Of a DNA stretch of 64,000 nt, positions 1 through 64,000 are shown one piece after another. The translations under genes were made by a program, and so were the position numbers. Position 1 is the stretch's first letter, and each line of letters opens with the position of its first letter. This DNA is from Narthecium ossifragum (lineage: Eukaryota > Streptophyta > Magnoliopsida > Dioscoreales > Nartheciaceae). The notes below the pieces were generated by a model. It was not told the origin of the DNA. It did no database searches and saw nothing but the letters and a program-made list of their open reading frames with translations. The stretch is from the NCBI GenBank assembly GCA_963920575.1, contig OY986966.1:10332048-10396047 (forward strand), read 5' to 3'.

Positions 1-549
1 AAGTCTTCTCCACTTTTGCTCCTGAACTGCTATGGTACCCTCTAGTAAGACCAAAATATAAAAATGAGAGATCATAGAGCAAAGTGTTATGTAAAAAAAC
101 AATGAGAATCGGAAGACTATTGTATAAAAGTTACAAAATAAAGCATGAATTTTGCATTTTGCTAATGTACATTAGTAACAAATACAGGCAGAGAAGTAGC
201 AAGCTTGATCATCAAAAGAAATACAAATTTACAAAAAGATCATAATGAAGTACTATTAAAGACATCACATAAGATATTGCCTCAAGATTTAGCAAACATA
301 ACACATTACAAAAATGATAAAAAGATCAGAAACAAGAATAAATCAACAAGTTTACCAAGCTTAGAGATAAAACACATGGACCAACCAGTACGTGGATGAA
401 TGTTGACTGATTGGGTGATCAAGTTTAGAGACAAAACACATTCTTATCAGACTGCAGACATGTTTGATAAGGCTTGAAAAGTACACAAATCACCCTTTTA
501 ATTTGGCCTTATTAGTCTCCGAGCAATGTCTTATTGACTATCCTTACTC
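1..549. other. Unassigned AT-rich sequence
   Basis: No coding region, RNA gene or clear repeat structure is recognised here. The only open frames are short and AT-rich with no family resemblance. It may be the sequence into which the Athila relic inserted, or the outer part of its 5' LTR, whose left end I could not fix. Confidence 0.4.
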
Positions 550-639
550 CCTTGTAGGTACAAGAGCCCTCAACGAAGATTGGATTAAGTTTGGAGCGAA
601 AATGAACTCATTTGGGTAATTCCAGGACAAAGAAGATAG

Positions 640-1075
640 ATCTTCTATTGAACAAGATCGATCCTCTAAAGACATCAAGAAGAATCCAACCTGAGGAATA
701 AAGATCGATCTTCAGAAGCTAAGAAGATCAGTCTTTTCTGTGCTCCAAAAGTTCCAGGGAGTAACAATTCAACAGATCGATCTTTAACCCCTTGAAGATC
801 GATCTTTTCTGTGCAAAGGAGATGACAGAGCGCAAGCTTTCAGAAGATAGATCTTCTTCCACTAGAAGATCGATCATCTTATGAAGGTGAAGAACACATG
901 AAGCGATAAAGATTGATCTTCACAGCATAGAAAGATCGATCTTCCTCGGGACGCATCCAACCATCCAAGAATAAAGATCGATCTTCTTATATAAGGAGAT
1001 TGATCTTCTACGGGAGAGGCGAAGCACACGGAAAAAAGATCTATCTTCTCCTTTATGAAGATTGATCTTTCCTTA
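640..1075. repeat. Array of GATCGATC-centred palindromes in the Athila LTR
   Basis: About eleven copies of AAGATCGATCTT or one-base variants (AAGATTGATCTT, AGATCTATCT) recur at irregular 20-60 base spacing. Each copy is close to a perfect palindrome. The array ends about 55 bases before the TATA box, in the U3 promoter position. The same motif recurs internally at 7020-7410 and in LTRs of another family at 16345-16765, 34055-34105 and 35895-36235. Confidence 0.8.
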
Positions 1076-1130
1076 TCAGCTCAGCAAAATCAACGCCCAG
1101 ATCTAATCCGAGTGGGGGAGGCTCCTAGGT

Positions 1131-1138
1131 TATAAATA
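1131..1138 (+). promoter_or_regulatory. TATA box of the Athila 5' LTR
   Basis: TATAAATA lies about 1.03 kb before the LTR end and just downstream of the palindrome array, the expected position for the U3 promoter of a plant LTR. Confidence 0.6.
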
Positions 1139-2172
1139 GACCCTTTTGGGAGAATTTTGGGGAGGCTCTTGTACCTCTTTTAACTTTTCTCCACCGAATT
1201 TAGAATTGGATCTTTTGGAGGAGATCCATGAGAGGAGAGCTTCATCGACCTCCATCTATGGATCAATCCCACAAAATGAGTACTTAAACTCCTAGCCTAG
1301 GGTTTTTTATGATGTAATAAGGGTTTCTATTAGGGATTTTTTTGGATTTAGGACTTGTAGACCTTTTTGAATGATTTTTATGGATTGATCTTGATTTCTA
1401 TATGAATTTGGTGTTGATTTCATTCATGGATGCTTGCATTGCCTATTTGTGTTCTAGATCTAGGTCTGTTGCATGCCAGGGCTTGGATGGAATCCTCTAA
1501 TAGGGGGAGATTCATGCTAGAACCATGGATCCTTTCTTGATGAGGGATTTTAGCCAAGATTAGAGGTGTTGTAGTGCTAAAACCATCACAAACCTATCCT
1601 ATTTTTGTAGATTTGGCCATCGAGGTGCTAGAACAATCTCGATCTTAAACATAGATCCACACTATGATAGTTTTCTTGCGATGACTCCCTCCTAAGTAAA
1701 GGATTTGTTAGCGGCGATCGAAACTCATCGTTAGGTCGCTGATTTTTAGACGATTGTTCATGCCGATGAGGGATCTTAACCCGATCATTATCGAGCGATA
1801 GGTGGAATTAGCCATTCATCTATTGACACTTAGATTTAGCCATTCAATTTGGTTAGCTCACCCTTGTCCTAGGAAGATCTAATAGAACCCTTTTTATTAA
1901 TTAAGGATCACTCGGCCCTTCCTCATATTTGATCATCCTTTAGCATTATTTTTGGTTTAGTCTAGTTAAAAATCCAAATCTAAATCTTTTTCCCCAACTT
2001 CTTGGCAAAGATCTATACGAAGTATCCCACCTCAATCTTAGTTTTTCCCCGTGGATCGACTCAGACTCACAGCTACCTACCTCCAAAGTAGTTAGTTAGT
2101 AGTTCGATTATAAATTTATAATTTTGATCGGGCGCGTTAAGCCACAACACTTTTTGTGCTCTATCAAAATTT

Positions 2173-2190
2173 TGACGTCGTTGCCGGGGA
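2173..2190 (+). promoter_or_regulatory. Primer binding site, tRNA-Asp type, mutated
   Basis: TGACGTCGTTGCCGGGGA matches the tRNA-Asp-type primer site usual for Athila elements (TGGCGCCGTTGCCGGGGA) except for two transitions, one G to A and one C to T. It lies six bases after the terminal CA of the LTR, with an A/T-rich spacer. The tRNA assignment is from family knowledge. Confidence 0.75.
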
Positions 2191-2425
2191 ATAACTAGTT
2201 ATTGAGTTGCTTACTTAGTGTAGTTTTCTCTTCCAATTAGTTGTTTTCTTTTGCTTACTATATAAAAGACCAAAAATAGAATCGTGCTAATATTACCATA
2301 TCCTTTTGTGATCATTAGGGGGAATGACGAAGCATCCTTCCAAGCGGTGGAGGAGCGATCGCCGACAACACGTCACTGAGATTGCCTTGTTTGTATTCCT
2401 CAACCTTGTTTGACCTTTGTGATGT

Positions 2426-4208
2426 GTGAATGAGAACCCGGATTTTGATATTACCTTGCAAGCATATTTAGATTCTCGTTTTGCATCGCATAAACCTTTA
2501 GACCCTCATCCACATCTATCTATGGAAAACCCCAACCCTAATGACCATCCCAAACCTATGGCCAATCCTCACCAATCCGAGAATCAAGGTCGTAGGGTTA
2601 TGAAGGATTTTTATGTTCCTAATTCTTTCTCGTCGAATTCTTGCATTCAACCCCCGGTGATTGAGGCGGCTCATTATAAGATCAAATCACAATTTCTATA
2701 ATCTTTACCGGCCTTTCAAGCATTATCCCATGAAGATCCTTATAGCCACATCGAGGAATTTATTTTGATAAGTTCTATGACGAGAGTCAACAATTTTACC
2801 GAAGATGCTTTGAGACTTAAGTTGCTTCCTTTCACTCTCAAGGGTAAAGCTAAATATTTGTTTACTTCTTTGGATCCTCGATCCATCTCCACTTGGCCCC
2901 AACTACAATCCCAATTTCTTGTAAATTCTTTCCCATTACCAAGACTAGTGATCTTCGGCAAGAAATTGCTTCTTTTAAACAAGCCGATGATGAAGCGTTC
3001 CATGAAGTTTGGGATCGCTATAGAGAATTTCTTAGGAAGTGTCCCCATCATCAATTTCTTCAATGGGCCATAGTAGAATATTTTTATAAAAGGATTAAGG
3101 AGAGGTACCAACTAACCATTGATGCCGCTTGTGGGGGAGTTTTCATCACCAATCCTCTTGATGATTCTTGGAAACTCTTTGAGAAACTAGCCGATAACTC
3201 CCAGCACCATTCCTCTTCTTCTAGAAACAACCGAGGACCTTCAAGCCAACCTACTCCTAGAGGAGTTCTTGAGCCTAATGAGTCAACCCTCCTCACCCAA
3301 CAAGTTTATGTTTTGAGTAGGAAGCTCGATCAAGTCCTAACCCAAACTATAAATCGAGTTGCTTCCTCTAGGCCTTCGTTGCCCTCATCTTCGGGGGAAC
3401 TTTGTTTCTTGTGCTCCGCTCCCGGGCTCCCGGCCACGATGTCACCGATTATCATTTGGCATGCCACTACCCGAAGCTAGTACAAGAACATGTGAATGCA
3501 ATCTACGGTCAAGCCAAGCCGGTTTATGATCCTTATTCAAATACCTATAAACCCAGTCTACGAGACCATCCAAATTCCTCTTGGAGGACACCCGACCAAC
3601 AACCAAATTCTTTCAACCAAAGGCCGCCATCCATGGGCACTTAAGCCACAAATTATCCTCAAAAATTCCAACCGACATACCCTTCTAATGCTCAAGGCCA
3701 AGCTCCTCCATTCCAACCATCATATCGGTCTCTCCAAGCTTATCCTCCCCAAGCAGCTTACCATGCTCAACCATTTCAATCATGGGATAGACCATATGGA
3801 CCTTCTTAAGGTCAAGCACCTCGGAGCCAACCTTCTCATCCTCAACCACAACGGAAACGAGAGCAAAATATTGATGAGAGACTTTTGAAGACCTTGGACT
3901 CTTTTGAAGGGAGTACCCAACTACTCATTTCCCATTCTCAATCTATAGCAAAAATGGAAATACAATTGGGCCAATTGGCCAATGCTATATCAAGAAGGGA
4001 AGAAGGGAGAGTGCCTAGCCAACCCGTCCCTAACCCCAAAGGCCAACATTCTATTCATTCATCCCATGAGCAAGTTCAAGTCGTCATGACCCTTCGTAAT
4101 AGTAAAACCTTCGCCAATGTTGAGAAACCCAAGGAGGACACCCTTGATCAAGAGCATGCATCTCATTCGCATCATCTCATTCTCATGCATCACACAACAT
4201 CTGTCTAG
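2426..4208 (+). pseudogene. Athila-type gag, broken by stops and frameshifts
   Basis: Gag polyprotein of an Athila-type retrotransposon, which would form the particle core. The reading starts MNENPDFDITLQAYLDSRF and hits a stop at about 2700. It resumes in frame through the capsid-like part (SHIEEF, LPFTLKGKAKYLF), changes frame near 2930, then continues as FFPITKTSDLRQEI and YREFLRKCPHHQFLQWAIVE. Further frame changes follow near 3420 and 3650. The tail (KMEIQLGQLANAISRREEGR, then VVMTLRNSKTFANV) is the conserved junction that leads into protease in Athila. Protease itself is absent, because an LTR fragment begins at about 4209. No single open frame covers the gene. Confidence 0.8.
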
Positions 4209-5713
4209 AATAAAGCGGAATAAAATAGACACTCAGGCCTACAAATGGGATACAACCCCAGCTAAACTATCAAGCAACTATGACAGCAATATAATAATAT
4301 TTTATTCAAAGATGAGGGCGTACTTAAGGCCCATTTATTCTACACATCCTAGGGGAGACGCAACTCCCCTAGTTCAACCACAAACCACACATGGGCTTAA
4401 AATAATATATATATTCAAGATATGATTAAGATAATCGATTTACGTAAATCAAACCAATTATATCACAAAACTCAGAAAATTGTACCTTTCAATCTAGCCG
4501 TCCGATCGACATAAAACTTGATATACCCAATCAATGGCATACTCCAAATTACATATCCAAAAACTGGATTGATCAGATAGATAACAGTAGATCAAAACTC
4601 ACAATTTCTGTAACAATCCAGATTTAACAAACTAATCAAAATCCTATTGAAAATATCTTGGATAAAAACCAAACTTTGCATATCTCTTCCAAATATCATC
4701 AACATAATCCCCTCCAAAAATTAGCTCAATTAAATATAGAAAAGCAACTTAAATCCTCAAGTTAAACCAACTGCCCTGTTTCAGCACAGACAGCTTATTT
4801 AATTCACCAGAAATTCTACGTAACTGTACAAATCATTAAACTAATTGGAAATGAAGTCTAACTCAGAGATATACAACTTTCATATAGAACATCAATGGAG
4901 ATCATGCACATACAGATCAGAAAATAAGCTAGAACACCACTGTTCTGCTAGAACAGAAACTCCGGAAATCAATTGATGAAAAACATGCTTAAATTCAACT
5001 TAAATCCAAACCAAATCCACTGAACCTTCAGAAAGTTATTAATCTTCCCTAGGGTAACCATCTAGCATAGTTTAATTGAAAAACAAACAATTAAAATCAA
5101 CCAAAAGCACCAAAACTATCCTAAACATAGAATCCTACCTTACTACGCTTAATCCACGATTAATTTTTGATTAAACCGTCCAAGGGAGGTTTGGATCTGC
5201 TCTTCCCCTTGCTGGCGACGTCCCCAAGCCTCTGGATCAAGCTCTCCTCACGGATCAAAGGAATGGTGAAGAGAAGAGAAGAAAAAGAGAAAACCGAGGC
5301 GGTTCGCGGGCTACTTATAGAGCCGAGTCCGATTGGTCGCTCCCTCAAGCAACCGATCGGTCTATGTCGGTTCGACGTTCTGGAAGGACACATCAAAGGC
5401 GGTGCCAACATCAATCCGATTGGTCGCTCCCTGGAGCGAGCTATCGGTTTGGGCTGACAGCTGTCCTAAAGACAACTTCTGCGCGCCCGAACTCAGATCT
5501 TTCGATCCCAAGTTTGCTTAAAGTTATAATAAGCATAAATAACAAATAAAATGGTTGTGCCTGTACATCACGGGCGCCGAACCAACCGCCAATGCGCAAT
5601 TTATCAAATTGCCCTTGGGATTTTCATGATCAACCCGATCGCGGAACAAAACCAAATGGGTCAGACCCTCAACCTAACGCAGTCGGAGTAGGTTGGAGGA
5701 ATGGGTCCTCACA
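4209..5713 (-). mobile_element. Right part of a TGTGAG-family LTR (copy A)
   Basis: The right edge ends GGTCCTCACA, the inverted 5' end of a family present at least seven times in this window. The content shares blocks with other copies: a GGGATACAACCCCAGCTAA block, the CCCATTTAT block, an ACAACTTTCAT block, and the closing segment with TTGCCCTTGG. The other LTR end is missing. It replaces protease, RT and RNase H of the surrounding Athila relic. At 5325-5450 it carries its own palindrome variant (CCGATTGGTCG / CCGATCGG) where other copies have AAGATCGATCTT. Confidence 0.7.
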
Positions 5714-6675
5714 TTCGTTGCCAACAACTTGACAACATTTCTAGTCGGAATGAGATGCCCCAAACTCATATTCTTGAATGTGAAGTTTTCGATGTTCGGG
5801 GCATTGATTTCATGGGCCCCTTTCCACCCTCGAATGGGCATACTTACATTTTGTTGGCTGTCGATTATGTTTCAAAGTGGATTGAAGTCATAGCCACTAG
5901 GACCAATGATCATCGAGTTGTCATCAAATTCCTTCATTCTAACATTTTCTCTCAATTTGGTCATCCTAAAGCTAGCATAAACGACGGAGGGTCCCATTTC
6001 ATGAATAGATATTTCCGAGCCACCCTTGATAAGTATAACATCTCCCATAAGGTTACCATCCTCAAACTAATGGACAAACGAAGGTCTCAAATCATGAGAA
6101 CAAGCGTATCCTTGAAAAGGTTGTGCGCTTAGATAGAAAGGATTGGTCCATAAGTTTAGGTGATGCCTTGTGGGCATATAGAACCGCATACAAAACACCC
6201 ATACGGATGTCACCTTACCGGATGGTTTATGGAAAACATTGCTGCCTACTGGTAAAACTCATGGAAAAGGCTTGGTTTAATATTCTTAAGATTAATTGGT
6301 TACCCACCGGTCTTGATGCTCGCTTGCTTCAACTTGATGAGTTAAAGGAAATCCGAAATGAGGCCTGACAATGGCCTCATTTATAAGTCCCGGACAAAAG
6401 CTTATCATGACAAATTCATTGCACATAAAACTTTCAACGTTGGCGACAAGGTTTGGCTTTTCAATGCCAAGCTTCGTCTTTTCCCGGGGAAGCTCCAATC
6501 TAGGTGGAATGGCCCCTTCGAAGTCACTCAAGTCTTCCCTCATGGTGCCATTGAAATACATAATCCCAAGTCCGGTTCCACCTTCAATGTAAATGGCCAA
6601 AGGTTGAAACCTTATGTTGAAAATCCTCTCACCTTAGAAGCCACAATGATCTTGCATGAACCGAATTATGAGTGA
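5714..6675 (+). pseudogene. Athila-type integrase, broken
   Basis: C-terminal part of the pol polyprotein, which would join element cDNA to the chromosome. Directly after the LTR junction come [15 protein letters not shown] (end of the HHCC zinc finger), [18 protein letters not shown] (first catalytic Asp), and [13 protein letters not shown] (second Asp). The third acidic site reads [16 protein letters not shown], with Lys where the family has Glu. A frameshift at about 6050 and another near 6360 separate the core from the C-terminal part ([20 protein letters not shown], then WNGPFEV). The protein ends at the stop after HEPNYE. It is catalytically dead and interrupted. Confidence 0.85.
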
Positions 6676-7019
6676 TTGAGCTTGCATTGTGTTGAGCTAG
6701 CGACGTTAAATCAAGCGTTTGATGGGAGGCAACCCATACTTTCTTCGTATTTTGATGAGTTTGTTTGAGATTTCTTCTTTGCACACTTGATTGTTTTCCA
6801 ATTATTTGCATGTTCGATTTTGGTGTGTTTTTAAATTTATCTATGTTTGATCAATTGTGATGTCAAGATGATATTTTTTGAATTCTCTTGTTGATTGTTG
6901 GTTTGGAAGGATGGGAGTGTTCTTGCTGTGGAATTTCAAGGCCTAGGGAGTTTAGTATTCATGTATGAGGTGTTAGAGGAGTGTTCCCAGGTTTTCAGCC
7001 TAGTTTTGCGTTTTTCTAT
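6676..7019 (+). other. Athila 3' untranslated segment with the GGGAGGCAACCCA box
   Basis: Non-coding stretch after integrase. At 6699-6736 a GACGTTAAATCAAGCGTTTGATGGGAGGCAACCCA-like block (given here in part) is the conserved post-integrase sequence commonly seen in plant Athila/Tat elements. The rest is T-rich, with no open frame. Confidence 0.55.
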
Positions 7020-7410
7020 GCACAAGATCAATCTTCCGAGCGGTGAAGATCGATCTTTGTTTGGACTGGTTTAAAAGCTGAGGCATGGTCGAGAAAGATC
7101 GATCTTCAAGCTCATTGAAGATCGATCTTTCATGAAGTTTCTGCAATTCTCAAAGACAAGAAGATCGCTCTTCCCTTTTCCCCATCATAGCTGAGCGGCC
7201 ATGTAAAGAAGATCGATCTTTCATGCGGAATAGATCGATCTTCACTACTTATCCACATCAGCAAGTCTTTAAGTGAGATCGCTGGTGATGCTGCCACGTG
7301 TCAAGAGATCGATCCTCCGACTCTGCAAAGATCGATCTTTTGCGAGGGGAGTTAAAAAATATATAGGCGGGAGATTGACTTAGGGCTCACAAGCCCTAAG
7401 ATCGATCATT
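7020..7410 (+). promoter_or_regulatory. Internal palindrome array plus TATA, upstream of the post-pol ORF
   Basis: Ten copies of AAGATCGATCTT or near variants lie at about 7025, 7047, 7095, 7116, 7160, 7207, 7230, 7305, 7329 and 7400. A TATATA at 7360-7365 follows the ninth copy. The arrangement repeats that of the LTR (array, TATA, leader), but the flanks do not match the LTR, so this is not simply a 3' LTR. It sits between integrase and the decayed last ORF. Promoter function is inferred. Confidence 0.55.
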
Positions 7411-7411
7411 T

Positions 7412-8160
7412 CTTCTCCCCTTCTCCTTCTGCACCCCACTGCCGCCTCTCGTCGTCTCTGCCTCTGACCGGCGTGCCACACTCTCCTTCGACTAAAGCGC
7501 CTCTGACTGGCCTTCGTGAGCTCCCGCGACTCCTCTCCATCACTCCCCTCCCCTCAAGCACTCCCAACATTTTCGCGATCACCTCACATTCCTTCATCCG
7601 GCGGTGTTGCCTTGAGGTGTCGCTCTGACGAGCTTCGCTGGTTTCAAATCGTCACCGCCGGTCACATTCCTCATCCCTCTTCACCTCTTCTGACGATCCA
7701 CTTCCATCTCATCCCCTACCAAATCCCATGGGGTGCAAGACGGTAGCGGCTAACAAAGAGCCTGTCGGAAAGGGAAGGTTGCCGCTTCCTCTTCCACACC
7801 ACCGGCGAGGCCACCCTCTGCTCCTTCGGCGAGGCCACCCTCCGCTCCTTCAGCGAGGCCGCCTCCAACACCTCCGCCCAAGCAAGCTTCCTCCACACCG
7901 TCCTCACGGCAAGCTACTGGCCCTCCTCCTCCGTCCACACAGCCGGTCAGAGCCACACGAGCCCCGTCACCTCTTCGACAACCATTGCTCCAGCAACATC
8001 TAAGAGGAAGGCTGTGCAGTTTCTTCTTTCAACCCTCCCCAGTTGAAAAAGCAGAAGAAGAGCACCCGCCCCTCCATTGCACCCACAGTCATCCGAGGTC
8101 TCCACCTGCGATGGCAGCGGGAGGTAAACCTCGAGTTTACTTTTGACATCGAGATTGAAT
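7412..8160 (+). pseudogene. Decayed post-pol (env-position) ORF of the Athila relic
   Basis: A GC-rich coding-like segment about 50 bases after the internal TATA. The clearest frames read a repeated Pro/Ser/Ala unit (SAPSARPP three times near 7810-7870), then TSKRKAVQF (about 8000) and RGLHLRWQREVNLEF (about 8095-8140). These are separated by frame changes. Athila elements often carry an extra ORF here that starts with a low-complexity Pro/Ser-rich region and a basic patch. That fits, but I cannot identify a conserved domain, and the start (ATG at 7728 or further upstream) is unsettled. Confidence 0.4.
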
Positions 8161-8506
8161 TTTTAATGAAATAGGCGGTTCCTCGATAAGCTTTTTTAAA
8201 TCATCAATTTTCAACCGCAGATTGGCTCAGTAAAACATCAAATAGTTTGCAGATCTCAGCTAGAAATGAAACCTTGTTTGCGTGAAAAAAAATTTGACTA
8301 ACTGTTCATCAGCAAAATTTCTTTGTACTTTATAGGCGTGGTTGAAAGTAAAAATATCAGAAACTGGAAAGTCAATTTCCTCTTGAGTTGCAGGTAATGG
8401 TCCCCAAGCCAGGAAGGGAGCAAGCAAGGGGCCGGGGATGGGAAACGAAACGGAATGTATCGGATTTTTAGCACATACAACCATCAAACCGATTCACTTT
8501 CAAGAT
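8161..8506. other. Unassigned stretch before the plastid tRNA fragment
   Basis: No gene recognised. The last 50-60 bases before the tRNA fragment may be plastid spacer that came in with it. This needs alignment to a plastid genome. Confidence 0.3.
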
Positions 8507-8568
8507 GCCTTGATGGTGAAATGGTAGACACGTGAGACTCAAAATCTCTTACTAAAGAGCGTGGAGGT
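8507..8568 (+). pseudogene. trnL-CAA: Truncated plastid-type trnL-CAA (nuclear plastid DNA insert)
   Basis: The sequence starts GCCTTGATGGTGAAATGG, continues through the D arm (TAGACACGTGAGACT) and the CAA anticodon loop, and on to GAGCGTGGAGGT. This is nearly the plastid tRNA-Leu(CAA) gene up to its long variable arm. The T arm and acceptor 3' half, which should continue with a TCGAGTCC-type sequence, are missing; GCAATTTAGACAG follows instead. One change lies in the D arm (CGCGAG to CGTGAG) and more in the anticodon-stem 3' side. It cannot fold as a full tRNA. The organelle origin rests on remembered sequence and should be checked. Confidence 0.75.
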
Positions 8569-9028
8569 GCAATTTAGACAGAAATGGAATGGTGATGCTG
8601 GGATCTTGGATAGAAAAAGGTGAGATTTCCGTAGTAAAATTTTTGACTGGCTGAAGATTAGGTTTACAATATCACCAGGGTACAGTGTTCTTTCATGTGG
8701 GAAATCGTATATTATTCTTTCCATAAAGTTCCTGTGAGGGGAAGGTGACAAGTGGCACTTGCAAACAATTCTCTCTAGACTAATCTTTATTGTGCTTGGT
8801 AGAAGAAGAAAAGGCGGTGGTGAAGCTAATGGACCAATGGCTGGAATGATGGCTACCTCATTCTCCAAGCTAAGTCCTTAAAAAAATACTCTCATCTCTG
8901 TACTAAAACCATAGTTTAATTCCAGACAAAAGAAAAAGTGATGACGGTGGTCACTGTGTGATCATGTGTGTGTGCAATATATTAAAGACTAAAGCCCCCA
9001 CTCTTTTCAGAGTTAAATAGTGTTTTAG
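8569..9028. other. Unassigned stretch after the tRNA fragment
   Basis: No family recognised. A 110-codon open frame exists on the - strand (8539-8868) but resembles nothing known to me and may be chance. Confidence 0.3.
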
Positions 9029-9140
9029 CTTCATTGATTTGAATCACAAGGTGATGTGCTTCACTGATTTGAATCACAAGGTGATGTGAGAGAGAGAGAG
9101 AGAGAGAGGGGGAGGGGGGGGGAAGGGAGAGAGAGAGAGC
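9029..9140. repeat. 30-bp tandem duplication followed by a GA microsatellite
   Basis: CTTCATTGATTTGAATCACA plus ten bases occurs at 9029-9058 and again at 9059-9088 with one change. It runs directly into (GA)n and a G-rich stretch to 9140. The second copy and the microsatellite share their edge. Confidence 0.85.
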
Positions 9141-9197
9141 AAGTGGGGGAGTCGTAGAATATTCAGTGGAAGCTGGTGCCACGTCAGACCGGCGGCT

Positions 9198-9577
9198 ACG
9201 GCTGGAATCAAGCCGAGTCGAGCCTCGAGCCGAGCTTTGGGTTGCTTGGGCTCTCGAGCCTTAGTCGAGCTTCAAAACTCAGCTCAAGCTCAGCTCATAA
9301 CGGAGAAATTGGCCCCAGTTTGGCTCGTGAGCTTACGAGATGAGTTTTCAAGCCAAGATTTAGAGCCTAATCTAGCCTATACACTACATATACGTAATAA
9401 ATATGTTTTATTATTTTAAAAACTTAATCGAGCCTAATTGAGCTTAATCAAGCCAAGCCCAAGGATGTTTATGCTCGAACTCGATTAAAAATCGAGCCAT
9501 ATTTGTGGCTCGAACTCGAGCTTAATCGACCTCAAGCCCGGGCTACTTGGTAAGGGCTCGACTCATATACAACCCTA
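9198..9577. mobile_element. hAT-like non-autonomous transposon rich in TCGAGC
   Basis: The left end (GGCTGGAATCAAGCCGAGTC) and the inverted right end (TAGGGTTGTATATGAGTCGA) are similar. The inside is full of TCGAGC/GCTCGA hexamers, as in hAT-type short elements with repeated subterminal motifs. No clear 8-bp duplication was found. A short 60-codon open frame inside is not considered real. Confidence 0.45.
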
Positions 9578-9584
9578 AAACTAG

Positions 9585-9802
9585 GCCAAGCTCCACTCAG
9601 AGAATGACACATCAGCTTCACATCAATTTTTGTTCGATGAATTATCACATTATTTGAAAAGAAATTTTGAGGAAATCTCATATGGAGATCAACTAATATC
9701 AAGCCCTTAATAAAATTTAGTAATTTATTGGTGATGATGTGGAAATTCGTCCAACAAAAACTTAAAAAGCTGATGTGTCATTCACTCTGAGTTCCGCTTG
9801 GC
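9585..9802. mobile_element. MITE with long terminal inverted repeats
   Basis: The left end GCCAAGCTCCACTCAGAG and the inverted right end GCCAAGCGGAACTCAGAG pair. Both continue into AATGACACATCAGCTT, and weaker pairing extends to about 70 bases on each side. Length is 218 bases and there is no ORF. The superfamily is not assigned because no target duplication stands out. Confidence 0.75.
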
Positions 9803-10543
9803 ATGGACTGACAGGATATTTTCGCTGTTCATGACCGTATGTCTAAAGTTTTATCTCCGTTCTATATTGCTCAAAGGCTAGCTAATCTATTAGAAACATA
9901 TAGGATAAAGATAATGGAACAGGAACTGAACAATTCTCTATGTTCCATTCCTATGAATGGTATGCAACAAAGGAGATCAGGTGAATGGCTTAATTAAGCT
10001 ATAGTTACTTCATTTGTTTAAAGAGATATTTATTTTTGAATGATCTAAAACTTTTTAAATCACAGATGCACTCCTATAATATTTAGGTTCACATATGTAC
10101 CCTTAAAAATATTAAGAAAATATTAATTATACTACTCCGTCTAAGTCTGTACATACATCTAACTTAACCATGGAAGAAATCTAACCAGGGTGGGCAAAAA
10201 TACTTAATTGCCCATCCCCATTATGTAACGCTACGTAAGTTTCTCCCGCGCAATAATCCTATACTAAACTTCCTAAGTTTCCTGAATTCATATCTTTACA
10301 AAACCTTTCATCTCCGGCTTAGGGATTTCTCCGCACTAGTGGATCGGCTTCCTTGACGACGAAGAACGGGGATTGATCGACAATCGCATCAAAGGTTTGA
10401 CCTTTACTAGCATTAGAAACCCTAATCTCTCATCGTGGGATGACTCCTCATGGCTTGCAATTTACTATAGCCTTCCCTTGATTAGTTCCTCATTGATTTA
10501 TTTAGGGTTCTTTTAGGGTTTGATTGTTTTAATCTAGTTAACA
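9803..10543. other. Upstream region of the MULE transposase; no gene seen
   Basis: AT-rich sequence of unknown origin. It should contain the terminal inverted repeat and promoter of the Mutator-like element if that is intact on this side, but I could not find a partner end because the other side is lost. Confidence 0.35.
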
Positions 10544-12609
10544 ATGGACGACTTGTTGAGTGGCATGTACGCCATCGAGGGGCCATTGCAAGATGGTTGT
10601 ATGCCGCTTCTTCAAAACCGCAAGTAACCCACTATCAAATAGGAACCCAATGTTTGCGATATTCTTGTTTATGTTCGTAGCAATTATATGTGAAAACATA
10701 GTATCTAGATGCTGCCCATTGATACATAGCATTCTATGCATCAGAACACTAGATTTTTCATGTGTCTGTGCATCCTTTGGGCATAGTATGCCTCAATTAG
10801 CAGAATGTAGTTGTTACTTCGCTCTCCTTGTTTTGTTTGTTCTATGCATTATATGTTTATGATATAGTCTCCTCTTTTCACAATAAACTCAATTCTTATG
10901 TAAATTGTTTTGGTTTTTTTGTTTTGTATATCCTCTGTTCACAGTAGAACTCAATTGTTCTGTTTTGTTTTGTTTTTAGCATACCTATAAACAACAAATC
11001 ATCTTGGGAGCTAGATATCAGGCTCAAGTATGATGGGTTTTGGAAGAAGCAGCCAAAGTCTGAAACCATGAAGTATGAGTGTGATAAGGTGAAGACCTTC
11101 AAAGTGCATATCAAAAATTCTACATTAGAAGAACTAAGAGGGGACATAACAGCTTTATGTTCATGAACTTTTGGCAATGAGTTGCACATCTCATATCTAA
11201 TTCCTGGATCCAAGCCCAAACAATATGAAGTCATTCGAAATCAAGATGAATACAGGAGAATGCTTGATGTTCTTGGTGCTTATGAAGAGAAGCTGGTGGA
11301 GATGTTTGTGGTGACTGGTGATGCCCCAAACCTTTACGGCAGAGCAGAGGATGAAGCTAAAAGGAATGTCACAAGGCTCTATGGTGAGGCAACTGGTGAT
11401 GGAGAAGAGGAAGTTAGAATGGATGACTATGAGCCAGGCATGGAATCTGACTGGGAAGATTTCTTGAAGGCCAAGGGTATCAACATAGAGGACCCATATG
11501 CCATGCAAGACAAGGCAGACTTTGTAGATGTTGGCAGTGACTATCATTCAGTTAGCAGTGAGGAAGATGGAGAGCAAGAAGGGACTGAAAATGAAGATGA
11601 AGCAGACTTTGTGCCTACATATGAAGGACACACTACCTTTGTTGACAATGAAGATCCTGTGATGAAAGCAGGTGCTAAGTTCAAGATTGAAAATCATCTT
11701 AGACTTGCACTTAGACTGGACTCTATCAAGAATAAGTACAAGTACCATGTAGTCAAGAGAGACAGAGAGAGGATCACAGTTAGGTGCAAGGAAGAAAGTT
11801 GTCCTTGGAGGATTCAGTCCTTAAGACTTTATGATAAGAGGACCTTTGAGATCAAGAAAGTGTCAGGTGCTCACACATGTTTTGGGAAAAATTCTGTTGG
11901 AGGGGAGATGGCAACAATAGTATGGATTAGTAGTAAAATCAAATTGTTGATGGCAGGAAACTCACAGACCAAGTGCAAGGATATTATAAAGCTCATGTGG
12001 GATAAGTATCAAGTGACTGTGTCATATACGAAGTGCTAGAGTGCCAAAGAGTTTGCATATGAGCAGGTTCATGGGAACATAGGTGAGTCTTTTAGTTATA
12101 TACCTACTTTGAGGGAGGAGCTATTGCTGAGGAACCCAGGGAGTGTCATTGAGTACACTGAAGACCCATATCAAATTTTTGAGAGGTTTTTCTGCTGTTT
12201 TAAAGCATCAATGGATGGGTTCATTGTAGGATGTAGGCCTTTTTTTGGTGTTGATTCAACCCGTTTGAAGGGTAAGTACTTGGGAGAGCTTATGGCAGCT
12301 ACAGCCGTAGATGGGAACAATGTCTTGTTCCCAGTTGCATTTGCAGTGGTGGAGTCTGAAACTGGAAATGCATGGTCTTGGTTCTTTGAGATGCTGAAGA
12401 AGGTAATGGATGGAAGGGTGGAACACCTGACAGTAATCTCAGATCAAGACAAAGGAATCAAAGAGGTAGTTTATGCCATCATTCATGATGCAGAGCATAG
12501 GATATGCATGAGACACTACTACAAAAACATCAGGAAAAACTTTCCAGGAGATGCCTTTGAGGAGGCTGTATGGGATGCAGCCAGGGCATGTACTAAGCAT
12601 GAGTATGAT
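10544..12609 (+). pseudogene. MuDR-type transposase pseudogene, 3' truncated
   Basis: Transposase of a Mutator-like element, which would cut and join its DNA in the nucleus. A likely first exon (MDDLLSGMYAIEGPLQDG) is followed by a probable intron (GT at about 10624, AG at about 10980). Then comes the MuDR N-terminal part (SSWELDIRLKYDGFW; HISYLIPGSKPKQYEVI), an acidic region, and the DNA-binding part (VRCKEESCPWRIQSLRL...HTC). The MULE core follows, with GVDSTRLKG (first Asp), ISDQDKG (second Asp) and HRICMRHYYKN. In-frame stops sit at 11164 (TGA) and 12037 (TAG, where the family usually has Trp). The catalytic Glu and all downstream sequence are lost at the LTR junction at 12610. Confidence 0.85.
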
Positions 12610-13930
12610 TGTCAAACCCCGATCCAGAAAACTCATATGGACCGGGGCGTGAGGGACCTAAACCTATTCACTTCAATCCGACGCGATACATTACAAATTC
12701 CACAATTAATTTTAACAATTTAACTTCTAATGCATACATGTTAATCTAACAATCTACTAACAATCTAAAACCCAAGATTAGAAGAAACATAATTCTATTG
12801 ATTTAACATCAAAGTTGTACTATTTAGAAATCGGGTACATATCTATATCAAAAGTCCTCAAGGAAGGAAATCATACATTTACAAAATCCTCAAAGGATCT
12901 CTATATACAAAAACTACAATGGGTACAACAGATCTCCCATGGCAACCTCAAACGCCTCCAGAAGTCATCACACCGCCAAGAGCTGGCCCAGCTAGAGCTA
13001 CAAAAGATAAGCTAGCGTCTACACCTGCAAAACACTGCCTGAATAGGAGTGAGCAACAAAGCTCAGTAGGGTTCTATTCTACGTCACACAAAAAGGAAAG
13101 GGAACCTACAAAGTCCCGTGTTCCGTCCCATCTTTAGGGGGAACTCACGTTATGTCCACCGCCTACCCCAGGACACGCACTCTGTGATCTCCACCGTCAA
13201 CAATCGTCCCTCTCAACAACCAAGCGCTCCAGCACTATAACAACATGGCGTAGGACCTAGGGTGGTACGTAACTTCCCCTAACACTGAAACTGAGACTGA
13301 GACTGAAACCCTAGGGTGATTTCTACACCTCAATCAAAGTGATAGTAGCCAATTAGACAACAGCCTCGAGAATAAAAGATTTACTCAACAATCACGCCCT
13401 AAACCATGCTACCCAGTCACGGTCCTAGAGCTAGATTCGAGCTGCCTGAGCCCTCGGATCGGCGAATGACCCATCGCCCACGCCTAACTTGGAATGCCTC
13501 TAATACATACAGTGCATGCACCTATAAAAGCATCTAAGCTAGGTATCACTATGTGCCACATTAACATATGAGTCTACAGGTTAAGCTACTAATATAACAA
13601 AGAATCCAACCTGATTCTTTAACAGCAATCGACAACGCCGTTATACAATAGCCTTTGGCGCAACGCTGGCACACAACAGGCTAAGGTTCCAATGTTATCC
13701 AACGGGTAACATTTCCAACAACACAACTAGTGTTTAACAACCAAACAGATCAGTAATGCAATTCTGAGAGTTATCACTCTCCCGGTTAATCCACAAAGAA
13801 GTAAAGGGCATACTGTCGGCCCATTTAACTAAGCATGCGAGGTCATACCTTTGTCCCATTTATCTACTCATTCCCGGGTGACTTGCCCTCAAATATGAGT
13901 TAGCTTATACTCCCAATTAAGCGCAGGAGT

Positions 13931-16041
13931 TGTCAAAGTTAAACAAGGGTGAGTCTCAAGATCATTTATCACATGGAGCGGATGGAATCCAAAAGAGGGA
14001 ACTTCTAAATGCAAAATAGGAATATGAACAAAAGGGAAAACAGTAAGGAAGATGTTTTGGGGTTTTGAAATAAAGGTTTGTAAAGTTTAAAACATAAATA
14101 AAGTAGATAAAGGTGTGATAACAAGTGGAGGAAAGTGTAGTCTCAACCTTCACTGTCCTTCAAATCAGATGTACTTATGGATCGTCAAACACACACTAAC
14201 TAGAATTTCTGTCACTAAAACCCCAGCTAGGAAGATATACAGGTAAACCACGTGAAGATGCACAATGGTTAGAAGTCCAATAGTTTGTCAAAAACTTGCT
14301 TCTGGGCGTGAAAATGCCAAGAGTCACTAGCCATAGGTAACCAGATCATTAGGGGAATCTATACCCCTAACTACTTGATGGGCTAGTCTCAAGGTTGGGC
14401 AAAAGAAAGGCTAAGGGGCTCTATACCCTTAGAACTCAAGGCCTTTAGTTAACCCTAAGTTAAGCCTTGCTAAAAAGAGAGAAATCTATACCTCTAATTC
14501 TATACAAGACATTAGGATCAACCTAAATGAAAATTGATCAAGGATGTAGAGGGATCTATACCTCTAATCACTTGAGTTTAACAAGTCTAGCATGTATCTC
14601 AAAGAAAATAGAGGGATCTATACCTCTAAAAGCAAAGAGATACTAGAGGAATAGAAAATGAAACAAGTATTAAAATCAAATCATACTTTTCATTGAAACC
14701 AAACCAAATCCAAAAAGCAATCCGATAGAAAGATAGATCGGGATGAGATCTACAAGTTCTTAAGTATACATAGAATCAAAATTTCAAAGATGAGAGTGAA
14801 AATACAAGTTTACAAGTGTAGGAAAGTAGAAAACCCTAAGCTTCTTTCTCCTTCTTCCTCCTCCACCAGCTCTCCTCTCTTGGCTGCCCTTAAGTGCCTA
14901 TTTATAGGCTTGAAGCATAGGATCCATCAAGAGGCTTAATGGGTTAATAGGATAGTATGTTGAAATTTCGAATCTAATAAGCTATTTCTGGCAAAGTTGT
15001 AGAACTCTGAATGACTTTTCCAATGGTACCTTACACCAGAAATTCTGATAAGAATAGAGCAAGTTATGACCTTTTTTACGTCAACTATGCTTCAATCCGA
15101 ACTTCAGAGAATCCGAACTTCAGAGGGCATTTTCGATATGTAAACTTCTTTTTTTTTCGAACAGTTATTCAGGTAAAGTTGTAGAGCTCTAAATCATCAT
15201 TCCAACGGTACCTGGATCAGAAATTCTGATAAAAGCAGAAAGCGTTATGGCCCATTCACTTCAGCTCTAAAAAATACTTCATCAGCAATTAGCAATCTTC
15301 AAAGTTAATTTTGGATGTGAGAACAATCTTCAATGAGAAAAGTCTTGAAATAGAAGTTTTAGAAAAGTTCACAAGCTTTCCAACGATACCAATAACATTA
15401 ACTTCTATTAAGAATTGAGAATGTTATGCCCCGGTTACTTCAGCACTGAAAAATATGAAAATAGTAAAAAATTCGGCAATGTTTTGGTTCTCGTTTGGTA
15501 TGCCAAATTTTGACATGAACACCATTTGATCAAACCAAATATATGAGCTTCAAGTATAGAATGAAATACACATGTTCAAGTATTTAAACACATTTTTCAG
15601 ACTTATACTCTAGCATTTATACACTGTCAAATATTGCATATCATTCACTTTAGAATACGGAAAATGAAAGTGGCTTTGAGTGTCATAATTTGATCCTTGA
15701 CCTTTTTTAAGCACAAATAGCTCTTTCGACATCTCAAATATGGTCTGATACACATACCCATGCATTAAAATCAACATTTAAAGCAATTATACTCAAATTT
15801 CCACCTATTTACAAATCACGATTTAAGTTCAAAATTCAACTTCGAATACGAGATTTGTTCTTAAGAGGATGAAAAATCCATAAACATGTCAATCACATCG
15901 AATTAACACCAATAACATACTAAGGGTGTAAATGATCCAAATTCATGAAATTCATCATGAATATGTATAGATAACATAAATTAAGCACGATTTGGATATC
16001 AAAATCAATCAATTGAATGCAATATAAGCATCCAATCACCA
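13931..16041 (-). mobile_element. Solo LTR with 5-bp target duplication GGAGT
   Basis: It begins TGTCAAAG and ends ATCACCA, flanked by GGAGT at 13926-13930 and 16042-16046. Joining the flanks gives GGAGTCCTCACTCTCCCG, which matches the uninterrupted family sequence GGGAGTCATCACTCTCCCG at 33577. A TATAAATAGG on the - strand (14898-14907) sets the orientation. No coding sequence is present, so it is a solo LTR left by recombination between two LTRs. Confidence 0.85.
14345..14635. repeat. Five copies of a GAGGGATCTATACCTCTAA-like palindrome
   Basis: Copies at about 14352, 14410, 14484, 14549 and 14615 read AGGGG or GAGGG, then AATCTATACC or ATCTATACC, then CCTAA or TCTAA. Each is an imperfect palindrome. 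They lie in the transcribed half of the solo LTR, downstream of its TATA box on the - strand. Confidence 0.7.
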
Positions 16042-17507
16042 GGAGTCCTCACTCTCCCGATTAACCATAAAGCAGTAAATAGCTATGTACAGGGGTTAGG
16101 AAAGCTATTAAGCAACCACAAACTATATATATTGCATGATTGACATAAAAATGCTTGAAATTGGTAAGTTTCGGTAAACGAATTCAAATTATGAATCATC
16201 TTATAAATCGACGATAAAACCGTCAAATTCCCAAATAAATCTCATACTAGACGCCACCCATCATGGGTAAGGCATATAAGAAATCTGGGTTGAAAGGAAA
16301 TCAAAATCGTTAAAATCGGAATCGATTTTAGCTATCAGCATTTAAGAGATCAATCTTCTTACCCAAGAAGATCGATCTTCTTTATGCGTGCACTCTGTCG
16401 GGAATAACAGATCAATTTTCTACCTAAAAAGATCGATCTTTCCTTAATTCCTGTTTTTTTGCAGTCTTGTAGAGAATTCATCATAAATCTTATGGAAAAA
16501 AAATGAAATCATTAGAATTGGAAAATAGATTCGAAGATCTACAACTTCCATCTTAAAAGTTCCACAAGGTAATGAACATAGAAGCTGGAAACCGAGCGTG
16601 AACATAACTGTTCAGCTAAAAGCAGAAAACCTCCTTACCAGCATAGAAGATATCGAGATCGATCTTTCATACTACAGTAAGGCCTATTCACGAAGATCGA
16701 TCTTCTCTTTGTACGCCCCCTGTCAACCAGAAAAGATCGATCTTCTCTCAAGGAAGATCGATACTTCAACGGCGGTTACTATTCACATGAATAGTAATGA
16801 AAATCCAATTTCTTGTATTCGATCTATCAAAACTCGTCGGATTAAAATGAAACTTTAAAGGGATATGTACTTGGAGGTGGGGAATCTATTGACACCAAAA
16901 AATCCAACTTTGGATGATGAAATCTTCAGATTTAAAATAAATTGCCCGAAAACCGACGAAAACTAAATTTGTTGGATTTGATCTATCAAACGGCGATGAA
17001 ATCCACGCAAACATTGAGGGAAGGTAGGTTAGAGGGTAGGGGATACACTCATGCAATAAAGTCCAGACTCGGATAGCGAAATATAAGACCTAGCTTGATC
17101 TGGTCGAAAAACCGATAAAACATGAGAATTAACCAAAAGAATATGGAAAACGATACAATAGCAATCTCCTACACATGCTAAAGAACTAGAATACAAAGTT
17201 TGGAAATGTTTCAATGAACGAAACCACTACAAAACACAATAACTCAATCCTGCAGTTATTAATTCACTAGAATTGGGTAGAAATACCTACATGTATAGAT
17301 GAGCATGCGATTTACGAATCCCTCAACTTCGATCGCCGAGAATCCACACCAAAAAACCACAGTCAGATCTCCAAACAGTAGCCAAAGGGGAGAGATGGAG
17401 AGGAAAATAGAGAGAAAGGATAAGAGAGTGAAAAGAGGGGTATTTATAGAGATATGAAACGTTCTCGGCCGTCCGATTCGATCTTTCCCGATCGAGCCCC
17501 GGAGGCG

Positions 17508-18364
17508 AATCCTACATACTTTTCTTCTACTTTCTACTTCTTTTATATTTCAAGGACTTTTCTCTTGAATAATTTTGTCTTTTGAGGATTGTTCTTGATG
17601 GCCTTGCATGGCTAAATCTTGATTCTTGGTCAAGAAAACTGAAACCTCGGAATCAACAAAACTGTGAGATCTAATTAGTTTTCATTATTCAATTTATACT
17701 TGAGTATTGGATGTCCTTCTATGATCATGTCATTATTATCTTGTCTAATTGTCAGGAGGCCCACTAATTTATTATTTATTGTAATTTATTGCTTGGTTAG
17801 ATATCAAATCCGTAATTATTTGATCCCTCTAATCAGCGAAGCAACTAGGATTTAATGATTTTTGCGTCAGTAATTGTTAGATCTTAGGAAAAACGTTTGA
17901 CTAAATTAAATACAACAGCTTGTGCTTGTGCTATTTAGCTTCATTGATCTCTATGAATCTTAATGCTGCTACTAGATTAAATTTACAGGGCTTGTCTTGG
18001 GTTGTTTAGTAGTTAGGGTTAATTAGATTGCTTGTTTCTAATTAACTACGAACAAGGAGAGATATGGAAATAATTCCAACGGTGAATATTCAAGGTGTGG
18101 ATTGGTATATACTTGCATCGATGATCAGTTATAAGATTCTGATGGTGGATGTTGACTTAGACCAAGGTTTGCTCTCTTGATTAAATTCGATTCTTCAATT
18201 TAGATTATTTCTTATTTGATTTCGTTATACTCAAAATCCCCATCTTTGTTCGCGAAGTACAAAACTAGATTAAACACTGCTCGTGGGAATGACTTGTACT
18301 CGCACTACTACATTCATTTTAAAGAGTATTAGTTTTATTTTTGATTGCCTGCGACAGCACATCA
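17508..18364 (+). mobile_element. Right half of a TGATG...CATCA-family LTR (copy Z)
   Basis: Its sequence is the inverted counterpart of 24080-24920 in the solo LTR at 24080-25673. Shared blocks include the TTTTGAGGATTGTTC segment, CTGTGAGATCTAATTAG and the end GCCTGCGACAGCACATCA. The 5' half is missing, and it joins directly to truncated copy B at 17507. The right end is inside the FAR1-like pseudogene. Confidence 0.8.
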
Positions 18365-19563
18365 ACCATCGATGCATGCTTCTCGAAAAAACTATCTCCA
18401 CTGCTTTAGTGATCGCATGATCCTAATCCGTAATTATAGCATTTAGATGGTTGGACATACATGCAACCCAACTCTCAAACAACCAGATAAAGGACTTTGT
18501 AATTTCAGAGAACAACAATCCACATCTCAGGAGGATTGACTGTTCATGATGATTTACTCCTACAAAGAGAGCAAATGGCATGTCATATTTGTTAGTGAGG
18601 TAGGTGGCATCAAAGGTTATCACATCTCCAAAGTATGCAAAGGTTGTCATGCTGTGAGCATTCGCCCAAAATAAATTCTGAATTCTAGAGTCATCATCAA
18701 GATCAAAAACATAAAAGAAATTTGAATTCTCTTCCCGCGTCTTCTAGAAATAAGCAAAAACAGACTCCTCATCACCTTCACCTAGCCTTAAACGTCTGAC
18801 CTTGCTTATATGGTTTTGGCAATCTACTTCAACCACAAATGTATTCAAATTCTAACGCATTGGAATACCAGTCTAATCATTCAATGCTAGCCTTCATTTA
18901 GCTTTTCCATCAATAATCTTGTTACATGGGAAAAACCTTGCTTTGGAAGGGCTAAGTGTATGGTTATATTTTGTTACGATTGCGAGGACTACCAACCTTC
19001 CATTGGCACTAACCGAAGAATACAACCTTGCCTGGCAATCTGTATTGCATGTGGGCTGCATCTGTAGTGTATTCCTTACGTTTGATTGTGCTTTCCTTAC
19101 ACGAGAACACACTAGAGTTATATGTTTTAGATTTCCAGTATCGTCCAACTTTCGGCTTCTCTTCTTGGCGGTAGCAAATCCAATTTGACTGTCATAAAGT
19201 CTGTAATACTATACGAGCTGCTTCACATAATCAAACATCATTCCACATTTAGGTTCTTTAAGGGTCCATTTGGATACCGCGGATCCGTGGTATCCACGGG
19301 ACGGAATCCGCGGGAGCGGATTCCTCCCCCGGCGTCCCCTCGAATCGAACGGACGCCGAAAATGGGATCCGCGCGGGATTCGTGCATTATCCAAACGCAG
19401 CGGGATCCGCCGATCCGTCGGATCCCGCGGATCCACCGGGATCCGGCGGTGCCAAACAGACCCTAACTATTTCACACATTTTCATTGTGACCTTAGTATG
19501 ATTCGGCAACAAATTAGGATTGTTTGTATCATTTTCCTTTGAATCCGAGGAACTTGTAGCCAT
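18365..19563 (-). pseudogene. FAR1/FHY3-related pseudogene, 3' truncated
   Basis: FAR1-related proteins are transcription factors derived from a Mutator-like transposase. From the start at 19563 (MATSSSDSKEND) the frame runs through KCGMMFDY, the FAR1 DNA-binding part (GFATAKKRSRKLDD, LVCSRVRKAQSNVRN, ARFFPCNK) and the start of the MULE-type core (YFGDVITFDATYLTNKYDMP, first Asp; then NAIITD followed by DHA, second Asp). Six in-frame stops are seen at 19209, 18894, 18873, 18852, 18744 and 18423, but no frameshift. Each stop can arise from one C-to-T change at a Gln or Arg codon. The MITE at 19262-19463 splits the N-terminus without breaking frame if removed with one TSD copy. The 3' half ends at the LTR junction. 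Confidence 0.85.
19262..19463. mobile_element. Tourist-like MITE, GC-rich, TSD TAA
   Basis: The left end GGGTCCATTTGGATACCGC and the inverted right end GGGTCTGTTTGGCACCGCC pair, flanked by TAA at 19259-19261 and 19464-19466. A 3-bp TWA duplication with a GGGTCTGTTTGG-type end is typical of PIF/Harbinger MITEs. The inside is unusually GC-rich, with many GGATCC and CCGCGG words. It lies in the first coding part of the FAR1-like pseudogene. Confidence 0.85.
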
Positions 19564-19627
19564 AATAGATAATTTTAAATAGAAAAAATGATTGAGTAGC
19601 AACATAACTCATCATACTTAATCAAAA

Positions 19628-21272
19628 GAGATTTTTGCATTCATGTACCATGCACTTTCCCAGAAATACACTCTGGTACCACCAGATTTGGGATTTGCAA
19701 TTCGATAGCACCAAGTTATAAACTAAGTGAAATTTAAATCCAACCCCCGACTCCGTTAGTATAAGTTGACGGGAAACCGCTCACGTGCGTTATTTTGTAG
19801 CCATTTCCCATCACAGAAGGAGGTATTCTCCCCGTTTCCCGACATTAGAACTCGTTCTAGCAATCGCCATAGAAGTTCTTCGAGATTGGCCACCGCATCG
19901 TGAACTCTGGTAAAACCTTTGGTGAGACACGGGTGCGTTCTCATTCCCATTGCGGGAGAATGCTATCGGCCCCTTGCGACAGTCGTTCGGCGGAGCTCTG
20001 CTGGCGGGCGATGACACTTGCCAGAGAAATGGTTGACGAAACTTCACGTCTCCAGTGAGCCCAAGATGCCAGAATATGGCGACAGATGACGACGTGGCTA
20101 GTGACACGAGCTCCGACCTTTTCGAGATTGAGAGCTTCTCAACTTGACAGGTGACGTCATGCCGGCATCGAGACTCACTCGACGACCTCCCGCCCCCGCT
20201 GCCTTAAGACGCATGGCATATATCAGGTGGTGGAGGTCCCGGAATGCTATTTCGGTGGAGCATGGAGGAAACCGCGTCAGTGGCGGCAATGAGCGAGTGC
20301 TACACGCCCAGTGAGGTGAGCGTGGAGGGCTCTTCTGTTTTCTTCTCCACTGCTTCTCCTCTGTTTTTCTCTCCGCTACTTGTCCTCTGTTTTTCTCTTC
20401 TTATTTTCCCCTTCTATGTTTCCTTTCCCCTTCCCCAGCCACATCCTCTTCCCTACTTGTTTCTTCTCTGAACTCCGGCGGTGTTGGTGGAGGCGACGGT
20501 GTCAATAAACCCGAGCTTCTGCGATCCCTGTTCGAGTCCTGGGCTTCAAGTAATCTCTCGCGCTACAGCTTATTGGATTTGCTTCCGCTTCCGATCTTGT
20601 CAGCGGTCGCCCAGCGTCCTGGCGAGGCTCATGGGTATCGACACCTTGCTGAACTTCGACGGTGTTGGTAGAGGCGACGGAGTGGAGAACGGCGTGAAAA
20701 AACCCGAGCTTCGGCGATCCACATCCGAGTCCATGGCTTCAAGTAATCTCTCATGCTACCGCTTCTTGGATCCGTTTCTGCCTTCGATCTCGTCATCGTC
20801 CAACGACGAGATCTCCATCTATAACCGAAGGAATTTGAAACCAGATTTGAAACCAAGCACCCTGATCGTGTCTATCTATAAAAAGAGCTACTTCGAGGAC
20901 GTGTTCCCATATCCTCCTGCTGCCGTGAAGTGGATCACCGGATCTGTTTATGGCGAGATCGAGCGTAGGGAGGCGGCGGACAGGAAGGCGAGTCGCTGGG
21001 AGATGCTGGCGGCGGTGATGCCATTCCGTAGCGAGATCTTCCCCCTGGATTCAGTCGGCCGGGGAGAGCATCGTGGTGGCCATCAAATGGGCTGACGGTA
21101 GTCACGTACGTGTCACATAACCAGTTTACCGTCCACCTACATAACGTCCTTGGAGACTTGAACCACTTTGCACTTGTATCATAACTTGGTAGTATCGAAA
21201 TGCAAATCCCAAACTTGTTGGTACCAAAGTGCAATTCTGGGAAAGTACATGGTACATTAATGCAAATATCCC
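19628..21272. mobile_element. Pack-MULE with perfect 9-bp target duplication
   Basis: TAATCAAAA occurs at 19619-19627 and at 21273-21281. The ends GAGATTTTTGCATTCATGTACC and, inverted, GGGATATTTGCATTAATGTA begin terminal inverted repeats of over 100 bases that share CTTTCCCAGAA, GGTACCA and GATTTGGGATTTGCA-type blocks. There is no transposase. The inside is GC-rich gene-like sequence, part of it a TRM/LONGIFOLIA-like fragment (20481-21095). The element lies 56 bases upstream of the FAR1-like start codon. Confidence 0.9.
20481..21095 (+). CDS. Captured TRM/LONGIFOLIA-like fragment inside the Pack-MULE
   Basis: An open frame of about 204 codons. SPSVLARLMGIDTL (20607-20648) matches the VARLMG motif of plant TRM/LONGIFOLIA proteins, which link to cortical microtubules. 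ELRRSTSESMASSNLSCYRF (about 20707-20766) fits the same group. The part after residue 130 (VYGEIERREAADRKASRWEM) is not recognised and may come from another gene. Upstream of the motif the frame has no ATG at its edge, and a partial duplicate (20480-20605 against 20661-20795) makes the beginning an artefact of duplication. Expression is unknown. It may be a captured pseudogene fragment. Confidence 0.5.
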   Translation: MLVEATVSINPSFCDPCSSPGLQVISRATAYWICFRFRSCQRSPSVLARLMGIDTLLNFDGVGRGDGVENGVKKPELRRSTSESMASSNLSCYRFLDPFLPSISSSSNDEISIYNRRNLKPDLKPSTLIVSIYKKSYFEDVFPYPPAAVKWITGSVYGEIERREAADRKASRWEMLAAVMPFRSEIFPLDSVGRGEHRGGHQMG

Positions 21273-21281
21273 TAATCAAAA

Positions 21282-21992
21282 ACACAATACATAAAGGGAG
21301 AGAATGCAACAAAAGATATCATGCTTAAACAATAAGTTATTGGGCAGAAAGACGGTTATTGTGTAGTAGAGGGAACAATCAACGGTGACAGGAAGAAGCA
21401 TCATGGATTGTGTTCAATTGGAAGGAAACCTCATATTTCAACACTGGTCTTGGACTTGAATAGAGAACAGCTCACTCCAGAACCCGGACCTGCAATTGAA
21501 GTCCAAACCATCAAACTAATCTGATAGTATTGCAAGTTTTTGTTCCTCAAGTTTAAAACTCACTCACTCAATGTCGTCAATTATAGGGATGAACTTCCAT
21601 TTACTTCTAATATTCTCAAGAGACAAATTTGGACCTTAGCCAAGCAAAATCTTTAGTGGTTGCATCAAACATACGGGAAAAGCCGGCCATGTGTCAATGA
21701 TATTTTACAAAGAAAATGGTTCTTCTACAATCTTCTTATATATAATAAATACATAAAAAAATTCAGTGCTTAAACTTTAAGCACTATCCATTTTCCTTTT
21801 ACTAAATGCATTAATCGACAAGACCATGGCCCTTTCTTGCACTATATTCATTAATCGACAAAAAATTCAGTTGTAAATCTAGTGATTACGAGAAAAAAGG
21901 ATACGAGGACGCTACATTATAACGCCACTGACCTCTCGATCCACATCCCGTTGGCTGGATCGCTGCAACACATCAGGGGGTGGAAGCCGCCG
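21282..21992. other. Unassigned sequence upstream of a solo LTR
   Basis: No gene or repeat recognised. The last 100 bases are GC-richer and continue after the LTR at 23587, where GGAGGAGGAGCCGCC-type units repeat. They may be part of an old gene or transposon, unrecognised. Confidence 0.3.
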
Positions 21993-21997
21993 CCCGC

Positions 21998-23581
21998 TGA
22001 TGAGTGCATGAAAGTGCACTCTAAATAGCCTTATAAACATCTCAATTGCTAGATTATTATCTTTAATCAACATCTTTATTCCTATTTTTATATCTATATG
22101 TTGCTTCACATGGTTGTTTGGAAAATGCAGGAAAAAGGAGAAAAGAAGCTGAAAAGAGTGCATGGATCAACTTTAAAGATTAATCTGTACCTGCTCATGA
22201 AGAATCAGATTATGTGCCATATATGGTTGGAAAGCTCTTGAAGTCTAGATTCTGGAGAATTTTACGGTTCGTGATTCAGAGTTTCCTAGAGAAAGTTACG
22301 GCAATTTTAGTACCGATGGCGCAGTCTGAATGGCAGCACAGTAAATAAGCTGGAAGTCCGAGCGATCCTCCGATCGATCGGACTACGCAGAAACGTGACA
22401 GAACCTATTTTTTTTGGCTGAACGAAGTCCGATCGATCTCTCCATCCCTCCTAAGGGGTCCGATCGATCCGACACCAATGGTCCGATCGATCGGACTCGG
22501 GAAAAGCCAAAAACAGCGGATTTTTACTCAACCGATCGATCCAACACTCATAGTCCGATCGATCGGACTTGGGAATTAAAGGTTGACAGAAGAGAAGCAG
22601 AGTTCGATCGATCCGTCCATCGATCGGACTCGGGCGTAAATAGAAGTTGGAGATTTCAATGAGACCGATCGATCCAACATCCCGAGGAGGATCGATCGGA
22701 CGTTCCCAGTGAATTAAATCAACGGTTTTGATTTAACCCGAGTTTAGGCCTATAAATAGGATACTTAGGGTTATCAAAAGGGATCTTTTGGAGGACTTTT
22801 TGGCAGCGTTTGAAGGCGAGGAGAAGGGTTCCAGGCTTGGTTTTCTTTTCTTATTTCTTCTTTATTTCTTCATTAGTTTTGTTGCCCTCATGGTGAACAT
22901 GAGTGGCTAGTTTCTTCTCTAAGGTACCGATGTAGCCCTAACTGAATCATTCTATGTTATTGGATCATATTTATTTAATCAGTTTATTTTCCTTGTTTCA
23001 TTCATTATTATAACTGAGATCTTAAATACCTTTATCTGGCCAATAAAAGTATTATAGATTGTTTTATGTGAGATTGGGCGAGGGTTCATTCCTTAATCTT
23101 GCAGGATCTATGAATGAATGAGTTTATGTCGAGGCTGGGTTCAAGCTAAGAGTATTCTTGGTTCATAAGTGTTCTTCAGAGCTTAATGGATTCTTGGTTA
23201 ACACTTAGTTATGGGTTCATTAACTAGGGTTAATTGGGGGTACTTAGTGAAAACCGCGGCCGAACGGATCATCATACCGGAAGAACGAGCCCTTGGAATT
23301 AAACTGAGATCTTGATTGATTCAATGCATAGAATGAGGATGTTATGGTGAAATCGGAACCTTAGTATTCATCCATCATATTTCGATCGTTTTCTTATTTC
23401 GTTATTAGATCTTCTATTCTCGATACCTCATATCTTCTATTTTCCCTTATTTTCTTTCTTTTCTGTTCTTTAGCGTTTTACTCTAATAATTTCTACAAAT
23501 CTCTGTGGGTACGATACTCGTCTTGCTACTATATTGATTGCACCGATTCGTATACTTGCGAGATATAAAATTTATTCATCA
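21998..23581 (+). mobile_element. Solo LTR (copy X) with target duplication CCCGC
   Basis: It starts TGATGAGTGCATG and ends TTATTCATCA, flanked by CCCGC at 21993-21997 and 23582-23586. A TATAAATAGG at 22751 follows an array of TCCGATCGATCGGA palindromes (22365-22700). The segment 22120-22350 is nearly the inverted copy of 25330-25560 in solo LTR Y, so both belong to one family. No coding region is present. Confidence 0.9.
22365..22700. repeat. Array of CCGATCGATCGG palindromes in solo LTR X
   Basis: About nine copies of TCCGATCGATCGGA or half-altered forms. GTCCGATCGATCGGAC at 22481-22496 is a perfect 16-base palindrome. The array ends about 50 bases before the TATA box. Confidence 0.85.
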
Positions 23582-23586
23582 CCCGC

Positions 23587-24074
23587 TGCTTGGTCGGGCA
23601 ATGGAGGAGGAGCCGCTAGGATCGGATCACTATGATGCCCTAGACTGGCGACTTGGTCGGGATGGAGGAGGAGCCGCCGGGATGGAGGAAGAGCCGCCGA
23701 GATGGAGGAGGACCAACTAACCCTAGATCTATTTCACACGATTTGAAGTACCCAACAGGATTAGCAAATTTAGTCCAAAATCCAACCCACTTTTAACCAA
23801 CTTAGCAAAAGTGGTGATTTGAAATCTGAATTACCCGTGTCGGGCAATCCAAATATGCTACCTTAGGTTGGCTAATAGTCAACTCCAAATAAGGTCCGCT
23901 ATATATCACCACTCTAAGATTATTGTTTTGTGCTTATTGGTTGTAGTTGATCATTATCATGATAATAGCACTCAATTTTATGCACCTCTTGAAACTTTGT
24001 GCGAATTCATTGCCATCAAATAATTCAAGTTTGAGAACAATCCTTCAACTCATCCACATGTAGATGATTTTTAG
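23587..24074. other. Unassigned sequence between two solo LTRs
   Basis: 23600-23715 contains three copies of GGATGGAGGAGGAGCCGCC with small changes. The rest is AT-rich and unrecognised. Confidence 0.35.
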
Positions 24075-24079
24075 CACTT

Positions 24080-25673
24080 TGATGTGCTGTCGCAGGCACT
24101 CAAAAATAAATCCAATACTCTTCAAAATAAATGTAGTAGTGCGAGTACGAGTCGATCCCACGAAGAGTGCTTAGCCTAGTTTTGTGCTTAGTGAACAAAG
24201 ATGGGGGGTTTTAAACGTGAGCAAAAACAATAAAGAAATAATCTAAAGCGAAGAAACAAGTTGAATCAAGAGAACAAACCTTGGTCTGAGTCAACATCCA
24301 CCATCGGAATCCAACAACTGATCATAGATGCAAGTATCAATCAATTCATACCATGAATATTCACCGTCCGAATTCAATTCAAATCTCTCCTCAATCTTAG
24401 TTAATTAGAAACAAGCGATCTAATCAACCCTAACTACTAGACAACCTAAGACAAGCGCTGTAGATTTAATCTAGTAGCAGCGTTAAGAATAGGGAGATCG
24501 ATGAAGCTAAATAACACAAGCACAAGCGGTTGCATTTAATCTAGTCAAATATTCTTCCTAAGATCTAACAATCTCTGAAACGCAGTAGATTATTAAACCC
24601 TAGTTGCTTCGCAGATTAGAGGGATCAAATAATTCCAGATTTGATATCCAACCTAGCAGTAGATCGCAATGAATAATAAACTAGTAGCGCTCCTAGCAAT
24701 TAGACAAGACAATCATGAATATTTAATAACAGAAGAACATTCAATACTCATGTATAAACTGAACAATAAAAATAAATTAGATCTCACAGTTTCATTGATT
24801 TCGAGGTTTCAGTCTCCTCGACCAAGGATCAAGATTTAGCCACGCAGGGCCATCGAGAACAATCCTCAAAAGATTCCAATAAACAAGATAAAACCTAGAA
24901 AAAATATAAAGGAGGAGAAAGAGCAGCCAAAAGTGTCCAAGAATCCCCCCTCAAACCCTAGAAAGAGTCCTATTTATAGCCTCAAGTGTATCCACTCTCG
25001 GATTAGATCACAATCCTTGATTTTCTTTACTGGGAAAGTCCAATCGATCCTTCTCGGGGTGCTGGATCGATCGGTTGCGTAAAAATCTTCAATTTCTAGT
25101 TACGCCCGAATCCGATCGATCGAACTATAGGCGCTGGATCGATCGGATGCGTAAAAATCCACCTTCTCTGGCTATTTTTGATTCCGATCGATCCAACTCT
25201 AGGAGTCGGATCGATCTGGCTCAATAGGAGGGATGGTTCGATCGATCGGACCATGTTCAGCCAAAAAATACATGTTCTGTCACGTTTCTGCATGGTCCGA
25301 TCGATCGGACCATGCGTGTCAGATCGCTCGGACTGTTCAGCTTATTCACTGCTCTGCCATCCAGACTGCGCCATCGGTACTAAAATTGCAGTAACTTCTT
25401 CTACGAAACTCGGAATCACGAACCGTAAAATTCCCCAGAAACTAGACTTCAAGAGCTTTCCAACCATATATGGCACATCATCTGATTCTTCATGAACAGG
25501 TACAGATTAATTTTTAAAGTTGATCCATGCACTCTTTTCAGCTTCTTTTCGACTTAAGGACTTCAATTGCATCCTAAATCAAAATATAAGAATAATGAGT
25601 GTATTTAGGAACTAAATAAGCATAGGAGACTAAGTATTAAGAGATAAAAATATAACATTATGCATCATCATCA
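24080..25673 (-). mobile_element. Solo LTR (copy Y) with target duplication CACTT
   Basis: It starts TGATGTGCTGTCGCAGGC and ends GCATCATCATCA, flanked by CACTT at 24075-24079 and 25674-25678. It is the inverted relative of copy X and of fragment Z. TATAAATA lies on the - strand at 24971-24978, with the CCGATCGATCGG array upstream of it (25025-25335). No coding region. Confidence 0.9.
25025..25335. repeat. Array of CCGATCGATCGG palindromes in solo LTR Y
   Basis: About nine copies. The longest perfect palindrome is 24 bases, at 25291-25314, centred on CGATCG with CATGG arms. Confidence 0.85.
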
Positions 25674-25678
25674 CACTT

Positions 25679-26211
25679 CTCTTCATCAAAACACATAGCC
25701 AGGTGGGCCTCAAATTGGGCTGCAACTGTTGAAACTCTACTGACCCAATAGTTTCTGGGTTTGTTGGGCTAGACATCAAGAGACTCGGCAAAAAAAACTT
25801 CTATAATTTCCCGATTCATTCATTCTCCTAGTTTGATTTTTTTTTTCTCCATAGATTTTTTATCATGTTTATATGATCAATAGAGTTTACAGTAATTGAT
25901 CTATTTCCTGTCCTCAATGACTTTATATATGACAAAATATATTTTCCATTTAGAAGTAATTGAGACTCAACCTACATAGTACCGATCTCCATCGAACAGA
26001 TAATGTGAAAAATGAGTACGAAATCACCGTTTATGAAGTCTACCGAATTCGATCTGAAAGTATCTATCAGAAAACTTAGCATAGAGCCATAGAGTCTTCG
26101 GTAGGAAATTAAATCGCCAAACTGACCGGGCCAGCAAAGTTATATAAGAAGAGTTAAGTTCATATAAGATAACAAAAGACATGAAAGAAAGGACAAATGT
26201 GATCAGAGAGA
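25679..26211. other. Unassigned sequence
   Basis: AT-rich sequence without recognised genes. It may belong to the LTR or leader of the Tat-type gag relic that resumes after the next two transposons. Confidence 0.3.
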
Positions 26212-26218
26212 CTTTGAA

Positions 26219-26557
26219 TGATTACTTGGAATAAGAAAAAGTGGGAATAAAGTAGTAATGATTATTCGGAATAAGAAAAAGTAGAGTGATAGTGGTAGGT
26301 GGAATGTGAATAAATGAGTAATGATTACCTAGAATAAGAAAATGTGTTTGAGGATAAGTATGGGAATAAGGGGGTTATTCCCACCTTATTCTCACACCTT
26401 AGGGCCTGTTTGGTGTGAAAATAAAAGGGGAATATTCCTACACTTATTCTCAAACATTTTTTTTCTTATTTCCACTCTACTTTTTCTTATTCCAAGTAAT
26501 CATTACTGTCACCATTCTAGTTTTTCTTATTCCAACTAATCATTATTATTATTATTT
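26219..26557. mobile_element. Foldback MITE with 7-bp flank repeat CTTTGAA
   Basis: TGATTACTTGGAATAAGAAA on the left pairs with the inverted right end TGATTAGTTGGAATAAGAAA. The arms keep pairing for about 170 bases around a centre near 26395, so the whole element can fold into a hairpin. CTTTGAA flanks it at 26212-26218 and 26558-26564 and may be an 8-bp hAT duplication with one change. No ORF. Confidence 0.75.
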
Positions 26558-26772
26558 CTTTGAACTTGTGCCTTTTATGTTACATGTAGGTGTTCACCAA
26601 GTTTTTATTTTTTTTTCCCGTGCAGGCTCATCGTAGAGAAGGTCAAAGCCACCGTCATGAAATGGAGTATAGACGAAAAGAAAAGTACGTGAAAGAGCCC
26701 GTTACCATGAAGGAGACGGCCTGAAACGAAGGAACGTACGAACCAAATGGAGTTATAATAATTGTTCACTAA

Positions 26773-27946
26773 GGGGGCGTTTGGTTGCCTGCATCAATAT
26801 GCATCAACAGATGCATGCATCAGTTGATGCACCATCATGATCCAAACCCATATTTGGTTGACAAGATGCATCAACTGATGCTGCATCAGTTGATCTAAAA
26901 AAGTGACTTCATGCTGCATCATCTGATGATGTATCATCATGTGATGCATCACGTGACCCTCCTTTCTCCTCTACTCCTTCCCCTCTCCTCCTCGAGCCAG
27001 CCGACCCTCTCCTCCCAACGCCGGATCGTCGGCGCTCGGATCTCCCCTCCGGCCGCCGCTCGAATCTCCCCTCCTCTGGTTGCCGCCGCTCGGATCTCCA
27101 CTCCTCTGGTTGCCGCCACTCGAATCTCCCCTCCTTTGGCCCCTGCCGCTCAGATCTCCCCTCCTCTGGTTGCCGCCGCTCGGATCTCCGCTCCTCTGGT
27201 CCACACCGGCTTTCCTCTCGAGTCACGATCTCCACTGGCCCTCTGCATTTGGATTCGATGGAGGGGACGAGCCACACGTCGAGGACGGCGATGGATTGTC
27301 GAATCGGGCGCATGGAGGCGAGGGGGCGTTCGATCTGGAGGCTGTTGGGAGGGGGGTGGTCGGAGACAACGATGCCGAGTGGTGACGAAGTCGGGTTCTG
27401 GTGAGGCTTGGAGCTCGGGGGAGATCGAGACGAGGAGGGAGGCCAACACAGAGACGTCTTGGGAGGTAGTCCCGAGAGAGGGGGAGGGCTCTCGGGCGGC
27501 GGCCGAGCTCAAGGTGATAGCAAGACAGAGAAGAGGAGCCACGGGTGGCTGCGGCTTCACCGGGGAGGGAGGAGACGATGAGGTGACGGTGATCTTGGGA
27601 GCTTCACCGGGACTAATGGTGAAGAGGCGGATGGAGACCATGGATGACGAGGGTGTGGTGGCTACGGGGTCCTGAGGAGCAAGGAGGAGAGGAGGGTGGA
27701 GGAGGAGTAGAGAGATGAGGGAGATAAAGAGTGATGGTGGTGGTTGCCGACGATGTCGCCAGAGGTGAACAGGCGGCAGCAATGGCTGCGTTTGTTTGCC
27801 TGCATCAACTTATGCAATATATACTAACCAAACAGAAAACGAGCTAATACTGCATCAGTTGATACAATCAACCAAACACGTATGTAATGCATCAGTTGTA
27901 TCAACTGATGCATTGCATCAACTGATGCAAGCAACCAAACGCCCCC
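26773..27946. mobile_element. PIF/Harbinger-like element with palindromic subterminal repeats
   Basis: The ends GGGGGCGTTTGGTTGCCTGC and, inverted, GGGGGCGTTTGGTTGCTTGC pair nearly perfectly, with TAA at 26770-26772 and 27947-27949. Both sides carry several TGCATCAACTGATGCA-type palindromes (about 26793-26945 and 27800-27935), which look like transposase binding sites. There is no transposase. The middle (26955-27740) is GC-rich and open on both strands, including 254 codons on + and 210 codons on -. It is probably captured or low-complexity sequence of unknown source. Confidence 0.8.
27044..27200. repeat. 30-bp tandem repeats, about five copies
   Basis: Units of the type CTCTGGTTGCCGCCGCTCGG plus ATCTCCNCTC repeat head to tail with few changes, in phase with a 10-residue protein repeat on both strands. 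They sit inside the Harbinger-like element. Confidence 0.85.
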
Positions 27947-27949
27947 TAA

Positions 27950-28599
27950 GTGGATGTAGTTAGCAACAGCGGTTAGGCAACAAGTACAATGGTTAATTGC
28001 ACAATAACTACCCCAACCGCTACCAACCGTCTAGACTGGGAGAGGATAGAAAAGCCAAAGAATGAAACACAGAGGACTCTTGCAACCTGAAATCAAAACT
28101 CAAGAGCATCAACTCTTTCAACCTTAGAAGTAGATTTATTGTAATCTTAGGAGTAGTAGTTCTCTTTCGCAGGCCGGATCTGCATCCTTATACTGCAGCC
28201 CTTGGATCCTTGTGATCATCTGACGGAACCGTTCTTGGCGTCGTTTTAGCAATTACTCTTCTATGTAAGTTCCTTGTAAGTTGTTAACAGAGCCATCTTT
28301 CATGGTGCCATGTTAGCAATTAATAAAATTATCCTTTCGATGGTGCCGCTTACTGGTGCTGTCAGAAGAAAATCACTTGTTTGTTTTCATGATTGATTAA
28401 CTCTTTGTCGTATACTATCTCTCTTCGCAACACACTCTCATAAATCAGAGAGGTTGGAGAGCTTGCGTCCCTGTTCATCAAGGTTTAAAGTGTTTTCGCT
28501 GATCCGGATGAAAACCAACGCAAATATTTTTTACACATCCAGTGGGACCCGGTGTGCTTGAAGCGTCTGTCAGAACGTATGTGACTACGATCAGGAAAC
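27950..28599. other. LTR or leader-like sequence before the Tat gag
   Basis: Unrecognised. The final part (TTTTTTACACATCCAGTGGG at about 28530-28550) could be an LTR end and primer site for the gag that starts at 28600, but no matching tRNA end is certain. Confidence 0.35.
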
Positions 28600-29045
28600 A
28601 TGGTTGGTGAAAGATATGGAGATGCGCCAGTCACTGAGGATGAGACCAACGAGAAATAGCAAGTGTTCCCCACAATTCCTACTCAGGACATAGGACTCAA
28701 CAATAGGAATCATCGCAATAACGCCCAGTTTCTAAATGGCGAGCAGGTAATGTCTAGTCAGTTTAATGCATTTCATGATCCTACAATCTACGCGGCATTT
28801 GAGCAGCTATTTGATGCATCCACTCAAGAGATTCGGCACGATATTCAGCAGGAAATTAGAGAGTCATACAAACATAGTGTGTCCGGGCTACGTCAGGACT
28901 CTTTCGAACATAGTGAACCCAAAACCACAACGAATCTTGAAGAACAAAGAACCAATAATAATGGCCACCCCATAAGGGCTTATCACAACCAGGGGAATAA
29001 TCAAGGCGGTCATTTTCAAAGCCCTCCATGAAGGCCTCCTCCATA

Positions 29046-30434
29046 GGGCCTCTTTGGTTCCAGGATATCCTAGCCAAACATCCTCTTTATCCTGGGATTC
29101 CTATCCGAGGATAAATTGGGATTCCTATCCCGGGTTCCAGCGTCCTTATCCCGATATTATAACCTTTCCTGCTTTAATCATGTTGATTTTGTCGAATATT
29201 TTATTCAGAAGTTAAAGTGAATATATGCATTATAATATTAATGAAACGAGAAAATATTATTATTTAAATTATATGCGTTATCATAGTATATGTATTAGCA
29301 TATTATTAAGTAATTGATTAAAGCCAAGGTGAATATTATATGCATTTTCATATAATTAATTAAACTACCAATATGTTTCATAAAAAAATCAAAAATGGAA
29401 TTTACTTATTTTATATTATTTTAATAATATATATTAAAATAATATTGTCATATTCATATAAATGGATCTGCATGGGGATGCATTGATTTGTATGACAATG
29501 TCATGCCATCATGCTATGCCATGTAACGATGTGATCCTTCTTCACATCCGCCGTAGGTGGACATCACGTGTATGTCGCCGGCGGCCACGACGCCGGCAAG
29601 AACGCCCTCAGCACCACCGAGTAATACGACCTGGTGAAGAACGGGCAGACATCGATGCCAACGATGGCGGAGGAGCGGGCGTTCGTCGGAGATGGCAAAT
29701 AATCGGGCGTTAGTATGAGAGGGATTCACCAGTGGAGGCGTCGAACAGAACGGGTGGGGTGGTAATATTATACTTTATTATAATATATTCATGTCGATTA
29801 TGTCAAATATGTTTTTCAGAAGTAAAGGTGAATATATACATCATAATATTAATAAAATGAGAAAATATGATTAATCATTCTTATAAGGAGCAAAAACGGT
29901 TATGCATAACCACCCCTTATAAGGTTGATTTAATTCATACAATTATATCTATTCTATAGTTATAGTATACTAATCTAATACTAACTTTATATAGTATCCA
30001 TACTAATCCATTAATCAAATTTGGTTTTTATAATCGAATCACCTATTAACCTCATGGTTACCCAGCCATGTGGCATGGGAGCCCACCTAGTTAAATTATT
30101 TGCTTTAACATATTACATGTATTATCATTTTATTAAGTAATTTATTAAAGCCAAGGTGAATATTATATACATTATCATATTATTAATTAAACTACCAATA
30201 TGTCACATAAAAAATTCAAAAGTGAAATTTACTATCCACCTCACTAATCTCTATTCCTATTCCACCTTTTTCATCCAAACACCATTTTCTTGTCCAAAGT
30301 AAATATTACTTCCTTATCCCTACTTGTCAACCAAACACCAAAGTGGAATAACTTTTATCCCACAATTTATCCCAACATACTAATCCATATCCTCTCTAAA
30401 CCCGGGATAAACTATCTCGCAACCAAACGATACC
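29046..30434. mobile_element. DNA transposon carrying a kelch gene fragment
   Basis: The ends GGGCCTCTTTGGTTCCAGGATA and, inverted, GGTATCGTTTGGTTGCGAGATA resemble one another. ATA flanks both sides inside the shared word CCATAG. A 200-base AT-rich segment (about 29165-29400) is repeated at 29770-30240, interrupted there by unrelated sequence. Between the copies is the kelch fragment. The superfamily is unsettled (3-bp duplication, TTTGG ends, PIF/Harbinger possible). Confidence 0.65.
29553..29699 (+). pseudogene. Captured F-box/kelch repeat fragment
   Basis: The frame reads VGGHHVYVAGGHDAGKNALS, then TTE, a stop, YDLVKNGQTSMPTMAEERAF. VYVAGGHDxxKNALRSAxxYD, then PxMAxER is the signature of plant SKIP/KFB-type F-box kelch proteins, which serve as substrate receptors of SCF ubiquitin ligases. 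Only about one kelch unit is present and a stop sits in it. GC content is much higher than in the flanking AT-rich transposon sequence, as expected for a captured exon. Confidence 0.7.
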
Positions 30435-31981
30435 ATAGAGTTAATCCTTGGGTACCTCCTTTTAGGGAGTCCAATCAAGAGATCCCGCGAATGATCCCTG
30501 AAGGGTAGTTTGGGAATAATTTTCGAGAGCCTTATTATAGACCACCCCAGGGGTAAAATCCTCATGCTCCTCCATTCGAAGAGGAATATCAGGAGATCCC
30601 TGAGATGCACCCGGAAAGGGAATATGAAGAATGGGGTGGACATAGGCGAATGTTAAGAGAACAGATAGAGACTACTATACAGGAGCAAATGAGTAGGATA
30701 AGGCCAGCTAGGATGGCTGTGTATAGGAAGCATTACCCCGATTGGATAGATCAAATGTATCATTTCCCTAGAGGATACAGAGTCCCAAACTTCCCGACGT
30801 TTATGGGAGTTGATGATGTCACCATCATAGAACATATTGGAAGGTTCTCACTTCTCTATGTACAAGTAAACGACTGCTATAAGGTAAGCCTTTTTCCCAG
30901 TTCACATTCAAGGATGGCCTCTTCGTGGTTCCTCAGTTTGCCGCCGAATTCAGTGCAAAGCTAGGGGCATATGGAACTAGTGTTCCATACATAGTTTTAT
31001 AAGGCACAGCTAGATGTATCTATGACCGATCTTGCTCAAATGAGACAATTGCAAGAGGAGACTGTTGAAGACTTCCTTTGACGATTCAAATGAGTAATGA
31101 GTAGGTGTTTTACTCCTCTGCTAGAGCATGAATTCATGAGGATTGCCCAATGTTCATGAACAGTTACTGAAGGAAGTTCCATGATAGAGACTTCAATGAT
31201 TTATTCGAATTAACATTCAGTGTTGTTAAGTATGAACAGTTACTGAAGGAAGAGCTAAGAGCCAAGAGCTATTCGAAAGGGTCCTATTACAAGGACCTAA
31301 TTATGAGATACTCAATGTGGATACCGTGATAGGGAATGAAGACGAACTTGGTGTTTACCTTGCTGAGTTGAAAAAGGGCAGACCTTACATATGTAAGGCC
31401 TTAATTAGAATCGTGGATGAGATTAAAGCAAAAGAGGTCGTTAATGACAAAAAAAAGTCCAGCTCGAAAATTCATATTTGATGTCACGAAAGCTGACCAA
31501 ATATTTGATCAGTTATACAAAGACAATCAAATCAAGTAGACGGAGAACCATGTTCTCCCAATCGCGGATCGGATCAAGGGAAAAAGGTATTGCAAGTGGC
31601 ACAGTGCCTGGTCTCATAGTAATAACTCATGCTTGGTCTTTCGTCATGTTTTGCAAGATACCATTGATAGTGGGCGAATTGGCTTCCTGAAGAAGGAGCC
31701 AACAATGGGGGTGGACAAGAATCCCTTCCCAAAGATTGCCAGCATCAATGCAAACCAGGCCGATGTGACAAAGCTCAAACTCCCCAAGTTGAAACTAGTG
31801 TTGGACGAAGATACGACCATGGACAAGAAATGTCCAAGTGTGTTCTCACGAATTGAACCAACCAAGGGCGAAATCAGCAACCATTATGAAGGGCTATGAG
31901 CTCACTGCAAAAGAGAAGTGGAAATGAACAAAACCCCAAGAAGAGCCCCTATGCAAGAATACCAAGAGAGGTCATGCCTTC

Positions 31982-32402
31982 TATCATGCCCCAACCCAGA
32001 AAACCCATATTAAACGACGGCGTGAGTCTACCCAATAAATTCTCCGTTTATACCCTAAACTTCAATTTAGGTATAGAAACCTACCTCAACTCGCTAATCC
32101 ACCGCTAATCCTTCCTTAATCCATGCTAAACCAGCCTAGGCCAGCCTTCCCCCTCGCCGTCGCCACCTCCAAGCAGTCGGGGAACCCTCCGAAGTTCTCT
32201 TGTCGGGGGAGGGAGAGAAGAGAAAGAGAAAGGGAAAGAAAAAAAGGAAGAGATAAGATAAAGGTATTTATAGTAAGCTGAGATTAATCTCAGCCATCCG
32301 TTTCGATCTTTCCCGATCGATCTTCGATCTTCCAATCGAGAGCGCCCCTAAGGGTCTAATCAATCACATGTATCAATCCAAGGTCGTGTATGCAACACGG
32401 GA
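31982..32402 (-). mobile_element. Internally deleted TGTGAG-family LTR (copy C)
   Basis: Starts TATCATGCCCCAACCCAGAA, the family end with three transitions. It then jumps to the promoter side: GGTATTTATAG at 32265, TTTCCCGATCGA and GAGAGCGCCCCTAAGGG. It stops at about 32402 inside the TGTGTGCACTACACGGG block. The middle 2.3 kb of the family is missing. Confidence 0.65.
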
Positions 32403-32414
32403 GGACACATGCTG

Positions 32415-34130
32415 CTATTCACTTTCAATTTGGCGTGATACATTACAAATTTCAGAGTTAGTTTGAACAAAACTAATTTAAGGGCAAAACTGTAATCTAA
32501 TAATTTATTATTGCATGATACAAAATCCAAAAGTACAACTGCTCCTCAATTATACAATAGATACAAAAAATTCCTCAAAGAGGAAAATTATATATTTAAT
32601 ACAATTCTCAAATTATAAGTGTACAACAAAATCTATAGAAGTATAACTAGGCCCTCAGGATCCTCAAGCACCTTCTGAAGTCGACGCGCAGCCAAAGGTC
32701 TTTCCAGCTAAAGCTACAGTCAAATAGCATGCAACCCGGGTAGGAGTGAGCAACAACGCTCAGTAGGGTTCTACTCTATGTCACACTGAAAGGAAAGGGA
32801 ATTACAAACTCTTAGGTTCCATCTCATCTCTAGAGGAAATTCATGTTACGTCCGCCGCCTACACCAGGGTACGCTCTACTATGACCTCTATTGTCAATAG
32901 TCATCCCTCTCTACAACCAAGCGCTCCAGCGCTGAAACAATAGGGTGTAGGACATAGGGTGGTACGTAACTTCCCCTAACACTGAAGCTGAGACTGAGAC
33001 TAGAACCCTAAGATGACCTCTACACCTCAATCAGAGTAATTGTACCTAAGTAGACATCAACCTTGAGAATACATAGATTTCAATATAATACAATCACGTT
33101 CTAAACCTTACAACCCAGCCTCGGTCCTAAAGTTAGATCCGAACTGCCCGAACCCTTAGATTGGCGATCAACCCATCGCCCACGCCTAACCAGGAATGCC
33201 TCTGATGTAGTCAAATACATGCAATGTTCACACAACAACATGTGAAAGAATAAACATGGCTAGTCACAGCACACAGCTAACCCAAAAGGGGTGAACATGC
33301 TACAAAGCTGATAAGTCTTAAGTCAAAGCATTTAACTACTGCAACGGTGATGCATGCTGTTAGCAAACAATTCGGATCCAATTCCGGCATTACAACGGGA
33401 TCCACAGCCATCAACCGTAATTTCTACAACGGGGATACAACCCCAGCTAACCAACAATGAACTACTCTGATTAACAATACAAAAGGTTATGCCCCCAGCG
33501 CACACCGACAATCAACGGGCTATTAATTAAAGCAGTAGGGCACACCATTGGCCCATTTATATACACATTTCTGGGAGTCATCACTCTCCCGGTTAACCAT
33601 AAAGCGATAAATGGTTATGTACAAGTAGTTAAGGAAAGAAGTAAAACAATCACAAACCATGCGTTGCGAAATTTGGAGGTAAAATCGTCAAAACCCTGAT
33701 TTAAATCTCATACTAGGCACTACTAGTCATTAGGAAAGATATAGAAGAAATCAGGGTTGAAAAGAAATCAAAACCTTGAAAATCGGAACAGTTTCAACAA
33801 ACTGTGCATAAGAGATCGATTTTCATCACCATGAAAATCGATCGTTCCTTAATCTCTGCTTCGTTGCAGGTTACAAAATTCGCTATAAATCATAACAAAA
33901 TTAGAAAATTGTGAAATCAGTGGCACTAGAAAGTAAATGCAAAGAGCTACAACGTTAGCTTGAAAGTTTCATGAGATCATGCACAAAGGACCCAGAAATC
34001 GAACGTGAATATGACTATTCAGCTAAAAATAGAAAACCTCCTAACCAGCACAGAAAAGATCGATCTTCATGCCCATGCAGGTCCTCTGCCATGCAGGAGA
34101 TCGATCTTCATGCCTATGAAAATCTGGACT
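32415..34130 (-). mobile_element. TGTGAG-family LTR lacking both ends (copy D)
   Basis: Begins at TATTCACTTTCAATTTGGCG, which corresponds to about 80 bases inside copy B. It runs through the usual blocks (GTAGGAGTGAGCAACAA, CATCGCCCACGCCTAAC, TCACTCTCCCGGTTAACC) to two AGATCGATCTTCATGCC units near 34055-34105. It is then cut by the Tat element that starts at about 34131. Confidence 0.7.
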
Positions 34131-34157
34131 GGGACCAGACAAATCCGACCCAAGCCA

Positions 34158-37076
34158 TCTCACACCCAGACCCAGAAAACCCACCTAGTCCGGGGCATAA
34201 AGGTTCGAAACCTATTTAATAATCTCTTGCGCATTTATATAACAAATATCACAATTAATTTGACAATTCTATCAGAGGGGCAGCATTGTAATTTCTAATA
34301 AACTACTATCTATAACAGTTCTAGATTAACATCAAAGTAAACAAGATTACATAATTATACAAACCTCAGAGTTATACAATTTACTCCTCGAATACAAATT
34401 CATAAACATCTAATCCTCGAAGAGGGAATTTATACATTAATACATCTATCAAAATTAATCTATAATAAAAGGAACTGCTGAAGTTTCCAACCTCTTAGGA
34501 TCCTCAAGAGCCTCCTGAAGTCGCTGCGCCACGAAAAGCATGTCCAGCTGGTACTATGGAAGAAGAGCTAACGCTTGCACCTGCAAACGGATCCCAGGTA
34601 GGAGTGAGCGATAAGCTTAGTAGAGTTCTACTGTACGTCACACAGAAAGGGAGGAAACAAGAACAGTGTCGTTTCTCCGCTTAAGCTTAAGGTATGCCAA
34701 GGGTCCCATAACCCATCGATGTCCCGAGGGCTCCTGTCATGAAACCTCTCTCTTGAACAAGTTACCAAGATGCAGCGGAACAGTAACATGCAGGATCACC
34801 CTTACCCAGCAGGATTTCCATGATTGGGGACCACGTTGGGAACGTATCGACAACCATCATTAGCACTCGACCTTAGAGAAATGACATGACCTCTAAACCT
34901 CAACAACAGTATCATTGTAGCCAACTAGACATTAACCTCCATAACATATGGATTCCAATAATATAATCACACCTTAGACCTTACTACCCAGCCTCGGTCC
35001 TACGGCTAGATTCGACCTGCCCGAGCCCTCAGATCGGCGATCAACCCATCGCCGACGCCTAACCTGGAATGCCTCTAATGCATACAGTGCATGCACCTAT
35101 ACAAGTATCTATCCTAGATGTCACTATATGCCACATCAACATCAGAGTCCACTGGTTAAGTTAATAATATAATAAAGAATCCAACTTGATTCTTTAACAG
35201 CAATCGACAACGCCGTTATACAATAGCCTTTGGTGCGACGCTGGCACACAACGAGCTAAGGTTCCATAGTTACCCCGCAAGTTACGGGTCTACAAGTACA
35301 ATGGTAGGACTAACAACCAAATAACCAAACAATCCAACCAGACGAATCAAGCTAACCAATCCAATCAACAATTCAATCAACCTATGTTAACGCCCCCCCG
35401 CGCACGCCGGCTATCAGCTGGGCTATCAATTAAAGCAAAAGGGCACACCTTCGGCCCATTTATTCTACACATTTCCGAGACACATGACTCCCTCGGTTAA
35501 CCACAAAGCAATAAAGGGCACACCTTTGGCCCATTTACACTAAGCATGCAATTTAGGTGTTTAAATCCTACAATAGAAATCTTAACACAAAGCCTCTCAA
35601 AATCCAATCAAAATCTGTGAAAAGCCAACGTGTGGTTCTAAGCATGCATTAGCATGTCATACTAAGGTGTCGAGTCGATCGGAAAACAATTGATTGACGA
35701 AATCAAAAAAATCGATTAAGATCGGTAATTTCGGTAAATTACCCTAAACCCCAAATCACGGCATAATTCGACAACAAATCCGTCAAATTCTAACTAAAAT
35801 ATCATACTAATCATTGGGAAGGACATACGAGAAATTCGGGTTGAAAGGAAACCAAATTCGTTGAAATCAGAATCAACTTTAGCTATCTGCATATAAGCGA
35901 TCGATTTTCTTACCCATGAAGATCGATTTTCTTTATACACGCACTCTGTCAGGACAAGAGATCGATCTTCTACCTAAGAAGATCGATCTTTCCTTAAATT
36001 CCTGTTTCATCGCAGTCTCGTAGAAAATTCGTCTTAAATTGTAGGAAAATAAGCAAATTATGAAATCAGTGGCATTGGAAAATAAATTCGAAGATGTACA
36101 ACAGAAAACCAACAAAATCTCCTTATTAGCATATAAGATATCGATCTTCTACCCAAGAAAATCGATCTACTTAATACGAATAAAGGCATATGAAAACTAA
36201 AAGATCGATCTTCTCCTATGGAAGATCGATCCTTCATAGGACGGTTACTATTCACATGAATAGTGCTGAAAATCCAATTTCTTGGATTTGATCTATCAAA
36301 ACTTGTCTGAATCAAATAAAACTTTGCAAGGTAGTAGAGGACACTACCAGGAACCTATCTATCGAAGAAATTTCAAGTTTCAACAACAAAATATTAGATC
36401 TGGCTTGTTTCAGCCGAAAAGCTGACAAAACCGATAAAAGGACGATAGAAACCAAATCGACTGGTGAAATACGGAATTGATTCGGTAGGAATGTTCTAAA
36501 CGTGCTACTACACTAGAATACAAAGTTCCATAACAATCCAAACAACACAAACACACCAAATCCACAATAAACCAATCCTAGGTAAAGCAACTCGGTAGAA
36601 TTAGGTAGAAACACCTACATGTATAGACAAGCATGCGATCTATCAGATCCTCCACTCCGATCGTCACGGATCCGCGCCCAAAAACCGCAATCGAAACTCC
36701 AAGCCGGCAGCCAACGAGAGAGAGGAAGAGAGAGAAAGGAAAATAAAGAGAAGAGAGAGACAGAGAAAAGAGGGGTATTAATAGAGATCCGAAACGATCT
36801 GGGCTGTCCAATTTGATCTTTCCCGATTGAGCTTCGATCTTCCAATTAGAAGCACCCTTGAGGTTCTAATCAATCACATACATCAATCTAAGACAGTGTG
36901 TCCACTACGCGGGTGTGAAACTGACCGACAAGGTGTAATTTTACCAAATTACCCTTGGGGTCCAACAACAGCGATGCGATCAATCGATCGCAAAGCAAGG
37001 CCAACCGAGCCAAACAACCCAAACCAAACCCTCAACCTAATGTAGTCAGACCGAGTTGGAGGTATGGGTCCTCACA
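34158..37076 (-). mobile_element. Full-length TGTGAG-family LTR (copy E), TSD AGCCA
   Basis: Starts TCTCACACCCAGACCCAGAA and ends GGTATGGGTCCTCACA, with AGCCA at 34153-34157 and 37077-37081. All family blocks are present in order; length is 2,919 bases. The AAGATCGATCTT array is at 35895-36235, and GGTATTAATAG near 36774 is the degraded TATA on the - strand. No coding region. The next LTR starts immediately after its right AGCCA. Confidence 0.85.
35895..36235. repeat. AAGATCGATCTT array in LTR copy E
   Basis: Eight copies or near copies (for example at 35919, 35957, 35978, 36202 and 36222) in the transcribed half of the LTR. Confidence 0.8.
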
Positions 37077-37558
37077 AGCCATGTCACACCCTGACCTAGA
37101 AAACACATCCAGTTCAGGGCGTGAAGGTTCCAAATCTACTCAATCCACCTGTGGTGCATTATAATAAGATAAAGCATCTAAAAACTTAACAATTGATCTA
37201 GGGCAAGATTGAAATTTCTACTAACTCAATAAAGATCATAAACTGTTGATTTATATATAGATGTCAGAAGTCCTCAAAAGGAAATTATACATTTAACATA
37301 ATGCTCGAAGGATATCTATATACAAAAACTGCCAAAGATGTCGTAAAGTCCCTAGAAACCTCAAACACCTCCAGACGTCGATGTGCCACCAAGAGCCTGT
37401 CCAGTGGGTGCTACAGAAGAAGAGCCGGCACCTGCACCTGCAAAACACAGCCCGGATAGGAGTGAGCAATAAGCTCAGCATGGTTCAATACTACGATGCT
37501 CACAAAGGAAGGGGAACAGTAAAGTCCCAGGTTCCATCTCATCTCTAAGGGGACATAC

Positions 37559-40157
37559 TGTGAGGGCCCGTCCCTCAGACCTGACTCGACCACGTGGGTC
37601 GAGAGCCGGTTTCCTGTTGGTTTGGTTCCGCGTCGAGCACGATCGGGTGATCGTGTGGCGGTTTGGACCCCATGGGCATTTTGGTAAATATGCCCCCTGG
37701 TGGTCGGTTTTACACCCGCGTTGCACCCACGGGCTTGGACTGATGTATGTGGTTATTTAGAATAGTTAGGTGGACCCAGGATCGGAAGATCCCAGCTTGG
37801 GCGCGCTGAAGCTTGCTTCTGGGCAGCTTACGGCCCTTGAGCGATCGATCGGGCTCGTGAGTGAGTCGGTGGGCTTTTGACCCGTTGGTTAGGTCCGGCC
37901 CGTTAGTGGCCTATTAGTGGGGGCAGTTGGAGCAGTTGGCTCCAACTCACCTTTTTCCCCCTCTTCTCCTTCTTCCTCCGGTTCCTTCTTCTTTTCTCCT
38001 CCTGCCAACGTTCCTTCTCCTCTCTTCTCCCCTTCTCCTTCGGCTGGGCTAGAGCTTGGAGGGCTGAGCATTGTGGAGCGAATCTTCACGGCATGACTGG
38101 CTGGACGCGAGGAGGAACCTCACTGCTTGCCCAGGTAGGTGTTCCTACCCCGATCTCGCGATCGGGTTCTACTAGGTTAGGTTGTATGTGATTTTTTTCT
38201 GTGGAATACCTCGTAGAATGCTTGTAGCTCTTTGCATATGTGGTGTGCTTCTTTCCCTTGTATTCTGACACTGTGGATCTGGGTTTTTGTCGTTCGTTTC
38301 CCGTATTGTCGAAGCTTGGTCGGTTTTCGTCCATTTTCCACCTAGATAGGAGATTTCGACATTTAACCATCAAAAACAGGATTTCTTTACATCATTGGAT
38401 TCCCCATAGTTAAATACACTTGCCTACAAAGTTTCATTGTTTTCAAACATGTTTTGATCCTTGAAAACCTAGAAATAGGATTTCTGGCATGTTGCGTCGC
38501 GAGCTCGATGGTCGATCGGTGCATCAACCGTCAGTCTCGACGGTCGATCGATGTATCGACCACCAGGCTTTAATATGCTTACTCTGGGCCTGACGGTCGA
38601 CCGTCGGATCGACCGTCGCATCGTCCGTCAGGCTCTGTCGGGATTTTGGCCTCCCACGGTCGATTGGTCGATCGACCGTGGGCCCTCTCTCTTTTTCACC
38701 CCGCCTCACGGTCGACCGTCAGAGCGACCGTCGCATCGTCCGTGAGGCTCTGTCTCGTTTTGGGCTCTCGACGGTCGATGGGCCGATCGACCGTCGCCCA
38801 CGTGGTTTTCCTTGTTTTGGCATCACGGTCGACCGTGGCATCGACCGTGACATCGTCCGTGGTCTCACAGTCGATCCTTGGATCGACAGTGACATCGTCC
38901 GTGACCCTTTAAACTTGGTTTTCAGGCATTTCTTGGATGGTTTTGATGGGGTATTAGTACCTATACATGTTGGGAAGCATGTAGGGGGATTTGATGAGGT
39001 TTTCAAAGGATTTCCACTTGGTTTGAGATTGATTCAAATGTTCTTTCCTTTTTAGAAAATCTATGGTTCTACTTGCAATTAATACATGATTGATGGTAGT
39101 TAAGTGCTTAGTTAATTGCTTAGCCATTAGCTAGCTATGTGTGCTAGCTAATGGGGAATTGTGGAACCTTAGCCTCTTGCCGGCGAGTGCCGAGGGCTAT
39201 TGTATATCTGTTAAACTTATAACTGCTGGTGTGACATATAGAGACTCCTAGATAGATGTTTGCCTAGGCTCATGCATTGTATGCATTAGAGGCATTTGAG
39301 GTTAGGCGGGCAATGGTTTGGGTCGCCGATCCGAGGCTCTCGGGTAGCTCGAATCTAGCCTTAGGACCGTGGATGGGTAGTCAGGAATAGGGTGTGATCT
39401 TGGATCATCTGAATCTCTTGTGATTGAGGATTGCGATAGTTGGCTTGAATCAGTATTTGAGGTTTAGAGGTTGTGTTGTCTTCTAAAGCCAAGTGCTAAG
39501 GATGGATGTTGATGTGTTCCCGATGTGGTTCCCCAAGGCGTGGTACTCCAGCTTGGGTAAGGGTGATCTTGCATGTTACTGTTCCTTGGCCTCCTGGTAA
39601 CTTGTTCAGGAGAGAGGTTTCATGTCAAGAGCCCTTGGGACATCAACAGGGTTATGGGACCCGTGGCATCCGTTAGACTTAGGCTGGGAGACAACACTGT
39701 TGTTGTTTTCCTCCATTCAGTGTGTCGTAGAGTAGAACCCTACTGAGCTTATCGCTCATTCCTACCCGGGCTGCGTTTGCAGGTGCAGGCGGCAGTTCTT
39801 CGTCCGTGGAGCCGGCGGGATCTGCCTTTGGCGGCGCGAGCACATCCAGGGGCGTCTGAGGTTTTGTTGGAGGATATGACTATTGTACCTTTTTGATATA
39901 TATATATATATATGCATGTTGTAAACCTTTGAGGTTTTTTGGGGATCTTGTATTATATCTGTACCTTGAAGGATTTTGTATCAAATATTGAACAGTACAA
40001 CTTGATGTTATATGAATTAAATATCTGTTTGCCTCTGGGTTATAAATTGTTTAAATTTATCCATCTTTCCGCATTCGTATCGCGCCAATTGAAGATGAAT
40101 AGTGATAGGAACCCTCACGCCTCGGCCCGGATGGGTTTTCTGGGTCGGGGTGTGACA
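37559..40157 (+). mobile_element. Solo LTR of the TGTGAG family (copy H), TSD CATAC
   Basis: Starts TGTGAGGGCCCGTCCCTC and ends GGGTCGGGGTGTGACA, flanked by CATAC at 37554-37558 and 40158-40162. Length is 2,599 bases. It is the only + strand copy of the family in the window and defines the true ends. A pyrimidine-rich leader lies near 37950-38040 and the palindrome array at 38505-38900. No coding region. Confidence 0.95.
38505..38900. repeat. Array of GGTCGACCGT / CGATCGACCGT palindromes in copy H
   Basis: More than fifteen half-sites of CGGTCGA or TCGACCGT, arranged in pairs such as ACGGTCGACCGTC and GGTCGATCGATG, separated by GCATCGTCCGT units. The same words fill the SIRE-type LTRs at 41225-41665 and 49785-50225. 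Confidence 0.85.
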
Positions 40158-40679
40158 CATACACACGTTACGAACTTTGCCTACCCAGGGCACGCACTCT
40201 AATCACCTCGACCGTCAACAGTCGTCCCTCTCTAACTAAGCGCGCTAGCGCTGAACAACCGGGGTAGGGCACAGGGAAATACGTAACTACCCCTACTGAA
40301 ATGAGACTGAGAGTAGAACCTAAGATGACCTCTACACCTCAATCAGAGTAGTTTCAGTCAGCTAAAAAGTATCCTCAATAACATAAATTCAATATTATAA
40401 TCGGATTCTAGACCTCGCTACCTAACCTAGGTCCTAAGGCTAGATCCAAGGTGCCCGAGCCCCCGGATCGACGAAATGCTTGTAGATCCAATTGGCCCAC
40501 AACCTATCCTAATACTTCTAATGCAAACAAAAGTACATGCAATGTTCACGCGCACATAATTAGGTCAGAACATGCAACAATATGCCAAGTAGTATACATG
40601 TCTATCCATAGCATCTCTGCTAGCCTCAAAGGGTGAACATACGTAAATAAGCATTAGTTCGTACAGCGGAACCACAAGG

Positions 40680-41780
40680 TGAAGGTCCAAGAGGGGGGAA
40701 AATTGGACTCTTTTCGAAAAACTAGAGTAATGAAAAAATCAGGTAGAAGAAAACTAACACCTTAAATGCTTGTAGATGAAATGAAACTGAAGTAAAACAG
40801 CATGCAAGAATTATATCAAAGAGAGGTTAGAGAGACGACACCGATTTTATAGTGGTTTGACCCAACTCTTGGTCTACGTTCACTTCTCTCAAGGCTCTCC
40901 TTGAGGTTCCACAACTTGCAAATTTTTTACAAGCTTTTCCTCCAAGCTTCCCTGTGCTTGGTGACCTTACAATCACAACCAACTGCTGTTGGATAACTCT
41001 CAAAGTACTTCTTAACACTCGAAAAAGATTTACAAAGGTTGTAGCTCTAAAGAGAACAAGTAGTAACTCTTGCTTAGACTTGCTCAGATGATCTCAATAA
41101 TATAAATAATAGTTATGGCAAGTTTACAACAAAGAACTACTTATATCTAGCCTTCAACTAGCTCAAAAATTACCTCCAACGGCTCTCTGTAACTCTCCAA
41201 CGGCTAGTTTTTTACTCTGCGCGTTGCTGGCGGTCGATCCATGCATCGTCCGTGACATCGATCATCATATACAAAAACTCAGCCTTTGCAACCCACGTTC
41301 GATCCACCCATCGACCGTCGCATCGTCCGTCAAGCTCTGTTGTGAAAAACGCTTCCCAGTGTCGATGCTTCGATCGACCGTCGCTTCTTCACTTGTCACC
41401 AACATCCTCCACGGTCGATCGTCGCATCGTCCGTGAGCCTACAACATTTAAAAACACAAAGTCCAAACCTCACGGTCGACCGGTCCATCGACCGTCGCAT
41501 CGACCGTCAAGCTCTGTCAAGAAAATGGCTTCGCAGAGTCGATGCAACGATCGACCACGAGCCAACATTTCATTTTGTTAAGTATGGTGCATCGTCCACG
41601 GTCGATCCATGGATCGAGTTCGACCGTCGCATCCCCACGGTCGATCCATGCATCGACCGTCAGTACAATAACTCATTAAATACTGAATTTGAGACTTTGA
41701 ATTAAGGGGTAATAAATATTAAACATATATTTTATCATTTAATGTATGTTGACATCATCAAAACAATGTTACGATCAATA
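40680..41780 (-). repeat. 3' LTR of the SIRE-type element
   Basis: 1,101 bases, homologous to 49235-50341 throughout, with GGTCGATCGACC-type palindromes at 41225-41665. The outer edge abuts the TSD CAAGG. The inner edge abuts the purine tract, read on the - strand. Confidence 0.95.
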
Positions 41781-41796
41781 ATCTCCCCTTTTTTTA
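41781..41796 (-). promoter_or_regulatory. Polypurine tract of the SIRE-type element
   Basis: On the - strand AAAAAAAGGGGAGAT directly precedes the 3' LTR, where plus-strand DNA synthesis is primed in LTR elements. Confidence 0.85.
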
Positions 41797-42342
41797 TCAT
41801 GACAACTCTTTTAAATGTGATGATAAAATATTTTGGCTCCCCCTTAATCTATGCATCCATTTCTTTCAAGGAATGTGTTCTAAAGTGAATTCTTAAGATG
41901 CACACAATTCATATATCACTAAGAGGATAAGAAAAGTTAATGTTGAGATATAATGACAAGTTAACTTCGTTTATAGCATGTTTACTTCTTTTAAGAAAGT
42001 GAAAATTGGCTATCATGGAATAGTTCATATGAATATTGGAGTTCAAAAATTTATACTAATACAACTTAACATTATCCAACACCGTATCATGATCAAGAAA
42101 TTATCATTATCCAACAACATTGCCTTTCATTCATTCAAAAAATTTCAACACTTGCATTACTATACTTCTATTCAAAAACATTTCGGAAAACTTTGGATTA
42201 CAAGAGTATTTCAAAGACAAGGTTTTCCAAAATACAAGAGTAGAAAAATATGAAATGTAGGGAAATTGTTTTCAACATTTATCACAACTTTTTCTCCCCC
42301 TTTGGCATCATCAAAAAGAAGTAATATGGATGGGGATTAGGA

Positions 42343-43573
42343 TCAATCAACTGAAGGTGTGGAAGGTGGAAATTCAGTTTTGATGTAGGTAAAAATGTCT
42401 TCAAGTTGCTTGGACATCTTTGCTTGATCCGCCGTGATCTGTGCTTGGGAAGTCTTGATGTCACCTTGATTCACTTCCATTCTTTCCAATCTTGCTTCAA
42501 GATCATCAAGTCTTTGAGATGTGGTGCGACGAGCTCGGCTTTGGGAAGATTCACCTTGATGTCCTTGAAGTCTAGGCTCTCCCCCTAAGTTTTCCTTATC
42601 ATGCTCTTCTTGATGCTCGCCTTCCTCATCACTACTAACATCAGGAACACTTAGGCCTAAGGCTCACTTGGCGGAATTCATCCTTTTGAAGGTGGATTTA
42701 TTGAAGGATTGAGAGAGGGGTTTTCTTTCATCAACAGCTAGGTGAAGGGTAAGGGCCTGGAAAGTATTGGTTAGAAGTCCTCCAAAAGGTAGTGATTGCC
42801 TAGCCGTAAGGTTAAGCATTTCCTTGATAATGATATAACCTAGGTTTAGAGGCTTCTTCCTAACAATGCAAGAAAGGACATAGGCATGAAGAGGGTTCAA
42901 GTGATCATCGTGGCCAAACTTAGGAAAAAGATTTGTTCCTAGAAAGTGGGCATGCTCCCTATAGTTTTGGTGTAGGCTATTTAATTCTATAGGATTTTTA
43001 TCAACTAGATCAAGTCTAAGAATTGCCCTTCTCCCTTGTTTATCCTGATCAATTCTTTTGAAATCCTCATATGAAGTGAAATATGCCAACTCTCCTCGAT
43101 TTGGTGCACTTAGCATCTCAGTTAGCCATTCTACGATAATCTTGATTTCATTTCCATAGATATAGCTACTAATGACCACATATCCTTCATCATCAATATC
43201 TTCAGTCATATTGTAATAGAAATATCGAACCATTTCGGGATACATAAATTGGGGCAAATCTAAGAATTTCTTCTAACCCATATCAGTGAAAAAATTCAAC
43301 TACATATTCCTTTCCTATGGGCAACTGAAGAACTCTACCCGAAACCACAAATTTATCCTTAAATTCTGGCCAAGAGTTATACCTATCTTTGTCTAGGAAG
43401 AAATAGTCATCGAAGGAAGGAGTAAAAGAAGGCATGGATGAGCACTATCCTAGTGAACCTTTGGCTTTCTTCAACGACCATCTCTTTGCCACTGCCTGCC
43501 TCTTCTTCTCAACTTGCGTCGGAGCAGTCGGCGCCGGAGGTGGAGGAGGTTTGGCGTTCTTGGTGCGAGGCAT
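42343..43573 (-). pseudogene. Third (env-position) ORF of the SIRE-type element
   Basis: It starts MPRTKNAKPPPPPAPTAP at 43573, a Pro-rich and basic beginning. It continues with a stop at about 43440 and one stop and frame change near 43260-43280, then 197 open codons (43257-42667) from PQFMYPEMVRYFYYNM to TARQSLPFGGLLTNT. This is the type of domain Pfam groups as a putative plant transposon protein (Transposase_32-like). After a TGA at 42664 the same frame goes on through SDEEGEHQEEHDKENLGGE and a coiled coil (RLDDLEARLERMEVNQGDIK) to a stop at 42343. No clear signal peptide or membrane helix is visible, so 'env-like' describes position only. Its own promoter-like block lies upstream at 43776-44060. 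Confidence 0.7.
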
Positions 43574-43651
43574 GGTGCGAGGCTCAGTTATGGTTTTGAG
43601 TGGAGACGGGAAAGGAGAGGTTGATCCTGAGGTGTGGCGGACGAAGGAGAG

Positions 43652-43758
43652 CTAGGGCACGGTCGAACCAGGGAGCATGATCGATGGAGAGGGCTAGGGC
43701 ACGGTCGAACCAGGGAGCATGATCGATGGAGAGGGCTAGGGCACGGTCGAACCAATGA
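43652..43758. repeat. 42-bp tandem repeat, 2.5 copies, in the third-ORF leader
   Basis: Units start CTAGGGCACGGTCGAACCAG at 43652, 43694 and 43736. Each full unit holds GGTCGA and GATCGATGG words. The repeat lies between the internal TATA (43776) and the ATG (43573). Confidence 0.9.
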
Positions 43759-43775
43759 AGCTTTGATCGGGGGAT

Positions 43776-44060
43776 GTTTATAAGGGGAGATTATGTGAAA
43801 ATGATTGAAAAGCCCTCACTTATTGTCTGACGATCCGTGGCGATCGACCCTCAGAAGTTGGCGGTCGACCGTCGCGAACAATATGTGTAATATTAAAGTC
43901 TCACGGTCGATCCGAGGAAGTTGGCAGTCGACCGTGGCACACGATAGGTGTAAAAATGAAAGCCCACGATCAATCCAAGGAGTTGGTGGTCGATCGTCCA
44001 GTGCGAATGTACGCACGGTCGACCGTCAGGAAGTCTGGATCGACCGTCAATTCCAAAAAG
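43776..44060 (-). promoter_or_regulatory. Internal palindrome array plus TATA upstream of the third ORF
   Basis: Eight GGTCGACC-type sites lie at about 43852, 43862, 43903, 43925, 43965, 43987, 44014 and 44038. On the - strand they are followed by TTATAAA at 43777-43783 and, about 200 bases on, by the third ORF's start at 43573. The motif is the one in this element's LTRs, but the flanking sequence differs from the LTR. Promoter function is inferred from arrangement. Confidence 0.6.
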
Positions 44061-44178
44061 TGAATTTTAAAATTCAATTTAAAATCATTTTTAATCAAAA
44101 CATCACAAAACTTTGCATACACGTGTAACTAAATATTATGAGCTAAACACAACTCATAAATTATAAAAATTACCTAAT

Positions 44179-45717
44179 TTACCAAAATTTAGCACTCAAG
44201 TAGGATATTCTATAAAAAGTAGATAAAGAGGTGACCATACCTTTTCTTTTTAGCTCCTTTATTTTGGACATCCCAAGCTCCCTTAGTAGATATAGAAATC
44301 TGTCTTCACTCAAGGGTTTGGTTAGAATATCCGCAATTTGATGCTCGGTGCTAACAAATTCAAGTGCAATATCTCCTTTTTGTGTGTGATAACGAAGGAA
44401 ATAGTGTCGAATTTCTATGTCCTTTGTTCTAGAATGTAGGATGGGATTCTTAGATAAGCTTATGGCACTAGTGTTGTCACATCTAATGGGCATTTTGCCT
44501 ACATGTATGTTGTAATCTACCAATTGTATTTTCATCCAAAGTAATTGTGCACTACAACTACCCGCCGCAATGTATTCCGCTTCGGCTATGGATAAAGCAA
44601 CTGAATTTTGCTTCTTGGAGAACCAAAAAACAAGTGCATGACCAAGAAAGTGACATGTATCACTTGTGCTTTTTCTATCAAGCCTACATCCGGCAAAATC
44701 CGCATCGGAGTAGCCAATTAGATCAAAAGATGATCTTCTAGGATACCACAAACCATAATTTTGTATTTCTATTAGATATCTAAAGATCCTCTTGACTGCA
44801 ACCAAATGAGATTCCGTACGACAAGATTGATATCTAGCAAAAAGGCAAACACTAAACATGATGTCTGGTCTACTAGCGGTCAAATAAAGTAAAGAACCAA
44901 TCATCCCTCTATAAAGTGTTTGTTCAACGGGTTTACCATCTTCATCCTTGTCTAATTTGAGTGTTGTACACATGGGGGTTCTATAAATTTTGGATTCGAC
45001 AAAATCATATTTCTTGAGTAGGTCTCTAGTATATTTGGCTTGATTTACAAAGATCCCTCCTCGAGTTTGCATGATTTGTAAACCAAGAAAATAATTGAGT
45101 TCACCCATCAAACTCATCTCAAACTCACTTTGCATACATGTGGTAAATTCTTCACAAAGTTTATCATTTGTAGAACCAGAAATAATATCATCAACATAAA
45201 TTTGAACCAAGAGCAAATCTTTTCCTTTTGATTTGGTAAATAATGTAGTTTCAATTTTTCCTCTACAAAAATCATTATCCATCAAGAATTTACTAAGCCT
45301 TTCATACCAAGCTTTAGGAGCTTGTTTTAATCCATACAAGGCTTTAGTGAGCTTGAATACATGATCTCTCAATTTGTAGTCCTCAAATATGGGGGGTTGT
45401 TCAACATAGACTTCTTCCTTTAGGAAAGCATTCAAGAAGACACTTTTAACATCCATTTGATACAATTTGAAATCTTTGTAAGATACAAAAGCTAGAAGTA
45501 GTCTTATTGCCTCAAGTCTAGCTACCGGTGCAAAAGTCTCATCAAAATCAATTCCTTCTTGTTGATTGAACCATTTTGCAACAAGTCTAACTTTGTTCCT
45601 TGTAATTGTCCCCGATTCATCCATTTTGTTTCTAAAAACCCATTTAGTACCAATAACGGGATGATCATAAGGTTTAGGTACCAGATTCCAAACTTCATTT
45701 CTTTCAAATTGATTCAA
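44179..45717 (-). CDS. Reverse transcriptase / RNase H of the SIRE-type element
   Basis: Copies element RNA into DNA inside the particle. 512 open codons. The RT starts with [23 protein letters not shown] and [20 protein letters not shown], with the catalytic YVDDI at about residues 174-178. RNase H follows: [10 protein letters not shown] (about 335), [20 protein letters not shown] and [12 protein letters not shown]. In the same frame as integrase, one stop (TAA, probably from CAA) separates the two at about 45721, so the natural product was one polyprotein. All catalytic residues I can check are present, although GLQ and several usually conserved positions differ slightly. Expression would need read-through or a revertant stop. 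Confidence 0.9.
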
Positions 45718-45723
45718 CTCTTC

Positions 45724-47320
45724 TTACATTGCTAAGATCCAATGATCATCCTCTAGTGCTTTCTCAATCGTTTTGGGCTTAATTTGAGATAGGAAGGCTA
45801 GATTTGCACATGCATTTAATGAAGATCTAGTTTGGATTCCTCTTGATGGTTCACCAATTATCAATTCCTTTGGGTGTGAAGATGCATATTTCCAATCTTT
45901 GGACAAAGCATGATGTTGATCACTAGGTGTAATTTCAAAGGATTCCTCAAATCTATTATTCAATTCTTCAACATCATTTTGAGTTTCATCTACTATATTT
46001 TTTGAGTTGACATTAGGATTATCACCATCTTTACCATCAATTCTACTAGGAACTATAATCATTTCATCAAAAGCTACATGCATTGATTCTTCAACCACTA
46101 AGGTTCTTTTATTGAAGATTCTATAGCTTTTGCTTCTCTCCGAGTATCCAAGAAAAACTCCTTCATCAAATCTAGCATCAAATTTTCCAAGATTATCCTT
46201 GCCATTGTTTAAGATAAAACACTTGCAACCAAAAGCTCTAAAGTTCCCAATATTTGGAATTCTTCCTTTCCAAAGCTCATAGGGGGTTTTCTTCAAACTA
46301 GGTCTCAAAGTTACTCTATTAATCACATGGTAAGAAGTATTAATTGCTTCGGCCCAAAAATACTTAGGAAGATTATTCTTACACAATAGAGTTCTAGCCA
46401 TGTCTTGTAGGGTCCGATTTTTCCTTTCAATAACACCATTTTGTTGAGCGGTTCTAGGTGACGAGAAGTTATGAGAAATCCCGTTGTCATTGCAAAACTT
46501 TTCTAGATGGGAATTCTTGAATTCTCCTCCATGGTCACTTCTAATGCATATAATGAGAATACATTTCTCATTTTGGACTCTTCTACAAAAGTTGGTGAAT
46601 TCCTCAAAGACTTCATCTTTGTGTCTAAGGAAAATCACCCAAGTGTATCTAGTGTAATCATCTACTAGTACAAAGCTATATGATCTACCACCTAAGCTTG
46701 TAGGTTTGGTTGGTCCAAAAAGGTCCATGTGAATGAGTTCTAATACTCTTGTGGTGGAAACTACATCTTTAGGCTTGAAAGAGGATTTTACTTGTTTTCC
46801 TTTTTGACATGTATCACAAATCTTATCTTTCTCAAATTTGATATTGGGAAGTCCAAGAACAAGGTCTTTTCGAGAAAGTTTGGATATTAAATCCATGTGT
46901 GCATGTCCAAGCCTTTTATGCCATAACCAAGAATTGTCATTTAAGACACTAAAGCATACATCATTATGGCAAACAAGATCATCAAGATAAAATGTGTATA
47001 CATTACCATCACGATGACCTACTAACAAGATTTTATCACTAAGAGCATTCTTAACATAGCATTTTGAATCTTCAAAAATAACTTTATTTCCTCTATCACA
47101 TAATTGACTAATGCTAAGCAAATTATGTTTCAAACCTTCAACTAAGAGAACATTTTCAATAATAATGGAAGAAATTTTACCAATATTGCCAATGCCAATT
47201 ATTTTTCCTTTTTCATTGTCTCCAAAGGTCACCATTCCTCCATCTTTGGATTGAAAGGTTGAGAACATGGTTCTTGCTCCCGTCATGTGTCTTGAGCATC
47301 CACTATCAAGTTACTATCTT
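45724..47320 (-). CDS. Protease end and integrase of the SIRE-type element
   Basis: The protease active site LDSGCSRHMTG is at 47320-47280. It is preceded by two stop codons where the family has Trp-Tyr. From 47286 a 520-codon frame covers the rest of protease (DRGNKVIFEDSKCYV) and then integrase, which inserts the cDNA. Zinc finger: LWHKRLGHAHMD and CDTCQKGK. Catalytic triad: HMDLFGP, RSDHGGEFKN and NGVIERKNRT. The GKFDARFDEGVFLGYSERSK motif is the copia-type C-terminal part. The frame continues into RT after a single stop. Confidence 0.9.
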
Positions 47321-47375
47321 CTAGCCTTTGTATTGGTCTTGATCTTGGATCTCATACAGTCCTATAAATAAGAGA

Positions 47376-49169
47376 TCAAACCTTGATTTTTGGTATCCAA
47401 ATATTTTTGAGTCCATTTGCATTAGTACTATGCATAAGAGAAAAAGATGAATGTTTAGGTGCCCAAATTTTCTTAGCATTAGCATGCCTCATGAGATAGC
47501 AACTAGGTGCAATGTGACCTACTTTGCAACAATAATGACATATAGGTGCTTGTGCTACCGTAGGAGGATGAGAAGAAGCTTTAACAAAGTTAGTCTTCTT
47601 TTGGTTGTTCACCTTTCTAGGGTTGTAGCCCATCCCTTCTTTATTTAAGGAGCTCCTTTGGCTATCCAATTCAAGACTCGGGCCTTCGAATGAGGCAAGC
47701 TTTCCTAAGATGAAAGAATCCGTCCTCTCATCTAGCTTGTCTCTACTCTTCACGAATTTAGCTATAGTGATTTTTAAGTCATTAACCTCAAGAGTGAGAT
47801 CTCTCTTGGATTTCCTCAAGTAGATAAGTTCCCTTTGCATATCATAGTTTGTGTTCTTCAATATGATGACCTCATATTGAGTGTTCTTGAGTTCCTCCTC
47901 AAGTGTGTCACAAGAGTTGTTGTCTAGTATGCATTTGTTTTCCTTTTCTAAGGTTTCAATCCTATGCATGGCATCTAATTTTTCTTCTTCTACTTTCTTC
48001 AAGTCCTTACAAGTAGCATAGTATTTCTTTTTAAGGGATTTGAAATCATTAGCTAAGGCATGATAAGCATCAAAAAGTTCTTCAAATGCAAGCTCATCCT
48101 CTACCTCATTTTCCTCTTCTTCCTCATCTCCATGTGCCATTAAACATATGTTGGCTACCTCTTGTTCTTCTTCATCGGATGAGGTCTCCACATCACTTGC
48201 TCCCCAAGTAGCCATCATTGCTTTCTTTTTCTTAAACTCCTTCTTTGAAGGCTTCTTGAGTTGAGGACAATCAAACTTGATGTGTCCGGGCTTCCTACAC
48301 TCATAACATATGATTTCATTTGAGTTAGAAGAAGTAGGATTGTATTTTTCACCTTTAGGGAATTTCTTCTTGAAGAATTTCTTTCCTCCTTAGCGCTTGA
48401 AGATCTTTTGAATTCTTCTTGATATCATCGCCAATTCTTCATCGTCATCTCCTTCACTTGAATCGGATGAGTCTTTGCTAGATGATTCGAAAGCAATGAT
48501 CTTCTTCTTTTTATCTCCTTCTTCGTTGCTTTTCTTTAAGTTGATCTCATAGGTCATGAGGGAACCCATGAGCTCATCGAGTGACAACTTGGATAGATCA
48601 TTGGCTTCTTCAATCACTGTCACTTTAGGATCCCATGATTTCGGTAGACACCTAAGTATCTTTCTCACAACTTCATCGTTAGCATAAATTCTTCCAAGAG
48701 ATTCAAGCACATTTAATATGTTAGTAAAATGTATAAACATCTCACTAATGGTTTCATCATTCTTCATGCAAAAGAGTTCATACTCATGTACAAGCATACT
48801 TATTTTAGACTCTTTAACTCGGCTTGTTCCCTCATAAGTGACCTCAAGCTTGTCCTATATCTCTTTTGTTGATTTGCATATAGAGACCCTATTGAATTTA
48901 CTAGGGCTAAGGGCACAAAACAGAAAGCTTTTGGCCTTAACATTTATTTGAAGGTTCTTGAGATCAATTGAGGTGTAGTCACTCTTTGTTTTTAGGACTT
49001 CTTTACCATCAACAATTTTCATAGGGATATATGGTCCATCCTCTATTACCAACCAAGCTTCGTAATCCATAGATTGGATGAATATCTCCATTTTGGTTTT
49101 CCAATATGTATAGTTGGATCCATTAAAGTATGGTAACCTATTTGTAGCTTGTCCCTCTATGTTTTTCAT
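47376..49169 (-). pseudogene. gag of the SIRE-type element with two stops
   Basis: Structural protein. From MKNIEGQATNRLPYFNGSNY at 49169 the frame runs through WKTKMEIFIQSMDYEAW to a TAG at about 48853 (where TGG would give Trp). It continues MLVHEYELFCMKNDETISE and the conserved LTR-copia gag part LPKSWDPKVTVIEEA. A stop lies at 48387. It then runs to the first zinc knuckle CYECRKPGHIKFDC (about 48300), an acidic and coiled-coil region (48218-47700), and the second knuckle CHYCCKVGHIAPSC (about 47540-47500). It ends at 47376. All segments share one frame. Protease is in another frame, so one frameshift or natural recoding lies between 47376 and 47320. Confidence 0.85.
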
Positions 49170-49220
49170 CTCTAGATAGGATCCTCTAAGGGTTATTACA
49201 CTACTAAAAATAGAGACCTA

Positions 49221-49232
49221 GCTCTGATACCA
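49221..49232 (-). promoter_or_regulatory. Primer binding site, initiator tRNA-Met
   Basis: On the - strand TGGTATCAGAGC follows the LTR end after AT, the classical tRNA-Met primer site of copia elements. It continues into TAGGTCTC. Confidence 0.95.
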
Positions 49233-49234
49233 AT

Positions 49235-50341
49235 TGAAGGTCCAAGAGGGGGTGAATTGGACTCTTTTCGAAAAACTAGAGTAATAGAAAAATCGGGTAG
49301 AAGAGAACTAACACCTTAAATGCTTGTAGATGAAATGAAACTAAAGTAAAACAGCATGCAAGAATTATATCAAAGAGAGGTTAGAGAGATAGCACCGATT
49401 TTATAGTGGTTCGACCCAACTCTTGGTCTACGTCTACTTTTCTCAAGGCTCTACTTGAGGTTCCACTACTTGCAAATCTTTTACAAGCTTTTCCTCCAAG
49501 CTTCCCGGTGCTTCGTGACCTTACAATCACAGCCAACTGCTGTTGGATAACTCTCAAAGTACTCCTTCACACTCGAAGAATGATTTACAAAGATTATAGC
49601 TCTAAAGAGAATAAGTAGTAACTCTTGCTTAGACTTGCTCAAATGATCTCAATAATATAAATAATAGTTATGGCAAGTTTACAACAAAGAACTACTTATA
49701 TCTAGCCTTCAACCAGCTAAAAAATGACCTCCAACGGCTCTCTGTAACTCTCCAACGGCTAGTTTTTTACTCTGCGCGTTGCTGGCGATTGATCCATGCA
49801 TCGTCCGTGACATCGACCGTCATATACAAAAACTCAGCCTTTGCGACCCACGGTCGATCCACCCGTCGACCGTCGCATCGTCCGTCAGGCTCTGTTGTGA
49901 AAAATGCTTCCCAGGGTCGATGCTCCGATCGACCGTCGTTTCTTCACTTTTCACCAACATCCTCCACGGTTGACCGTTGCATCGTCCGTCGGATCGTCCG
50001 TGAGCCTACAATATTTAAAAACACAAAGTCTAAACCTCACGGTCGACCGGTCCATCGACCACCGTATCGACCGTCAGGCTCTGTCAAGAAAATGGATTCG
50101 CAGGGTTGATGCAATGATCGACCGCGAGCCAACATTTTATTTTGTCAAGTATGGTGCATCGTCCGCGGTCGATCCATGGATCGACCATCGCATCCCCACG
50201 GTCGATCCATGCATCAACCGTCAGTACAATAACTCATTAAATATTGAATTTGAGACTTTGAATTAAGGGGTAATAAATATTAAACATATATTTTATCATT
50301 TAATGTATGTTGGCATCATCAAAACAAGGTTTGGATCAACA
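49235..50341 (-). repeat. 5' LTR of the SIRE-type element
   Basis: 1,107 bases. On the - strand: TGTTGATCCAAACCTTG start, palindrome array (50225-49785), TATA-like TATAAG at 49695-49700, then a transcribed part with the conserved GGTTCGACCCAACTCTTGGT block on the other strand. GGTCGATCCATGGATCGACC at 50167-50186 is a perfect 20-base palindrome, also present in LTR copy F at 50707-50726. Confidence 0.95.
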
Positions 50342-51955
50342 CAAGGCGTTAACAATACTAAAGCAAGTGTATAACATGCGATCATTGATATAAAATCGAA
50401 ATTTCACAATTTATGTCTACGGTTAAACTGCATCCAAAACACTCACCAAAACCCTGGAAAATCCTCTGATAATAGTATGCATGCTTCCTAACATCATTGG
50501 CTATCTATCATGAAAAAAACCCAATCAAAGAAACACGAAAAATCCCTATTCAAGGCTAGCGATCGACCTTGTGGTGAGTCAAAAGCTGGCGGTTGATTGG
50601 AGCATCGACCCCGGGGAAGCAAAATGGCAACAGAGACTCACGGTCGATGTGGCGGTCTATGCAATGGTCGACCTTGGAGCATGGGTAAACAAAAGCGGGG
50701 AATGGCGGTCGATCCATGGATCGACCTTCAGAAGCTATTTTGGGGATTTTGAGGCTCACAGTCTATACGAAGGTCGACCGTAGAGCCTGGGTAATGAAGA
50801 AAATTTGGAAGTTCTATTCTGACATAGTTTGGGATAAAAATTTACCAAAAACCATAGAAACATCAAAAAAATATGAAATCAACTGGATTTGGAAGAAGAC
50901 TCAATGATCTCCAACTTTTATGTTGAAGGTTTCCCGAAACTATGCACGCACAGTGCTCTGATTTGGGCTCGAACGGACAGTCTCAATGAAGAACAAAAAA
51001 TCCAGGAATTAAATGTGGAAAAGATGCTGAAATCATAATTAAATCCAAATAAAACCTAATGAAACTTCAATCAGCAATCAAACAACCCAAGAAGTATCAT
51101 ATAACAAGAAGAGAACAAAGAACAAATAACCTAATCCACAGATTTAGCTTAACGCGAGTTGAACTCAAGCTAAACGCAACAACCCTACCTTACCACGCTA
51201 ATCCGCCATCAAACCAGCTCCTCCCTCATCATTGTCACCTTCAAGCTAGCCGGAGAATGCTGTCGGAGCTCTCTCTTAAGGCTTCACTCACGACGGGAAG
51301 GAAGAAGGAGAAGAAGGAACGTGGGAGGCAGGGGAAGGAAAAGAAAGAGAAGGAAGAGGTAAGGGGGTATTTAAAGGGTCTAGTAAACCGCCCTATTATA
51401 GTGATCGACCTGCTACAGTGCGAACCGACCTGCTATAGTATGAATCGACCATCCTTTTCAATCTTTTCCGATCGAGCTCCGATCTTCCGATCGAGAGCGC
51501 CTATAAGGATCTAATCAAACACTTATATCAATTCAAGGTAGTGTGTGCACTACACGGGTCTGAAACCGACCTCCAATGTGTAATTTACCAAATTGCCCTT
51601 GGAGTCCAAAATCAACAATGCGATCAAACAGATCGAGCTCGACACGAAAACAGGCCAACATGGCTCGGCCTCCGACCTACGCAGTCGAGCCAGGTTAGAG
51701 GAATGGGTCCTCACAAGCCACCTTTCGCGGTCTCCTTGAAGAACCGGCCTCATGTGGGCCCCCTTAAGCTTGCCAGCTCACCCTATCCTACTTTAGATCC
51801 CTTACTGTTTTCCTAGTTTGCTTTCCTAGTTTAGTTATTCATATTGTAATATAACTCTTGTTTTAGGAAGTTATTTGCTTACATAGGAAGTAACCTAGTT
51901 GGAGTTCAACTTCCTTTAGGACTCTTGTATTATGCTACTATGAGCTTTTTGTTCG

Positions 51956-53815
51956 TAAGCCGTCCAAGCTCGCATGCCTGGTCATTGTTGACGGAATGCC
52001 GATGTGGGGGTTCCTTTGGACCTGGGGTCCTCCTTTGCTATGGTCACGGAGGGGGAGTCCCGGGTGTGAGCCCTAGTTCTCTAGATGATGAGCTGAGGTG
52101 CAATCGGCTCAAGTCGACGAGTAGTAGGGAGTTGGCGCGGCGGAAATGCAGTCGACTCAGAGGATGGCATGGCACGAACGCGGTATGGGGGCGCGGCGCG
52201 GTCCTAGCACATTATGGTGCGGGGTCGGGCATGGCACGACGCGGGGGCACCGCTGTGATGGCGTAGGGCATCGGCGGCCGCGGCGAGGTGGCCAGTCTAG
52301 GGGAGCGGTGGTGGCACGAGGGCGTCAGGAGCCACGGGCCATGAGGAGAGGGTGCCGGTGAAGGGAGGAGGGGGAGTGATGGAGAGAGATGGCCGAGGAA
52401 GAGAGGAGGAGGGGGCAACGGTGTGGCGGCAACGGCCAGTGGTTGTGGCAATGGTGGCGAGGAGCAGCAGCGATGGCTTCGAGGGAGGGAGTCAGGAAGA
52501 GGAGAGAGGGTGGAGCGATGACGGAAGGAGAGGAGATGAGCAAGAGAGAGAAGAGTGGTTGGGGCTATAAGGAGGGAAGGAGAGGCGGAGTCTAGGTCAA
52601 AGAAGGAGAGGGAGGACGGTGGAGTTGGAGTGGAGGTGGGAGAAAGAAAGAGGAAAGAGGTGGCGGTGGTCAGAGTTGGAGTAGGAGTAGGAGAAGGGGA
52701 AGAGTCCGGCGGGAGAGAAAGAGGAAAGAAGGAAGAAGAAGGGGGAAAGAGAACAGAGGCCGGTGAGGAGGCGTCTGACGGCGACAGTGAGCCAGGCGGG
52801 GCCGGGGCGGCGACAGAAGTCGCGGCCGAGCAGCGCGATGGCGGGGCATAGCATGGGTGCAAGCAAGTGGCCTTTGGGCCACTACCTCTCCCCGAGGGAG
52901 GTGGCGCAAGGGGGCCAGGTGATGCCGGGGTCGAGCAAGAAGAGAGGTTGGAGCTAGGGGAAGAAGAAGTGAAAGAGAAGGGAGGAAGAGAGGGTGGCTG
53001 TGGGGGGCGGGGGGGGGGGGGGGGGGGGGCATGGGCATAGAACGCGGGCCGACAGCAGAGCCGCGGGCGTGGGTTGGTGGTTGAACTGCAAGCACGGTCT
53101 GGTGGCGGAGGAGGAAGGAGGAGGTGGCCCAGGGAAAGGGACGGAAGAGAGAGAGAGAGGGGAACAAAGAAGAGGAGCGGCTCAACTGTGATCGCGGTTG
53201 GTGGCACACGGCCGGCTTGATGCCAGAAGTGCCGGAAGAGAGAGAGAGAGAGGGGAAAGCCCTTGGGCCAGATCAAGGCGAATGGGAAGAAGCGGTACCC
53301 GGAAGAGGAGGGATCGCCGGCGATCATCGCTGTCGGAGCTCGGGTCAGGAGCTCTGAGAAGTGGTTGAGTTGAGAGCGAACTTCCTAAAACAATCCCTTC
53401 GTCAAGAGAACTGAGCTTGGTGGCAGAAGCCTTTGGAGGATTTTAATTATTTCTTGATTTCATTAACTATAGGGTATGGGAGCCTTTATATAGTCATCAT
53501 ACTAGAGACCTAACCAGAGTGGAACTCTGGCTTACTGACTTCCTATTCAAGCAATAGCCTATTTTAAAAGCGAAAAAGAAAGAGTCCTACTAGAACTGAG
53601 ATGACTAAGTTAGAAAACTAAATTAGGAACGCAATTAAGTAACTAGGAAATTAAGTAGGATAGGATGAGGAGTCCTGGACTCAACTCTTGGTGGGACCAG
53701 GAGAGGAGGGGCCAGCCCCCTTTTGTGGCCGGCTCCAAGGAAGGCCGGTCCTTGGTGAGGCCGGTTAGGCTTGGGCTTGGGCCCACATCTAATCTGATCA
53801 GGAGCGCCATGTTAG
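51956..53815 (-). mobile_element. Inverted relative of the Tat LTR with its leader
   Basis: Read on the - strand, 53800-53500 matches the U3 part seen at 51721-51950 (CCGGCC blocks, CCTATCCTACTT, TTCCTAGTT). It has TATATAAAGG at about 53493-53484 and then GGGATTGTT and AGCTCCTGAC blocks that also follow the + strand TATA at 53854. The region from 53330 down to 52000 is GC-rich leader with a 371-codon Pro/Ser/Leu-rich open frame (53327-52212). That frame has no recognised domain and is probably not a gene. Boundaries are approximate. Confidence 0.55.
53002..53029 (+). repeat. G-tract of 27 G in 28 bases
   Basis: Six G, one C, then 21 G. It may form a G-quadruplex, and its length is prone to sequencing or assembly error. 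Confidence 0.85.
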
Positions 53816-54479
53816 GTTTTTGAAAGCTTAAATTTTGGCGTGTATCATATGTCTATATAAAGGCCCCAGCACCTCAATGAGAAATAATCCATAAATAATT
53901 AAATCAAAGTTTTTAGCTTTTTAGGCTTGGTCCCCTTAATGGAAGGGATTGTTCGAGAGAGCTCGCTTCCAAGTCACCACCCCCGGAGCTCCTGACAGAA
54001 TTCCAACCACTACAATCGTCGGTTCTCTCACTAACAATCATCTTCTTCTGGGTACTTCTTCATCCTCCTTCGCCTTGGTCTCTTCGTAGTTAATTCCATT
54101 ATGCACTGTCTCTTTCTTCCTTTGCTTCCTTACTCCGCCGACCCTACCAAGACCTCGTTCTTCTTCTCTCTCTCTCTCTCTGTCTCCCCCCCCCCCACCT
54201 TGCCGGCCGCCCTTCTCTTTCCCTCATCCCTTGGCCCCGGCACCCAAGCCGGCCCGCCATTGGCTGCCCGCCTCGCCAGCCGGTCACTCTCCTCCGGTCA
54301 TCCTTCTTCTTCCTATCCACCTTCCCTTCATTATTCCCATCCTCCAAACCCTAAACCCTAGATTAAACCTTAACCCTAACCGTAGCATTCCTTCATCCTA
54401 CCCTCTTCTCTATCGCACCATCGCCACTTGAGACCTCTCCAGCCAGAATAATGGCATCAAGGTCACGAGTCAAATTCTC

Positions 54480-55059
54480 GTGACGCTATAAGCAAAATCA
54501 CCCGTAACAAAAGACAAGATGGAGGTCATAGCGGCAGACAACAGGCCTTTCGCCCAGTTTGCCAATGCAGTTGAAGCATCACTATATAATGGCAATTTTG
54601 GCTCAATCAAGTTCGACGAAATAAACCAAGAGTTGTTGGCCATCTCCGAAAATGAAGAACCAAACTTCAACTAAGACTAAGACATAGCCCTAATGTTTAG
54701 TCAACTAAGTCCAAATGTAATGGCCTTCAAAAGCCCAATCGTCGATCGGAAACCGGCCACCAAGGACCATGTATAAAACTACAGATGAAGAGGCCGCCTT
54801 GACGGCCCTCTAGGCCAAATTATTGGCCTATCGCTGGGGAGTTTTTGAATACAAAGAAGCAAACGAGATGGATTGTCTTCATGAAGTGGGAGATGAAGAA
54901 TTGGCTTATTTCTAGAGTCGACCAGAAGGCATAAGTGGCTACATCCAATCTCAAGATCCGCTCAAAGAGATCAACCTGGGCGAAAACGGGGAGCATCGCC
55001 CAACCTTCATCAGCAAGTTGTTGGATAGCCAAACCAGGTACGAACTGATATCACTTTTA
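54480..55059 (+). pseudogene. Remnant of Tat gag/protease region
   Basis: Short frames such as VIAADNRPFAQFANAVEASL (about 54520-54578) and ALMFSQLSPNVMAFKSPIVD (about 54690) suggest coding sequence upstream of RT, but stops are frequent and most of gag is absent. The last part (PTFISKLLDSQTRYELISLL, about 55000-55060) already belongs to the linker before RT. Confidence 0.45.
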
Positions 55060-56769
55060 AAGGCTTTCAAAGACTATTTTGCATGGGAATATCATGAAAT
55101 TCTTGGTTTAAATAGAAATCTTGTTGAACACAAATTACCCATTAAAGCTGGGTACAAACCACACAAGCAACCGCCTAGATAGTTTGCTAGGAATGTCACT
55201 CTCGAAGTAAAAAAAAAAGAGATAGAACAGCTATGAAAAGCCAATTTTATTAGAACTGCTAGATATGCAGAATGGCTATTCAATATCATACCGGTCATGA
55301 AAAAAATGAGAAAATAAGGATATGCATAGATTTTAGAAATTTAAATTTAGCCACACCAAAGGACGAGTATCCTATGCCAACGATAGACACATTAATAGTC
55401 TCAACGGCCAAACATGAAGTATATTCATTATGGATGGGTATTCTAGATATAACCAAATTTACATAGCTGAGGAAGATGTAGTTAAGACAATGTTGTACTA
55501 CGAATGGGTAGTAATGCCTTTTGGTTTGAAAAATGCTAGTGCTACTTACCAGCGGGCCATGAATTAAATATTCAACGATATGATTAGCGATTTCCTAGAG
55601 GTTTACGTAGATGACTTAATTGCTAAGTCCAGCAAGTGGACACAACATTTTGATCACTAAAACAATCACTAGAACGTATGCGAAAATATCACCTGAAGTT
55701 AAATCCTTTAAAGTGTGCAATCGGGATATCATCAGGCAACTTTCTAGGATTCATCGTCCATCAAAAGAGTATTGAATTGGAAGTGAATATAACTAAAGCG
55801 ATATTGAAAGCCGACCCCCTGACGAATAAGAAAGAGCTACAAAAGTTCCTGGGTAATGTTAACTTCTTAAGACGTTTTATTTTCAATTGTGCCAGAAAAA
55901 CTAAGGTGTTCTCATCTCTTTTAAGACTAAAGGGGATGGATGAATTCATCTTGGAGCAAAAGCATCAAAAGGCCTTTGAAGAGATAAAAGAATACCTTAC
56001 GAAACCGCCAGTAATGGCATCGCAAAGGCATGGTGAACCTTTAAAGCTCTATATCGCTACTGCAGAGGAATCAATCAGTGGCGTGTTAACTCAAGATGAT
56101 CGGGGCGGGAACGAAAGGGGTATATATTATCTTAGCAGGCAATTGCTGGTGTATGAAGCCCGTTATACTATGTTGGAAAAGCTATGTTTGGCAATCTACT
56201 TCATGTGTACGAAATTAAGGGCTTACTTAAAGCCCGTCACTATGTACTTAGTTTCTAAATTCAATATAATCAAGTACATGTTTTCCCGTTCTATCATACA
56301 TCAACGAATTGGTAAATGGGTATTAGCCTTAGTTGAATTTAACATCCAATTCGTAACATAGCTGTCAGTTAAAAGACAAGTATTGACTGATTTTTTAGTT
56401 GATCATCCATGCAGAGAAGTACCCAAAGAGCCAATCATAGATATAGGCTCTTTCATTAAGGCTTCTTGGATTTTATATTTTGATTGGTCAAAAACATCAA
56501 CAGGAGTTGGGCTTGGTATTTTTGCAATAGCCCCAAGTAAGCAATATTTTTCGTACTCATTCACGTTAAATCAATTATGCACAAATAATCAGGCCAAGTA
56601 TGAAGATCTAATTATTGGCCTTGAAATGTTATTCGAAATAGATTCTAGGTCACTAGTCATAACGGGTGATTCACAATTGGTCGTTAACCAGGTAATTGGA
56701 ACATATCAATGTTTGAGTGGAGCATTGACCCCACTGCATGATATGGCCCAAGAAATCTTAGGCCAATAA
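55060..56769 (+). pseudogene. Tat-type RT, RNase H and archaeal-type RNase H
   Basis: RT: YFAWEYHEILGLNRNLVEHK, then KIRICIDFRNLNLATPKDEY and PMPTIDTLI, MPFGLKNASATYQRAMN, and VYVDDLIAKSS with the catalytic YVDD at 55604-55615. Several frames and stops occur before 55670. From 55678 an open frame covers the connection and RNase H (YHLKLNPLKCAIG, NFLGFIVHQKSIEL, YYLSRQLLVYEARYTMLEK). A TAG at about 56360 follows, and in the same frame the second, archaeal-type RNase H (DWSKTSTGVGLGIFAI, AKYEDLIIGLEMLFEI, ITGDSQLVVNQVIG). A second RNase H of this type is the mark of the Tat lineage. Non-functional. Confidence 0.85.
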
Positions 56770-57793
56770 CTTGAGTTAGGAAGAATTTCACAAGGCAATG
56801 ATGCAATCGTTGATGGATGTAGACAAAAAGAGGTTATCGCCTATAATAACATTATTTCACAGAAAGAAAAAATGACCAAAATATATAACAAAAAGGTGGT
56901 AGAGAAAGATTTCCAAGTAGGAGAGATGGTATGGAAAACGATACTGCCCATTGTGAAAGATCCAAAATATGGAAAGTGGTCACTGATGTGTTGCGAACAT
57001 GTCGTTAAAATGTTACAAACTCAATCAAATATTAAATTTATATTCCTTATTCAATCACTACACTACTAGGTAGAATAGTGGTGAAGTCCGGAGTCGAACC
57101 ACAGGAAATTTATCATGAAATATTGAATTCAATTCTCAAACTCTAAATCTAAGCAAAAGAAGCAATGATAAGTTTGAATTAACTAAAACTATCTAATGAA
57201 AGTAAGTAAAAGTTATTAGACTAATGAGAGAGATACTTAGGGTTTACTCAATCCACCTTAGTTTCATTTTATGTATTCTTCAGTTATCCTCTTATCTCCT
57301 TCTCTAAACATTATGGATCATAATGCTACAAGCTCACATGAATCCCTAAAATAAGATTTATGTTCCTAACGGCATAACCTATCTTTCTTGGCATAGGTTG
57401 TCTTCGGTCCTACAATTACTTTAAGTTATACTACTCCTAATGACCTTGGCACAACCTATCCTAGCTTAGCATAGCCTATCTCACTAGCAAACCATAAATC
57501 ACATGAAAACCATCCTATGAATCTCTACAATCAATCACAGAAATCATATAGGACTGAAAGTACATCAAGGGAACTTTGTTCTTTCAACTCTATTAACAAT
57601 AAAAAAACAAATTCATAGGATCATGTATTGAAAAGAATACAAGATTCAAACCAAAGAATGCAAAAGGTTACACTAGAGTTTCATGAGATCCCTAAGTTTA
57701 GAAATTAGCTACTCATCTCTTGAGAAAGATCCATAGGTGTTGGGAAGGAAGCAATCGATCCCCACGAAAAGATCTCCGTCTTCAAACCCTAAC

Positions 57794-60203
57794 TGTCGCG
57801 CCCCGACCCGCGAAAGCCCAACCGGGCCAGGCGACGCGAACCGGAACCTACAAAACGCGGAAAACAAAGCTGGCGAGGGTTCCCTCTAACCTATTGGTCT
57901 CCCTAGCAATTCATCAGAAACCCCCAATTAAATCAATATTAATTAGCAAAACCTCGAACCTCAGATTAAAAACTCAAGTGATAATGTACAAAACCTCGGA
58001 GAGGGGAAGATCCAAAATACAACATACTCCCGTAGGAGACTAACTAACATAAGGATAAAAGCAGTAAATATCGCCACCTCTCAAAAGCCACCAGGCGTCG
58101 CCGCACCGCCGTCCAACTGCCCGGTAGGGGCCACAGAAGAGGAACTGACGCCTGCACCTGCAAAACGCAGCCTGGGTAGGTGTGAGCACTAAGCTCAGTA
58201 GGGATCTACACTACGACACACATAAGGAAGAGGGAAACGCAACAGTGTCGCCCTCAAGCCAGACTCGAGTGAGCTACAATGGTCCCATTACCATTCACCG
58301 GTGATCTCTAGGCATATCCAACCATGGTCACCCCAACGGACTGGGCCCATCCTGGATACACCTAGTGTCGCAGGGTTCCAGCTGTGGTCACCCATCACTC
58401 ACTGGGCCCACACTGATGCCCCTGTTGGCAGGAATGGACACTGCCCAAAGAATCAGACCCACCACCGGTGGCATCCTCAACACCTGACTTGAGGCTGACA
58501 CGACCTCTAATCATCATCAAGCAACAGGTGCACCAGTCCTCTAGGCCTATCATCGAATCGACTGGCACTACAATTCAAACCGGGTCCAAACCACCCAACC
58601 TCGGTCCTAGGGCTAAGTCCGAGCTTCCAGCCTCGGGACGGCGACCCAAAGATCACCCACGCCCTAACCAATGCAACTAATGCACAAACCAACAATGCAT
58701 GCTATGACATACACAGATAATAGGAAAGGCATGCAGCAGTATGTCAAGCATCATATAAGTCTACTAGATCGCTACAACGGTACCACCAACCGCTGCCAGC
58801 CGATCCGCAGCGGGTCCCGGCATTACGACGGTACCGCGACCGTCAACCGCGGACTCCTGCAACGGGAAGCAACCCCGAAAACCGTTGATGAACAGTACAC
58901 AATATAATATTATATTCTGAAATATAATATTATATTCAAACACCCAAAACCACTACTTAGGGCTAATTGATCCCGTCGATCCGACGTCCAAACAACGTCG
59001 GATTCACGATTCAACTTAGCCACTAGTAGGTGTATAAACCAGGATCATCGTATCCAAAAATCATAATCATCCAACGGTTGGATTGACGGGAAAACGCTAA
59101 TCAAAATTGTTAATCAAACTAACTTATCCATTAATTGCTGCAACGCAGCCCTCCAGCAAACAATTCATAAACAATCGTACATTAATCAGAAACATACGAA
59201 ACAAGATGGAATGGAAAGCTAGCGAGTAGAGCTACAACTCTTATGTTTATCAAAAGCCAAGATCATGTACTCGCCAGCCGAAAAACTCGCCGCAAGCCGG
59301 CTGTTTCTCAAGAACAGCAGAAAACCAGAAATCCGAGACTAATCTTACATAAAACCTACTCAAATCTCAACTGATTAATATGAAACTCAAATCAGTTATT
59401 CTGCAAGGCATAAGGAATCCAACAAAGTAAGGATCAACAAGATCCAACGGCTAGATCTCAAGAAAACCCGAAATAAACACAGTAGGTATAACCCTACCTA
59501 GCCGCGCTTTCCTCGGCTGATTCCCCGCGATTTGATCACCAACAAGCCTCCAAACCACTTCAGGGATCTTCCTCTCGTTGTCACGAATCCAACGAGCCTT
59601 AGAACGCCGAAAAAGATGGCCGGAGGAGGGAGAACGGAGGAGATGAAGCTCGCCGGCGGTAAAGGGAAGAAAACAGAGCACCGCGGGAAAGAGAGAAGGA
59701 AGGAAGAAGAAGAGAAGAGAAGGGAAGGAAAGAAAAGGAAGGAAAAGCCTGGGGAAGCCGGGAAAATGGGGGAAAAGCTGGGAGAGGGGAGGGGAAGTCT
59801 TCCCTCTCTGATAGGGGAGAGCGACGGCCGACGGCCGTCCTCGCGAAAGAGAAAGAAAGCACCGACTCGAGCATGATCGATCTCCAAGGCATGTGAGATC
59901 GATCTCCTTTGCAATCCAAATCGATCTCCTTGAAATCCAGATCGATCTCCTTTGCAATCCAGATCGATCTCCCTAGCCATCCAGATCGATCTCCTTTACT
60001 CAGAAAGGCAAACTTGGGCTAAAACACAAGCCCAAGCTCAGATCTTCCGATCTCGGGTTCACCTAGCCATTCTAAACAAACACGAACACAGACAAGGCCA
60101 GTGTGTGCACACGCGGGTGTGAAACAAACCAACAAGGTGCAATTTACCAAATTGCCCTTGCGGTCTACAACGAGCCACAGGGGTAGAGGGGATGGTCCTC
60201 ACA
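57794..60203 (-). mobile_element. Solo LTR of the TGTGAG family (copy G), TSD CTAAC
   Basis: Starts TGTCGCGCCCCGACCCGCGA and ends GATGGTCCTCACA, flanked by CTAAC at 57789-57793 and 60204-60208. Length is 2,410 bases. It has the usual blocks (ACCTGCAAAACGCAG, GTAGGTGTGAGCACTAAG, GGCGACCCAAAGATCACCC). Its palindromes are GAGATCGATCTC (59877-59990). No coding region; the open frames around 59450-59980 are low-complexity leader sequence. Confidence 0.95.
59877..59990. repeat. Array of GAGATCGATCTC palindromes in copy G
   Basis: Six copies with 18-25 base spacing (59877, 59898, 59919, 59940, 59961, 59984), separated by CTTTGCAATCCA-type units. Each core is AGATCGATCT. Confidence 0.85.
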
Positions 60204-61005
60204 CTAACCTTCTCCTTTTTCTCTCTGATTTTTCTCCCAAAAGATGAGCAATTCGGATGGAATAATCCTATTTATAGAAGAACTCCCGAAATTAGGGTTT
60301 TGGCTAAGTTGGACTTCTATTACAACTCGGATTTCCTGGATTAATTCCTGGCAGTCTATTCCGGGCGCAACTGGACCAAATAAAGCTGGATTTTGAAAAC
60401 AAGTCCAACATGAAAGATGTAGATTAGGAAGCCTTCTATCATATCCCAAAGATTTTATAATATTCTGATTTATCTGGAATATTTGAAGAATATTCTCCTG
60501 AATGTCGATGGACCAGTTTTCTAGCATATGTTTATCTTCATAGTCTTCCAAACTGGTATCAATCTGTCAGGAATCTCGTAAAGTGTCCAACATGAAAGTT
60601 GTTCTTCTTGATGGCTTCTAGAAATTCTCCAAATTTCAGGAATTTAAGATTTATCTGGAGATTTTGGCAAATTCTTTTCAAACTGACAGCGAAGAGGCGT
60701 AATTTCAACATATTAGTCTTTTTCTGTATTTTCTAAGTTGAATCTTCGTTAAACCTGAAATCAACTAACAAACTATCAAATACAAACACTCTCGGGCTAA
60801 CAAAGGTAAATTAAGGGGTTTAATCATAAATATTTAGTGACTCATCAGTCACCTAACTGGGAAGGGCCATATATCGTGGATCAAGCTAGGCCCAACGGGG
60901 CATATCGATTGAGATAATTGGATGGGGAATTACATGATGACCCAATAAATGGCAGATACTTAAAACCATATGTTCCAACCGTGTTGGAACAAATTGATTT
61001 CTTGT

Positions 61006-61054
61006 AAGTCATCATGCCACGAATGTAGATATATACATAGAAGTGCAGTCTTTA

Positions 61055-61085
<31 letters not shown>

Positions 61086-61222
61086 GGGGAGGGAGAACAC
61101 CATCATACGAAAAGACTGGTAGAAAAGATGTATATATTCAAATGCCACCTATCACGAAAAGGGAGTTGATTACTTCAAAATCTACCAAGTGGCACCAGCC
61201 AAAAAGAAAAGATGCGTGGTAA
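61006..61222. other. Tat 3' internal region with A-tract
   Basis: No gene. A run of 18 A with a following AAAAGAAAAG stretch lies at 61053-61085. Confidence 0.5.
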
Positions 61223-61858
61223 GAACTATTAATGCAGGGAGGACATACGTTGAGAAATGGCTGCCACACAATCTCTACAGTGGCGCCAGGCCAATTGGTT
61301 GGCCTTTTTTTGCTCCCGAGCCTCCTCCCAATGAGTATTAACATCAGCGGTTTAAAAAGCACGGAACTTGTCCATATCACAAGGAGATGCGTCGATCAGC
61401 TCATCCATCTCTTTCTTGCAAGCTGCTTGAGCATATTCATGCTCTTCAATCTTCTCCTTGATCTTTCGGAGTTGCACACACAATTCCACCATGGCCTGAT
61501 CGTGGCCAATTATCTCGTTGCTTAGGATACGAAGCCGTTCAACATTTTTGTCTATCCTTCTTTTGAGGTGATCTCTTTCACTGCATCCTTGGCCACTCGC
61601 GGCCATGTCCTCCCGCGCTAACTTACCTTGTCGGGTGAAGAACTCAATCTAGTCCTTGAGGTCCATGACTATTATGAGCTCATCAGAAGATACCACAGAC
61701 GCAGTTCCTCGAGCCCGGTGAAATACGTTTAACGCACTCTCAAAATTAAAAGTATTCTTTTCGAAAAGGGCTTCTTGAGGATCTGCCTCAAAGACTTCAA
61801 TGCAAAGGGGGATGGGGTGCTTGATATCTGACTTGGGGGGGGACCAGGTATGTTACGG
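61223..61858 (-). pseudogene. Antisense ORF in the 3' internal region of the Tat element
   Basis: On the strand opposite to pol, one frame is readable for about 200 codons with only two stops. HPIPLCIEVFEADPQEALFE, then ARGTASVVSSDELIIVMDLK and a TAG at about 61650 are followed by IEFFTRQGKLAREDMAASGQ. The frame then enters a coiled coil (RRIDKNVERLRILSNEIIGH; ELCVQLRKIKEKIEEHEYAQ) and KEMDELIDASPCDMDKFRAF. A TAA at about 61355 comes next, followed by TADVNTHWEEARE and the end at 61223. Antisense genes of this kind are known from Tat-lineage elements such as maize Grande. I do not recognise this family. The N-terminus is unclear near the C-run at 61835-61845. Confidence 0.6.
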
Positions 61859-62116
61859 TCAGTTTTCGACCGATTAACCCAACAGAACTGCACCATTGAC
61901 ATGGTCCTTAAGAACAAGGATGCTTTCAAGGAGGAGGGAATGTTACGGTCGGTTACCAACCGACTGACCCAACAGGACAGTACCATCAACCGACTGGAGA
62001 ATATTCATCAAATATTCTTTGATACTGAAAATGATCCGAAAGATTGGAAGAAGATAGAGAACTCGTTGAGCTACAACCTTTCTATTGGAAACTTTCCCAA
62101 ATTCTCGATAGATTGA
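61850..62116 (+). pseudogene. Open frame built from a 90-bp duplication
   Basis: MLRSVFDRLTQQNCTIDMVL (61850) and MLRSVTNRLTQQDSTINRLE (61940) are the two copies of a 30-residue unit. After them come HQIFFDTENDPKDWKKIENS and the stop at 62116. It may be a fragment of a Tat coding region or of its leader; function is unknown. Confidence 0.4.
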
Positions 62117-62236
62117 GTGCAAAAGTCGACACAACCCGGATCTGGACTGGGTCCAGAAAAATCCGACCCAAGCTACCTTGAGCGGCCTCCTTGAAGCGCC
62201 GGCCCCATGTGGACCCCTCTTGAGCCAGCAAACTAA

Positions 62237-63526
62237 TGATGAGTCATTAAATATTCATAATTCAACTACTTAATTTATCTTTGTTAGTTTGAGAGTTTTT
62301 GTATTTGATAGTTTGTTAGTTGATTTCATATTTAATAAAGATTCAAGATAGAAACTACATAAAAAGATTAATATGCTGAAAATACGCTACTTCACCGTCA
62401 GTTTGAAAAGAATACATCAAACTTTCTAGAAAATTCATAAATTCTTGAAATTGGGTGGACTCCTAGAAGACATTGAGATGAACAACTTTCATGTTAGAAG
62501 TTTTACCAATTTTACAGAGGTTCAAGAATTATCAAGATGAAGTTGGCTGAAAAAACAAGTCTTGACAATCAATTGCCTAGACGAACGATCAATCGGTGAA
62601 TAGTAACGATCAATCGGTCATACGGATGATCAATCAGTCGGACGGAAACCTAAGTTCAGAAAGATTAGAGATTAAGTTCTACTTGAAGTGCAATTAATTT
62701 GGCCGAGTTTCTCCCTAAAAAAGGAGGATTTCTGGCTGAAAATAAGGAGGAATCATAGATAGGAAAGAGAGAATTAGGGTTTCTGAATATGGTGGAGCCA
62801 AGGTTATGGCTTTCATCCCCAAGATGAGTAGCTAATTCTTCTATTTAAGGATCTCATGAAGATTTACGATAACTTCTCTGTATTATTCTAATTTGAATCT
62901 TGTATTCCTTTTCTAGACATGATCTTATGTATTTGATTTTAATGATAATAGAGTTGAAGGAATAAAGTTCCCTTGATGAACTTTTAGGCCTACATGATTT
63001 CTGTGATTGATTGTAGAGATCCATAAGATGATTTTAATGTGGTTTGTGAATACCCAATGAGATACTTTGTACTTAGTGATGATAGGTTGTGCTTAGGTTA
63101 TCCCAAAAACAAGCTATGCTAATCGAAGATAAAGTATATCTTTGGAAAACACTAACCTTCTTTTAGGGATTCATGTAAGCTTAAGAAGTTATGAATCTAT
63201 ACTCTCTAGATAAGAAAACAAGAGGATAACTAGAGAATACAGGAAATGAAACTAAAGTGGATTGAGTAATCCCTAGGTTTTTCTTTCATTGATTTATTTT
63301 AATCTTTTTATATTGTTTTCTTAATTAGTTTTAATTAATCAGTTTCCAAAATCCAATAAACCCTTCATTGGCTTAAGATTAGAGTTTTGAGATTTAATTT
63401 AGCCTTTATTGTTTAAATAAAAAGTTTTCTTGTGGACCGACCCCGGACTTCATCATTATTCTACCCTATTAGTTTACTGTTTGAATAAGGGTATATATAT
63501 TTCTAAATTGTGGATTGCATATGATT
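62237..63526 (+). mobile_element. LTR of the W family (copy W2)
   Basis: Starts TGATGAGTCATTAAATATTC, the + strand version of the end of W1. It contains the shared GGTTTTTCTT, ATGGATCTCTACAATCAATC-type blocks in inverse order to W1 and GTGGACCGACCCCGGACTTC at 63433. The right edge (about 63526) is uncertain and no target duplication was found, so it may be truncated. Palindromes of the CGATCAATCGGT kind lie at 62580-62645. Confidence 0.65.
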
Positions 63527-63627
63527 TAATTTGTCCTTTTCTACTTTCCTACTTTGCTTTTCTAGTTTAGATATTCATATTGTAGTAGGATTCTTGCTTT
63601 AGGAAGTTTGCTTGCACAGGAAGTAAC

Positions 63628-64000
63628 TGAAAGTCTAAGTGGAGGGTGAATTGGACCTTTTTCGATAAATCGATAAATGAAAAACCTAGATATGAGGAGT
63701 CTTAAATTCTTGAATACTTGTAAATCAAATGAAAAGAAAATTAAAAAGAAAATAAAGGATGAGAGAAGAGTTAGAGAGAGTGCGTCGAGTTTATAGTGGT
63801 TCGACCCAACTCTTGGTCTACGTCCACTTCACTCAAGGTTCTTCTTGAGGTTCCACTAGTTACAAGAACTCTCACAATATTTTTCACCAAGCTTCAAGTG
63901 CTTGACAACCTTACAACCATCTCCCAAGAGCTCTTGGGGATCTTCCAAGTCTCTTTTAGATTCTCTCAAAGTCTACTCCATAACTTGAAGTAGTTTTACA
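63628..64000. mobile_element. Beginning of a second SIRE-type LTR, cut by window end
   Basis: TGAAAGTCTAAGTGGAGGGT matches the start of the LTRs at 40680 and 49235 (TGAAGGTCCAAGAGGGGG). It continues with the conserved TTATAGTGGTTCGACCCAAC, TCTTGGTCTACGTCCACTT and CTTGAGGTTCCAC blocks. By analogy it is the inner or outer edge of a - strand copy. The rest lies beyond the window. Confidence 0.8.

What the first reader, a model, noticed from the sequence alone, without database searches (positions are those of the whole stretch)
640..62645. A portable palindrome array shared by unrelated LTR families
At least five families (Athila, SIRE-type copia, TGTGAG-family LTRs, X/Y LTRs, W LTRs) carry arrays of short perfect palindromes centred on ATCGAT, CGATCG or GTCGAC. 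Arms seen: AAG-ATCGAT-CTT (640-1075, 7020-7410, 16345-16765, 35895-36235), GAG-ATCGAT-CTC (59877-59990), TCCG-ATCGAT-CGGA (22365-22700, 25025-25335), GGTCGATCGACC or GGTCGACC (38505-38900, 41225-41665, 43840-44060, 49785-50225, 50555-50790), CCGATCGG (5325-5450). The arms vary but stay self-complementary, which suggests selection on a dimer binding site or on pairing rather than on one sequence. In several cases the array lies just before a TATA box. I know of no named system of this kind.
Basis: partly seen in the sequence, partly recalled or inferred. Interest (0 to 1): 0.9.

Follow-up and report, generated by a model that had tools for sequence, protein, structure and literature searches.

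The report
Paired palindrome arrays in plant retrotransposons
Several unrelated families of jumping genes in this plant genome carry rows of a short mirror-symmetric DNA word, GATCGATC, set in pairs about 22 letters apart and often just before their start signals, which looks like a shared on-switch whose outer letters differ from family to family.

Summary
The arrays are real. Of 143 palindromes of 10 bp or more in the window, 41 have the named cores; Markov sequences average 2-7. In the 379-Mb assembly GATCGATC pairs (gap 2-32) give 90,378 matches, against 14-322 for three same-composition palindromes.

Copies come in pairs 19-23 bp apart (92 of the first 100 listed places), and a TATA box often follows at about 50-64 bp.

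In two superfamilies the module recurs before a third ORF: in Athila (12 of 12 further copies examined) and in a Sirevirus-like copia (before a PF20167 ORF).

Arms can switch while spacing stays: B1 and L047 share flanks at 88% but arms at 25%. One array is shared, inverted, between the copia and an unrelated LTR.

"No named system" is wrong for part of it: Sirevirus palindromic repeated motifs, CGGTCGACCG included, were published in 2010 (PMC2829016). New in what I saw: the pair grammar across superfamilies, the Athila internal array and the dialect switch. Most likely a protein-bound promoter array; the protein is unknown.

The parts
633..1070 (+). Athila LTR array, dialect AAGATCGATCTT, 14 copies in 7 pairs (21-23 bp), pairs 40-49 bp apart; TATAAATA 60 bp after
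1129..1138 (+). TATA box of the Athila LTR
7024..7340 (+). Athila internal array between integrase and third ORF, same dialect; 4 pairs at 22-23 bp; a further site at 7398
   Evidence: 12 of 12 further copies examined
7356..7366 (+). TATA-like AATATATAGG of the putative internal promoter (weak score, 7 of 9)
43840..44050 (-). Sirevirus-like copia linker array, dialect CGGTCGACCG, 4 pairs at 20-21 bp; TATAAACA 57 bp after
   Evidence: second copy in L028
43647..43754 (-). 42-bp tandem repeat with CGGTCGAACC words, in the presumed 5' leader of the third ORF
42667..43272 (-). part of the copia third ORF, Pfam PF20167 Transposase_32 (E 2e-18)
41225..41665 (-). copia 3' LTR array (LTR 40680-41778), ACGGTCGA-N8-TCGACCGT units
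49785..50225 (-). copia 5' LTR array (LTR 49235-50339)
22357..22701 (+). array of solo LTR B1 (21998-23582), dialect TCCGATCGATCGGA; TATA 49 bp after
25039..25333 (-). array of LTR B2 (about 25690-24075); TATA 60 bp after
38508..38892 (+). array of solo LTR X (37559-40157), CGGTCGACCG/GGTCGATC units at 12 bp; homologous to the copia array, inverted
50557..50785 (-). array of interrupted LTR Y (starts 51715)
35897..36234 (-). array of LTR A2 (37076-34158), AAGATCGATCTT type, 8 of 8 copies paired
33812..34110 (-). array of LTR A3, AAGATCGATCTT type
16346..16766 (-). array of LTR A1, AAGATCGATCTT type
59873..59994 (-). array of LTR W (starts 60203), GAGATCGATCTC, six copies every 21-22 bp (tandem repeat)
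5328..5440 (-). short array of LTR V (starts 5713), CCGATCGG/CCGATTGG; TATAAGTA 8 bp after

Best explanation
The arrays are promoter-proximal regulatory modules of LTR retrotransposons. A symmetric DNA-binding protein, most simply a dimer, binds each GATCGATC (or GGTCGACC) core with its flanking arms. Two dimers sit about two helical turns apart as a pair, pairs repeat every 62-72 bp or so, and the row activates a TATA promoter downstream. Elements with a third ORF carry the module twice, in the LTR and in front of that ORF, so the ORF has its own promoter under the same control. Shown: enrichment, pair spacing, TATA position in many arrays, the second module before the third ORF, arm change at fixed spacing. 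Inferred: binding, activation and the separate transcript. Not known: whether the protein is the host's or the element's.
For: Whole-genome matches 90,378 against 141, 14 and 322 for three same-composition palindromes; 6,345 of them have gaps 16-29. Spacing 19-23 in 92 of the first 100 listed places; 31 of 62 consecutive spacings are 20-23 and 3 are 24-36 in the coordinate sample. In 12 further Athila copies 72 of 142 spacings up to 80 bp are 21-23 and none 24-38. Of 256 palindromic 8-mers only GATCGATC, AT repeats aside, has many pairs at 20-24 (sample 25, next 2; window 14, next 1). A TATA word of score 8 or more lies 57-64 bp after the last copy in seven arrays: L023b, L025, L028, L033, Athila LTR, B2, SirLink. 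Flanks of copies are near random in the Athila, A1 and B arrays.25-.34 identity, with cores .74-.90. Sites defined in either copy are better conserved than linkers in Athila (.79/.59) and W-L016 (.74/.58).
Against: No binding or expression data. Spacings of 49-51 bp are not whole helical turns, and a 10.5-bp period is not the best fit (R .45 against .61 near 9.6 bp). In the copia linker sites are no better conserved than the rest (.74/.72). The high core identity (.88-.98) is partly built in, because only copies matching the core were compared. In A1, A2 and Y the array lies some 550-1,100 bp downstream of the apparent TATA, read by eye. W, L016, L026a and L026b have no good TATA close by. Paired copies are also complementary to each other, which a hairpin would explain. 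X and the copia LTR arrays use 12- and 24-bp spacings instead.
Confidence: 0.6

Rival explanations
1. Element-encoded regulator. The third ORF (PF20167 in the copia, the env-position ORF of Athila) encodes a protein that binds its own LTR array and the array before its own gene, a positive loop like Tas of foamy viruses or an anti-silencer like VANC of VANDAL elements; arms are the family code, and LTRs without genes borrow a dialect. This is a special case of the best explanation, so the two probabilities overlap.
For: Same dialect in LTR and before the third ORF in the window Athila (AAG) and in the copia; L052 (LTR, mostly AAG) lies about 7 kb upstream of L044 (pre-env, AAG with ATG, GTG and AGG) and is probably the same copy. 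Arm switch in family B. X shares the copia dialect by homology; A1-A3 share Athila's dialect without flank homology. In another plant's Athila-like contig, L008, the ORF after integrase matches a viral nucleic-acid-binding family, PF05515, E 4e-8.
Against: PF20167 has no DNA-binding role that I tested; the single-sequence model is unusable (pLDDT 34) and the homologue search found none at E 1e-3 among 107 candidates. The window's Athila has no long frame or Pfam match after the array. Host factors could give the same pattern. Pre-env arrays mix AAG, AGG, ATG and GTG arms within one copy.
Confidence: 0.2
2. RNA or single-strand hairpins: each pair is an inverted repeat that folds into a stem in the transcript and is a source of small RNAs or a structural signal; palindromes are a by-product.
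For: Inner complementarity of paired copies at offsets 1-4.69.69.50.56 against .29-.33 permuted (78 distinct pairs, p .0005 each). Folding z of 13 arrays on both strands from -2.4 to -11.8; 40 controls mean -1.0, lowest -6.0. Mutual complementarity exceeds self complementarity at offset 3. Palindrome-rich Sirevirus LTR regions are small-RNA hotspots in maize (PMC5311732 and PMC10760457, passages).
Against: A hairpin needs mutual, not self, complementarity, yet each core is self-complementary and self complementarity at offsets 1-2 is of similar strength. Within families partner copies do not covary (p .17.24.83), and in Athila pre-env pairs inner offset 4 is complementary in 6%. A fixed distance to TATA is not predicted.
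Confidence: 0.2
3. Passive tandem duplication: a unit with two palindromes was duplicated and carried along, without function.
For: W, B2, X, the copia linker and its leader are partly tandem repeats; unit number varies from 4 to 8 pairs among 12 Athila copies; copia linker sites evolve like their surroundings.
Against: In Athila and A arrays cores are alike while flanks are near random, and the same spacing occurs in arrays without detectable homology.
Confidence: 0.1

Closest known systems
Sirevirus repeated motif (RM) boxes, Bousios et al. 2010 (PMC2829016; abstract, section 9 and 12 passages seen)
   Same: Palindromic boxes in many copies in the LTR upstream of TATA and, in ENV-containing elements, in the linker before ENV; the Vitis RM is CGGTCGACCG, the Tnd-1 RM is ACAATCGATTGT, with an ATCGAT core.
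   Different: Reported as Sirevirus-specific, with a CGG-CCG core in all but one of 13; no fixed pair spacing in the parts seen. Here the GATCGATC type is in a gypsy element and several other LTR groups, in pairs about 22 bp apart.
[quoted passage not shown] 2016 (not held; seen only as cited in passages of PMC5311732 and PMC10760457)
   Same: Clusters of LTR palindromes, rapid evolution; the same palindrome is frequent in Helitrons (PMC10760457 passage).
   Different: No small-RNA data here; different motif; gypsy elements not covered in what was seen.
VANC / VANDAL target motifs, 2017 (PMC5735166; passages)
   Same: Short motifs accumulated as repeats in TE noncoding DNA that differ between related TEs and evolve together.
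   Different: DNA transposons; the VANC21 motif YAGTATTAY is not palindromic; the binding protein is proven there, unknown here.
Foamy virus LTR plus internal promoter under Tas (PMC4929722, PMC8670036; start of abstracts in a search listing)
   Same: One regulator acting on the LTR and on an internal promoter.
   Different: Vertebrate retroviruses; no sequence relation tested; analogy only.

Membership tests
Sirevirus RM boxes (for the copia element 40680-50339) | Ty1/copia pol domains; Sirevirus clade | tested here: inconclusive
   Copia gag, pre-integrase, rve, SH3 and RVT_2 in copia order; 120 listed of 7,985 relatives are 43-71% identical, the named ones plants except one bacterial record. 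No clade tree was made.
Sirevirus RM boxes (for the copia element 40680-50339) | palindromic boxes in the LTR before TATA and in the linker before the ENV-position ORF | tested here: met
   ORF PF20167 downstream
Sirevirus RM boxes (for the copia element 40680-50339) | PPT AGGGGGAG 10 bp from the 3' LTR and multiple PPTs | tested here: inconclusive
   GGGGAG and GGGGGAG words are visible beside the 3' LTR, not at the published position by eye; no formal test
Sirevirus RM boxes (applied to the Athila array) | carrier is a Ty1/copia Sirevirus | tested here: not met
   carrier has PF03732 gag and an integrase whose relatives are named gag-pol or K02A2.6-like and aligns with the L006 gag-pol
Sirevirus RM boxes (applied to B and XY arrays) | carrier is a Ty1/copia Sirevirus | not testable with these tools
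   solo or broken LTRs without internal genes in the window
Athila (element from about 1 to 9000) | gypsy gag and integrase, third-ORF region after integrase | tested here: met
   PF03732 and PF00665, 34-44% to pieces of the L006 gag-pol
Athila (element from about 1 to 9000) | Athila clade by reverse-transcriptase tree | not tested
XY LTR group as Tekay/Del | chromovirus internal genes | not testable with these tools
   copies in the window are solo or broken LTRs; the lineage is recalled from LTR ends only
VANC-like anti-silencing | element-encoded protein binding the motif | not testable with these tools
   needs binding assays

The most novel reading that the evidence does not exclude
Plant LTR retrotransposons of different superfamilies run foamy-virus-like circuits: a third-ORF protein binds a paired palindrome array in its LTR and before its own gene; the palindrome arms are a fast-changing recognition code, and gene-less LTR families copy or mimic a code to be driven in trans, so one genome holds competing regulatory dialects.
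Probability: 0.18. Interest if true: 0.93.

Novelty: new variant of a known kind. Interest (0 to 1): 0.78.

Why it matters
If the array is a shared promoter grammar, LTR families that share no sequence can be activated together, and families can change allegiance by changing a few bases per site. It gives a testable reason for the debated env-position ORFs of plant retrotransposons, and a genome-wide set of some 90,000 site pairs on which the binding protein could be found in one DAP-seq or pull-down experiment.

Tried and rejected
Clean 10.5-bp helical phasing of the whole array: rejected as stated, since 49-51-bp gaps do not fit and the best period is near 9.6; only the pair spacing is firm. 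Methylation decay as the source of variants: 7 CpG transitions (C to T or G to A) in 45 AAG-type copies, so not the main source. Hairpin covariation: not significant within families, mixed. GATA-type factors as binder: a recalled lead; the ten papers listed had no GATCGATC in their text. Fold of the copia third ORF: pLDDT 34, dropped; no fold search was made. Scans of viral contigs gave no relatives and five loci by pattern, L001-L005, that were not studied. The genome-contig scan gave three plant contaminants without palindromes of the three cores; L006 and L007 look alike, and whether their LTRs are included was not tested, so this only hints that the arrays are not universal. In one search flank links inside the window are partly false because flanks of nested elements overlap.
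Full report
What is there. The window is plant DNA at G000:C4:10332048-10396047 of a 379-Mb assembly in 150 contigs, full of nested LTR elements. Palindromes of 10 bp or more number 143; 41 have core ATCGAT, GTCGAC or CGATCG, against means of 2.2 to 7.4 in Markov sequences. Array by array, exact 10-mers are significant (uncorrected) for nine of 15 stretches and not for SirL, SirLink, SirR, Y, V and 62570-62650.

Carriers. It has the LTR array at 633-1070 and a second array at 7024-7340 between integrase and a third-ORF region. (2) A minus-strand copia element with LTRs 40680-41778 and 49235-50339, 92% alike, copia pol domains, a primer site next to the 5' LTR (initiator-Met type by recall), LTR arrays, and a linker array at 43840-44050 before an ORF with PF20167. 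(3) A group of large LTRs beginning TGTGAGGRCC (X, Y, A2, V, W by their starts; A1 and A3 by homology), solo or broken here; lineage unproven. X and Y have target-site duplications CATAC and AGCCA by eye. (4) LTRs B1 and B2, beginning TGATGA; B1 is flanked by CCCGC on both sides. L009-L013 join a B-like 5' part to an Athila-like 3' end, so B is probably not far from Athila.

Grammar. With sites within one mismatch of the GATCGATC or GGTCGACC-type cores, copies fall in pairs. With a neighbour at 20-24 bp: Athila LTR 14 of 14 (expected 3.5), Athila pre-env 8 of 10, A1 6 of 8, A2 8 of 8, B2 8 of 9, SirLink 12 of 13, W 6 of 6; not significant in A3, B1, SirL, SirR, Y and V; X instead has 12 of 15 with a neighbour at 11-13 bp. 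Fifteen bases on either side of the copies are near random in the Athila, A1, A2 and A3 arrays (identity .25-.42) while cores have .82-.90; right flanks in X, SirL, SirR and W are less random (.45-.52).

Independent samples. Twenty 10-kb stretches chosen by coordinate before any look hold 9 arrays in 7 stretches; 31 of 62 consecutive spacings are 20-23, 3 are 24-36. Over the assembly, AAGATCGATCTT pairs with gap 5-30 number 1,553, control 0; 83 have gaps 12-28. GATCGATC pairs with gap 2-32 number 90,378, reversed control 141; 6,345 have gaps 16-29. The same-composition palindrome GTACGTAC gives 14 and its reversal 322. Of the first 100 listed places 92 have spacing 19-23, three 30 and five 38-40. 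These counts are of exact words, include related copies, and the tool calls them lower bounds.

Promoter position. A TATA-like word scoring 8 or more of 9 follows the last copy at 60 (Athila LTR), 49 (B1), 60 (B2), 84 (both copia LTRs), 57 (copia linker), 8 (V) and 164 bp (Y); none within 200 bp reaches 8 for Athila pre-env (7, at 17 bp), W, A1-A3, X or 62586-62640. In the coordinate sample: 63, 63, 64 and 64 bp in L023b, L025, L028 and L033, 23 in L017, 77 in L023a, none in L016, L026a and L026b. Random 200-bp pieces have such a word in 21% and random points within 110 bp on either side in 24%, so the regular distance is the stronger evidence. In A1, A2 and Y the array lies downstream of the apparent TATA, by eye.

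Second module before the third ORF. A 331-bp piece of the Athila region before the array gave 40 scored matches of 674 candidates. Twelve of the 40 were fetched, 1.1 kb each. All 12 have the array; of 142 spacings up to 80 bp, 72 are 21-23, 47 are 39-50, 23 are 70-76, none between 24 and 38. A TATA-like word of score 8 or more lies 22-24 bp after the last pair in 6 of 12; five more (L036, L037, L039, L040, L043) show AATATATA or AATATAAA by eye; L041 has none. Columns that are sites in at least 5 of 13 copies are .86 identical, linker columns .68. For the copia, a second copy in L028 (82% over 7.5 kb) has linker pairs at 21, 21 and 21 bp and lacks one pair; sites there are no better conserved than the rest (.74 against .72).

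Dialects. Arms seen around GATCGATC: AAG, GAG, AGG, TTGG, TCCG, ATG, and CGG around TCGA. Over exact cores in the sample (n=68) arms are complementary at offsets 1 and 2 in 63% and 63% against 35% and 30% permuted; offsets 3 and 4 stay within the permuted range. Over 138 exact sites of 13 Athila pre-env arrays offset 1 is .57 against .40 (p .0005), offset 2 is not above chance and offset 3 is below it. LTR family B: B1 and L047 share 5' flanks at .88, cores .95, arms .25, linkers .64; B2-L047 .88.93.31.76; L023b-L047 .85.95.48.73; arm against linker Fisher p 7e-6, 5e-7.012. No such excess in Athila-L028 (.54 and .54), L052-L028 (.65 and .55) or L047-L011 (.59 and .58); B1-L011 has two aligned sites only. 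Pairs of one dialect have arms .73-.97. Core identity is partly built in, since only sites matching the core in both copies were compared. L047 was fetched by its distance from an Athila hit, not for its arms; L009-L013 were found by their AAG pattern. So in one family the arms have changed nearly as a set while spacing stayed (22-23, 59-60, 31, 23, 49, 23 in B1, B2 and L047 apart from one extra site).

Sharing between superfamilies. With sites masked, X and the copia array align far above shuffles (z 14.7), inverted relative to their LTRs, with a 30-nt exact match; copia-Y gives z 5.4 and Y-W 5.6, A1-A2 48.5; other pairs among the ten arrays compared stayed at z 4 or less. One transfer or common source is thus supported; the rest are unlinked by flanks.

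Mechanism. I favour a protein-bound promoter array (0.60): pair spacing, TATA distance, symmetric core, near-random linkers in several arrays. The hairpin rival is alive: pairs are complementary to each other inward to offset 4 in the genome list, self and mutual symmetry are similar at offsets 1-2, mutual is higher at offset 3, and arrays fold better than shuffles. Whether the protein is the host's or the element's is open.

Known and new. PMC2829016 describes palindromic repeated motifs in 13 Sireviruses, in the LTR before TATA and before ENV, calls them Sirevirus-specific and absent from classic copia elements, and lists CGGTCGACCG (Vitis) and ACAATCGATTGT (Tnd-1). The copia arrays here are of that kind. 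Searches of the held open-access library for ATCGAT or GATCGATC with retrotransposon terms, for Athila with internal promoter and palindromes, and for palindromic LTR repeats showed no report of the paired GATCGATC array in their listings; papers outside that library, Bousios 2016 included, were not seen.

Limits. One genome of unnamed species; no expression, binding or small-RNA data; lineages of gene-less LTR groups unproven; three plant contigs in bacterial records lack such palindromes.

Noticed in passing
L006, L007, L008: Plant gypsy retrotransposon contigs sit in public bacterial records (Solirubrobacter, Geminicoccus, a Nomurabacteria MAG), presumably contamination.
   Followed up: partly
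L008:1736-2341: ORF after an Athila-like integrase matches PF05515 viral nucleic-acid-binding family (E 4e-8), a possible nucleic-acid-binding third ORF.
   Followed up: partly
window 37082-51715: Nested insertions: LTR Y interrupted by the copia element and by solo LTR X; A2 and Y share the 5-bp duplication AGCCA side by side.
   Followed up: partly
window 4118-5719: LTR V sits inside the Athila pol; by alignment to L006 about 1,100 residues of pol have no match there, so the copy seems deleted.
   Followed up: no
window 11167-12723: Mutator-type transposase pieces (DBD_Tnp_Mut, MULE).
   Followed up: no
window 62588-62640: Three direct CGATCAATCGG-like words about 20-21 bp apart in another LTR-like sequence, possibly CpG-decayed copies of the same site.
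   Followed up: no
L025:803-1091 and L033:3678-3932: Two further arrays with TATA at 63-64 bp and no flank homology to the other arrays compared.
   Followed up: partly
L009-L013: LTR with a B-like 5' part and an Athila-like 3' end, a possible chimera.
   Followed up: no
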